In this document: piece by piece, positions 1 through 34,501 of the stretch
How the letters are laid out: each line of letters opens with the position of its first letter
Position numbering within the stretch: position 1 is the first letter of the stretch
Source: a virus
Reading direction: 5' to 3' (one strand)
Virus record (IMG/VR): IMGVR_UViG_3300042924_000569
Location: 1-34,501 of that record
DNA length: 34,501 nucleotides
The notes under the pieces: generated by a model
Seen by the model: the letters and a program-made list of their open reading frames with translations, nothing else
The model's database searches: none
What the model was told of the DNA's origin: nothing
Position numbers and translations under genes: made by a program

Positions 1-127
1 TAATGTTTTAATACTTTTTGTCCGAATGGATTCCACTCGCAATGGAATTTGTTTTCCCAGCCCATCCATTCTGCTGCTAAATCAAATCCACCAATTCCAC
101 TAAATAGTGATCCATGTTTCATAGGTT
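1..127. repeat. Terminal direct repeat, left copy (circularity signature)
   Basis: Bases 1-127 are identical to 34375-34501. The copy covers the first codons (start at 122, minus strand) and a few upstream bases of the methyltransferase gene whose intact copy ends the window at 34496. The simplest reading is an assembly overlap of a circular or circularly permuted genome, since 127 is a common k-mer size. A physical short terminal repeat is the alternative. Confidence 0.95.
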
Positions 128-144
128 ATTTCATTAGGATGTTT

Positions 145-175
145 CAAATATGTTTCCTCTTTTTGATAGTACAAA
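145..175 (-). promoter_or_regulatory. Candidate promoter for the methyltransferase unit
   Basis: On the minus strand TTTG (175-172) is followed after 19 nt by CATATTTG (152-145). This differs by one base from the Bacteroidota -7 box TANNTTTG and has the usual spacing. The methyltransferase start codon lies at 122, which leaves a short leader. The -33 box falls inside the palindromic operator-like site at 165-188. One -7 mismatch makes this less certain than the promoter at 26117-26147. Confidence 0.5.
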
Positions 176-188
176 ATATTTTACTAAC
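165..188. promoter_or_regulatory. Operator-like palindrome, copy 1, with possible plus-strand promoter
   Basis: GATAGTA, ten bases, TACTAAC: a member of the four-copy palindrome family also seen at 4053-4076, 4966-4989 and 26121-26144. Here the flanks fit a promoter pointing the other way: on the plus strand TTTG (162-165), 19 nt, TAACTTTT (185-192), one mismatch from consensus. A transcript from it would be antisense to the replication genes at 184-1486. The left edge overlaps the stop codon region of the gene ending at 184. Confidence 0.55.
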
Positions 189-801
189 TTTTTTCCACAT
201 TTTTTTGCATGTAGGTTTTCATGGCATCTCTCATTGAATCTTTGTCTACATCAGTACTCATCCTGTTGCTGTCACCAAATGCCTTGTACTGTGAATTCTG
301 CTCATCTTTAAACCTCATGTATTCCTGGTGTCTTTCATTCCTGTACTGTTCTAGCATCTCAAAGAATGTGGGCATATCCATACGATCATACACTTTGCCA
401 TACTTGAATTTTACCATACCATCCAAAAACAGCATGATGTCCTCAAATGCTAGCTGATCCTCATTTGCACTGTCAATCAGTTGCAGGGATAGTTCTAGCA
501 CCTGGTCAGCATTCATACCCACCCTTAAATTGAAATTGGCTAGTGTTTTTTGGATTGCTTTTGCCAGGATAGCTGATACCTTGTCAATACCATAGGTTTG
601 TACTAAGCCAGGCAGTCTGTCCTTTACTGGGATATTCTCAATCACTTTCATAGGCAGTGGTGATCCTTTCTCTTTCCATCTGCACATTTCATTGTAAACC
701 TGACCTGTACTACCTACCGCCAAAGCGTTTAGCAAATGCCTCGTGTAATTGTTGGTCTGTGATATGGCTAGCTCTTGTTTGTTGTGTTTTTGTAGTTCCA
801 T
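184..801 (-). CDS. Hypothetical protein downstream of the replication initiator (possible replication partner)
   Basis: A 205 aa soluble, helix-rich protein without a signal peptide. It overlaps the end of the replication initiator gene by 92 bp in another frame, so the two are probably translated together. No Walker motif is visible, so it is not an ordinary DnaC-type helicase loader, although its position is where such a loader is often found. The central part (FEDIMLFLDGMVKFKYGKVYDRMDM begins near residue 118; shown only as its key run FKYGKVYDRMDMPTFFEML) resembles a small conserved family of Bacteroidota phages and prophages whose function I do not know. The C-terminal 50 residues are charged and probably coiled. 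ATG at 801 is the only good start. Confidence 0.8.
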   Translation of the reverse strand: MELQKHNKQELAISQTNNYTRHLLNALAVGSTGQVYNEMCRWKEKGSPLPMKVIENIPVKDRLPGLVQTYGIDKVSAILAKAIQKTLANFNLRVGMNADQVLELSLQLIDSANEDQLAFEDIMLFLDGMVKFKYGKVYDRMDMPTFFEMLEQYRNERHQEYMRFKDEQNSQYKAFGDSNRMSTDVDKDSMRDAMKTYMQKNVEKS

Positions 802-1486
802 TGTTTTCAGTTTTTAGTTCAAAAAATCCTTTCCATCCTTTTGCCATTGATTGCTGTATGATCAGGCAGGCATTTTGCTCAATACCATTTGCCAGCTTGA
901 CCAGTTCATTCAAACTGGCTTGCTCAGATCCTGATGACTTGAATTTGAATTTGTGTTCTTTGGCTTTGTAGTCTTTCCATATTTCCCAGTAACTCATGAA
1001 CTGGGCAGATGTGAATGGGTAGGTGATTTCAATTTTTGGCTTTTTCACCTTATCCTTATCCTTATCCATTTCCTTATCCATTACCATATCCTTATCCTTA
1101 TCCATATCCATAGCCCCATTTAAGGGGCTTGCAAGGGGCTTGGACTGGTCAATTTGATTTTTGTATTTTTCCAAAATTTTTATGATTCCTACATGTGCCT
1201 TATTATTTGCACTCAGTCCTGATGGATATTGAAATTCAACAAATGATGGTATATACCATTTTGATCCCCCATCAATAGGAATAACTTTGTCACTAAAAAA
1301 TTCTAGTGCTTTTTGCTCGTTTAATTTTTCGCCTACTCTGATCTGTGCTACATCCATGTCCACCTGCCAAATTCCAGCATAATCACAGTCATCACAGATG
1401 TAAAGCCAAAGCAGCTTGTATGGGGCTTGTAAGCCCCTTATAAAAGGCTTTTTCCATTTTTCAGTATCAGTGAATCTTTTTGCCAT
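710..1486 (-). CDS. Replication initiator-like protein (phage replisome organizer type)
   Basis: A 258 aa protein with two folded parts joined by a charged linker. Residues 1-100 (start MAKRFTDTEKWKKPF, with LLWLYICDDCDYAGIW) look like the winged-helix N-terminal domain of phage replisome organizer proteins. Residues about 128-150 are a low-complexity Met-Asp-Lys linker encoded by a hexamer DNA repeat. The C-terminal part resembles the helical domains of DnaD-like proteins. It probably recognises the origin and recruits the helicase. I chose ATG at 1486 rather than an upstream in-frame codon because translation from 1522 would read through a hairpin followed by a U-tract. The gene lies downstream of the SSB-like and recombination genes, which supports a replication role. 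The family call is from general pattern only. Confidence 0.75.
   Translation of the reverse strand: MAKRFTDTEKWKKPFIRGLQAPYKLLWLYICDDCDYAGIWQVDMDVAQIRVGEKLNEQKALEFFSDKVIPIDGGSKWYIPSFVEFQYPSGLSANNKAHVGIIKILEKYKNQIDQSKPLASPLNGAMDMDKDKDMVMDKEMDKDKDKVKKPKIEITYPFTSAQFMSYWEIWKDYKAKEHKFKFKSSGSEQASLNELVKLANGIEQNACLIIQQSMAKGWKGFFELKTENNGTTKTQQTRASHITDQQLHEAFAKRFGGR
1050..1115. repeat. Hexamer tandem array inside the replication initiator gene (candidate origin iterons)
   Basis: Eleven consecutive 6-bp units: TTATCC occurs exactly at 1050, 1056, 1062, 1074, 1092 and 1098, and variants (ATTTCC, ATTACC, ATATCC twice, ATAGCC) fill the other slots without phase breaks. It encodes the Met-Asp-Lys linker. 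TTATCC is also the core of a DnaA box, but none of the units continues to TTATCCACA. Placement between the two protein domains recalls the origin inside lambda gene O; the function is inferred. Confidence 0.85.
1112..1141. repeat. AGCCCC/GGGGCT inverted repeat plus AAGGGGCTT direct repeat
   Basis: AGCCCC (1112-1117), ATTTAA, GGGGCT (1124-1129) form an inverted repeat. AAGGGGCTT at 1122-1130 is repeated at 1133-1141, 11 bp apart, about one helical turn. The elements directly adjoin the hexamer array. They stand out as GC-rich islands in AT-rich DNA and may be protein-binding sites of an origin. Confidence 0.75.
1422..1437. repeat. GGGGCTT-GT-AAGCCCC inverted repeat
   Basis: A 7-bp perfect inverted repeat with a 2-bp centre near the 5' end of the replication initiator coding sequence. 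It contains the same GGGGCTT element as the repeats at 1112-1141. It may be a binding site, or may simply be coding coincidence. Confidence 0.6.
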
Positions 1487-1500
1487 AATAAAATAAAAAA

Positions 1501-1579
1501 GCCCCAGTGCTGTGGATCGCAAAGGGGCAGGTTTTTAATCACCTAATAAACTCATTTAGATCATCCACTATCTAAATGA
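1501..1579 (-). ncRNA. Replication-gene leader RNA with two hairpins and complementary loops
   Basis: On the minus-strand transcript, bases 1579-1552 form a perfect 10-bp stem with an 8-nt loop AGUGGAUG. Bases 1528-1501 form GCCCC/GGGGC, a UU/CU internal loop, UGC/GCA and an 8-nt loop GAUCCACA. The loop centres GUGGAU and AUCCAC are fully complementary, so the hairpins could form a 6-bp kissing complex. Hairpin 2 is followed by U6 and then AUUUUAUU before the initiator start codon at 1486, so it also has the shape of an intrinsic terminator or attenuator. Predicted by eye only. Confidence 0.6.
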
Positions 1580-1588
1580 ATTGTTTTT

Positions 1589-1619
1589 CAAATATGAATC
1601 AATATTCTGAAACTAAAAA
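1589..1619 (-). promoter_or_regulatory. Candidate promoter of the replication initiator gene
   Basis: The -7 box CATATTTG (1596-1589) matches TANNTTTG at all but the first base and is identical to the box proposed before the methyltransferase. Nineteen nt upstream is TTTT instead of TTTG. If used, transcription would start near 1582, so hairpin 1 (1579-1552) would sit at the very 5' end of the RNA. The weak -33 box keeps confidence low. Confidence 0.35.
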
Positions 1620-1626
1620 ATATTTT

Positions 1627-1893
1627 TTAATCAATATGGCTAGCTTTCCAAAAATTGACAGTCCTACCAGTTTCAAAGTCTTTCCCCCTAAATGCTGTTT
1701 CTATTAGCCCTGCATCCATTAGTTCACCTCGCCTGGGTGTAACCCTATTTATAGGCCAGGATAGATGCTCTGAGATCTGATGATCATTGCAGATACCTAG
1801 ATGCTGGATGGCATACAAAACTCTTTTTTGCTTTTCATTTATGTTAGTCATTGCCTCAAAATAGGCAGGTAAACTTGTTTTAAAATCGTACAT
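1627..1893 (-). CDS. Winged helix-turn-helix protein
   Basis: An 88 aa protein with a MarR-like winged-helix pattern. Residues about 18-60 read as recognition and wing segments (EKQKRVLYAIQHLG, then a helix with DHQISEHLSW, then RRGELMDAGLIE). Such small proteins are common in phage replication regions and act as local transcription or replication regulators, or help replication-complex assembly. It starts one base after the stop codon of the preceding gene (TAA then ATG), so it is translationally coupled. A 140-bp leader with two hairpins follows it. Its DNA target is unknown; the operator palindromes are one possibility. Confidence 0.75.
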   Translation of the reverse strand: MYDFKTSLPAYFEAMTNINEKQKRVLYAIQHLGICNDHQISEHLSWPINRVTPRRGELMDAGLIETAFRGKDFETGRTVNFWKASHID

Positions 1894-2082
1894 TTAGATG
1901 TCTAGTTTAATGGTGATGTAATATGAATCATCAGTACCTACTTTTGATATAGCCATAAATTCATTTAGATGTACAGATCTTTGCCATTTACTATAAAAGG
2001 CCTTTTCTCTGATCATCTTATCATTTTTAAAAAGATAAATTATTCCTCTTATCTGATCACATTTAAGTCCGTATTGTTTCAT
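1894..2082 (-). CDS. Hypothetical protein, 62 aa
   Basis: A short basic protein that I do not recognise. It has no membrane segment and no clear motif, and looks like a small alpha/beta domain (CDQIRGIIYLFKNDKMIREK, then a C-terminal strand YYITIKLDI). It is the first gene after the hairpin at 2096-2120 and is immediately followed by the winged-helix gene. ATG at 2082 has an AT-rich upstream region and no Shine-Dalgarno sequence. Confidence 0.65.
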   Translation of the reverse strand: MKQYGLKCDQIRGIIYLFKNDKMIREKAFYSKWQRSVHLNEFMAISKVGTDDSYYITIKLDI

Positions 2083-2095
2083 TTATAACATATTA

Positions 2096-2120
2096 AAGCC
2101 CAGTGTATTAGACTGGGCTT
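2096..2120 (-). terminator. Intergenic hairpin after the SSB-like gene (weak terminator)
   Basis: AAGCCCAGT and ACTGGGCTT form a perfect 9-bp stem with a 7-nt loop. On the minus strand only UUUAAUAU follows, so it may stop transcription partially or protect the 3' end. The arm and loop start, AAGCCCAGTCTAA, recurs in the terminator at 25871-25897. Confidence 0.6.
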
Positions 2121-2126
2121 ATTAAA

Positions 2127-2420
2127 TTAAAATGGTAGGTCACCATCAATGATTTCGGCATCCTGTACTGATGTATTAGGTGCAGATTTTTTTGTAGGTG
2201 CATCACCAGTTTTTTGCTCAGGCTTATAAGTATCTAATGTGACAGCCACATCTTTGCCGTATTGATTAGGCTCTGCATACACATTGATGTCTACTTTTAC
2301 ATACTTTTTGCCATTGTACTCAAATGCATGCTGCATAGCATCACTGATACAGATAGATGCTTTAAGCCATGATTCATTTTTCTTTTTACCGTTTCCTAAA
2401 CGGATTTTGTCATTTGCCAT
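2127..2420 (-). CDS. Single-stranded DNA-binding-like protein with SSB-type C-terminal tip
   Basis: A 97 aa protein. Residues 1-68 form a compact beta-rich domain that could be a reduced OB fold (SWLKASICISDAM, then KKYVKVDINVYAE, then DVAVTLDTYKP). Residues 69-90 are a flexible linker. The last residues GDLPF match the acidic-hydrophobic tip (DDIPF type) by which SSB proteins recruit repair and replication partners. It lies two genes downstream of the ERF annealing protein, a typical place for an SSB. The domain itself is not a standard SSB that I recognise, so the call rests mainly on the tip and context. Confidence 0.65.
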   Translation of the reverse strand: MANDKIRLGNGKKKNESWLKASICISDAMQHAFEYNGKKYVKVDINVYAEPNQYGKDVAVTLDTYKPEQKTGDAPTKKSAPNTSVQDAEIIDGDLPF

Positions 2421-2432
2421 GTTATTGGGTTT

Positions 2433-2873
2433 TTATTTTGGAATTTGAATTTTGAATGTCACTGTACTAGATTTGACAGGTAGATCACCTTTATTATAGG
2501 TTTTCTCATGATCCTCAATAGCTTTCTTTTTTTCGGTCAGTTCAGCTATCTGCTGATCTAATTCTGACCATCCAGGTAGATGGCTGTAGTCATACTTTAT
2601 GCTGGTCATCTCTGATACTGAAACACCATTGATCTCAGCCTTTTGCTTTGGATGCTTGTACAATTCATCTAGTACATCAGTGCTGATTTTCTCTTTTACC
2701 ATCTTAACAAAGGTTTCCATTGCATTTAACCTGATCACAGCATCTAGTGCATTCACATTGCCATCTCTGACCTGTTCTGCCACTGTCTCAGCCATTAGAT
2801 CAAGGCCAAATTTAGTGGGGGCAATTTCCCCCACCTTTATTTCATCCAATTTAGTTAGCTTTTCTGATTGCAT
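2433..2873 (-). CDS. Hypothetical protein between ERF and SSB-like genes
   Basis: A 146 aa, mostly helical protein. Residues about 99-120 (LDQQIAELTEKKKAIEDHE) form a short coiled coil, followed by a beta-like tail rich in Thr, Val and Lys. It overlaps the end of the ERF gene by 23 bp and is followed 12 bp later by the SSB-like gene, so it belongs to the same recombination operon. Similar proteins accompany ERF or RecT genes in Bacteroidota phages; a role as an exonuclease partner or recombination accessory is only a guess. No catalytic motif is visible. Confidence 0.7.
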   Translation of the reverse strand: MQSEKLTKLDEIKVGEIAPTKFGLDLMAETVAEQVRDGNVNALDAVIRLNAMETFVKMVKEKISTDVLDELYKHPKQKAEINGVSVSEMTSIKYDYSHLPGWSELDQQIAELTEKKKAIEDHEKTYNKGDLPVKSSTVTFKIQIPK

Positions 2874-3501
2874 CTTTTTTAGTTGTAAAGTGTGACTTAA
2901 TATTGTTTTCCTCTACTATCTTACTATTCATGTGATACAGACTATTTAACTGTCCAATTGTTTCGCATGTATCTAATACCATCAAAACATCATCAGCATT
3001 GGTGTAGGCTTTCCTAGTTAAGATGTCAATCTCAGATAACTCAGCTGGCTTTTGCATAGCTTTTGGCTTAGGTGCTACCTCATGGGTGTCATATTCTGTG
3101 TCCAGCTTTTCCTCTGTAGGAATCAGAAACATCTGCATCAGGGCATATTTTAAAGCAGTAGACATGGCCTTATTTGTAGACTTATCTCCGCTATCCATTG
3201 CCTCACCCTCAAGTACTGATTCGATAAATGATCCATCTGTAGTGAAAAACTTGAATTGACATTTAGCTATGGTGTAAATAAGTACACCGCCTTTTGCTGT
3301 CTGTCTTTCCTCTCTTTTACTTTCTAGCACATTGCTAGTGATGAATACTGAATGCTTTTTAAATAATGGCTGTAAAGCATTGTACATGTCATCAATGCCT
3401 CTGAACTTATAGCCCTGCATTGAATTGGTTTTGCTTTTAGCAATAGCCTCAATTTCCTGCATGATAGCATTGACTGCCTGGTAAATGTTTGGAGTAGTCA
3501 T
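2851..3501 (-). CDS. ERF-family single-strand annealing recombinase
   Basis: A 216 aa protein. Residues about 5-130 carry the ERF pattern: an N-terminal helix ending in QGYKFRGIDDMYNALQPLF, a beta-strand region with the residue run LIYTIAKCQFKF, and the conserved GEAMDSGDKSTNKAMSTALKY block (key residues G, D, S, K, T, A, K). ERF proteins coat single-stranded DNA and anneal complementary strands during phage recombination and circularisation. The C-terminal 90 residues are variable and lysine rich. I prefer ATG at 3501, five bases after the upstream stop; ATG at 3519 is possible. The SSB-like gene downstream fits this pathway. Confidence 0.88.
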   Translation of the reverse strand: MTTPNIYQAVNAIMQEIEAIAKSKTNSMQGYKFRGIDDMYNALQPLFKKHSVFITSNVLESKREERQTAKGGVLIYTIAKCQFKFFTTDGSFIESVLEGEAMDSGDKSTNKAMSTALKYALMQMFLIPTEEKLDTEYDTHEVAPKPKAMQKPAELSEIDILTRKAYTNADDVLMVLDTCETIGQLNSLYHMNSKIVEENNIKSHFTTKKDAIRKAN

Positions 3502-3505
3502 GGTC

Positions 3506-3706
3506 TTAATTGTTTTCATTGTTTTCAAAATTATTAGGTAATATAGTAGATCTTACATATCCAGCTTTCTTAAATCCTTTCAGCATTGATTGTACATTCA
3601 TTACTGCTATGGGGCTGTAGATCATAGCATCTACTAACTCACCCAGTAATTGATGTCTTTCCTGTGGCACTAATTCGCACCAGGTAGGCAGTTTATCCTC
3701 TTTCAT
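3506..3706 (-). CDS. Hypothetical protein, 66 aa
   Basis: A small protein that begins inside the end of the preceding gene (14-bp overlap) and ends just before the ERF start. The core is helical (LPTWCELVPQERHQLLGELVD, MIYSPIAVMNVQSMLKGF) and may be a small helical DNA- or protein-binding domain, but I do not recognise the family. The C-terminus is Asn-rich. Confidence 0.65.
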   Translation of the reverse strand: MKEDKLPTWCELVPQERHQLLGELVDAMIYSPIAVMNVQSMLKGFKKAGYVRSTILPNNFENNENN

Positions 3707-4028
3707 ATTCTGATGTTATTTCGTTAATTGAATCAATGATGCCCTTAAATGGATTGACAAAGTGGATCACAATAAATTCGTAGATGTCTTTATTGATTTG
3801 CTTTGCAGACATTTCCCAATATTGGCTGATATTGTATCTGCCTGTTTCCTGGCAGTGATCACCATTGTGATCTGACCAGTCATGTACCCAGTCAAGCCTG
3901 TCAGTACGGTCAAGCCATTTTTCAAATCTGTTTAGTGGAATGTGGCATCTGTTACAATCAAGATCCACAGTCAAAATGTTCGTGTCTTGATCTCTGTTAA
4001 AGTCAAGTACTGTAAATAATTGTTTCAT
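3693..4028 (-). CDS. Hypothetical protein, first gene of the recombination operon
   Basis: A 111 aa acidic protein with many aromatic and histidine residues (RFEKWLDRTDRLDWVHDW, SDHNGDHCQETGRY). A metal site formed by the His/Cys/Asp cluster at residues about 50-60 is conceivable but unproven. I chose ATG at 4028 over the longer GTG start at 4049 because the latter lies within the -7 region of the promoter at 4049-4079. It is the first gene of the operon that runs through ERF to the SSB-like gene. Confidence 0.7.
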   Translation of the reverse strand: MKQLFTVLDFNRDQDTNILTVDLDCNRCHIPLNRFEKWLDRTDRLDWVHDWSDHNGDHCQETGRYNISQYWEMSAKQINKDIYEFIVIHFVNPFKGIIDSINEITSEYERG

Positions 4029-4048
4029 AGTAGTGTGTTTTTGTAGCA

Positions 4049-4079
4049 CTAAGATAGTAAAACATTTTGTACTACCAAA
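4049..4079 (-). promoter_or_regulatory. Promoter with embedded operator, copy 2 (recombination operon)
   Basis: On the minus strand TTTG (4079-4076), 19 nt, TATCTTAG (4056-4049), one mismatch from TANNTTTG. The palindrome GATAGTA-N10-TACTACC occupies 4053-4076, so a bound regulator would cover both boxes. The predicted start of transcription is about 15 nt before the ATG at 4028. Confidence 0.75.
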
Positions 4080-4097
4080 GTTTTTTTATACTTTTTT

Positions 4098-4298
4098 TTA
4101 GAATTCTACACTAGACAATTCCTTGCCTAGTTTTGCTGCACACTTTTTCATGTGCTTTTTTTCCTCAATAGTGAAATCAATAGGCTTTTTATTGCCATCA
4201 AATCCCCTCAATTTGTGGTAGTAGTTAGTGATTCCTGTGCAATATTTAGTAAAAAATTGCTTTGCTGGTACGATCTTAAAAAATTCCTCTTTTGTCAT
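4098..4298 (-). CDS. Small DUF5053-like protein, candidate DNA-binding regulator
   Basis: A 66 aa basic protein. The segment with ITNYYHKLRGFDGNKKPIDF followed by TIEEKKHMKKCAAKLGKEL resembles small Bacteroidota proteins (recalled as DUF5053) with a helix-turn-helix-like pattern. It overlaps the previous gene by ATGA and ends 19 bp before the operator promoter at 4049-4079. With its neighbour at 4295-4561 it is a candidate for the factor that recognises the phage palindromes. The family recall was not checked. Confidence 0.7.
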   Translation of the reverse strand: MTKEEFFKIVPAKQFFTKYCTGITNYYHKLRGFDGNKKPIDFTIEEKKHMKKCAAKLGKELSSVEF

Positions 4299-4561
4299 AT
4301 ACTAAACGGTTTGTAAGTTTCTACATCAAATGTATCACTTTTTGAAATTGGTTTTGGTTTTGCTTTGTTTATCCTGGGTGGCAGATAGTCCATTTTCCTA
4401 CAGTACACATCCACATCCATGTATTTAATTTTTAATACTTTTGACATCCTCTCAATGTTTTCGTATTGCCAATTGTCATCAATGTACATTCGTTCTGTCT
4501 TAGATAATGTCTTAAATGCTTTGCCTTTTGGCATCTCTGCCAGTCTTATAAATTCTGCCAT
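4295..4561 (-). CDS. Hypothetical protein with possible helix-turn-helix
   Basis: An 88 aa basic protein. Residues about 18-55 show a helix pattern compatible with a helix-turn-helix (LSKTERMYIDDNW, then IERMSKVLKIKYMDVDVYCRK). The C-terminal 30 residues are Lys/Pro-rich and probably disordered. The start has the context TAACCTATG seen before two other early genes. It is coupled to the next gene by ATGA. A regulatory role is inferred from the fold pattern and from its place between two operator promoters. Confidence 0.65.
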   Translation of the reverse strand: MAEFIRLAEMPKGKAFKTLSKTERMYIDDNWQYENIERMSKVLKIKYMDVDVYCRKMDYLPPRINKAKPKPISKSDTFDVETYKPFSI

Positions 4562-4572
4562 AGGTTATTAGT

Positions 4573-4830
4573 TTATAAAGTAATTTGATAACCCCCTACA
4601 TGTTTATAGCATGGGTGACTTTGTAGTTGTTTCTCCACCTGCTCCCTAGTCCATTCCTTTCTAAAATTCTCAGATGGTTTGCCGTTTTTGATTTCAGCAA
4701 TAATGCAGGTAGCACCCTTATCCTCTACTACTATCCAAAATTCAGGATCGTATGATCTTCGGCTAGTCATGCTCATTCCCCATGCACTAATAAAAAACTG
4801 TCTGTTCTCTAATGTGGTGACTTGTATCAT
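4573..4830 (-). CDS. Hypothetical protein, 85 aa
   Basis: An unrecognised alpha/beta protein containing aromatic residues (QFFISAWGMSM, DPEFWIVVEDKG) and a helix with EWTREQVEKQLQ. No signal or membrane segment. I prefer ATG at 4830, whose upstream context (AACACTATG) is like the other genes of this region; an in-frame ATG at 4863 would add 11 residues and overlap the 31 aa gene before it. It belongs to the short operon started by the promoter at 4962-4992. Confidence 0.65.
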   Translation of the reverse strand: MIQVTTLENRQFFISAWGMSMTSRRSYDPEFWIVVEDKGATCIIAEIKNGKPSENFRKEWTREQVEKQLQSHPCYKHVGGYQITL

Positions 4831-4846
4831 AGTGTTTTTGTTTTGG

Positions 4847-4942
4847 TTATCTAAAATAATCATCTTGTAATAGTGCTAATGCAATAAAGCATACCACAAT
4901 AATAATGACAGATTCCAGGTTTGTTTTGCTTTCTTTTTTCAT
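4847..4942 (-). CDS. 31 aa single-span membrane peptide
   Basis: A short ORF, first after the operator-controlled promoter. The peptide has a charged N-terminus (MKKESKTNLES), one hydrophobic span (VIIIVVCFIALALL) and a short acidic tail (QDDYFR). The spacing from promoter to ATG (23 nt from the operator) equals that of the other operator promoters, which supports real translation. It may act at the host inner membrane, for example in exclusion or host takeover; the function is unknown. Confidence 0.6.
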   Translation of the reverse strand: MKKESKTNLESVIIIVVCFIALALLQDDYFR

Positions 4943-4961
4943 AGTTTATTTGTTTAGGGCA

Positions 4962-4992
4962 TAAAGATAGTAAATAATGTTATACTACCAAA
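4962..4992 (-). promoter_or_regulatory. Promoter with embedded operator, copy 3 (small regulatory operon)
   Basis: On the minus strand TTTG (4992-4989), 19 nt, TATCTTTA (4969-4962), one mismatch from TANNTTTG. The palindrome GATAGTA-N10-TACTACC covers 4966-4989. It lies 20 bp after the terminator at 5012-5042, so it restarts transcription for the genes at 4942-4098. Confidence 0.78.
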
Positions 4993-5011
4993 TATTTGTC
5001 CATTTTTTTAT

Positions 5012-5042
5012 AAAAAAAAAGCCCACTGTAGAAACAGCAGGC
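5012..5042 (-). terminator. Intrinsic terminator after the metallopeptidase gene
   Basis: A 9-bp stem with two G-U pairs and a 4-nt loop (5021-5042), followed on the minus strand by nine U (5020-5012). It closes the operon that ends at 5062 and insulates the operator promoter just downstream. Confidence 0.85.
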
Positions 5043-5061
5043 CGTACCACACTATGAAAAA

Positions 5062-5649
5062 CTATATCTTTTCCTCTCTGAATATTTGTTCTATATGCTT
5101 AGGCAGCACTGTGTAATCATTGTCAAAATGATTAGGCATCACATCCATCAGCCTCTTATTCCGATATGGGCTGTTCTTTTCAGTACACCACTTTTTGCTG
5201 ATTACCATCCAGTTATAAAAATAAATGTAGGTATTAGCCTTTTTTATATATTGCTTTTTATCTATAGGTAGCTTGAATTTTTTTATTAATGACACCGATC
5301 TGATCTCATTGTCCAATTCTAGATCCCTGCAAAGCCCCATGTACTTTTTTAAATTCCGTACCTTTTTACCCTCTAGCATGTCATTAAACTTAATATAAGC
5401 CTCACCATCCATGGCATTTGTCCAGGCAGTACATTTGTCAGCCCATTGTGTAAAGTGAGCAAATTCATGCACTAGAATCTCAAGGGAATCAGGTCTATTC
5501 ATAGCACATGCTAGCACTGGCACAGATTCATCAAAATACCCTGCACACTTATTCCTAGCATCCATTTTCAGGTACTTTGTGTTTCTTAGTTCACACTTCA
5601 CATCAAATGTTTTGCATGTATTTTTTACATGCTGGACAAAATCTATCAT
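5062..5649 (-). CDS. Zinc metallopeptidase-like protein with HEFAH motif
   Basis: A 195 aa protein. Residues 61-65 are HEFAH, an HExxH zinc-binding and catalytic motif on a helix (LEILVHEFAHFTQWAD). The later segment LELDNEIRS near residue 112 contains a possible third acidic ligand, as in gluzincin-type enzymes. There is no signal peptide, so it probably acts in the cytoplasm. Phage and mobile-element ImmA/IrrE-like peptidases with this motif cut repressors, but this protein lacks the rest of that family's usual pattern as far as I can see. It may process a phage or host regulator. It is coupled to the preceding gene by ATGA and followed by a strong terminator. Confidence 0.7.
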   Translation of the reverse strand: MIDFVQHVKNTCKTFDVKCELRNTKYLKMDARNKCAGYFDESVPVLACAMNRPDSLEILVHEFAHFTQWADKCTAWTNAMDGEAYIKFNDMLEGKKVRNLKKYMGLCRDLELDNEIRSVSLIKKFKLPIDKKQYIKKANTYIYFYNWMVISKKWCTEKNSPYRNKRLMDVMPNHFDNDYTVLPKHIEQIFREEKI

Positions 5650-5837
5650 GCTGGATCTTTTAGGATTGCCTCATCAGGTCTGTCTATCTCAGGGATAGTC
5701 ACTCTTTGCCCCCCTCTTACAGTAGCTAATAGTTTCCTCACTTCATCTACCTCTGCTGTCAATTCCTGGTACTTATTTACCAGTAAGATTTCCTGCTGTG
5801 CTGCTGTCATTTTGTTCCAATTTTTAGGCATTTTCAT
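5646..5837 (-). CDS. Hypothetical protein, 63 aa
   Basis: A small protein with a helical N-terminal half (AAQQEILLVNKYQELTAEVDEV) and a Pro/Asp-rich tail. No known family. The longer reading would begin with TTG at 5843; ATG at 5837 or 5831 is more likely. It overlaps the DUF3310-like gene before it by 14 bp and the metallopeptidase gene after it by 4 bp, so all three are co-translated. Confidence 0.65.
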   Translation of the reverse strand: MKMPKNWNKMTAAQQEILLVNKYQELTAEVDEVRKLLATVRGGQRVTIPEIDRPDEAILKDPA

Positions 5838-6036
5838 ATTCAAACTGTATTAATAGATCTATATAATGTTTAGCTTTTTTTAAATCCTCAATCCCATTTT
5901 TATCTTTATGCCTCATCACATACTTGATGATATTACCCTCAATGAATGGCACATTGTTAGCATAGATAAACTCAGTAGGCTGAATTTTAAATTTTGAATA
6001 ATGGCCACCGCCTATCTGTGTTTCACTTGCTTTCAT
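5824..6036 (-). CDS. DUF3310-like protein
   Basis: A 70 aa protein matching the DUF3310 pattern almost throughout: GGGHYSKFKIQPTEFIYAN, then EGNIIKYVMRHKDKNG and the helix EDLKKAKHYIDLLI. The family is common in tailed phages, sometimes labelled nucleotide kinase-like, but no enzymatic activity is firmly established and there is no P-loop here. It follows the phosphoesterase gene directly. Confidence 0.88.
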   Translation of the reverse strand: MKASETQIGGGHYSKFKIQPTEFIYANNVPFIEGNIIKYVMRHKDKNGIEDLKKAKHYIDLLIQFEYENA

Positions 6037-6900
6037 TTATTTTAATTTATTGCCATCATAAAGTACACCATTGTACATGCACATACCATCAATGATCTGA
6101 TGTGGCTCTGCAAAAAAGTACACCTGTTTATTTACTGTGTAAAAATGTACAGTGGCAAATCCATGCTGCCAGTCAGGTATCTTTCCTGTAGGGAAATATT
6201 CCACCTCAGTCCTCACCCTGCCACATCCTATCTCAATCCATACATACGGATTGTTTCTATTTGTAATAGGCTTATAGTTAAGTCTATGGCTGTGGCCTGA
6301 TGCACCACTACCCATGTATTCGTAGATGTTTTTCTCACCTGCATTTTTAGACAGGCTTAACCCATGCACCCCAGTGAAAACATCAAACCAATTGATGTAA
6401 TCTTTCCCATCCCACTCAATGCCATAATCATCAAATGACAGGATCTTTTGTAACTCTGTACTCTTATATTCTTTGAATAATACAGCAAGCCTTGCAAGCT
6501 GGCTTTTGCTATTCATGTGGGGCTTAGTGATCCTCTCATCATGATTGCCAGGTATGAATCTTATTTTAGCATCAGTAGATAATCTCAATGGATTGAGGAT
6601 CTGCTCTTTTGTATATTCTACCTCTTTGATTTCGCTGTACCCAGCCAGGATGCCATCATCAAATAGTTTCTTTTCGTGCCTGCTGACATAGGGTAAATCC
6701 ATGAGATCACCCAATAATGCCACCTCATCAAAGTGATTATTTTGTAGCACTCTATTGATGCACCTTTGAACTGTCTGATCAGTTAGCCATCCATGCTCAT
6801 CAGATTTGATCAGCACAGAATACCTATTCCTGTCAGTAAGTTTTTTAAGTTGCCACCAATTGAACTCCGTTTCGGATAGCCTCGGTCTGTTTGTTTTCAT
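6037..6900 (-). CDS. Calcineurin-like metallophosphoesterase
   Basis: A 287 aa protein with the metallophosphoesterase signature in order: SDEHGW near residue 33, GDLMDLP near 65, GNHDER near 118, GVHG near 178 and GHSH near 204. These provide the Asp, His and Asn ligands of a two-metal centre. Phage members hydrolyse phosphodiesters in nucleic acids or nucleotides, but the substrate here cannot be read from sequence. The start codon has the context ACCTATG seen in several early genes. It lies between the endolysin and DUF3310-like genes. Confidence 0.9.
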   Translation of the reverse strand: MKTNRPRLSETEFNWWQLKKLTDRNRYSVLIKSDEHGWLTDQTVQRCINRVLQNNHFDEVALLGDLMDLPYVSRHEKKLFDDGILAGYSEIKEVEYTKEQILNPLRLSTDAKIRFIPGNHDERITKPHMNSKSQLARLAVLFKEYKSTELQKILSFDDYGIEWDGKDYINWFDVFTGVHGLSLSKNAGEKNIYEYMGSGASGHSHRLNYKPITNRNNPYVWIEIGCGRVRTEVEYFPTGKIPDWQHGFATVHFYTVNKQVYFFAEPHQIIDGMCMYNGVLYDGNKLK

Positions 6901-6932
6901 AGGTAGTAAATTTATAAAGCCGTCAACCGTAT

Positions 6933-7439
6933 CTAAATCAATACAAATCCATTTTTATCTATTTTGCCTGAATTGTGTAGTGCTAATAATTCATTAATTG
7001 ATTTGCCGAATGTTTTTTGAAAATGAGGATCATCCTTAAATCTCCAATCACCGCCCCATTCCCAGCCATATCTTTTAAATATGCCTACAATCTCCATCCA
7101 ATCAGCTTGCTTATCTCCATCAGCATCAATCTTTTGATCCCAGCTAGCAGTCTCAAAAGTGCCATTGTTGTCTTTGTCTAATAGCAATACTATGTCGATT
7201 GCCAAAGAATAATTATGATAAGATTGACCGCCCCTGGCCTTTGTAACAATTGCCCCAGGCTTTGATCTACCTTGAGCATACAAAGCATCCTGCTCCGCAA
7301 ATGTTCTAAGCGTATGTGTAAATCTACAAATAGATTTGCCGGTCAAAGCAGCACAAATTTCATCATAGATCTGTACAGCCTCATCTCTTAGTTTAGGATG
7401 TAGTAATTGAATCCTCTCTAGTGTCTTTTGGTCTTTCAT
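6933..7439 (-). CDS. Endolysin, M15-family L,D/D-Ala peptidase
   Basis: A 168 aa peptidase. The zinc and active-site motifs of family M15 are present: TLRTFAEQDALYAQGR near residue 45, SYHNYSLAIDIV near 80 (His and Asp ligands), and GGDWRFKDDPHFQ near 138 (third ligand His). Such enzymes cut peptide cross-bridges of peptidoglycan. It has no signal peptide, so export needs the holin encoded just upstream, whose gene it overlaps by 47 bp. The length matches phage VanY/L-alanyl-D-glutamate peptidases without a wall-binding domain. Confidence 0.88.
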   Translation of the reverse strand: MKDQKTLERIQLLHPKLRDEAVQIYDEICAALTGKSICRFTHTLRTFAEQDALYAQGRSKPGAIVTKARGGQSYHNYSLAIDIVLLLDKDNNGTFETASWDQKIDADGDKQADWMEIVGIFKRYGWEWGGDWRFKDDPHFQKTFGKSINELLALHNSGKIDKNGFVLI

Positions 7440-7629
7440 CTTTCTTAAATTTTTCTATAATTGTGACACCTAGCACTGCTGCTGAATACCACAAAAATCC
7501 CTCAAATACGAACTGTTTAGTATTAGGCATGTAACCCAATACAATAGCATTTATAAAGGCTGATATGCCAGCGAATCTTTTGCTAGATACCAACCCACTA
7601 TCCGATAGTAAATGCTTTAAGAATTGCAT
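7393..7629 (-). CDS. Holin candidate
   Basis: A 78 aa protein with two hydrophobic stretches (residues about 18-34 and 43-58) separated by a short loop, and a charged tail (KKDERPKDTREDS). Size, topology and position immediately before an endolysin fit a small holin that permeabilises the inner membrane. It overlaps the spanin candidate upstream by 32 bp. The family was not identified by name. Confidence 0.68.
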   Translation of the reverse strand: MQFLKHLLSDSGLVSSKRFAGISAFINAIVLGYMPNTKQFVFEGFLWYSAAVLGVTIIEKFKKDERPKDTREDSITTS

Positions 7630-8089
7630 AGATTTTGCCTTTGTACTTATATAGCAAAAATGCAGGTATTGCCAGCAATATCCAAAACCAAGAAATCTTA
7701 TTCACCTTTTTTTCTTTTGTCACAGTCTTTTCTTTTACACTTACAGTATTCCTGGTATCATTGATAATCACCTGATCCTTATCTAGTTTTGTAGTTTCTT
7801 TTTTCTGCTGTTGTTTAATTTTCTTTTTCCTAATTTCCTTGATGGATGCAGCAGGGATGGATATGCTATCCCCTTTAAATGAAACAAACCCAGCAGTGCT
7901 ATCTTTAAATATCACCACTAGGTCAGCCGTTTCTACTGTAGCAGTATTAATCGTGTGTAGGCTATCTGATGTAGTATAAACCTTAGACTGATCCACACTG
8001 GATGCTGTACTATCCTTGATATGCTTATCAGTAGTCTTGTGTATCATTGTGCATGATGACAAAAGGATAGTAAGTATCAGTAGTCTCAT
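7598..8089 (-). CDS. Unimolecular spanin candidate (lipoprotein plus C-terminal membrane span)
   Basis: A 163 aa protein with two membrane attachments. Residues 1-13 (MRLLILTILLSSC) form a lipoprotein signal with the lipobox ending in Cys13. Residues about 135-155 (WFWILLAIPAFLLY) form a C-terminal membrane span, followed by a Lys-rich cytoplasmic tail. The intervening periplasmic part is Thr/Ser-rich with a lysine-rich coil. This is the topology of T1-type u-spanins, which join the outer and inner membranes and fuse them at lysis. It lies directly upstream of the holin and endolysin genes, where a spanin belongs. Confidence 0.72.
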   Translation of the reverse strand: MRLLILTILLSSCTMIHKTTDKHIKDSTASSVDQSKVYTTSDSLHTINTATVETADLVVIFKDSTAGFVSFKGDSISIPAASIKEIRKKKIKQQQKKETTKLDKDQVIINDTRNTVSVKEKTVTKEKKVNKISWFWILLAIPAFLLYKYKGKIYAILKAFTIG

Positions 8090-8307
8090 TAGTCTCGATC
8101 TTGTTTATTTTGCATTGCTATTGCTAGCTTATTAATTGTAGTCAAAATATTGTCCAGTTTCTTAGCTATGATGTCATCCTGTTTTTCAACCATAGTCACT
8201 CTCACCTCTAATTCTTTCAGTTTCAAACTTACTTTCACATAAATACTGATCAGTCCTATGATTATCATGATTGCCTGCCCAGCTAAAAAAATTGCAATAT
8301 TCTGCAT
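8089..8307 (-). CDS. Small membrane protein with coiled coil (possible second holin)
   Basis: A 72 aa protein with one N-terminal membrane span (residues about 4-27, IAIFLAGQAIMIIIGLISIY) and a C-terminal heptad-like helix (LKELEVRVTMVEKQDDIIAKKLDNIL). The layout resembles small phage membrane proteins of lysis modules. It shares one base with the spanin gene after it (TAATG), so it is part of the lysis cassette. A holin, pinholin or antiholin role is possible. Confidence 0.65.
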   Translation of the reverse strand: MQNIAIFLAGQAIMIIIGLISIYVKVSLKLKELEVRVTMVEKQDDIIAKKLDNILTTINKLAIAMQNKQDRD

Positions 8308-8310
8308 GTC

Positions 8311-8727
8311 TTACTTGTTATCTATCAATTTTAAAAATATTGTATAGATCTCATCAGTTTCAATCTCAGCCACAGTATCAATAGTCAATTCACTTGACCA
8401 TAAATCCTGCACATTGATGTCTTTTTCAGCAGTTAGCAAATCCTCATGCTCTTTATTGAACTCAGCAAATTTTTCTTTTTCTATAGTGATCATGCCATCC
8501 TTTTCCTCACCATACTTTTTAAATAATTCCTGTTTATGCTCATCATACAGCTTGAACTCATCACCTACTAACTTTGCCAATCTTGACAAATATAGCTTTG
8601 TTTTCATGTTCGTTTTTTGCTTCAACAAACCATGACTGATGATCTCTACAGATCCATCTTGTTTTTGCTTTGTGATTCCGTTCAATTCGTAGTGTAGTGC
8701 TACGATTTCGTGTAGTTGTAATTTCAT
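8311..8727 (-). CDS. Hypothetical protein, helical, between tail and lysis genes
   Basis: A 138 aa, largely helical and highly charged protein (LYDEHKQELFKKYGEEKDG; FAEFNKEHEDLLTAEKDI). The start MKLQLHEIVALHYELNG is followed by a short loop and the segment NMKTKLYLSRLAKLV. I have an impression of similar proteins in Bacteroidota phages, but no function. It is preceded by a short AT-rich gap containing a run of T and the leader AAACACGAAAGCATG. No membrane segment. Confidence 0.65.
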   Translation of the reverse strand: MKLQLHEIVALHYELNGITKQKQDGSVEIISHGLLKQKTNMKTKLYLSRLAKLVGDEFKLYDEHKQELFKKYGEEKDGMITIEKEKFAEFNKEHEDLLTAEKDINVQDLWSSELTIDTVAEIETDEIYTIFLKLIDNK

Positions 8728-8765
8728 GCTTTCGTGTTTTTTATATATAGTTTTTTTTTGCTTTT

Positions 8766-9086
8766 TTACTCATTCCAGGGCAATGGTAAATTCACTATAG
8801 GTGGATTCTTTTGTGTTTCTATTTGTGCATCTAGGCCAGCTTTCAATGCATCTACATCTAAGCCACTCTCAAGCCATCCTATCACTACTACCTCAGTCAA
8901 ATCAGGGTATGCTGTGAAATCTGTTGCTGATGGTGTAGCACATGCCATCAAGCCATAGACATCAGATGAATAAGTGCCATCATTTGCCTGTAGTCTCCAA
9001 TGCACATTTTTTACTACATCTACCATTTTGTCCTCTGTTGGTGCTGTGTCCATTGCACTGATCACCCAATTGTATTGTATTGTCAT
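8766..9086 (-). CDS. Small conserved phage protein adjoining the tail fibre
   Basis: A 106 aa beta-rich protein. The opening YNWVISAMDTAPTED and the motif VHWRLQANDGTYSSDVYG are typical of a small protein family encoded next to tail fibres in many phages; I do not know its function. Its C-terminus (NPPIVNLPLPW) is Pro-rich. It lies 3 bp after the tail fibre gene, so it may be a fibre-associated or assembly protein. Confidence 0.7.
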   Translation of the reverse strand: MTIQYNWVISAMDTAPTEDKMVDVVKNVHWRLQANDGTYSSDVYGLMACATPSATDFTAYPDLTEVVVIGWLESGLDVDALKAGLDAQIETQKNPPIVNLPLPWNE

Positions 9087-9089
9087 TAT

Positions 9090-11657
9090 TTATTTTATTT
9101 TATCGTTTAATTCCTGGATAGCTTTAATCAATACAGGTACTATTTTGCTATAGTCTACACCCTGCATTTGTTTGCCATCTTTCTCACCTGTCACCGCATA
9201 GTTGATGACTGTTTGTAATTCGTGTGCAATCACACCATGTGAACGGCTTTTATCAGTTTTCCATTCATGGTCATATGCTTTCATTTTACTTACTAAATCA
9301 AGACCGCTAAAATCTTTAAAGTCTGCTTTAAGTCTATAGTCAGATGATGTGTTATATGATGTGCCTGATCCACTTGTAAAAATTGATCCTACTGCACCAT
9401 TTGCATTTGAAAAAACTACTTGTCCTTCACTACCAGTTCCAGTCCTAACACAATGTAAAGCATAACTGTCTGGATTATGTAATACAAGTCTTGAAGTAAA
9501 TGAATTACTAGTAGTACCAGCTAATATATAACCATCCGATGTAATTCTCATTCGCTCGGAGCCTCCAACATTAATTTTCATTGGTCCATAACCCGCAGTA
9601 CCATAATACGAAGTATCTAATGTTACCCCATTTGTACTTGTAGCATCAGGAGTAATCAATAATACTGAACCTAAACTTGCTGATATTCTTGTTTGTCCGT
9701 AAACTTCTAATACGCTATTAGGACTACTTGTACCTATTCCTACGTTGCCATTTGAAGGCATACGCATAATTGTCGTAGCACCATTCTTAAAATGGAAGCC
9801 TTCACCATTTGTATTATCTAAAATAAATCCATTTGCAGCGCCACTACCAGCATCATACATTCTTGTATAAATAGCATTGTCTGCACGATTAAATCTTAAT
9901 TCATTACCGCTTCTAATTGTACTACCACTACCTTCTATCGTTAAACTACTTGAGAATGTAGCTGCACCTGTTGATGCTATTGTAAGTCTTGCAGTTGAAA
10001 AGTCTGCATCACTATTCCCAGTTGCAAATATAATAGGAGCATTTGCAGTAGCTATTCTCATTCCGTTTGCTGCAGTTCCGTAAATATTAGTTTGATTAGG
10101 TGAAATTTGCTGATAAGAAAAAGTGCTATTAGTTTGAAACATTGATCCACTTACAACGACTGATGTTCCGTTATGAGCAGCTAACTGTATGTTAGATGAA
10201 TTTAACCCAGTAGTTGTGTTATTTGTTGCTCTAATAGATGATACAACATCTAAATTTGCACCAGGGCTAGTCGTACCTATTCCTACATTCCCCCCTGATG
10301 TAAGCCTCATTTTCTCACCGCCTGATGTAACCCAAATAGTAGCACCTGTCTGTGATATGATCACAAAGTCACCTGCTAATGATCCTGTCACAAATTGTGC
10401 ATTTGCAGTCACTAGCCCAAACTTAGCCTGATACACAGATCCAGTCACAGCCTCACCCATTGACACTGTTGGTGCTGCACCTGACAATCTCAAATGTGCA
10501 TCAGCAGTAGCATTAAAAATCTCTAATGATCTTTGTGGGTTTGTCGTACCAATACCTAAACGATTATTAGTAGCATCCCAAAAATGATTCGCTGATCCTG
10601 CCACACTTGTACTGCCAGTAAAATATGTTACATGACCGCTAGTGCCTGTACCTGTAACTGGGTTTGTCAAAGCATTTTGTTTGCCGTTAAATGTATTCCA
10701 GTCTGTGCTACTCAATGCACCAGTTGCACTTGTACTAGCTAGTGCTAATGACAAAGCCTGCCCTGATAAACTCAGCCCATTTGCTGTGCCTATAGTCACT
10801 GCATCATGTGTAGGTATTGTCCATGTCCTATCTGCACTCAAATCAAATGCAGTGCCATTTATTGTTAATGTTCTAGTAAGTGGCACATAGGTAGATGATG
10901 CTGATGATGTAGTCAAATATGTGCTAGAATCTACACTACCATCAGCCTTTAAAAATTGGCTAGATGTGCCACCTGTTTTGACTAATGTAGTAGCTTCTAA
11001 TGTTCCCACAATAGTAGCAGCATTCCCTGATCCACTTGTTTTGTTTACATAGATACCCTCACCATTACCGCCCTTTGTAATACTCAAAGCTATGCCACTG
11101 CCACTTGAATGGTCAATGCTAAATGTATTTGATCCACCTGAACTTGAAAAACTGCCAGTAGTACCTATTAAACCACCATAAAAAGTAGTTCCTGCACCGC
11201 CACCACCACCCATCAATGCAATGTGTGTGCCACTATTAGAATAAATATCTAGACCACCACTTGTCAATGCTTTGATGTCATTTGCATTCACTATGTCAGT
11301 ACTTAAATCGTATGTGCCTAAATTTACATTGCTAGTTGCACCTGTATATGGCACAAATCCGCTAAGATCAGCAGCAGCTACATTCACCCAGTTTGATCCA
11401 TTGTACTGCAAAATATTTCCATTTGTAGCACTGGTAATAATCACATCACCCAATTGATTCAATGTGTAGTCACCCTCAGCAGGTGCTACAGATCCCACTC
11501 TACCGTTAAATGAAATCACCCCTGCACCTGTCAAAGATTTTAGGTCAGTGATTGTAATCTTATATAAATAGCCAGTAGTAGGATCACCCACCGCAAGTAA
11601 ATCACTTAATGATAAGGATGCCCTACTGTCTAATTCTGATATTTTCTTATTTGCCAT
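9090..11657 (-). CDS. Tail fibre / receptor-binding protein with S74 self-cleaving chaperone
   Basis: An 855 aa protein. The N-terminus (MANKKISELDSRASLSLSD) is a common tail-attachment module. The long middle is Gly/Ser/Thr-rich and carries repeated beta-helix motifs of the GIGTTNP / GIGTTSP / GIGTSSP type. The last 90 residues are a peptidase S74 domain: SSDYRLK with the Ser-Lys pair, the HGVIAHELQ segment and a C-terminal coiled helix. It drives trimer folding and cuts itself off. The fibre probably binds the host surface. I chose ATG at 11657, because the upstream in-frame extension overlaps the previous gene and lacks the conserved start. Confidence 0.88.
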   Translation of the reverse strand: MANKKISELDSRASLSLSDLLAVGDPTTGYLYKITITDLKSLTGAGVISFNGRVGSVAPAEGDYTLNQLGDVIITSATNGNILQYNGSNWVNVAAADLSGFVPYTGATSNVNLGTYDLSTDIVNANDIKALTSGGLDIYSNSGTHIALMGGGGGAGTTFYGGLIGTTGSFSSSGGSNTFSIDHSSGSGIALSITKGGNGEGIYVNKTSGSGNAATIVGTLEATTLVKTGGTSSQFLKADGSVDSSTYLTTSSASSTYVPLTRTLTINGTAFDLSADRTWTIPTHDAVTIGTANGLSLSGQALSLALASTSATGALSSTDWNTFNGKQNALTNPVTGTGTSGHVTYFTGSTSVAGSANHFWDATNNRLGIGTTNPQRSLEIFNATADAHLRLSGAAPTVSMGEAVTGSVYQAKFGLVTANAQFVTGSLAGDFVIISQTGATIWVTSGGEKMRLTSGGNVGIGTTSPGANLDVVSSIRATNNTTTGLNSSNIQLAAHNGTSVVVSGSMFQTNSTFSYQQISPNQTNIYGTAANGMRIATANAPIIFATGNSDADFSTARLTIASTGAATFSSSLTIEGSGSTIRSGNELRFNRADNAIYTRMYDAGSGAANGFILDNTNGEGFHFKNGATTIMRMPSNGNVGIGTSSPNSVLEVYGQTRISASLGSVLLITPDATSTNGVTLDTSYYGTAGYGPMKINVGGSERMRITSDGYILAGTTSNSFTSRLVLHNPDSYALHCVRTGTGSEGQVVFSNANGAVGSIFTSGSGTSYNTSSDYRLKADFKDFSGLDLVSKMKAYDHEWKTDKSRSHGVIAHELQTVINYAVTGEKDGKQMQGVDYSKIVPVLIKAIQELNDKIK

Positions 11658-11671
11658 GCTTATAAATAGGT

Positions 11672-12133
11672 TTATGCTGGGTATTGGTACTGAGTAGGAA
11701 TCACACATCTATCTGATGTAAATGGTAACTCTAAGCTGATGTCAGCCTTTATAGCTATCAAATTGTCAGGTGTGTCCTCAGTTATAAAAGTCAATGATAC
11801 GTTTTCACTCATCTCAAATTCAAATTCCTGATACAATAATTGAGCAATGATGTCCTGTGTCACACTTAGCATGTCACTCAAAGCCTCAGTCTCATTGATT
11901 TTTTCAGGTAGCATTCTGTCAAAAAAATACAAGCTGAAATTCAGTGTAAGTGTCCTGGTGGAGATATTTGCATTCGTAGAATCAAAGTACATAGCAGGAT
12001 AGACATTGTCTGCACTTTCCCCTAGAAACTCATCAAAGTCACCGTAGTAAACAGTGTTAATTTGCTGATGTGCCTCTGCTATTGCTTTTATTTGACTTAC
12101 GACCTGATTTAAGGTAAGTGTTCTTGCTGCCAT
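11672..12133 (-). CDS. Tail completion / neck-like protein
   Basis: A 153 aa protein with an N-terminal helix (LNQVVSQIKAIAEAH), a beta segment with YPAMYFDS, and a pattern (LTLNFSLYFFDRM, EALSDMLSVTQDII) like phage tail terminator or completion proteins that cap the tail tube at the neck. The location after the connector gene and before the fibre gene fits. It shares one base (TAATG) with the GIY-YIG gene upstream. Sequence identity with a named family was not tested. Confidence 0.6.
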   Translation of the reverse strand: MAARTLTLNQVVSQIKAIAEAHQQINTVYYGDFDEFLGESADNVYPAMYFDSTNANISTRTLTLNFSLYFFDRMLPEKINETEALSDMLSVTQDIIAQLLYQEFEFEMSENVSLTFITEDTPDNLIAIKADISLELPFTSDRCVIPTQYQYPA

Positions 12134-12702
12134 TATGCGTAAATTAAGTGTGTGTTATTTTTTACAATACCTAAAAGTTTTGCATTTAGGAGTGATCTTT
12201 TTATACCGTTTGCCTCAGCTGCATTTTTTATACAGCTATAATATATCCCATATCCTGTATGTAAAACAATTCTAGCCTGTGGATGTTGGCCTCCGCCATA
12301 TTTACCAACTCTAGCATCCTTAAACTTTTGTATAGTTTCGGGTGTGTACTTTCTTTTTTTAGCTATTTGAGAAAACTTTTCTCTTATTTCAGCAGAATAG
12401 AAAGCAGGTAATTCACCAGCCTTTGGCAAAATCAAATTAAGGCCACCATAATCTGATAGGCTTTTAAGTTTATTTCCATAGTAGCGTTCCATTTCTAGTC
12501 GAACAAATGGGCAGCATTCATGTATGATTTCAAATTGATGGTTATTTACATCATGTTTCATAAATGACCTGTGCAATAGAGTTTGCTTTGGTGCTTTAGT
12601 ACAACGATAGAATCTAAATCTTTGCTTAATGTCAGCAGAAGATCCCACATAAATCCTACCAGTAGGTGATGTTATTTTATATACTCCGCTTTTTTTCGGC
12701 AT
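12133..12702 (-). CDS. GIY-YIG homing endonuclease
   Basis: A 189 aa protein. The catalytic domain begins with SGVYKITSPTGRIYVGSSAD (GVY at 6-8, YVG at 18-20) and includes Arg residues near 30 and Glu in VRLEMERYYG near 78. The rest contains NUMOD-like DNA-binding segments: FSQIAKKRKYTPETIQKFKDA and, at the end, a helix block with SCIKNAAEANGIKRSLL. This is the layout of free-standing phage homing enzymes that nick or cut at a specific site and spread by repair. It interrupts the connector/tail-completion gene run and overlaps small genes at both ends. Confidence 0.9.
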   Translation of the reverse strand: MPKKSGVYKITSPTGRIYVGSSADIKQRFRFYRCTKAPKQTLLHRSFMKHDVNNHQFEIIHECCPFVRLEMERYYGNKLKSLSDYGGLNLILPKAGELPAFYSAEIREKFSQIAKKRKYTPETIQKFKDARVGKYGGGQHPQARIVLHTGYGIYYSCIKNAAEANGIKRSLLNAKLLGIVKNNTHLIYA

Positions 12703-12808
12703 CTTTTACATTTGTTTTTACAGCATCCTTGCTGCCATTGTTTGTTTGTTTTTCCAGGAATACTTTAAGTTTATCCTGATTTTTTTTGCTATATGTTTTA
12801 TTCGCCAT
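12677..12808 (-). CDS. 43 aa basic peptide
   Basis: A short ORF from ATG 12808 to TAA 12677. The peptide is lysine-rich (MANKTYSKKNQDKLKVFLEK, later EKKRSI). It overlaps the end of the connector gene by 11 bp and the start of the GIY-YIG gene by 26 bp, and bridges what would otherwise be a 95-bp gap. Its original function may belong to head completion, or it may be a remnant left by insertion of the endonuclease. Confidence 0.5.
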   Translation of the reverse strand: MANKTYSKKNQDKLKVFLEKQTNNGSKDAVKTNVKDAEKKRSI

Positions 12809-13391
12809 CACAGCATGAATTTATGTTTCCCTGATACATTTGCTCAAAGGATTTGCCCTTACAGCCACAGTCATCACCTAGCCAAATGGTAGTGGTGTAT
12901 GCTTCAATATCAGGTCTAATAGTGTCCACTCCGTTCCCTGGATTGTTATATAAAGGGAAAACTGTAGTAGTAGATGATTGCCTTAAAAATTTTACTAGCC
13001 TTTGCTTATAGAATTCAGCCCTAGCTTTGTATCTATTTGCCACATCAATCATATCCTGGGCTGATGGCATATCAGTATTCTCACTGCTTTTTCTTACTAC
13101 CCCCTTATTGTAAAACTGATAAGATAAGCCCATAGGCAATTCACTCATCACATAATACACTAAACAGTTTGTAATATAGCTATCCAATAGATCTGTTTCT
13201 GCTGCTGTCAAATCATTGTCATCAATTCCATCCTGCAAACGATTGTATAAACCTGTACCCAATGCAGGCAGAATATACATATCCTGTGCTGTCAGGATCT
13301 CAGGCAAAATCAGTTTCTCATCCACATTCGCATGCAATCCTGTTCTCTCCTTTATTGTCTTTACTGATATAAAAAGTGTATTCCTACTCAT
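12798..13391 (-). CDS. Head-tail connector / adaptor protein
   Basis: A 197 aa helical protein. It starts with TLFISVKTIKERTGLHANVD and includes ILTAQDMYILPALGTGLYN and a long helix (VANRYKARAEFYKQRLVKFL), a pattern I associate with Bacteroidota phage head-tail adaptors. The C-terminal tail is rich in Cys (DDCGCKG, SCCDGE), which may bind metal or form disulfides. It follows the portal gene by 10 bp, the typical place for a connector. Confidence 0.7.
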   Translation of the reverse strand: MSRNTLFISVKTIKERTGLHANVDEKLILPEILTAQDMYILPALGTGLYNRLQDGIDDNDLTAAETDLLDSYITNCLVYYVMSELPMGLSYQFYNKGVVRKSSENTDMPSAQDMIDVANRYKARAEFYKQRLVKFLRQSSTTTVFPLYNNPGNGVDTIRPDIEAYTTTIWLGDDCGCKGKSFEQMYQGNINSCCDGE

Positions 13392-13401
13392 TATTTTTGT
13401 T

Positions 13402-15414
13402 TTACTTTTTTATTACTATGTTACTCATCCAGGTGTGTCTGCAGCTAGGTGAATCACCCCACCATCCACCGCCTCTGTCAAATACACTATAGTTTAATCT
13501 TGCACTGATATTTTCAATGTCTGCTCTACTATATAGCTTATCCAATGAAATCAATTTTCTACAAAATTCCCTAGATGGATGCTCTGGTGTGTCTCTTTGA
13601 TCTACTGGTACTTGTGTTTTCCACTCATAGCTGTACATCACTTTGAAACTCGTAGTGTCAGCCTTTTGTCCTGGTGCAAGTTTGCTTAATGGCTTTATAG
13701 GCACTCTCTCTATGGCATCACCCACTATTCTAGCTTTCAATATACCATCAGCCTCTAATCTGCCTAATGTGTCATTAATCACCTTTAAATCTGTCTTTGT
13801 CACATCAGCAAGTATCTCAGGTGTAATCAAATTATCCTTTGTGATAAGATCAATGATACTCCTTTCCAAATCATTTAAGATAACATCAGCAAATTCTAAT
13901 GATAAAATCTCATTGTCAATCATTGCCTCTGTACTCTTAAACTTTACAGTCTTTTTTTTTAAAAATGAATAGTTGCTAGCACTCTCACCAAATTCAGCAA
14001 ATACCTTAATGACATCATCACTGAATTTTGCAGGTGCAGCCTCATCCTCACCTAGCCAGGTGATCATGTCCTCATCAGTTAAGCCATAGCCGTTTCTAAG
14101 CATAGCAATGGCCTGATCCCTGCTTATTTTACCTTTGTTGAACTCTCTTACTATCCTTTGCATGTTCTGCCATTCTCTGCCTTTTAAGCCCTTTAAATGC
14201 TCATTGATAGACTGCTGCTGTGGCTGTGCTGTATTTGTCAAGTCAGGCTGTACACCGTATTTTGTAGCATCAATACCCATCTTTTCTAAGATCCACTCCT
14301 TAGGTGCTACCTGAGCAATGATATTCTCACTGAACTCAAAACTGATAGGCTCTACAGGTTGAATGTAGATTTCCTGCTTTGCACCTTTCAATCTAGCTAG
14401 CATATTGAAAATGCTTTCTAAAAATTGCTGCTTATCGTTTACATAGGTATTTTTAAAGATCTCATATCCATCTCTCATCTCAGTTCTAGTGCCTAATTTA
14501 CCAGGCTCACTGATACCAAATAGTGATGGGGTAGTAATCTGATGACCTGCAAAGATGTTCTGCTGGATCATAGTGTCTACCTTTCCAAAATCCTCTTTTG
14601 TTAAATCTGATGCCCCTAAGTCCTCTACAATAGCTTTACGAGATGGATCATTCACAAAGTTTAAAATAAACTTTTTACCATCTGATCCTGTGAATCTTTT
14701 TTCAAAGCGTCTTTCAATGTTTCCTTTTTCCTCATTGCTAGGCTCACCATTGGGTAGGGTAATAAGTTTACTAGCAGAAAACCCAGTCTGTGCATTGCCT
14801 AGTACATGCTTAGAAACCTCAATGTCTGATTCAATGTAGTTTAATGCACCCATGTACCCAGGTAGTGCATAGGTTTGCATCCCTGGTCTGTATTCCTTAA
14901 TATATAGAATCTGCTTTCCTTTCCTAGTTTTTGTATTAAATGCAGGGATGATCTCAGGCTCAGATTTTCTATCCGCCCAGTCTTGCTTATACCAAAAATC
15001 TGTGTTATCCTTGTTAGATCTTATCTTTGTGTAATCGATATGATTGATTTCAGTTAATTGCTCACCAAATGCACTCCATATCACCTCAAGGTATGCTCCA
15101 CCAAATACTTCAATGTCAATATCTACCTTTCTAGTCAGGTCATTCAATCCCTCACCAAAGCTGTTAACATTTTTTATAAATGTCTCAGCAGCAGGATCAG
15201 CCTCTTTCACAGCCCATCCATTCCCTATGATATAGTTTACTTTGCCTCTTACAATAGCCTGATGCTTTGCACTTTTATTGTACAAATCTAGCAAATATGT
15301 TGGGTAGTCATTTTTCTCACCAAATTCAATATAGCCCTGCCCTCTCTTTTCTCTGTACTCAGGTTGCTTTGCCTCAGCAAAACTCAATACATAAAAATTG
15401 TTTGTTAATTCCAT
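13402..15414 (-). CDS. Portal protein with C-terminal head-morphogenesis-like extension
   Basis: A 670 aa protein. Residues 1-410 look like a phage portal: a stem and clip region with AIVRGKVNYIIGNGWAVKE, a body with EVFGGAYLEVIW, and the residue run HQITTPSLFGISEPGK. Residues about 530-590 look like a small winged helix (ITPEILADVTKTDLKVINDT). The C-terminus (HPSREFCRKLISLDKLYSRAD, then YSVFDRGGGWWG and CRHTW) resembles the conserved end of MuF/SPP1 gp7-type minor head proteins. It is therefore probably a portal fused to a minor head module. It shares one base with the gene before it. Confidence 0.85.
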   Translation of the reverse strand: MELTNNFYVLSFAEAKQPEYREKRGQGYIEFGEKNDYPTYLLDLYNKSAKHQAIVRGKVNYIIGNGWAVKEADPAAETFIKNVNSFGEGLNDLTRKVDIDIEVFGGAYLEVIWSAFGEQLTEINHIDYTKIRSNKDNTDFWYKQDWADRKSEPEIIPAFNTKTRKGKQILYIKEYRPGMQTYALPGYMGALNYIESDIEVSKHVLGNAQTGFSASKLITLPNGEPSNEEKGNIERRFEKRFTGSDGKKFILNFVNDPSRKAIVEDLGASDLTKEDFGKVDTMIQQNIFAGHQITTPSLFGISEPGKLGTRTEMRDGYEIFKNTYVNDKQQFLESIFNMLARLKGAKQEIYIQPVEPISFEFSENIIAQVAPKEWILEKMGIDATKYGVQPDLTNTAQPQQQSINEHLKGLKGREWQNMQRIVREFNKGKISRDQAIAMLRNGYGLTDEDMITWLGEDEAAPAKFSDDVIKVFAEFGESASNYSFLKKKTVKFKSTEAMIDNEILSLEFADVILNDLERSIIDLITKDNLITPEILADVTKTDLKVINDTLGRLEADGILKARIVGDAIERVPIKPLSKLAPGQKADTTSFKVMYSYEWKTQVPVDQRDTPEHPSREFCRKLISLDKLYSRADIENISARLNYSVFDRGGGWWGDSPSCRHTWMSNIVIKK

Positions 15415-15806
15415 TATCTTACTTTAAATGTGTTTGTAGTTTCATATTCGGTAAACTCAAAAGTAGTACTATCATTCAGCCTCAATATACCTGTTTCTAA
15501 TAGCCCAGTGGCTAGATCAGGATTGACATTGCTAGTGCTAGCCTGCTCATAGATGTAGTAAGTCCATTCACCTGCTAACTTATTATTGAAATAAGTAGTA
15601 GCATTTACGCTGAATTTATTATACCTATCTTTATGTGCTGATGTATCTGTAGCATTTAACTTAACAAAAGCCACCACATCATTGCTAGTTCTATTGATAA
15701 AATAGAATAGATAATTAGGTGCAGACAATGTTTGCTTTTCAGTCAAAGTCACTATCAGATCAGTAGTTTGCCCTTTTGTCAAGTATATCATACCATTAAA
15801 TAGCAT
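15414..15806 (-). CDS. Hypothetical structural protein upstream of the portal
   Basis: A 130 aa beta-rich protein (QTTDLIVTLTEKQTLS, NYLFYFINRTSNDVV, GEWTYYIYEQ) with an immunoglobulin-like strand pattern. It may decorate the capsid or connect head and tail. The start may be ATG at 15806 or the internal ATG at 15791 (MIYLTKGQ), which better resembles related openings. It ends with TAATG overlapping the portal start. Confidence 0.65.
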   Translation of the reverse strand: MLFNGMIYLTKGQTTDLIVTLTEKQTLSAPNYLFYFINRTSNDVVAFVKLNATDTSAHKDRYNKFSVNATTYFNNKLAGEWTYYIYEQASTSNVNPDLATGLLETGILRLNDSTTFEFTEYETTNTFKVR

Positions 15807-15825
15807 CTAGCCTGACTTTTACCAT

Positions 15826-15857
15826 AAAAAAAAGCCAGCCCCTTTTGAGAGACTGGC
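15826..15857 (-). terminator. Intrinsic terminator after the tail-tube candidate
   Basis: GCCAG and CTGGC (15857-15834) form the base of a stem that G-U pairs extend, and eight U follow on the minus strand (15833-15826). It lies between the gene ending at 15888 and the gene starting at 15806, and may set the ratio of the abundant upstream products to the portal. Confidence 0.82.
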
Positions 15858-15887
15858 CGACTACCTACTATTGAAAACCACGAAAGC

Positions 15888-16400
15888 CTAAGCTGTCAAT
15901 CCAGCAATAATTGAGCTAGTCACCTCAGGTGCTAATTCTTTTTCACCACCGCTGAATGTTAATGCATAGCCGTTTTTATCTGCTTGAGCAGTACCAGTAG
16001 CACTAGATCCAGCAGTAATGTCTAAGCCATTTTGCTTTCCTAATAACCAGTATTTGCCATTTGCATCCTCTACTACAGCTATCAAATTGTTTTTAGCCAA
16101 TAACAAGATTTCGTTTCTTGTATTTGCTTGCATCTTGTTTAACATAATAGCTAATTCCTGAGCATAAAAAATAGTTCCGTTTTGGATATTTGCATTTATG
16201 TTCTCAGTTAATGAACTGCTATTCTTAACAAGCTGATATTTATAGAATACCTTTCCACTAGCTTTTGTGATAGCTGTTACCACCCCTGACACCTCGGTCA
16301 TAGATGAAACATCACCAGCAGCAATAAACCATACGGCTTTAATACCACCTATGCTATCTTTACAGTCTAATGTGTACCCCTGTGTTAATGCACATGCCAT
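15888..16400 (-). CDS. Virion protein, tail tube / major tail protein candidate
   Basis: A 170 aa protein rich in Ala, Thr and Gly. The opening ACALTQGYTLDCKDSIGGIK, the middle segment FYAQELAIMLNKMQANTRNEI and a beta-rich end (NGYALTFSGGEKELAPEV) match a frequent Bacteroidota phage structural protein, which I think is the tail tube subunit. It is flanked by strong terminators on both sides and follows the capsid gene, as expected for an abundant protein. Its exact role is inferred. Confidence 0.7.
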   Translation of the reverse strand: MACALTQGYTLDCKDSIGGIKAVWFIAAGDVSSMTEVSGVVTAITKASGKVFYKYQLVKNSSSLTENINANIQNGTIFYAQELAIMLNKMQANTRNEILLLAKNNLIAVVEDANGKYWLLGKQNGLDITAGSSATGTAQADKNGYALTFSGGEKELAPEVTSSIIAGLTA

Positions 16401-16420
16401 GTTTTGAATAATTTATATTT

Positions 16421-16456
16421 TTTTAAAAATAGGGCAGCAAAATTAATCACTGCCCT
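16421..16456 (-). terminator. Intrinsic terminator after the major capsid gene
   Basis: AGGGCAG and CTGCCCT form a perfect 7-bp stem (16456-16431), followed on the minus strand by AUUUUU and an AU-rich run. It sits 8 bp after the capsid stop codon. Confidence 0.82.
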
Positions 16457-16463
16457 GTATTAG

Positions 16464-17414
16464 TTATACTACGAACTTAACGATCTCACCAGGGAAAGCA
16501 AAGTTCACACCCATTTTGAATTCAGATACGAAACGTACTTGATCAGCCTCTTTTGCGTAGAAGATTTCAAATCTTTCCTCTTCATTCAATAAGTCTGTAC
16601 CGATAAATAAGTTGCTTAATCTTAATGCATAAACCTTATTTGTACCGTTCAAACCTTGTACTGCTACCACTTTGATAGTTGTACCTGGTAATAAGAATTC
16701 GCTGTCAGATTTGCCATCAAATGCATAGTTGAACATGTTTGCATTTTTCAAAGCAATTGTGTAAGTACGGAAAACATCCATACCACAGAAAATCTTAACA
16801 TCATCTTTTGCTACTACTTCAGCAGGGATTGCCTTGTAAACTGCATCAAATACAGCGATTACATTTGCTGATGTGATTGCAGTAGCAGTGCTACCAAAAT
16901 AAGTGCTAGTGTTTGCGTCTACTACAGCAGTGCTTGCAGCAGTAACTAATTTGATGATACCATCAAACTTATTTTTGTTACCATCAGCTGATGCTGTGTC
17001 ACCTTGCCATAAACCGATCTCTAATTGAGATGCGATTTTTTCAGTTTTTCTGTTAGAATACTGTTCTGCGAATACTACTGAATCATAGCTGCTACCTGCT
17101 GGTAAAGCCTTTTGTAAGTAAGTTCTTTCTAAGTCTTTTGGACATAAAGCCTCGTTTACTTTGATTTTACCTACTGTTACAGTTCTTTGAGTGAAAGTAG
17201 TTGTACCTGATGCGTTAAATCCACAAGATGATCCATCCTGGAAAAAAGCGTCAGTGTCCATGATGTTAATCTTTTCGCTAGATTTTACACCTACCATCAC
17301 ATTTCCTTGATCTTTAATTAAGCTAGCTGTTTTGCTACCTAATACAGATGAAGCTACCAAAAGATCTTGATTCTCTTTTGTGTAGGTTGCTAATGCTGAT
17401 ACATCAAATGCCAT
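16464..17414 (-). CDS. Major capsid protein
   Basis: A 316 aa protein with no signal peptide. The composition (Ala, Thr, Val, Lys), the N-terminal arm (FDVSALATYTKENQDLLV) and strands such as VKIFCGMDVFRTYTIAL, DSEFLLPGTTIKVVAV and a final domain with VRFVSEFKMGVNFAFPGEI fit a HK97-fold capsid subunit of Bacteroidota phages. The gene follows protease and scaffold genes, is flanked by an A-rich leader and a strong terminator, and has the size of a typical shell protein. Confidence 0.8.
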   Translation of the reverse strand: MAFDVSALATYTKENQDLLVASSVLGSKTASLIKDQGNVMVGVKSSEKINIMDTDAFFQDGSSCGFNASGTTTFTQRTVTVGKIKVNEALCPKDLERTYLQKALPAGSSYDSVVFAEQYSNRKTEKIASQLEIGLWQGDTASADGNKNKFDGIIKLVTAASTAVVDANTSTYFGSTATAITSANVIAVFDAVYKAIPAEVVAKDDVKIFCGMDVFRTYTIALKNANMFNYAFDGKSDSEFLLPGTTIKVVAVQGLNGTNKVYALRLSNLFIGTDLLNEEERFEIFYAKEADQVRFVSEFKMGVNFAFPGEIVKFVV

Positions 17415-17446
17415 TGTTATTTGTTTTTGTTTGTTTTAAAAAATTG

Positions 17447-18076
17447 TTACTTATTGATATTTTTAGCTCTATCTAAAAATCTTTTCATTTTTTCCTCTTT
17501 GCTTTCTACATGTGCATTGAACTTATCCTTTGGATTTTCAGTAGCAGATGCAGATGGTGTGCTGATCAATCCTACAATCACATCACTCATCTCAGAGATA
17601 GCCTTGCTGAATTTTGCCTCTACCTCAGACATCATTGCCTTTTTAGATTCAGCATCTTTTTTCAATTCTGCAATAGCTTCCTCTAATGCAGCTATTTTCA
17701 TTTCAGTTTCAGATGGAGCAGGTAATTCTACCTCTACCTCAATCTCAGGTGCAGCCTCGTTTGGTGCTTTTAAAGCTGTGATAGTCCCAGTCTCATCCAA
17801 TGTGATGGTAGTGCCATCTACTAACTCATGATCCCCAGCAGGTGCAGGTGATTCATTGCCAGCTTCATCTTTGATGGTAACTTTACCACCTACCTCTAAA
17901 CTGTCAATAGTCACTTTGCCACCAGATACTAGATCATATTCTTTTGTAGCCTCTGTAGGCTCAGCAGCAGGTGCTGCCTCAGGTGCAGGTGCTGGCATTT
18001 GATCCCCAGGTGCGAATTGCAACCCAGCAGCTTCAAAAGCAGCTTTCATTTTCAAAATTGCCTCTAATGGTGTCAT
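17447..18076 (-). CDS. Scaffold-like protein
   Basis: A 209 aa acidic protein. After MTPLEAILKMKAAFEAAG comes a long Pro/Ala/Glu-rich disordered part, two related strand segments (GGKVTIDSLE and GGKVTIKDEA), then a coiled coil near residues 125-165 (EMKIAALEEAIAELKKDAES) and a basic C-terminus that could bind capsid. This is typical of a head scaffold removed by the protease encoded just upstream. ATG at 18121 would add 15 residues and cannot be excluded. It follows a hairpin terminator and precedes the capsid gene by 32 bp. Confidence 0.72.
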   Translation of the reverse strand: MTPLEAILKMKAAFEAAGLQFAPGDQMPAPAPEAAPAAEPTEATKEYDLVSGGKVTIDSLEVGGKVTIKDEAGNESPAPAGDHELVDGTTITLDETGTITALKAPNEAAPEIEVEVELPAPSETEMKIAALEEAIAELKKDAESKKAMMSEVEAKFSKAISEMSDVIVGLISTPSASATENPKDKFNAHVESKEEKMKRFLDRAKNINK

Positions 18077-18129
18077 AATACTTTTTAGCCCTATATAGAC
18101 TGAATATGACATTGTGACCATATAGAAAC

Positions 18130-18157
18130 AAAAACAGGTGACATCACTGCCACCTGC
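18130..18157 (-). terminator. Intrinsic terminator between protease and scaffold
   Basis: CAGGTG and CACCTG form a 6-bp stem (18156-18135) with a 10-nt loop, followed by five U on the minus strand. It would reduce, not abolish, read-through into the scaffold and capsid genes. Confidence 0.7.
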
Positions 18158-18181
18158 TCACACTTATTCTCATTCACTATT

Positions 18182-18817
18182 TTAGTCTATCTGACTAAGT
18201 ATGTCAGTGATCTGTGACCATAATTGATTTTCTATGGTACTCATATCCTGTTTTTCAGTAGGCTTATATTGGAATAAACCCTCTACTGAGAAACCCTTTA
18301 CTTTGCCATCTTTAATCATTTTCCATACCTCATCATTATTGACTTTGAATGATCCAAACCAGCTACCATCAGGCACATCCTCAAATCCTTTCATTGCACT
18401 GATACCTCTTTTCTCATCAGTGATCCAGGATTCAAACATAGTAAGCCCCTCTAATTTTTGGCCACTGTCATGCATCAGATTGACATTTGATTGGTAACCT
18501 TTGGCAAAGAATTTCTGTGCTATTTGCTTAATCGTGTCCTTTGTGAATACCACATAGTACTCACCGTTTTCATCATTCCTATAGATAGGTTTGTCAGCCA
18601 GCATCAATGCCCCAGTGATTATTTTTTCATCCTCACTTTGGATGGCAAATGCAATACGTTCTGTATTTTCGTTAAATGCTAAGAATGATTTTTCAATGGC
18701 AGGTCTGTCTACTAATGCCACAAAATCCACTTCCATTTCATTGTCAATATTAGGGCTAATCTCTAGCTTATAAATTGGTAGCATTCCTGATCCCTCAATG
18801 TTTAATACTTTATTCAT
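18182..18817 (-). CDS. XkdF-like prohead serine protease
   Basis: A 211 aa protein matching XkdF/prohead protease features: EVDFVALVDRPAIEKSFLAF near 30-48, ITGALMLADKPIYR near 67-80, the probable catalytic His116 in NVNLMHDSG, the ESWITDEKRG segment and the probable catalytic Ser177 in KGFSVEGLF. It cleaves scaffold and capsid proteins during head maturation. Position directly upstream of scaffold and capsid genes agrees. Confidence 0.88.
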   Translation of the reverse strand: MNKVLNIEGSGMLPIYKLEISPNIDNEMEVDFVALVDRPAIEKSFLAFNENTERIAFAIQSEDEKIITGALMLADKPIYRNDENGEYYVVFTKDTIKQIAQKFFAKGYQSNVNLMHDSGQKLEGLTMFESWITDEKRGISAMKGFEDVPDGSWFGSFKVNNDEVWKMIKDGKVKGFSVEGLFQYKPTEKQDMSTIENQLWSQITDILSQID

Positions 18818-18827
18818 GTCTATTGTT

Positions 18828-21122
18828 TTATGTCAGCCTAGCTGCTCTGTTTATACGTTTAATTCTATCCTGGCTATTAGTTACATCTGATTCTACTACA
18901 TAGGCTCTATTTGTGGCAGATCCTAGCTGATTGATTGAATTTGTACTTAACTGTGTCACTGTGTTTTGCACTGGTGCTGCAGGGATAATAGGTGCGGCTG
19001 CAGTTACATTGCCACCTACACCAGCACCACCACTGCCACTACTACCACCTGAATTTGCAGAATTTATTGATTGAATTCCTTGTACTGATGCAGCTATGAC
19101 TGATGCTATTGATAATGCACCGCCAATCCTTGACGGAATGTATGCAGGGTTAGGAATACCTGGTGGCAAAATAGCTGGTACAGTATTCATTTGAGTGATG
19201 ATCTTAGCAATGGCTGCTCCCTTTTCTATCACCAATCCTGCAATTGCTACAGCCTTGCTCTTACCTGCAATCTGCTGTAAAAATTCACCAAACTGAGCAT
19301 ACAAATCTAAATATTTATTGTTCAAATCAATTTTAGCCTGCTGTGCTGCTTTTTCTACTGCCACCTCATCCTCAGCTACTTTTGTCCTGGCATCAGCATA
19401 TTTTTTCCTAATCTCTGTTTTTTGAAATTCAGTTAGTTCAGTATTCTCTAACTCGATATTCATCTGCTGTTCTAGTAACTCCTTTTTAAGTTCAAGTCTT
19501 TCCAGGTCTTTTTCAAAGTCACCCTCAATTGCAGCATTCTCTTTGTCAAGTAATTCTATTTTATTCTGTAGATCTAACTCCCTTATTTGTCTTTCATCAG
19601 CTAGCTTTTTCTTTAAATCCTCTTTGTCTTTTTTATCTTGTGCCTCTTTTTGCTCTCTATCTATTTTATCAATATCAGCTTTTGACTTAATATTTATTGC
19701 TGTTATCAATGCATCTTTTGTTTCCTGTTTAAGTTTTTCATTTGCATTAATATCTTTTATTTCCTGAATAGTAGCCTTTTCAATAGCTGCTTTTCTAGAC
19801 TTGTATTGATCATCTATTGCTGCAATTTCGGTTTCATCTTTAAGTCTCTGCAGTTTCTTTTGTGCCTCTAATTCAGCAGCCTCTCTTTCTTTTCTATCTT
19901 TTTCTGCCTGACTTTCTTCCTTACTTTTCCCAGCACTTTTAGTTGTCCCAGGTTTTTCAGACAATCCCTTTTGTAATAATCTATCATTTTCAATAGCCTG
20001 TTTATTCAATTCATCCCCTTTGGCTTTTAGGCTAGTTATACTTTTATTAGCAAGATCTACTCTAGTCGCTATATCTTTTGCATTGTCAACAGCAGTTGCT
20101 CCCCAGTTTCCAAAATTGCTAACAAAATTGCCAAATGCTTCCCATCCACCTGTTTCAGCTATTTCACCTGAAACTATTTTAGCACTGTATTCCGCTGCTT
20201 TGGCATACATTACCTGTGCCTCTGCTCTTAGCTTAATACTTTTAATTACTACAGTAGTATTTGACGCCAATAATCTTTCAGCCTGCTCTAATGATCCAGC
20301 ATATCCAACACTATCGCCTAATTTATCGTTATATTCTTTTAATGCATCTTTTTTAGACATTGTGCCTTTTTTAGCTGCCTCTAATGCATTTTGTACTGAA
20401 TATAATTTTATGTTAAAATCTGTAACTGCTTTTGTAGCTGCTTCCTGGGCTCTAGTATATTCTAGTTCTACATCAGTATTACTTGACATAGTACTTGTCA
20501 ATTCCTCAAAATTTGAAATCAAATAACCAATTGCAGCAACCAACAATCCAATGCCTGTGGCAGCCATTGCAAATTTTAAATTTTTAAACCCTGTAGTTGT
20601 TGTATCTACTGCACCGGTAAATAATTTTTGAACTGCTGCTGCTGCTGATGTGGCTGCACTATTAGCCTTTTGTAATAATGTACTATTTTGTATTACTGCA
20701 CCCAATTGCTTAAATGAATCAATGCTCTCACCAACAGCCTGCAATCCTTGAGAAAAAGCCATGGCTGCCTGTACTTTTAAAAGTGCTTTTTGTACATTGT
20801 CATTTTCAGTTCCAAATAGTGCCATAGCACCCTGCAAAGCAGCAAAGCCCCCAGCTACCCCACTAAGTGATGCACTGAATGCCTTAAATTTAGCATCAGG
20901 ATTGAATGCATCCACCATAGATTTTGCATCCCCTATCCTATCTTTAAGTTCAGCTGCTCTTTTGGCAGCCTCTATAGTTGCTTTATTTGATACACCGAAT
21001 TTATCAGATAATGCAGCTACATCAGCCACAGCCTCTTTTAATTGAGCCCTGAGGGATTTTGTAGATTCGACTGCTTCGCTACCATCTACTTTGACCTTTA
21101 TACCTACTACTTCATCTGCCAT
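18828..21122 (-). CDS. Tail tape measure protein
   Basis: A 764 aa protein. The N-terminal 110 residues are amphipathic helix rich in Ala and Lys. A hydrophobic stretch (FAMAATGIGLLVAAIGYLI) lies near residue 195, and the middle (about 395-620) is a long charged coiled coil (EKDRKEREAAELEAQKKLQR and later repeats). A second hydrophobic region (AVAIAGLVIEKGAAIAKII) precedes a Gly/Ser-rich end. These traits define tape measure proteins, which set tail length and form the DNA channel. At roughly 0.15 nm per residue the tail would be about 115 nm, a rule-of-thumb estimate. Confidence 0.88.
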   Translation of the reverse strand: MADEVVGIKVKVDGSEAVESTKSLRAQLKEAVADVAALSDKFGVSNKATIEAAKRAAELKDRIGDAKSMVDAFNPDAKFKAFSASLSGVAGGFAALQGAMALFGTENDNVQKALLKVQAAMAFSQGLQAVGESIDSFKQLGAVIQNSTLLQKANSAATSAAAAVQKLFTGAVDTTTTGFKNLKFAMAATGIGLLVAAIGYLISNFEELTSTMSSNTDVELEYTRAQEAATKAVTDFNIKLYSVQNALEAAKKGTMSKKDALKEYNDKLGDSVGYAGSLEQAERLLASNTTVVIKSIKLRAEAQVMYAKAAEYSAKIVSGEIAETGGWEAFGNFVSNFGNWGATAVDNAKDIATRVDLANKSITSLKAKGDELNKQAIENDRLLQKGLSEKPGTTKSAGKSKEESQAEKDRKEREAAELEAQKKLQRLKDETEIAAIDDQYKSRKAAIEKATIQEIKDINANEKLKQETKDALITAINIKSKADIDKIDREQKEAQDKKDKEDLKKKLADERQIRELDLQNKIELLDKENAAIEGDFEKDLERLELKKELLEQQMNIELENTELTEFQKTEIRKKYADARTKVAEDEVAVEKAAQQAKIDLNNKYLDLYAQFGEFLQQIAGKSKAVAIAGLVIEKGAAIAKIITQMNTVPAILPPGIPNPAYIPSRIGGALSIASVIAASVQGIQSINSANSGGSSGSGGAGVGGNVTAAAPIIPAAPVQNTVTQLSTNSINQLGSATNRAYVVESDVTNSQDRIKRINRAARLT

Positions 21123-21123
21123 G

Positions 21124-23220
21124 TTACTCGTATGTTAATTCAATTACTTTTAAAAATTCCGCTTTCGTAGTGTCCACATCCATAGGGTTAAAATCTTGTA
21201 CATTGTTTAGTCTCCACAAAGCCCCATCAATCATGATCAGCTTTGAAAAGTCTAAACTGTATATGTCTTTTGCTTTCAGGTAGACAAATGCAGTCAGTAG
21301 TTTGCTGTCCTTATCTGTGATCTCTGCCACATATTCAGACCAGTATGCATTGAACAGGTTTGCTGTTGGATAGTCTGTATTCAATTCAAAATATAATTCA
21401 TTCGGCACTCCAAAGTTCAAATCTGCACCTGGATTGTTTGGATCATCTAGGTGACCAGCATATCCATAAGTAGTCAAACTTACCAATGTTGTACTACCAT
21501 TTTTTACATTATAGGATGTTACCCCTGTAATTTTCTTAGCCTGCATAATTCTGATCACATGCTCTGTGCTATCCTCAACCCCATTATTTTGTTTATAAAT
21601 AGTAGGTACTACTTTGTCCTCACCTGTATATCCCACTAATGGTGATGGTGCAAAGATGACCTCTGCTGTTTGTTTGTCCTTAGCAAAATCATATCCGCTA
21701 TCCTCTAGCTTTGTGCCGTATGATTCCGAAAACTTTTTTTGATATTGCTCATTATAATAATCAGAATCATTTTTATATTTAAACTCAAAGTATCTACCAT
21801 TTAGTTCACTCATTGGTTTTAACTTCAAAGGCTTTGATCTATCCACCTTATATGTCCAGTCTAGATATTGTATAGTGCCATCCGATAGCAATAGATGATC
21901 TGTATCGTTTACATTAAGTAAGCTATTGAAATCATCAATGGCTAATAGTGATTGGCCATCAAAATCGTAAAATTCAATATAGGGCTTAATGATTAAATGC
22001 TTAGGCCTATTTGTGTCCTCTACCACATACATGTTAAACATCTTGACAATAGATGAAAAAAAGTCTCTTTGGAATACCCCCTTAGGAATTACATCAGCCA
22101 TAATCAATCTGTCATTCAATGTCACCTGGGCTGTCACAAATGAATTTGAATAGAATGACACCTGCCCATCACTTACCGTCACAGGTGGATCATCTCTATT
22201 AGGTGCTGTATTGCTAAATCTGAAAGTGATAGCATCATTTGTATTGACTAGGATTTCAAATGTGCCTGCTATGCCTATTCCACCCTCGAAATTATATTGA
22301 TAGACTGTAGTCCCATTTTTAGCTATTTTGAAAGTACCACTAGTAGAATCACCATTAAACTCGTAGTCCATTTTTAAGATAATAGAACTTACACCTGTGT
22401 ATGTGAATGTGCTATTAGTCCCTGATACTGTCAAACCTGATCCTGTCACAGTGTCGAATGATATTAATCTAGATGATACAATCTCTACAGGTGTAGTCAA
22501 AAATGCTTTATTAAAATCACTGGTAGTTTTAGTTAGTGCCTTTTGATTTTGTGGAACTATCAATCTACGAAACACAGGGCTGTTAAAAAAAGAACTTTCA
22601 TATGTATATCCTGAATTGCTTATAATCTTATCAATGTATTCTCTTACATACAAAGCTGGCCTGTATGCTCTTACATCCCAGTCATGTTTATTTGTGCTTA
22701 CCTTACCATAGTCAATCAATGGGTAGTAATACCCTGATCCTGCTACTGTATTCCATGATGATTGTATGTTTGTCAAAGTCCAGTCATGATCATAGGCTGA
22801 AAAATCAAGTTCCTCTATTTTCTTATTCCCTAATTCGTTTATAAACCCACCCAGCTCACCGAATACAGCACATTCATATTCTATTGCTCCATTGTCTATA
22901 ACTATCTCTAATATCCTTAAGATTCCCTTAAAGATCTGCACCTTGTCAATGAATACTATACAGCTTGCTGCCTTAGATACATTAAAATTGTACCCCACAT
23001 TCGGCACATTTTCATCATGAAAATTTGATGATCCGAACTCAAAGATGTGGCCAAATAACTTATTGTTAACAGCGTTACCTGGTAATACAATAGTCTTTGA
23101 AAAGTTTGTATTCCTAGATGCAAAGTCCTTAATGTCATCAATGTTATAAGTGAATTCAGTGGATAAATCCTTTGTAAGATCTAGCCTCTGATTCTCTATG
23201 TATATCTCTGTACTTATCAT
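21124..23220 (-). CDS. Large tail/baseplate structural protein
   Basis: A 698 aa, beta-rich protein. Its opening (STEIYIENQRLDLTKDLSTEF, then RNTNFSKTIVLPGN) is typical of a minor tail protein family seen with tape measures in Bacteroidota phages. It continues with long strand-rich segments and may be a baseplate hub or distal-tail component. It is coupled by ATGA to the gene before it and lies 1 bp upstream of the tape measure. No enzyme motif is seen. Confidence 0.7.
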   Translation of the reverse strand: MISTEIYIENQRLDLTKDLSTEFTYNIDDIKDFASRNTNFSKTIVLPGNAVNNKLFGHIFEFGSSNFHDENVPNVGYNFNVSKAASCIVFIDKVQIFKGILRILEIVIDNGAIEYECAVFGELGGFINELGNKKIEELDFSAYDHDWTLTNIQSSWNTVAGSGYYYPLIDYGKVSTNKHDWDVRAYRPALYVREYIDKIISNSGYTYESSFFNSPVFRRLIVPQNQKALTKTTSDFNKAFLTTPVEIVSSRLISFDTVTGSGLTVSGTNSTFTYTGVSSIILKMDYEFNGDSTSGTFKIAKNGTTVYQYNFEGGIGIAGTFEILVNTNDAITFRFSNTAPNRDDPPVTVSDGQVSFYSNSFVTAQVTLNDRLIMADVIPKGVFQRDFFSSIVKMFNMYVVEDTNRPKHLIIKPYIEFYDFDGQSLLAIDDFNSLLNVNDTDHLLLSDGTIQYLDWTYKVDRSKPLKLKPMSELNGRYFEFKYKNDSDYYNEQYQKKFSESYGTKLEDSGYDFAKDKQTAEVIFAPSPLVGYTGEDKVVPTIYKQNNGVEDSTEHVIRIMQAKKITGVTSYNVKNGSTTLVSLTTYGYAGHLDDPNNPGADLNFGVPNELYFELNTDYPTANLFNAYWSEYVAEITDKDSKLLTAFVYLKAKDIYSLDFSKLIMIDGALWRLNNVQDFNPMDVDTTKAEFLKVIELTYE

Positions 23221-24392
23221 TTATATTGACTATTGATTTTTTCTGCAAATTCAATGCTTAACTCAAAGTTGAACATCTTGTCTGCTATTCTATTTTTATC
23301 TGACCAGCTGTTAGTTTTAACTCCCACAGGATAGTAGTACCCACCTTGCTCATAGTAAACCTCAGGGCTAGTGATAAGATCTTTCATCCATAAATAGTCA
23401 GTCTGATTAATATAGTCACTCATTAATTTGAAAGAAACTGTCTCATTTGCTGAAAACGTATTATTGCCAGCATTAATCCTTTTGTATGAATCATACCTGC
23501 TCATTGCTCCACTATTGTACTGCCATCCTAATTGACTATAAGATTTTTTCTCGACAGATGATTCCTGCCTGTTCACTAATCTGAACACAAAGCTGTCATA
23601 TCCCCCTAGCTTATTAAGGAAATGCAATGTTACTGGTGTCCATCTAGGGTTGCATGTTAGCTTGATCTTAAACTCAGCAGACTGATTGCCACCATAATTA
23701 ACTTTAATACCATACTGATAAGTAGATGCAGTGATAAATGATTCACCTAGATAGGTATTGATTGCACCAGGTGATAAATCAAATAGTACAAATGCACTAC
23801 AAATCACTGATGATCCTGTGGATGCTGTGCCATCTGTACTGCCACCGTTTAAATATTTTTGTACTGTCAAAGTCAGGTTTGTAGTAGTGCCTGCTGTATT
23901 CATCCACCCTGCATAAAGTTTTTCACCCATTTGTACCTCAGCCACACTAATATCTCTGGGTGTTAGCCAGGTATTAATCTTAGGCTGATAGTAAGATGTA
24001 CTAAAATCCCTGAATGGTGGATTGACAAAGTTAAATGCTTTATAAGATCCTGATGCCAGGTTAGTGTATGTAGTGCCATCATATTCCTCACCAAATCTTA
24101 TACTGTAGCTTACATACAAATCATTCCCTGTGTATGAAAATGCAGTTTGTGTAGTATTAGGTTTGAAATATCCTGCAATATAGTCTCTGATGATTCCACC
24201 TGCATTGAATATTCCCTTTGTAGTCGTAGGATCAGGGAATAGTTTTATCCTTGATACTATGACATTGTCTATCAATACATCAAATACAAATTTGAATCCC
24301 ACCTGGGAGATATTATCTGATGTCACCACAAAGTAAAGGTCATCATGTGCGGATGGGTAGTTTTCAGGTGTGCTATTGATTGTAATTGCCAT
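23217..24392 (-). CDS. Tail structural protein
   Basis: A 391 aa protein made of beta-rich domains, with many aromatic residues (YNSGAMSRYDSYKRINAG, EVYYEQGGYYYPVGV) and a final helix (KMFNFELSIEFAEK). No signal peptide. It is coupled to both neighbours by stop-start overlaps, in a run of tail genes, so a distal tail or baseplate role is likely. The family is not one that I can name. Confidence 0.68.
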   Translation of the reverse strand: MAITINSTPENYPSAHDDLYFVVTSDNISQVGFKFVFDVLIDNVIVSRIKLFPDPTTTKGIFNAGGIIRDYIAGYFKPNTTQTAFSYTGNDLYVSYSIRFGEEYDGTTYTNLASGSYKAFNFVNPPFRDFSTSYYQPKINTWLTPRDISVAEVQMGEKLYAGWMNTAGTTTNLTLTVQKYLNGGSTDGTASTGSSVICSAFVLFDLSPGAINTYLGESFITASTYQYGIKVNYGGNQSAEFKIKLTCNPRWTPVTLHFLNKLGGYDSFVFRLVNRQESSVEKKSYSQLGWQYNSGAMSRYDSYKRINAGNNTFSANETVSFKLMSDYINQTDYLWMKDLITSPEVYYEQGGYYYPVGVKTNSWSDKNRIADKMFNFELSIEFAEKINSQYK

Positions 24393-25105
24393 TATTTTTT
24401 ATTGTTAGTTTCGTTAATTTGTTTATTTATTTGTCTTATATAGACTTTTATGTCCTGTCCTACTGTCTTACTGATTGCATCTACAAAGCCTTTGCCGAAG
24501 CTGAAATCTACAGCAGTGTCAAAGAATTTAGATTTTTTAATACCCTTTTTCTTTATTCCTATAGCCACAGCCATTGCTAGTGACTTAGCACTATCAGCAG
24601 CATTAATTTGTTTTAATATCCTTTTATTTTTCCTTTGTGTAGCAGTTAGCTTTTTTGTTTGATCCTCTCTCCTAGCTGCATTGCCTCGTTTCCTAAGCCA
24701 CAGCATGATGCTTTTCTGCATCTTAGCTGACACAATCAAATTCTTAAATGAATAGGGGCTATTCGGCTGTCCACTTTCTACACCTCTCACCCCTTTGTTC
24801 ACAAAATCGTAGTACTTAGATGCAGGATCAGTATTTTTATACCCTAAGTCAATTTCATATCCACCATCTCCCTCAATCAATTCACCGCTAGTGATGCCAT
24901 CCTCTAAATTTCCGCTACTTACTTTCCCCAGTCTTTGCAGTTCCTCTTTTACCTTTTGGATGAATGATACTGCCGATAGAATGATGATTTGCTTAGTAGA
25001 TGGCAATTGATTCAGATCAGCATAGCTATTCCTATCATTCCCTAGTTTATCAAGGAATCCATTGTTCACAATTTCATTCTGTAGATTCTTAGCTGACTTT
25101 GCCAT
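24392..25105 (-). CDS. Hypothetical virion protein (HK97 gp10-like possibility)
   Basis: A 237 aa basic protein. The segment IQKVKEELQRLGKVSSGNLEDGI followed by GYEIDLGYKNTDPASKYYDFVNKGV has the ordering of HK97 gp10-type tail-completion proteins (helix, 'S/T-G-N/R-L' turn, strand, then a Y..FV..G loop). The C-terminal part is very lysine-rich. It starts inside the end of the frameshift extension, so it is tightly coupled. The role is inferred from pattern and location. Confidence 0.6.
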   Translation of the reverse strand: MAKSAKNLQNEIVNNGFLDKLGNDRNSYADLNQLPSTKQIIILSAVSFIQKVKEELQRLGKVSSGNLEDGITSGELIEGDGGYEIDLGYKNTDPASKYYDFVNKGVRGVESGQPNSPYSFKNLIVSAKMQKSIMLWLRKRGNAARREDQTKKLTATQRKNKRILKQINAADSAKSLAMAVAIGIKKKGIKKSKFFDTAVDFSFGKGFVDAISKTVGQDIKVYIRQINKQINETNNKK

Positions 25106-25373
25106 ACGTTTTTCTTAATTGCTCTTTTTCATGCTCCCCTTTGGATTTCAAATATGCCAGGTCATTTAGGAATTCAATAGTTTTAAGGCTATATACTTGT
25201 TCAAGCCTGATGCTTTCATGTTCAGCGACCAGCCTGGCTTGATAAATCCAGCCGTAATTTCGCATAAATGGATGTACAGTTTCTCTGCCTGATACTTCGT
25301 CATGCCCCCCTTGATCATCTCCGCTATCAAATAGTCCTTTGAATTCCTTATCCAATTGCTGTATACTTGATAA
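25089..25373 (-). CDS. Frameshift extension of the tail assembly chaperone (GT-like)
   Basis: This reading frame is open from the T9 run at 25380-25372 to the stop at 25089 and has no ATG near its beginning. A -1 slip on T-TTT-TTT (25379-25373) would join the first 162 residues of the upstream protein to 94 residues from this frame, giving a 256 aa product. The extension includes HPFMRNYGWIYQARLVAEHE and a charged helix (LKSKGEHEKEQLRKTYG). In lambda and many siphophages, tail assembly chaperones are made as such a short/long pair next to the tape measure region. An independent TTG start at 25355 is less likely. Confidence 0.7.
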   Translation of the reverse strand, partial: LSSIQQLDKEFKGLFDSGDDQGGHDEVSGRETVHPFMRNYGWIYQARLVAEHESIRLEQVYSLKTIEFLNDLAYLKSKGEHEKEQLRKTYGKVS

Positions 25374-25858
25374 AAAAAAACAACCGATCCCAAAACATTC
25401 ACAATTGGTGCAGCTAGCATATCATCAGCATATTCAGAATGCTTTGATGCATCATACTTATCATCTACCCATCTGCCTATCCAGTTTCTTTTTTGTGGCA
25501 TCACCATACATGCAGCAAGTTTGTGTAGGTTTCCATTAGTATCATCTGAAAAGTATTTTGCTTCAATGTACCTGGCTGCTGGCATTTTCCTGATGTCATA
25601 GATACACCTGTATCTTTTGCCATTTACTTTGATGTACTTTGCAGGGCTAGGTTTGATTTCCTTATGTAAAAAGGTAATCTGCTCCAATAAAGGTTTTAGC
25701 TTATCAATAGGCAGACTGTCTATCTGATGCTCAGTTAAATCCATCACAATAGCTGCAGCTTTTACAGCCATGTCTAGTTCAGTCATGCCCTCAGTACCTT
25801 TTGTGAATAGATCAGTGATCTGCTGCCACTGAAATACGTTAATGTCTTTCCATGTCAT
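25166..25858 (-). CDS. Tail assembly chaperone (short, G-like form)
   Basis: A 230 aa protein with an N-terminal helical domain (DINVFQWQQITDLFTKG) and residues KAAAIVMDLTEHQIDSL reminiscent of phage tail chaperones, followed by the beta segment KYIKVNGKRYRCIYDI. The last part continues in frame after the slippery T run. It starts after an AAGGA sequence 3 nt before ATG, one of few clear Shine-Dalgarno sites here. Chaperones of this type bind the tape measure during tail assembly. It is the first gene of the tail operon, after a terminator. Confidence 0.72.
   Translation of the reverse strand: MTWKDINVFQWQQITDLFTKGTEGMTELDMAVKAAAIVMDLTEHQIDSLPIDKLKPLLEQITFLHKEIKPSPAKYIKVNGKRYRCIYDIRKMPAARYIEAKYFSDDTNGNLHKLAACMVMPQKRNWIGRWVDDKYDASKHSEYADDMLAAPIVNVLGSVVFFYQVYSNWIRNSKDYLIAEMIKGGMTKYQAEKLYIHLCEITAGFIKPGWSLNMKASGLNKYIALKLLNS
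25373..25379 (-). promoter_or_regulatory. Predicted -1 ribosomal frameshift site
   Basis: On the minus strand the heptamer T TTT TTT is in the phase X XXY YYZ relative to the chaperone frame (codons V160, F161, F162), within a nine-T run. The -1 frame is open for 94 codons after it. No downstream stem-loop was modelled. Confidence 0.68.
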
Positions 25859-25870
25859 ATCCTTAAATAG

Positions 25871-25897
25871 AAAAACCCAGCTGTTTAGACTGGGCTT
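25871..25897 (-). terminator. Terminator between the 53 aa gene and the tail operon
   Basis: On the minus strand AAGCCCAG pairs with CTGGGTTT (with one G-U), with a 9-nt loop, followed by U's. It shares AAGCCCAGTCTAA with the hairpin at 2096-2120. It lies 36 bp after the 53 aa gene and 13 bp before the chaperone start. Confidence 0.75.
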
Positions 25898-25933
25898 TCT
25901 CGATTATAAATTCTATCGGATGATTTTGTTTAT

Positions 25934-26095
25934 TTAAAATTCATATACAATAGATGCATCATATATGATATTATCTTGTTTTGTCTCATTTATCCCACCG
26001 CCAATAACAGGCTGTTCAAAAATTACTAATACTTTATTAGTAAAATTTAAGGTAGATACTGTAATAATCTCAATGTCAGATTTTGTATTTGTCAT
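25934..26095 (-). CDS. 53 aa hypothetical protein in an autonomous unit
   Basis: A small soluble protein (MTNTKSDIEIITVSTLNFTN; later VLVIFEQPVIGGGI and DNIIYDASIVYEF) with a strand-rich pattern; I do not recognise it. The gene has its own promoter (26117-26147, with the operator palindrome) and its own terminator (25871-25897), and sits between terminase and tail genes. I chose ATG at 26095, because a TTG start at 26119 would lie within the -7 box. Expression control shared with early genes suggests an accessory, host-directed or regulatory product. Confidence 0.68.
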   Translation of the reverse strand: MTNTKSDIEIITVSTLNFTNKVLVIFEQPVIGGGINETKQDNIIYDASIVYEF

Positions 26096-26116
26096 AGTTT
26101 TTGTGTTTTGATAGAT

Positions 26117-26147
26117 CAAAGATAGTAAAACATATTATACTACCAAA
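26117..26147 (-). promoter_or_regulatory. Consensus promoter with embedded operator, copy 4
   Basis: On the minus strand TTTG (26147-26144), 19 nt, TATCTTTG (26124-26117) match the Bacteroidota promoter TTTG/TANNTTTG perfectly. The palindrome GATAGTA-N10-TACTACC occupies 26121-26144, between and overlapping both boxes. It drives the 53 aa gene and is the best single promoter in the window. Confidence 0.85.
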
Positions 26148-26165
26148 ACTTTTTTAAACTTTTTT

Positions 26166-27335
26166 TTAGGCAAAGCTGTACCTGCCTGTGCCTCTCTTTG
26201 TATTATGATTATTCCAGGCTAATGCCAATGCCATCACACAGTCATCATGGAATCCACTAGGGGCAGAATATTTTACACCTGTAGCACTGAACTCATATTC
26301 AAATATGTTCAGTTCGGCTGTGATTGCCCCATCAGGGAATGCTATTTTACGCTGTTGGATGGCTGTCTGCAATCCTGTCATCAATTGCTGTTTAGATGTA
26401 CTGCTAAACTTAAAGCCTGTCACATCTAGCCCTGCTGCCTGCAGATCCTCAAAGATAGGATCTCCCACACCTGTGCTATCCATCAGGATAGGTAGCCTGG
26501 GTAGGTTTATGATCCTTTGCTTAGTAGATCTCCAATCTTCCTGGAATCTATCAAAGTGACATACTGTGCCATTGTTATCTAGGCCTATGATCACTGTGTA
26601 GTCATAAGACTTTGCAAGGTCAATGCCATAGCATACTGCTGGCTGTGTACTCATTGGATAGGTACATTGCTGTATGTACATAGCACCGAATGGATTGGCC
26701 ACATTCTCATTGAACTCAGCCATGTATTCCTGACTAAATGCTAACTCAGGCAGATCACCCCTAGCCTCATCTATCTCACTAGGATCAATGTAAGGATTGT
26801 CATAGGTAGACATCTGCCAGCTAGTCCATCCTGGATCACCTGACTTACCCCTATTCCATATCTTATGAAAGTCATTTTTGCCTTTGGGTGTGCTTAAAAA
26901 GAATGCATCCCCTTTAAAGTCTGTCAGTGTAGGCCTGATAGATTCAGTCCATCTATTCCATAGGTTTTTGACAAAGGCTGCCTCATCTATGATGTTTCTG
27001 TGATATTTTCTAGATCTACCTGCCAATTCATTCTCTAAACTCCAAAACTCTATTTTGCCACCTGTGATCAGTTCAATGAATTGATGATCATTTTTCCTAG
27101 CTATGACAGGCTCTAATGCATGTAGGCACTCGTTAAATGTGCCATCTAGTAATTTGTATGTAGGTGTAAAGTAGCCAGCCAGTTTTCCATCCAATGCAAT
27201 CTCAGATAATAGATTGATAGCCAGTGCAGATTTGCCCCATCTACGACCACACGATAGCACAGAAAACCTTTTATGGCCATCTACTACTTTCTGCTGATTG
27301 ACATGCAATTCATTAAGATGTACTGTTTTATCCAT
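26166..27335 (-). CDS. terL: Terminase large subunit
   Basis: A 389 aa DNA-packaging motor. The ATPase part has Walker A CGRRWGKS at residues 29-36, Walker B and catalytic Glu in NIIDEAAFV near 115, and the coupling motif STPKGK near 150. The nuclease part has the acidic residues GIDLAKSYD near 216, LMDSTGVGD near 285 and GFHDDCVMAL near 365. It cuts concatemers and pumps DNA into the prohead. The length is on the short side but all motifs are present. Its start overlaps the end of a 51 aa gene by one base. Confidence 0.95.
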   Translation of the reverse strand: MDKTVHLNELHVNQQKVVDGHKRFSVLSCGRRWGKSALAINLLSEIALDGKLAGYFTPTYKLLDGTFNECLHALEPVIARKNDHQFIELITGGKIEFWSLENELAGRSRKYHRNIIDEAAFVKNLWNRWTESIRPTLTDFKGDAFFLSTPKGKNDFHKIWNRGKSGDPGWTSWQMSTYDNPYIDPSEIDEARGDLPELAFSQEYMAEFNENVANPFGAMYIQQCTYPMSTQPAVCYGIDLAKSYDYTVIIGLDNNGTVCHFDRFQEDWRSTKQRIINLPRLPILMDSTGVGDPIFEDLQAAGLDVTGFKFSSTSKQQLMTGLQTAIQQRKIAFPDGAITAELNIFEYEFSATGVKYSAPSGFHDDCVMALALAWNNHNTKRGTGRYSFA

Positions 27336-27490
27336 TAGTCCTTTATATCATTTAGCAAATCACACATCTTATCAAATGCCTCAATATCTGTCAATGCATA
27401 TACACATAGCAATACATCTTTATTTAAAATTGAACATCTAAAATGTCCATCAATGCCTACATCTATTTTGCATGTTTTAAAGTCAGGCAT
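27335..27490 (-). CDS. 51 aa hypothetical protein between terminase genes
   Basis: An ORF of 51 codons from ATG 27490 to TAA 27335. The peptide (MPDFKTCKIDVGIDGHF, later DIEAFDKMCDLLNDIKD) contains three Cys and an acidic helical end. It starts two bases after the small terminase stop and overlaps the large terminase start by TAATG, which strongly suggests translation. It may help terminase assembly, or may be a coupling ORF. No family recognised. Confidence 0.65.
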   Translation of the reverse strand: MPDFKTCKIDVGIDGHFRCSILNKDVLLCVYALTDIEAFDKMCDLLNDIKD

Positions 27491-27492
27491 AT

Positions 27493-27987
27493 CTAGTCTT
27501 TGGGTGTTTCTTTCTTTTCGTACTTAACCTTGATAGTCACCTCTTTATTCCCATCCTCTTGTATCTTTTCCACCAGGTTATTTAAACGCTGTGTGATGCT
27601 CGGATTGTAGATCCCTGCCATGCCACCTGCCACCTGATCCTGCCTGATTTGCTCCCTTATAATAGAGCAGATAGGGGAAAAATCGCTGTAAGATTCGTTT
27701 TTATTATTGAAATAATCTTTTACCCAGCCTGCTATCCCTTGCTCAAAACACCACACTGTAAATCCCTCTAATGTTAGTGGCTTTTCTTTTTCTCTGTATA
27801 CCTCTTTTCCTACACCGCCTACCCAGTCTTTTACTATAAATGGGTTTGACTTAGTATCCTTTTTATACTGTTGGAATAGATTCCACATGATCTCAGGTGT
27901 TTCTATATTCTTAGGTCTGCCTACCGGCTTTTTCTCTGCTGCCTTTTTGGGTGCAGCCTTTTTCTTAGTTACTGCTGCCTTTGCCAT
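27493..27987 (-). CDS. terS: Terminase small subunit
   Basis: A 164 aa protein. The N-terminal 25 residues are Lys/Ala-rich and unstructured. Then PEIMWNLFQQYKKDTKSNPF and LTLEGFTVWCFEQGIAGWVKDY match the DNA-binding start of Bacteroidota phage DNA-packaging proteins. The middle SPICSIIREQIRQDQVAGGMAG and RLNNLVEKIQ would form the oligomerisation helices. It recognises phage DNA and delivers it to TerL. Gene order next to TerL agrees. Confidence 0.8.
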   Translation of the reverse strand: MAKAAVTKKKAAPKKAAEKKPVGRPKNIETPEIMWNLFQQYKKDTKSNPFIVKDWVGGVGKEVYREKEKPLTLEGFTVWCFEQGIAGWVKDYFNNKNESYSDFSPICSIIREQIRQDQVAGGMAGIYNPSITQRLNNLVEKIQEDGNKEVTIKVKYEKKETPKD

Positions 27988-28231
27988 ATATTTGTGTTTT
28001 ATATACTATGTCTTGAAATTGTTTAAATGATAGACTGCTGACAAAGCTATCCTCACCGCTGACTATCTCTGTAAATTGTCTACCTTGTTTTTCGTACCTG
28101 CATGCAAAGTCTATGGTAAAAAACATAAAGTCTACCTCAGTCAATTGTCTATAGTCACAGTCTATGTCTAGATCAGCCAATACAATTGTTTCCTCATTAT
28201 GACAAAGTATAGGTATTACTATGGGAATCAT
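27965..28231 (-). CDS. Hypothetical protein, paralogue of the gene at 29763-29999
   Basis: An 88 aa protein that I do not recognise, but it is clearly related to the protein encoded at 29763-29999: both begin with a hydrophobic strand and P-I-x-C-H-N-E-x-T, and share later EI-x2-G-x3-F-x3-L spacing. The acidic, aromatic middle suggests a small beta-rich fold. The conserved Cys and His could bind a metal. It overlaps the glycosyltransferase gene by ATGA and the terminase small subunit gene by 23 bp. Confidence 0.7.
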   Translation of the reverse strand: MIPIVIPILCHNEETIVLADLDIDCDYRQLTEVDFMFFTIDFACRYEKQGRQFTEIVSGEDSFVSSLSFKQFQDIVYKTQIYGKGSSN

Positions 28232-28854
28232 CTTTGCAATCTTTTGTAATTGTTTGTTGAATCGTACCAGGCTGTCAGTTTATTCCATACATCCTGTGCT
28301 TTATTTAGCCCCTCATCTTTCATTTTCCTGTAGTCAGTTTCCTGGCCTACATCATGGCCTATGTGATTGCTAGTGATAGATGGAATGTAATAATTGACAA
28401 AGCCTGATTTGTTAAGTCTGTATGCATAGTCAGAATCTTGCATTCCATACGGATCAAATTCCTCTGAAAAGTAGCCTATATTTTTAAAGGCTGTAGCTGG
28501 GATCATGACATTGCCGAATGCTGTAAATGTTTTATTTACTAGCACCCCATTGATATTTTCAGGTGATCCTGCACCCTCTACACAGTGGATTCCGCACATT
28601 CCTGTATTTGGGATAGATGATACATAGCCTACCATAGTTTTTAGCCAATTGTCAGGCATCAGGATGTCATTGGCACATGTTACCACAGCGTCATAGTTCC
28701 AGGCCTTATCTAGCCCCTCATTGATTGCAGCAGCTATTCCTTTCCTATTGATAGTGAACAGATCAAATGGGTAGCCACCATTGTGCAAACTTTCCAGTGT
28801 CCTGGATGTGTAATCATGCCTATGATAATCTAAAAATATGACTGCTACTTTCAT
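28228..28854 (-). CDS. Glycosyltransferase, GT-A (family 2-like)
   Basis: A 208 aa protein. The opening KVAVIFLDYHRHDYTSRTLE, the segment GIAAAINEGLDKAWNYDAVV and the acidic stretch CANDILMPDNW (in place of DxD) are typical of a GT-A nucleotide-sugar fold. A later FDPYGMQDSDYAYRL is like the acceptor/catalytic region of family 2 enzymes. It probably transfers a sugar to a phage or host glycan, or to modified DNA. The start is ATG at 28854, inside the ATGA overlap with the acyltransferase gene. A longer in-frame ORF would begin inside that gene. Confidence 0.82.
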   Translation of the reverse strand: MKVAVIFLDYHRHDYTSRTLESLHNGGYPFDLFTINRKGIAAAINEGLDKAWNYDAVVTCANDILMPDNWLKTMVGYVSSIPNTGMCGIHCVEGAGSPENINGVLVNKTFTAFGNVMIPATAFKNIGYFSEEFDPYGMQDSDYAYRLNKSGFVNYYIPSITSNHIGHDVGQETDYRKMKDEGLNKAQDVWNKLTAWYDSTNNYKRLQR

Positions 28855-29330
28855 CTTTTGTTTTCTCCTATATATTTTGCAGGCACACCTACATATTTTG
28901 AATTGGGTTTCATTTCGGTTTTCTTTCCTATGAATGCTGATGCACCTATCATGCATCCTGGTGGCACAGTAAGTTTTTGATGGATTACTGCATTCAGTCC
29001 TATGTTAGTACCTTTGCCTATAATGGAATGACCGCCCACTTTTGCCCCACAGCTTAATGTCACCCCATCCTCAAGTTTAGCATCATGCCCTACATGGCTG
29101 TGTTTCATTAGATAGCAATTCTCACCTATTTCAGTAGGCTTTTCTGCCCCTGCATCTACTGTCACTAGGCCAGTAAGTCTAGCCCCATTGTGGATGATTA
29201 CACCCTTATCCTGATCCTCTTTGCCTTTCCACTCAGGTGCAGATCCTATGATGCAGTATGCTCCTATGTAGACATTCTCACCTATTTGTACGTTTTCGCC
29301 TATGATTGCTGTAGGATGTATGTATGTCAT
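28851..29330 (-). CDS. Hexapeptide-repeat (left-handed beta-helix) acyltransferase
   Basis: A 159 aa protein built from hexapeptide repeats (IGENVQIGENVYIGAYCIIG; later GVTLSCGAKVGGHSIIGKG), with the HSHVGHDAKLEDG loop carrying His residues, as in LpxA/LpxD-type UDP-sugar acyltransferases. The trimeric beta helix would transfer an acyl or acetyl group to a sugar. The substrate is unknown. It is coupled to a GT-A glycosyltransferase, suggesting a shared glycan. It shares one base with the gene upstream. Confidence 0.85.
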   Translation of the reverse strand: MTYIHPTAIIGENVQIGENVYIGAYCIIGSAPEWKGKEDQDKGVIIHNGARLTGLVTVDAGAEKPTEIGENCYLMKHSHVGHDAKLEDGVTLSCGAKVGGHSIIGKGTNIGLNAVIHQKLTVPPGCMIGASAFIGKKTEMKPNSKYVGVPAKYIGENKR

Positions 29331-29680
29331 TAGTCAAGTTTACTTTTAAAGTGATCACATATTTTTTCCATCTTAGCCTGGTAGTAAGTAGCAAAATCTT
29401 TATATCCATCAGGTTTTTGCTGATAGTTCACATACAGGATTGCCCTCAGCCTTTGGCTAGGTGTCTTTTCAGTTTCCAGGTCAGTTTTTAGATTTTCAAT
29501 GGCATCCACCTCATCAGCCTGAAATGATTCCTCTTTGATGGCTGTGTAGCAAAATTTTTGATTCAATTGAAAAATTTCTGCTGCCTGGGCAGGTGTCAAT
29601 TCCTGTGTGCCTATGGTGATCTTAACTGTCTTATCCTTTCGGCTTGCTATGCTTTCAATTTGTGCAGGTAGTAGTATCAT
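29330..29680 (-). CDS. Hypothetical helical protein, 116 aa
   Basis: An acidic, helix-rich protein (LTPAQAAEIFQLNQKFCYTA, then SQRLRAILYVNYQQKPDGY, then FATYYQAKMEKICDHFKSKL). I believe similar proteins occur in Bacteroidota phages but cannot assign a role. No signal peptide or membrane span. TAATG links it to the acyltransferase gene. Confidence 0.68.
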   Translation of the reverse strand: MILLPAQIESIASRKDKTVKITIGTQELTPAQAAEIFQLNQKFCYTAIKEESFQADEVDAIENLKTDLETEKTPSQRLRAILYVNYQQKPDGYKDFATYYQAKMEKICDHFKSKLD

Positions 29681-29683
29681 TGC

Positions 29684-29758
29684 CTAAAATTTACCTATTG
29701 ATTGATGATTCTGACTTTTGATGTACAGTCTGCAAAACTCTTTAAGCCATTTTTTCAT
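29684..29758 (-). CDS. 24 aa basic mini-ORF
   Basis: ATG 29758 to TAG 29684, filling the 82-bp gap between two genes. The peptide is MKKWLKEFCRLYIKSQNHQS plus four residues, amphipathic and basic. Spacing (4 bp to each neighbour) fits this compact operon, but an ORF this short could arise by chance. Confidence 0.35.
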   Translation of the reverse strand: MKKWLKEFCRLYIKSQNHQSIGKF

Positions 29759-29762
29759 ATTG

Positions 29763-29999
29763 TTATTCTGTTTCAATTTGTAGTTTTAATTCGCTATAGT
29801 TCAATGGTGTGATGAATCTATTGTCACCTACATAAATCTCTGCATAGTCTTTCCCACTTATAGAAAATGGGCTGATAGCATGGATATGATAAAAGGTACA
29901 AAATTTAATGTCAAATAGTTCAAAGTCTATCTCTTTGCCATTAGTTCTCAATGCATTAGTCTTTTCATTGTGGCAAAATATAGGTAATTCTAAGATCAT
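29763..29999 (-). CDS. Hypothetical protein, paralogue of the gene at 27965-28231
   Basis: A 78 aa protein sharing the P-I-x-C-H-N-E-x-T opening and the EI-x2-G-x3-F-x3-L pattern with the protein at 27965-28231. The middle (FELFDIKFCTFYHIHAISPF) is rich in aromatic residues and His. It begins within the ATGA stop-start overlap of the preceding 40 aa gene. Function unknown; duplication suggests selection, perhaps interaction with host proteins. Confidence 0.7.
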   Translation of the reverse strand: MILELPIFCHNEKTNALRTNGKEIDFELFDIKFCTFYHIHAISPFSISGKDYAEIYVGDNRFITPLNYSELKLQIETE

Positions 30000-30118
30000 C
30001 TGCCTTGTCCTCTGTAGGCTTTTGGCCTGGGTGAATGTTTATTGTAACTCTTTTTAGCATGTCCTGCTTTCCTTTTGCCAAAACTTACCTTGATGCTGTT
30101 GCTGCTACCTTTTGCCAT
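29996..30118 (-). CDS. 40 aa basic peptide
   Basis: ATG 30118 to TGA 29996. The peptide is very basic (KGSSNSIKVSFGKRKAGHAK; later PRPKAYRGQGR). Short proteins with this FGKRK...YRGQGR pattern seem to be common in Bacteroidota phages. The basic, disordered composition suggests nucleic-acid or virion binding. It overlaps the HNH gene by 14 bp and the following gene by ATGA, good evidence of translation. Confidence 0.68.
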   Translation of the reverse strand: MAKGSSNSIKVSFGKRKAGHAKKSYNKHSPRPKAYRGQGR

Positions 30119-30362
30119 TTAATTTATCTTTATGCTTATCTTTTAAAAATTCCATCCATTGTTTCTTATCTCCGTATTCCAAATGACATGATCTGCATAA
30201 AGCCTGTAGATTTTCAATCACATCCATTTCCTTACTGCCACCCATCCCCCTAGCTTTGATATGGTGAATGTCTACTGCTTTCCTACCACACACCTCACAT
30301 GCAATGTAGTCATCTGTGTCATAGTCAAAATGATCCAGGTAGACTTTTATGTGATTTTTCAC
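30105..30362 (-). CDS. HNH endonuclease
   Basis: An 85 aa protein with the HNH core: CEVCGRKAVDIHHIKARGMG (Cys22, Cys25, His33-His34), Asn in VIENLQALC, and CRSCH (Cys56, Cys59, His60) completing a zinc ribbon. HNH proteins nick or cut DNA. Near terminase genes they often assist packaging; alternatively it is a homing enzyme. The small size and position about 2.4 kb before terS favour the packaging role. Confidence 0.88.
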   Translation of the reverse strand: MKNHIKVYLDHFDYDTDDYIACEVCGRKAVDIHHIKARGMGGSKEMDVIENLQALCRSCHLEYGDKKQWMEFLKDKHKDKLNGKR

Positions 30363-30784
30363 TTTTTATCAATTTGTTTTAGCTTTCTGATAGCCCACTC
30401 TATTCCTGCATCACCACCCCATGCATCCCACATCAAGCCACCACACCCATCAGAATATGGCACATCTTTATTTTGCTGATGCCTTTTAAATGATGCCATC
30501 CTAGCAATAGTATCTCTAGATATTGGCTCTTTATTAGCTAATTGATTTGCCCTAGCTTTCCCTGTAGCCTCACCACATGATCCCCACCCATTTTTTTCAA
30601 CCCACTTCAATGCTCTTTTTGCATTGTTACTAGCAGCCTCAGGATAGTCACTGTATGAATCAGCAGCAAATGACTTTGAAGCTAGAATAGCCTGCCATAC
30701 CTCAGTAGCTTTTTCCTGGGTATCATAAACACATCCCCCTGATCCTATTCTCCATTTCCCATTGCTACACTTAATTACTGGCAT
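30359..30784 (-). CDS. Conserved phage protein, head-associated domain type
   Basis: A 141 aa protein with two modules. Residues 1-35 (MPVIKCSNGKWRIGSGGCVY) match a short conserved phage motif. Residues about 60-138 (ALKWVEKNGWGSCGEATGKA; RDTIARMASFKRHQQNKDVP; LMWDAWGGDAGIEWAIRKLK) match a domain often fused to, or encoded beside, head maturation proteases and portals. Here it is separate and far from the head genes. It overlaps the glycosyltransferase gene by 10 bp. The molecular role is unknown. Confidence 0.72.
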   Translation of the reverse strand: MPVIKCSNGKWRIGSGGCVYDTQEKATEVWQAILASKSFAADSYSDYPEAASNNAKRALKWVEKNGWGSCGEATGKARANQLANKEPISRDTIARMASFKRHQQNKDVPYSDGCGGLMWDAWGGDAGIEWAIRKLKQIDKK

Positions 30785-31785
30785 AAACTCTGATATATTT
30801 GTTTCCTTAAAATATTTATCTTATCAAGATGGAAATTGTTAGCACACCATTCATAGTTTGCCTCTCCCATCTCTTTCCTATAAATAGCATCTACAGCTAT
30901 TTTTTTGATAGATTTGTACCAGTCAGTTTGATTTGACACCTTGATAGCATAGGGGCAGCCTTTATATGGATCTACATTGCTCACAATTACTGGTATTTTT
31001 TTAGCTGCAGCCTCTAAGATTTTAAGATTTGATTTCATTCCATTGAACTTGCTTTCCACCAATGGCACTATTGATGCATCTGCCTCATTGTAAAAATTCA
31101 TGTATTCCATGATAGGCAAAGCATTTTTCACATTGCCTGGCAGTTTAAGTCCTACTGTAAAGTCACTGATCATTTTGTGCCACACCATTTTGCTGTAATC
31201 ATTAGCAGGATCATAGCCACAAAGTGTGAAATGCAATTGATCCGATAGTAACCTATCACCTAATATCTTTTTAAATGGATTTCGTAATAGTGCCACATCC
31301 TTTTCATGGGTGATTGATCCAGTATAAACTAATCTAATTTTTTCACCTGGTGTGTGTACATCTGTGAACTGATCTTTGCCATATGGCAATGCATTAGGTA
31401 GGATGCTTACATTTTTATTGTATTTGCTTATCTCTGTTCTAAGTGTGCCATTGGTACATGTCACATGATCAGCAATTTTGATATGCTCTATAATAGGGAA
31501 TGGATCGTATTGATGATAGAGGATGTGCCATGGATCTAAATGCCAAAAGTCATCAATATCAAGTACTATTTTAAACCCATATTTATCCCTATAAGCTAGT
31601 AAGTCATCAATATGACAATTCGGTATAAATCTATTGATTACTACCAGGTCATAGTTTTCTTTCAGGATTTCATCATTTATGGTGTCTGTAAAAAATGCAA
31701 ACCCCTTTTCCATGTAGTAGATAGGTAGCATCAATCTATGATAGCCTACCCCACTATTTTGCTGTGTGATTACTAATATTCTCAT
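30775..31785 (-). CDS. Glycosyltransferase, GT-B (family 4-like)
   Basis: A 336 aa protein with a GT-B layout. The N-terminal domain begins MRILVITQQNSGVGYHRLML and includes VLDIDDFWHLDPWH; the C-terminal domain has RLVYTGSITHEKDVALL, NALPIMEYMNFYNEADASIV and the donor-binding SNLKILEAAAKKIPVIVSN (with Glu and Ala-rich helix). These match retaining GT4 enzymes. Together with the GT-A enzyme and acyltransferase downstream it could build a glycan on virion protein, host surface or DNA. It has no signal or membrane span. Confidence 0.85.
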   Translation of the reverse strand: MRILVITQQNSGVGYHRLMLPIYYMEKGFAFFTDTINDEILKENYDLVVINRFIPNCHIDDLLAYRDKYGFKIVLDIDDFWHLDPWHILYHQYDPFPIIEHIKIADHVTCTNGTLRTEISKYNKNVSILPNALPYGKDQFTDVHTPGEKIRLVYTGSITHEKDVALLRNPFKKILGDRLLSDQLHFTLCGYDPANDYSKMVWHKMISDFTVGLKLPGNVKNALPIMEYMNFYNEADASIVPLVESKFNGMKSNLKILEAAAKKIPVIVSNVDPYKGCPYAIKVSNQTDWYKSIKKIAVDAIYRKEMGEANYEWCANNFHLDKINILRKQIYQSLCQ

Positions 31786-31787
31786 GT

Positions 31788-31898
31788 TTAACTTTTATCT
31801 AATTCGCCAGCATCACATGCAAATAAAATAGTAACAATAGACATAAATGTAATCCCTATCAATGCTATCACACCTACTAATATTTTTAATGCTATCAT
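31788..31898 (-). CDS. 36 aa single-span membrane peptide
   Basis: ATG 31898 to TAA 31788. The peptide is almost entirely one hydrophobic helix (residues 2-28, IALKILVGVIALIGITF then a short polar spot and a second hydrophobic half) with a short acidic tail (DAGELDKS). It ends 3 bp before the glycosyltransferase start and follows a terminator-like structure. It may anchor or regulate at the inner membrane. Function unknown. Confidence 0.58.
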   Translation of the reverse strand: MIALKILVGVIALIGITFMSIVTILFACDAGELDKS

Positions 31899-31916
31899 GG
31901 TTTTCAATTGTAGTTT

Positions 31917-31992
31917 AAAAAATGCCCCAGCCCATCAGGAAACATAACTAACACCCCTGTTGTTAAATTTTTATTGATTAATTACTGGGGCA
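31917..31992 (-). terminator. Large structured terminator-like element
   Basis: TGCCCCAG (31992-31985) and CTGGGGCA (31930-31923) form an 8-bp closing stem around 54 nt, followed by six U on the minus strand. The interior contains a smaller TTAACA/TGTTAG stem, so the region may fold as a branched structure. It separates the sigma-like gene block from the glycosyltransferase block. Confidence 0.6.
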
Positions 31993-31998
31993 ATACGT

Positions 31999-32295
31999 TT
32001 ATTTTTTCTTTGCTTTCGTTTGTTTTGGCTTTACTAATTCAGGTGGTGTTTTCACCTCTTGTTCAGGTGTGCCTGGCTTTGGCAATCCCTCATAGTAAAA
32101 CATCAATCTTTTTAACATGTCAAACACACAGTCACCACACCAGTATGTCAATACATAGCTAGGATTCAAGTACAAATGATAGATATGCTCATACATTTTC
32201 AGTATTTCAATATCTATGTTTTTTGTATAGCCCAGCTTTACTGTTTCAAAATTAATCTTGTTTTTTTCTATAAAATCAATATGCTCCTGTTTCAT
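31999..32295 (-). CDS. Hypothetical protein, 98 aa
   Basis: A protein with a helical, aromatic-rich middle (LKMYEHIYHLYLNPSYVLTY, then WCGDCVFDMLKRLMFYYE) containing a CGDC pair, and a Pro/Lys-rich tail (TPEQEVKTPPELVKPKQTK) that is probably disordered. The Cys pair could be redox-active or bind metal. I do not recognise the family. It overlaps the membrane protein gene upstream by 20 bp. Confidence 0.66.
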   Translation of the reverse strand: MKQEHIDFIEKNKINFETVKLGYTKNIDIEILKMYEHIYHLYLNPSYVLTYWCGDCVFDMLKRLMFYYEGLPKPGTPEQEVKTPPELVKPKQTKAKKK

Positions 32296-32536
32296 TTGCT
32301 TTTCTCATTAAAGTGTTAATTAATACGGATAAAATTGCAGCCCCCATCATTACAATCAAAATCTCAGTGATATAAGATGGTAGCCAATAAAGTGCCAAAG
32401 CTATCCATGCAGGTAAACATACCAGGCAGTTAAAAGGTCTAAAATCAATTTTCCATTTTTTGTGCAATCTAGCCATCTCTATAAAATAGAAACTGAATAA
32501 AGCTGATGCTACAATTGTAAGTAGTAAATTTATCAT
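32276..32536 (-). CDS. Small integral membrane protein
   Basis: An 86 aa protein with hydrophobic segments at about residues 2-17, 38-53 and 57-73 (LLTIVASALFSFYFIEM; LVCLPAWIALALYW; ILIVMMGAAILSVLI), so two or three membrane spans. It overlaps the end of the sigma-like gene by 4 bp and is followed by another small protein gene in a coupled cluster. The function is unknown; early membrane proteins of phages often act in superinfection exclusion. Confidence 0.7.
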   Translation of the reverse strand: MINLLLTIVASALFSFYFIEMARLHKKWKIDFRPFNCLVCLPAWIALALYWLPSYITEILIVMMGAAILSVLINTLMRKANETGAY

Positions 32537-33234
32537 ATTACTTGTTTTATTTTAAGTCCACCAATTTGTTTAATACACACATCATCCTTAGATCTGCCCT
32601 CAACCTTTTCCCTGATAAATGCATTCACCTCATCAATGATGTCAATTAATGTGTCCATGTCAGTCTCTTTATTGATGTCAATTACTACATCAAGTCCTGC
32701 ATGAATATAGTTTCCTATAAGTTTCTTTTGTTGGTTATCCTCTTTTCTCACTGCTTTTGATAGTTTCTTTTTTACCTTTGTTACAGTTTTAAATAGGGAT
32801 CTATAGGGAATTTTCGTATCTCTGCTAAGTTTCAAAATGTTTCTACCATTCTCAGCATAAAGTTCAAATACATTTTTTTCATACCAGTGCAGCTCACCCA
32901 TTGATTGTTTTAGTTTGCTATCCATTTCCTCATGTATTTCAGCCCCCTCATCTGCTTTCTCATAGTTATCACAGTACTCAGCAAATGATCTCCTAAACTG
33001 ATTAAAAAAGGTAGATCTGTCACTCTTAGCCATATTCAGCATTGTCCTGACTACAAAGTATTTAAGGTATCCACTATTCCACATCCCCAGTAGTCTATCA
33101 TTGTCCATCTCACATAATACTAAAAAAATTTCCTGTCTTAGATCATCCTGTAATTCTACAGGCTGCATTTTCCCAATTGCCTGGCTGATGTCTTTGTCCA
33201 GGTACATTTGTGTGATGATGGTTTCTTTATTCAT
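32533..33234 (-). CDS. Sigma-70-like transcription factor
   Basis: A 233 aa protein. Residues about 25-80 (DDLRQEIFLVLCEMDNDRLL, then YLKYFVVRTMLNMAKSDRST) resemble sigma region 2, and residues about 120-160 (YEKNVFELYAENGRNILKLS, RDTKIPYRSLFKTVTKVKKK) resemble a region-4-like helix-turn-helix. A C-terminal extension of about 70 residues is additional. Such phage proteins can redirect host RNA polymerase to phage promoters. The start has the TAACCTATG context. The homology is weak, so activator or DNA-binding alternatives remain. Confidence 0.68.
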   Translation of the reverse strand: MNKETIITQMYLDKDISQAIGKMQPVELQDDLRQEIFLVLCEMDNDRLLGMWNSGYLKYFVVRTMLNMAKSDRSTFFNQFRRSFAEYCDNYEKADEGAEIHEEMDSKLKQSMGELHWYEKNVFELYAENGRNILKLSRDTKIPYRSLFKTVTKVKKKLSKAVRKEDNQQKKLIGNYIHAGLDVVIDINKETDMDTLIDIIDEVNAFIREKVEGRSKDDVCIKQIGGLKIKQVI

Positions 33235-33237
33235 AGG

Positions 33238-33552
33238 TTAGTAGTTTGGCCATTCTTTTAGTGTTACCTCACCATCCACATCTGTAGCAATCAGGCAGTG
33301 ACATCCTGATGTTTTCGCCTTGTTCATGAAATCAATTTGGTACTGGCTGACTTTGTCAGTCTTAGTTTTTACCTCGCAGAATACTGATATACCTGTGTGC
33401 TTTTGGTAGCCAATGATGTCAGGCACACCTTTCAAACCTGTGAATGTTCTACCTCTTACAGCAAGATTGTTTTGTCTCCAAACAAAGCAGAATCTAGATT
33501 CCAGGATCTTTATTGCAGTTGCTGTAATTTGTGATGCAGTTAATTCTTTCAT
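33238..33552 (-). CDS. VRR-NUC-like nuclease
   Basis: A 104 aa protein with the core of a VRR-NUC/PD-(D/E)XK fold: a helix with ITATAIKILESRF, GVPDIIGYQ with the catalytic Asp, FCEVKTKTDKVS with the Glu-x-Lys pair, and YQIDFMNKAKTSGCHCLIAT. Small phage VRR-NUC proteins are thought to act as Holliday-junction or structure-specific nucleases in replication and recombination. ATG at 33552 is preferred over a TTG at 33561. It ends 3 bp before the sigma-like gene. Confidence 0.85.
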   Translation of the reverse strand: MKELTASQITATAIKILESRFCFVWRQNNLAVRGRTFTGLKGVPDIIGYQKHTGISVFCEVKTKTDKVSQYQIDFMNKAKTSGCHCLIATDVDGEVTLKEWPNY

Positions 33553-33566
33553 AGGTTTCAAAACTT

Positions 33567-34496
33567 TTAAACTTTGTTTTGGTGTATAGGCAAAAAAATA
33601 TCCTCATATGCTTGTATAGCTTTAAAAATATTCAATGCTACCTGTGGCACTATTGCGTTCCCACCTGCTTTGATGGATTCTTTTCTCCACTTTGAAAAGG
33701 CAATGTTGTCCAATCCGTAGGAAATCCCATCATCTCCAATACAAATTGGGGAGACAGTTGGGAAGGTTTCCCACCAAGATCCTGGACTATGTTTGGAAGT
33801 TGTTTCCCATAATTTTGAATCTTCCCATTTTTTGTGATTCGTTTCCCTGAATTTACTGCTCCATTCACATCCCTTGCTGCTGGCGTTGGTAGCATCCCCA
33901 TTGCAAATGCCCTCGTTAGTGTCACACTGTGCATTGATCCCTCTTTCACCTGTGATGACTTCATTGCTGCTGTCGCATTTGTACAGTCCATTGCAGTTGG
34001 TGTAGGCATCATTGTAAGCGACAAACCAGACCCTATATCTTTGGTGTGGTGCGTTGATGCCTGCAGCTGGAATAAGAAACGGCTGTACTTCATAGCCTTG
34101 ATTTTCCAGGTCAGACTGCACCTCGTGGAATACCAATCCATCGTTCCAATTAACAAGTCCGCGAACGTTTTCGCCCACAACCCAGGATGGTTGGATCTCT
34201 GATATTGCTCTAAGCATGTGTGGCCACAGGTGGCGTTCATCCTCTTTCCCCAATCGTTTACCTGCTGCTGAATATGGCTGACATGGGAATCCCCCAGTGA
34301 GGATGTCAATGTTTCCTCTGTGAATAGTGAAATCTGTTTTAGTAATGTCTTCATAGGATTTTGCGTTTGGCCAATAATGTTTTAATACTTTTTGTCCGAA
34401 TGGATTCCACTCGCAATGGAATTTGTTTTCCCAGCCCATCCATTCTGCTGCTAAATCAAATCCACCAATTCCACTAAATAGTGATCCATGTTTCAT
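33567..34496 (-). CDS. DNA (cytosine-5) methyltransferase
   Basis: A 309 aa enzyme with the C5-methyltransferase motifs in order: SLFSGIGGFD at 5-14 (SAM binding), GGFPCQPYS with catalytic Cys72, ENVRGL at 109, QRYRVW near 155, a target-recognition region, and GGNAIVPQVA near 280. It methylates phage DNA at a specific site, probably to evade host restriction. Its first codons are repeated at 1-122, because the genome is circular, and its promoter lies at 145-188. A large part of it overlaps another conserved-looking reading frame (33650-34354). Confidence 0.95.
   Translation of the reverse strand: MKHGSLFSGIGGFDLAAEWMGWENKFHCEWNPFGQKVLKHYWPNAKSYEDITKTDFTIHRGNIDILTGGFPCQPYSAAGKRLGKEDERHLWPHMLRAISEIQPSWVVGENVRGLVNWNDGLVFHEVQSDLENQGYEVQPFLIPAAGINAPHQRYRVWFVAYNDAYTNCNGLYKCDSSNEVITGERGINAQCDTNEGICNGDATNASSKGCEWSSKFRETNHKKWEDSKLWETTSKHSPGSWWETFPTVSPICIGDDGISYGLDNIAFSKWRKESIKAGGNAIVPQVALNIFKAIQAYEDIFLPIHQNKV
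33650..34354 (-). CDS. Overlapping ORF with conserved methyltransferase-associated pattern
   Basis: A 234 aa reading frame on the same strand, entirely inside the methyltransferase gene in another frame. It contains segments typical of a protein family I recall next to phage cytosine methyltransferases: SLFTEETLTSSLGDSHVSHI, GLWAKTFADLLIGTMDWYST, two 'MLPTPxxxD'-type motifs, and the end LSPQFVLEMMGFPTDWTTLP. The coincidence of so many family motifs and 234 open codons argues against chance, but the methyltransferase frame could impose the pattern. Translation is not proven. Confidence 0.55.
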   Translation of the reverse strand: MKTLLKQISLFTEETLTSSLGDSHVSHIQQQVNDWGKRMNATCGHTCLEQYQRSNHPGLWAKTFADLLIGTMDWYSTRCSLTWKIKAMKYSRFLFQLQASTHHTKDIGSGLSLTMMPTPTAMDCTNATAAMKSSQVKEGSMHSVTLTRAFAMGMLPTPAARDVNGAVNSGKRITKNGKIQNYGKQLPNIVQDLGGKPSQLSPQFVLEMMGFPTDWTTLPFQSGEKNPSKQVGTQ

Positions 34497-34501
34497 AGGT
34501 T
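34375..34501. repeat. Terminal direct repeat, right copy
   Basis: Identical to bases 1-127. Trimming one copy leaves a circle of 34,374 bp in which the methyltransferase gene is continuous with its promoter region at 123-188. Confidence 0.95.

Follow-up and report, generated by a model that had tools for sequence, protein, structure and literature searches.

The closest described systems are lambda Cro and similar small autoregulating repressors, the MerR-family regulators and the noncanonical LexA repressors of Bacteroidetes (S24 family, SOS regulon), for which the motifs GGA-N5-TCC, CTAA-N5-TTAG and TTAC-N5-GTAA have been reported (PMC8565304). Little has been described of how transcription is controlled in phages of Bacteroidota. 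We analyzed a stretch of phage DNA of 34,501 nucleotides (the window), in which the palindrome TAGTA-N10-TACTA was present in exactly 4 copies, compared to 0.04 expected on average under a first-order Markov model. All four copies were intergenic, the intergenic share of the window being 4.4%. The preliminary description had reported the longer form GATAGTA-N10-TACTANC at four intergenic positions, and each of these (165-188, 4053-4076, 4966-4989 and 26121-26144) was recovered with 0 mismatches. When up to 3 mismatches were allowed, 27 matches were detected versus 10.7 expected, a number reached in 0 of 100 shuffles. Equally good matches inside genes, raised earlier as a possible objection, were not found in the window; the best in-gene match (31244-31267) had 1 mismatch. 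A megablast search of the first 25 kb of the window against named phages gave no match. The four sites are referred to as operators A to D and, with their promoters and genes, are as follows.

4962-4992, minus strand: promoter of operator A, TTTG-N19-TATCTTTA
4966-4989, minus strand: operator A, GGTAGTATAACATTATTTACTATC, upstream of the DUF5053-encoding operon
4845-4940, minus strand: 31-aa hydrophobic peptide, first gene of the A operon (sequence reading)
4295-4561, minus strand: 88-aa protein of the A operon (weak NinE match)
4098-4298, minus strand: 66-aa protein of family DUF5053 (PF16476), encoded between operators A and B and proposed to be a DNA-binding regulator (Pfam E = 1e-6)
4049-4079, minus strand: promoter of operator B, TTTG-N19-TATCTTAG
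4053-4076, minus strand: operator B, GGTAGTACAAAATGTTTTACTATC, preceding the recombination/replication operon that contains ERF
2851-3528, minus strand: ERF-family single-strand annealing protein, B operon (PF04404, E = 2.5e-21; phrog_155)
145-175, minus strand: promoter of operator C, TTTG-N19-CATATTTG, 1 mismatch
165-188, minus strand: operator C, GTTAGTAAAATATTTTGTACTATC on this strand, upstream of the C5 DNA methyltransferase/VRR-NUC/sigma-like/terminase operon
33567-34496, minus strand: C5 cytosine DNA methyltransferase, first gene of the C operon (sequence reading)
32533-33234, minus strand: sigma-factor-like protein, C operon (phrog_1190, E = 0.007)
26117-26147, minus strand: promoter of operator D, TTTG-N19-TATCTTTG, perfect consensus
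26121-26144, minus strand: operator D, GGTAGTATAATATGTTTTACTATC, preceding a 53-aa gene that is flanked by terL and the next structural gene
25934-26095, minus strand: the 53-aa gene downstream of operator D, unique to the window

A direct repeat of 127 bp is present at the contig termini, which places the site at 165-188 ~42 bp ahead of the C5 methyltransferase gene (complete copy at 34496-33567). This gene heads the C operon in the window only, where it is inserted between operator C and the VRR-NUC gene. Operator C overlaps the stop codon of a 205-aa gene. A terminator-like hairpin is located at 5043-5020, with the promoter of operator A directly downstream of it.

The four palindromes marked the only coding-strand intergenic places in the window at which a gene is preceded by a near-consensus promoter of the Bacteroidota type, and at each of them the promoter (TTTG, 19 to 20 nt, TANNTTTG) was matched with 0 to 1 mismatches. 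A spacing of 19 to 20 nt is general for promoters of this phylum. The TTTG box and 19-nt spacer noted earlier for the sites at 4053-4076, 4966-4989 and 26121-26144 were confirmed, but the palindrome does not lie exactly between the boxes, as had been claimed; it overlaps both. Likewise, the promoter association proposed for these three sites held, and the fourth site (165-188) has a promoter as well, which had been overlooked. At sites A, B and D, the first G of the palindrome is the G of TTTG and the right arm extends into the -7 box. The dyad center, counted back in bp from the end of the -7 box, was positioned at -16 at all A and B sites of the clade and at site D of the window. At all C sites, by contrast, the center was at -32 or -33 (10 genomes; -32 in the window), and the palindrome covers the -33 box.

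On the comparative evidence, the palindrome is probably an operator through which the 66-aa DUF5053 protein, as a global regulator encoded by the phage, would repress four promoters, and PF16476 appears to be a family of autoregulators. We infer binding by DUF5053, dimerization, repression rather than activation, and timing, as follows. The protein would be made from the operon behind operator A and would bind as a dimer, with one subunit per TAGTA-containing half-site. Bound protein would cover the RNA polymerase contact region of the four promoters and block the host polymerase; the dyad occupies the -33 box at C, whereas at A, B and D it is situated between the -33 and -7 boxes and overlaps them. 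This would place the DUF5053 operon under negative feedback and, once enough protein had accumulated, would shut off the recombination/replication operon, the methyltransferase/nuclease/sigma-like/terminase operon and the 53-aa gene, much as with lambda Cro. An alternative, which we regard as improbable, is that DUF5053, although the cognate protein, is a MerR-like activator that works from a palindrome in the spacer between the promoter boxes. The position of the dyad between the boxes, in a spacer of 19 to 20 nt, at A, B and D is consistent with activation, but operator C covers the -33 box, and this register better suits occlusion; no similarity of DUF5053 to MerR was found. Furthermore, the boxes are near consensus and their spacing is normal for Bacteroidota, and there is therefore no promoter defect that an activator would need to correct.

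The product of 4098-4298 scored 28.7 bits against PF16476, above the curated Pfam cutoff of 26.6, and its AlphaFold2 model (pLDDT 93.6) was compact and helical, with a helix-turn-helix-like segment. Searches of this model with Foldseek and VIA-align 2 gave no match to a PDB structure (the best VIA-align 2 Z score, 3.1 to H-NOX chains, is not meaningful), a PDB sequence search with the DUF5053 profile returned nothing below E = 0.15, and a Pfam search detected no HTH family at E values up to 5. A fold search of viral proteins gave one good match, another phage protein that is probably a homologue. A DNA-binding fold is thus putative. No mention of DUF5053 or PF16476 was found in the literature searched.

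Matches to PF16476 were detected in 16 of 151 Bacteroidaceae genomes and 21 of 119 Muribaculaceae genomes, while sampling of 198 genomes across the phylum gave one marginal match. A promoter was present upstream of 35 of 48 DUF5053 loci; the other 13, some of them at contig ends, had no regex promoter within 340 bp. These promoters contained a symmetric element centered at -16, with 6.8 of 12 pairs complementary compared to 3.81 in 276 control promoters (p = 9e-13), and no other center showed comparable symmetry. Permutation of arms between sites abolished the symmetry (6.57 versus 5.04, p = 1e-4, for 14 dissimilar, deduplicated sites), also when the TAGTA site was omitted (p = 1.5e-4), indicating that the arms covary. 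Among DUF5053 genes of Bacteroidales genomes and Porphyromonas gingivalis prophages, the operator half-sites often differ and the dyad position is identical. In the temperate phages of P. gingivalis, DUF5053 (E = 1e-31; homologue 108.8 bits) is encoded behind TATAGTACGAAAATTCGTACTATA, with a separate CI-like repressor encoded nearby. Similarity of DUF5053 proteins was positively correlated with that of their operators (Mantel r = 0.39), a value confounded by common descent. In most Bacteroidales operons, DUF5053 is the second gene, preceded by a small helical ORF that may make a contribution. PF16476 thus appears, from these comparisons, to comprise small DNA-binding autoregulators of Bacteroidota phages and prophages, probably repressors, every member having a separate operator at a fixed position within its own promoter.

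It is very unlikely that the sites are instead bound by a host Bacteroidota transcription factor whose operators were adopted by the phage. A genome scan detected tRNA genes preceded by this promoter-palindrome in Parabacteroides, Bacteroides and Alistipes, but there was one close match per genome, and we infer that the total is about that expected by chance in a phylum full of TTTG-N19-TANNTTTG promoters. The ten matches of the scan were mostly single promoters or in-gene, and only the Muribaculaceae match had DUF5053 behind it. Furthermore, sites go with DUF5053 and not with the host group, and DUF5053 paralogues within one genome (L247 and L262 of G472) have different operators. An operator of the host SOS system was also rejected; TAGTA-N10-TACTA fits neither GGA-N5-TCC nor CTAA-N5-TTAG (PMC8565304).

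Co-occurrence of site and gene points to DUF5053 as the likely repressor. In related phages, TAGTA-N10-TACTA was conserved with at most 1 mismatch at three orthologous promoters, with differing flanks, and operator C was present in 9 of the 9 relatives examined. Loss of the palindrome with retention of the promoter boxes had been named as evidence against a regulon; the opposite was observed at site C of the relatives, where the palindrome is retained beside a degenerate box (TTTT for TTTG and CAAATTTG for TANNTTTG). Exact sites were detected in 8 of 10 records with DUF5053 but in 1 of 10 terL relatives without it, and the reversed-pattern control gave 0 in all 20 records. DUF5053 proteins of 54 to 62% identity in other phages are accompanied by the site, or a one-mismatch version, in a promoter, and an independent motif scan of 85k species gave a match 261 bp ahead of a DUF5053 gene in Muribaculaceae. 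Counting against this reading is a lineage of phages of ~38 kb (L006, L013-L015, L017 and L020-L022), which has one exact promoter-palindrome and no detectable DUF5053; the operon behind that promoter-palindrome encodes a different small, HTH-like protein. Unrelated phages with the full pattern (L010, L016, L115 and L117/L119; 1 to 2 exact sites each) were left out of the support because these records were picked for matching. Overall, the comparative data support the earlier proposal of a shared operator-promoter module under one phage protein, and DUF5053 is the likely repressor binding the palindrome in this phage.

Regulation by another small protein is less probable again than a host factor. 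The preliminary description had named the products of 4295-4561 and 1627-1893 alongside that of 4098-4298, and only the last, DUF5053, fits by distribution. The first has its weak NinE match and the second matches phrog_1123 and looks HTH-like (winged HTH), but 4295-4561 is missing from G025, G495 and G499-G502, all of which keep sites, and 1627-1893 is missing from site-bearing G499-G502 and is found in site-less G505. The small ORFs ahead of most Bacteroidales DUF5053 genes are a further candidate, but they are unrelated between units and are lacking in L186, L187 and L299. Still less credible is a promoter element read by the sigma-like protein (32533-33234). This protein, encoded in the C operon, is conserved across the clade, but it is present in five site-less records (G505-G509) and was not found in site-bearing G499-G502; at site C the distance between dyad and -7 box changes by 16 bp, a shift that a promoter element or sigma site would not show, and twofold symmetry is not expected of a sigma-factor element. 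The palindrome therefore tracks the DUF5053 gene in these genomes and not those of the sigma-like, winged-HTH or 88-aa proteins. A mere extended promoter consensus or chance resemblance, suggested by the partial coincidence of the right arm with the start of the -7 box, is the least probable reading and is already refuted as far as sequence analysis can do so, since control promoters lack such symmetry at -16, the arms covary, the palindrome is conserved at C in a different register and the observed count was not reached in shuffles.

A repressor role for DUF5053 would assign a function that can be tested to a Pfam family for which none is known, with both the protein and its DNA target named. 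The fixed operator position and varying half-sites would let protein-DNA specificity be derived from sequence, and the family could supply orthogonal repressors for engineering Bacteroides and relatives; if the reading is true, DUF5053 would be a natural set of orthogonal repressor-operator pairs for Bacteroidota. The widest form of the proposal stands at about an even chance: that DUF5053 is an unrecognized autoregulator family, with a fold absent from solved structures, carried by phages and prophages of Bacteroidota and perhaps by other mobile elements, that its paralogues read different half-sites at a fixed promoter position and that in this phage one protein governs every recognizable promoter.

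With noncanonical LexA, the system shares palindromic operators in Bacteroidota promoters and phage-like repressors, but the phage sites are TAGTA-N10-TACTA and the S24 peptidase family, when looked for in DUF5053, was not found. MerR-family regulators also have a palindrome in the spacer between two promoter boxes; DUF5053 differs in the lack of sequence similarity, in a spacer of normal length for the phylum and in the other register of operator C. DUF5053 is not detectably related to lambda Cro by sequence or fold search, has a single operator at each promoter, with a 5-N10-5 core embedded in TTTG/TANNTTTG boxes of the Bacteroidota type, and, in the temperate P. gingivalis phages, occurs beside a separate CI-like repressor. 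As with Cro and similar small autoregulating repressors, however, a small phage-encoded protein is associated with near-identical palindromic operators that overlap the polymerase site in the promoter of its own operon and in other phage promoters (A, B, C and D, with the dyad recurring family-wide), and negative feedback is likely.

The four palindromes that the preliminary description had reported were all recovered at the stated positions without mismatch, and all four were located in intergenic DNA, which makes up 4.4% of the window. The core, TAGTA-N10-TACTA, was present in exactly 4 copies in 34.5 kb, against an expectation of 0.04 under a first-order Markov model. Allowing up to 3 mismatches gave 27 palindrome matches versus 10.7 expected, a level reached by no shuffle. 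The window genes of note are all on the minus strand, as are the sites:

Site A, 4989-4966, minus strand, palindrome within TTTG-GTAGTA-N10-TAC-TATCTTNN, 19-nt spacer
Site B, 4076-4053, minus strand, palindrome within TTTG-GTAGTA-N10-TAC-TATCTTNN, 19-nt spacer
Site C, 188-165, minus strand, -33 TTTG inside the right half of the palindrome, then 19 nt, then CATATTTG
Site D, 26144-26121, minus strand, palindrome within TTTG-GTAGTA-N10-TAC-TATCTTNN, 19-nt spacer

The arrangement at A, B and D is a Bacteroidota promoter. Site C had been described as lacking one, but its TTTG and CATATTTG boxes do form a promoter. A search of the intergenic DNA of the window on the coding strand for TTTG-N19/20-TANNTTTG with no more than 1 mismatch returned just the places of sites A to D, plus 2 offset readings of the D region, and hence every recognisable promoter in this phage bears the operator. 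The contig ends carry a 127-bp direct terminal repeat (1-127 and 34375-34501), which makes the window likely to be an entire genome whose assembly came from circular or circularly permuted DNA; the gene after site C is therefore the methyltransferase gene with its full copy at 34496-33567. Repeats of 127 bp were also detected in relatives G025 and G030 and one of 99 bp in G027; all of these probably represent the assembly k-mer of circular genomes. The C5 cytosine methyltransferase (33567-34496), found in the window only among ten genomes, is an insertion that separates operator C from the VRR-NUC gene, and it would thereby have come under operator control.

The comparison covered nine relatives whose terL is 91% identical or more. 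All of those whose contigs span sites A, B and C retained the palindrome there with no more than 1 core mismatch, while its outer bases varied (GG, GC, GA, GT and AT) and the spacer of A measured 19 or 20 nt. Counted back from the end of the -7 box, the dyad centre was at 16 bp in all A and B sites and in window site D, and at 32 to 33 bp in all C sites. Loss of the palindrome with retention of the promoter boxes would have spoken against an operator; the opposite was observed at C, where the boxes were degenerate in some relatives (TTTT for TTTG, CAAATTTG for TANNTTTG) and the palindrome stayed, which sets the operator apart from an extended promoter motif. The window alone had site D with its 53-aa gene, and G025 and L023 had additional sites of their own near terL. 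A GIY-YIG-like gene (12133-12702, by sequence reading) was absent from all relatives compared and likely entered the structural genes as a homing-type insertion.

The gene for DUF5053 (PF16476, E = 1e-6), a 66-aa protein, sits between A and B and was found in every relative whose contig covers the region. An IMG/VR search detected divergent homologues (54 to 76% identity) in other phages, in which TAGTA-N10-TACTA or a 1-mismatch form was present in promoters near the DUF5053 gene. Scored by whole record, exact sites occurred in 8 of 10 DUF5053 records versus 1 of 10 terL relatives without DUF5053; a reversed control pattern was absent from all records of both kinds. Relatives of the single-strand annealing protein ERF at 46 to 61% identity had no such intergenic site. 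The winged-HTH protein at 1627-1893 and the 88-aa protein at 4295-4561, previously put forward as candidate regulators, did not match the distribution of the sites. The sigma-70-like protein at 32533-33234 (phrog_1190, E = 0.007; TIGR02937, E = 0.02) was rejected as site reader, being present in 5 site-less records and absent from 4 records with sites. It is conserved across the clade and also among terL relatives at 66 to 70% identity, and it could serve the phage as a divergent sigma factor for its late genes. No DUF5053 was found in a lineage of ~38-kb phages with one exact promoter-palindrome copy. Its eight related phages share this one promoter, TTTGGTAGTA-N10-TACTATCTTT, while the first gene behind it differs among them, and the operon encodes a different small HTH-like protein (MYSTLFNQTPHNNYKLAQILNVS...); the lineage could be a separate case, or a chance match that common descent has multiplied.

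PF16476 was detected in 16 of 151 Bacteroidaceae and 21 of 119 Muribaculaceae genomes, often as several copies side by side. Most of these genes had a TTTG-TANNTTTG promoter ~200 to 300 bp upstream, followed by a small ORF of 39 to 65 aa that differed in each unit; 13 loci had no regex promoter nearby. A motif-free symmetry test, counting complementary pairs in the 24 bases round each possible centre, was applied to 35 DUF5053 promoters and 276 other promoters. Centre -16 alone stood out, with 6.8 of 12 pairs versus 3.81 in controls (p = 9e-13), and is the centre at window sites A, B and D. Half-sites varied by subfamily (TAGTA..TACTA, TACTA..TAGTA, TAATA..TATTA, ACATA..TATGT and others). Swapping right arms between sites lowered the pairs from 6.8 to 5.51 for all sites (p = 5e-5) and from 6.57 to 5.04 for 14 dissimilar sites (p = 1e-4), and the effect held without the TAGTA site (p = 1.5e-4), with positions 5 to 10 covarying with 15 to 20; the family element therefore consists of true inverted repeats, each of its own sequence. 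In gut phages, relatives of the Muribaculaceae protein came with GATAGTAAC-GAAATA-GTTACTATC and close variants, and in temperate phages of P. gingivalis a DUF5053 gene (E = 1e-31), annotated as "hypothetical," had TATAGTACGAAAATTCGTACTATA at a distance of 235 bp upstream. One Muribaculaceae DUF5053 locus was found by an 85k-species motif scan, independently of DUF5053.

Three Muribaculaceae contigs (G388:C22, G472:C1 and G414:C35) carried 3 to 5 adjacent paralogues, each with its own operator in G472 and G388, where promoters were read, an arrangement that points to prophage units that are stacked or in competition. Two loci had adjacent palindromes, TTAGTACGAAAAAAGATACTAA and TAATACGAATAAAAGTATTA, ~260 to 295 bp upstream of DUF5053, possibly two tandem operators. 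At six loci the small ORF before DUF5053 had a strong Shine-Dalgarno sequence (AAAGGAGGTG); such sequences are mostly lacking in the phylum, and hence unusual there (PMC6847099).

AlphaFold2 gave a confident model of the window DUF5053 (66 residues, pLDDT 93.6, pTM 0.74) with helices at 3-9, 12-18, 26-31 and 44-62. Helices 2 and 3, which are followed by a conserved DGNKKPIDF loop, could form a helix-turn-helix in this model. The model of a Muribaculaceae homologue was weaker (pLDDT 75), with a similar helix order. As neither matched a solved structure in structure searches, the DNA-binding fold stays a prediction.

The operators lie where RNA polymerase contacts promoters close to consensus, including the promoter of the operon for DUF5053, the putative regulator; the most likely mechanism is steric repression coupled to negative feedback. 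The units controlled would be the regulator's operon, the ERF/replication operon, the methyltransferase/nuclease/sigma-like/terminase operon and the 53-aa gene. Binding by a host factor is improbable, given that different operators go with paralogues in one host and that the sites track DUF5053 across hosts. MerR-like activation in place of repression is given only a slim chance. Four promoters in Parabacteroides, Bacteroides and Alistipes matched the full promoter-palindrome; these matches were judged to be chance because promoters are so numerous, though all four belong to tRNA genes.

Repression by a small phage protein at palindromic operators, as by Cro and CI, is a well-known way of working. 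What appears to be new is the protein family, its link to this operator, and the constancy of operator position among mobile elements of Bacteroidota. The terms DUF5053 and PF16476 occurred in no paper of the full-text library searched, and the operators of the window phage differ from the SOS operators of Bacteroidetes (PMC8565304).

Follow-up and report, generated by a model that had tools for sequence, protein, structure and literature searches.

A candidate cis-acting kissing-loop leader RNA, probably an attenuator, at the head of phage replication operons

On plasmids, structured leaders control replication initiators, and this control rests on antisense RNAs. In the I-complex plasmids (ColIb-P9, IncB/O/K/Z, and IncL/M), the leader of the repZ or repA mRNA engages in long-range pairing from a hairpin loop; an antisense RNA competes with this pseudoknot pairing, and a leader peptide is translated. 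pT181 uses countertranscript-driven attenuation, in which a terminator-like hairpin with a U-tract lies between the promoter and the rep start codon, while RNA I and RNA II of ColE1 carry 7-nt loops that are entirely engaged in a kissing helix. Work on the I-complex rep leader and on pT181 attenuation is represented among the titles cited in one article (PMC10724649). In phage HK022, putL is an element of ~70 nt located just downstream of its promoter; put elements are characterized by conserved sequence and a triplex, act in antitermination, and are described without kissing loops (PMC9378689). By analogy, the phage leader described here would work in the manner of the pseudoknot- or attenuator-bearing rep leaders of plasmids, yet it is not a member of that group.

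The window, i.e., the whole stretch of DNA analyzed, is an IMG/VR virus record of 34,501 bases, and its longer open reading frames (ORFs) lie nearly all on the minus strand. The leader is the noncoding stretch between ORFs 1893-1627 and 1486-710 on that strand; its features are listed in Table 1. An initial annotation had placed two hairpins with 8-nt loops in the leader of the initiator gene, at 1501-1579, and had described the central loop bases GUGGAU and AUCCAC as perfect complements and the second hairpin as followed by a U-tract and located 14 nt ahead of the start codon. Both hairpins are present, on the minus strand, and are recovered by RNAfold; the loop complementarity is exact, and the initiator ATG (1486-1484) directly follows the tract. 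The coordinates required one correction, as hairpin 1 runs 3 nt further, to 1582. The 181-nt leader fold beats 200 of 200 shuffled sequences (z = -4.3), which is a statement about the hairpins. A 6-nt loop match, on the other hand, is at chance level in one sequence, with 3 to 12 comparable pairs per 34.5 kb in the window and in Markov sequences of matching composition; the loop match becomes significant only through relatives.

Table 1. Features of the leader and adjoining genes in the window
Feature	Coordinates	Strand	Remarks
Second operon gene, 205 aa, weak DUF6633	184..801	-	Overlaps the initiator 3' end; 70% identical homologue follows the L401 initiator
Replication initiator gene P0001, 258 aa, first behind the leader	710..1486	-	PHROG 678, replication initiation O-like, E = 3e-5 (weak); phrog_18589, E = 1e-6
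U-rich tract	1487..1500	-	TTTTTTATTTTATT, 14 nt, from hairpin 2 to the start codon
Hairpin 2, terminator-like	1501..1528	-	GCCCC..GGGGC outer stem and 3-bp inner stem; order GCCCC-TT-TGC / 8-nt loop GATCCACA / GCA-CT-GGGGC (1528-1501)
Kissing segment 2, ATCCAC, in loop 2	1512..1517	-	Exact complement of segment 1 (1568-1563 versus 1517-1512); covaries in relatives
Linker	1530..1548	-	Conserved UUUAUU element and small GGU/ACC hairpin
Hairpin 1, 13 bp, 8-nt loop	1549..1582	-	Order AATTCATTTAGAT / loop AGTGGATG / ATCTAAATGAGTT (1582-1549); 5' strand ~2 nt past the predicted transcript start
Kissing segment 1, GTGGAT, in loop 1	1563..1568	-	Exact complement of segment 2; covaries in relatives
Probable -7 promoter box	1589..1596	-	CATATTTG; consensus TAnnTTTG, one mismatch; start predicted near 1584, two bases ahead of the hairpin 1 stem
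Gene upstream of the leader, 88 aa, phrog_1123	1627..1893	-	76% identical homologue upstream of the L401 leader

Relatives were obtained by searching IMG/VR with the initiator protein and reading the DNA before the start codons, and a DNA-pattern scan of IMG/VR, blind to proteins, added further leaders. The unit of counting was the distinct 98-nt leader; IMG/VR contigs are redundant and often fragments, and counts are among the matches listed. At least 84 distinct leaders were found on IMG/VR phage contigs, with about 24 loop pairs among the matches listed. All 24 loop types are complementary over 6 to 9 nt, compared to an average of 2.6 nt for mis-assigned loops, and 2,000 permutations reach at most 6 of 24. 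Because selection for the result had to be avoided, leaders found by a sequence regex were counted without a loop criterion; the complement is present in all 61 of these distinct leaders among the matches listed. The loop pairs of relatives include GTCGGAT/ATCCGAC, GTCGCAT/ATGCGAC, GTTGCAG/CTGCAAC, GTAGGAT/ATCCTAC, GTCGTTT/AAACGAC, GTACGAG/CTCGTAC, GTACCAG/CTGGTAC, AGTCCAG/CTGGACT, GAGCGAAC/GTTCGCTC, GTGGCAC/GTGCCAC, AGGGAAG/CTTCCCT, and GGGACG/CGTCCC, among others. The kiss measures 6 bp in the window and 7 bp or more in most relatives. As in ColE1, loops of exactly 7 nt lie wholly inside the kiss in 54 of the 67 leaders with at least 7 kissing bases; however, the ColE1 kiss forms between two RNAs and the present one within a single RNA, for which no primer role is indicated. 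In two leaders (L006 and L009), the loops are swapped relative to those of L007 and L017, with ATGCGAC in loop 1 and GTCGCAT in loop 2, as if pairing alone mattered. The sole case of two leaders in one genome turned out to be a single site reported twice.

Loop changes that preserve complementarity had been suggested at the outset as a check on the kissing pairing, and the relatives supply them, both as the complementary loop pairs above and as two-sided changes within the kissing helix. In the commonest subgroup, group B (25 leaders), 93.7% of the cells of the kissing helix are paired and two-sided changes occur at 7 of 7 pairs; the whole-structure covariation score is 0.56, versus 0.18 for shuffled alignments and at most 0.21 with partners slid, and the lower value of stem 1 in this group is partly due to gap placement in the alignment. 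In group D (13 leaders), 100% of the kissing cells are paired, two-sided changes occur at 5 of 7 pairs, and the whole-structure score is 0.40, versus 0.16 shuffled and at most 0.07 slid. RNAalifold alone found hairpin 2, with 9 of its 11 pairs covarying. Two-sided changes are also seen in relatives in the outer and inner stems of hairpin 2, and the stem of hairpin 1 is altered on both sides in L057 and L142. The linker element, ACUUAUU in the commonest subgroup, is near-invariant among the 25 group B leaders and has a related form in groups A and D. On the window, model R1 of group B scores 22.9 bits (E = 0.21); subgroups A, B, C, and D are regarded as kin because they share an architecture, not because of the R1 score. 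Altogether, a leader structure of two hairpins with paired loops is strongly supported by comparison of the sequences.

The many loop types would also suit a trans-acting copy control or incompatibility system, in which nascent leaders of other genomes are bound through pairing by a terminated leader RNA, or by an antisense RNA, and differing loops keep phages apart. Consistent with such a role, two-sided changes in group D fill 29 of 91 cells in kissing pairs versus 10 of 234 in stems, and L256 and L314 differ at three loop positions in otherwise similar leaders. In group B, by contrast, change is rarer among the kissing pairs than in the inner stem of hairpin 2 (33 of 164 versus 45 of 150 cells), and a released leader would pair with itself. 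Moreover, an antisense TAHHTTTG box (sigma-A type, the promoter type covered by this search) is absent from -95 to +150 in 82 of 83 leaders. We consider trans-acting control improbable. The absence of this box from 82 of 83 leaders also argues against a plasmid-type antisense RNA, which the analogy with plasmid copy-number control in the initial annotation had suggested.

Of 80 leaders, 74 carry a TAnnTT(T/C)G box in the 40 nt ahead of loop 1, compared to 3% of random windows, and the box stands mostly 15 to 18 nt before the loop. In Flavobacterium, the promoter box occupies positions -12 to -5 (PMC9723704; PMC6847099). The predicted start falls no more than 2 nt from the 5' end of the hairpin 1 stem in 63 of 72 leaders. 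The RNA is therefore predicted to have hairpin 1 as its 5' end. A transcript starting downstream of hairpin 1 had been named as evidence that would speak against the kissing leader; the box predicts instead that transcription sets out from the first nucleotides of hairpin 1. The spacing of the box also bears on the idea of a DNA-level element, such as an origin hairpin or an operator, to which we give next to no credence. The leader does adjoin the initiator gene, and the loops also form an inverted repeat in double-stranded DNA; yet the promoter box at a fixed distance puts the hairpins at the 5' end of a transcript, and the U-rich tract and the constant place before the first start codon, even where genes are inserted, fit an RNA leader. 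The promoter type and one Bacteroidia metagenome-assembled genome (MAG) with a related protein point to Bacteroidota as hosts.

Nearly every leader opens an operon with a replication initiator as gene 1 or 2, and these initiators fall into at least seven domain classes among the matches listed. The downstream products match DUF1376/primosomal proteins, DnaD-like proteins, HTH_36, replisome organizer phrog_6251, Lin1244_N, and other replication-initiation PHROGs, and the second gene in some operons, judged by its sequence, reads like a DnaB helicase. Thus, the link to a replication initiator that had been drawn for the window extends across many phages and several initiator classes. The exceptions are HNH, GIY-YIG-like, and DNA methyltransferase (phrog_757) genes behind the leader. 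In most of them, L293 aside, the inserted gene sits between the U-rich tract, which stays with the leader, and a replication gene, whose start it overlaps or abuts (-8, -1, or +1). Such insertions recur at one place (L023, L028, L032, L036, L050, L304, and others), and the stop codon of the inserted gene overlaps or abuts the initiator start, often as ATGGCTAA. In some relatives (L005 and L063 to L081), the initiator has no leader directly in front.

The N-terminal ~124 residues of the initiator are strongly conserved in relatives. A scan for window-type leaders found near-identical leaders, with GTGGAT/ATCCAC loops, before a MAKDPA-type initiator. L401 carries the leader type of the window; its initiator matches that of the window in the C-terminal part (63% identity over 107 residues), with no match in the N-terminal part. 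Compared to window positions 184-1893, L401, L396, L402 to L404, and L406 have the N-terminal part of the initiator swapped as a block behind a near-identical leader. Since this block is exchanged while the C-terminal part and both neighboring genes are kept, a recombination border seems to lie at the start codon. Autogenous control through the N-terminal part of the initiator is disfavored: near-identical leaders precede unrelated N termini, and the leader is retained across the exchange of the presumed DNA-binding part, which speaks against a controlling role for that part. With the leader, both neighbors, and the C-terminal part kept and the N-terminal part exchanged, the element appears to act for the operon and not for a single protein.

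Hairpin 2 of the window has a ΔG of -14.6 kcal/mol and a terminator score d of +32, in a simple score that follows the formula of d'Aubenton Carafa. Among 80 leaders, hairpin 2 and its tract reach d > 0 and nT > 2.9 in 58, compared to 0 of 36 shuffles, while d is 0 or lower in 22 of the 80. Of the 11 positions that precede the first start codon, 10 have U as their most frequent base (84 leaders). A promoter, an RNA folded from its first bases, and a terminator-like hairpin before the start codon most resemble, by analogy, the anatomy of an attenuator with loop-loop tuning. We therefore propose, with a probability of roughly 0.55, that the element is a cis-acting kissing-loop leader that probably serves as an attenuator of the replication operon, the mechanism being one that we infer from the sequences. 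The leader RNA, ~100 nt long, would open the replication-operon transcript at the first bases of hairpin 1, which would fold first. Once the apical part of hairpin 2 exits the polymerase, its loop would pair with loop 1, and a compact kissing complex spanned by the conserved linker would result. The outer stem of hairpin 2 would close right before the U-rich tract, giving an intrinsic terminator just ahead of the start codon; because the terminator would form there, the leader is proposed to attenuate the operon, holding down expression of the initiator and of the genes that follow, and may allow regulation. The kiss would set the speed or stability of terminator hairpin formation and may either favor or oppose terminator closure; attenuation itself, the direction of this effect, and any signal are what we infer. 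Weighing against this reading are the 22 leaders with d of 0 or lower, the initiator relatives with no leader directly in front, and the fact that neither a ligand site nor a leader peptide nor a trans factor was found.

Translational control or protection of the mRNA end would account for several of the same features. Here, the kiss would occlude or organize the site where ribosomes load on the first gene, or it would guard a 5' end that begins inside hairpin 1, and no termination would take place. Hairpin 2 ends 11 to 14 nt from the start codon and thus lies within the ribosome footprint; the predicted transcript start is in the hairpin 1 stem; and translation in Flavobacterium is sensitive to structure (PMC6847099). 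The placement of the inserted genes at -8, -1, or +1 relative to the initiator start counts against the attenuator, since most of them, overlapping or abutting that start, would also pass on a translational effect, control being relayed by translational coupling. Because the inserted genes are placed for such coupling, translation or 5'-end protection stays the main rival, although we rate it as unlikely. It leaves unexplained the retention, directly behind a GC-rich hairpin in all subgroups, of a long U-rich tract that is poor for translation in the phylum. Initiation is favored by A at -3 and -6 in Flavobacterium johnsoniae and by A at -3, -6, -12, and -13 in this phylum (PMC6847099), and A stands at -3 in 7% of the leaders. 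Thus, retention of a tract that makes a poor translation context suggests another role for it.

Against the background of the plasmid systems, the phage element shares with the I-complex rep leaders its place in an initiator mRNA leader, long-range pairing from a hairpin loop, and a proposed part in setting initiator output; long-range loop pairing of the ColIb-P9 type is seen here as a covarying loop-loop helix. The phage leader differs in that no antisense promoter was found (82 of 83 leaders) and no leader peptide is conserved, and in having two full hairpin loops that kiss and a terminator-like hairpin before the start codon. Of the 84 leaders, 13 contain no ATG and the others have no peptide in common, so a leader peptide was rejected as a general feature. 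As in pT181, a hairpin of terminator-like form lies between the promoter and the initiator start codon, but no countertranscript promoter was found in the phage leaders and the loop complement sits in the same RNA.

HK022 putL and putR likewise consist of two cis-acting hairpins, placed at the 5' end of the transcript of a phage operon or close to that end. Processive antitermination of this type, in which the folded nascent RNA binds RNA polymerase so that it passes downstream terminators, would suit an early-type phage operon whose transcript opens with two stem-loops, in the manner of putL. However, put function requires particular residues and a stem I triplex (PMC9378689), whereas here the stems and loops vary freely by compensation as long as pairing holds, no conserved two-hairpin polymerase-binding sequence is seen, and the element ends in a terminator-like hairpin. 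Antitermination by such an element is thus very improbable.

The window and 14 related loci gave no match at the gathering score in Rfam 15, and the weak E-value hits were chance-like. Searches of the leader DNA against the isolated phages and plasmids of INPHARED and PLSDB returned short chance matches or none. By protein, isolated phages and plasmids contain distant relatives only, the best in Pseudanabaena phage Pan5; in this cyanobacterial phage (ON968456.1, 35854-36210), a relative of the initiator N-terminal part (54% identity) adjoins an HNH endonuclease annotation. Bacterial genomes yielded one initiator relative (L217, the Bacteroidia MAG), without the leader. The sequence pattern had no match in 395 genomes of that phylum and model R1 none in 296, a set that contained no positive control genome. 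No description of such a leader was found in the literature searched, in line with the initial annotation, whose author knew of no described example.

Kept paired by matching mutations before at least seven kinds of initiator gene, the leader probably represents a portable element for the control of phage DNA replication. Here, a compact phage leader has its complement built in and is maintained by compensatory change before at least seven initiator domain classes. How such phages meter replication thereby becomes a testable question with an element of ~100 nt, and the leaders provide natural cis kissing complexes with many loop sequences, which are useful for RNA structure work. A bolder version, which we consider improbable, would make the leader a portable module of Bacteroidota phages whose loops also form a recognition code between genomes in one cell, acting in trans as well as in cis. 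If true, this code would amount to copy control or incompatibility for phages without an antisense gene.

Elsewhere in the window, an ERF recombinase-like gene lies farther upstream of the leader (3528-2851). A perfect 7-bp G-rich palindrome, GTGGGGGCAATTTCCCCCAC, occupies positions 2815-2834, inside ORF 2433-2873. A second strong terminator-like hairpin, GGCCTGCTGTTTCTACAGTGGGCT followed by T8, is located at 5043-5020 on the minus strand.
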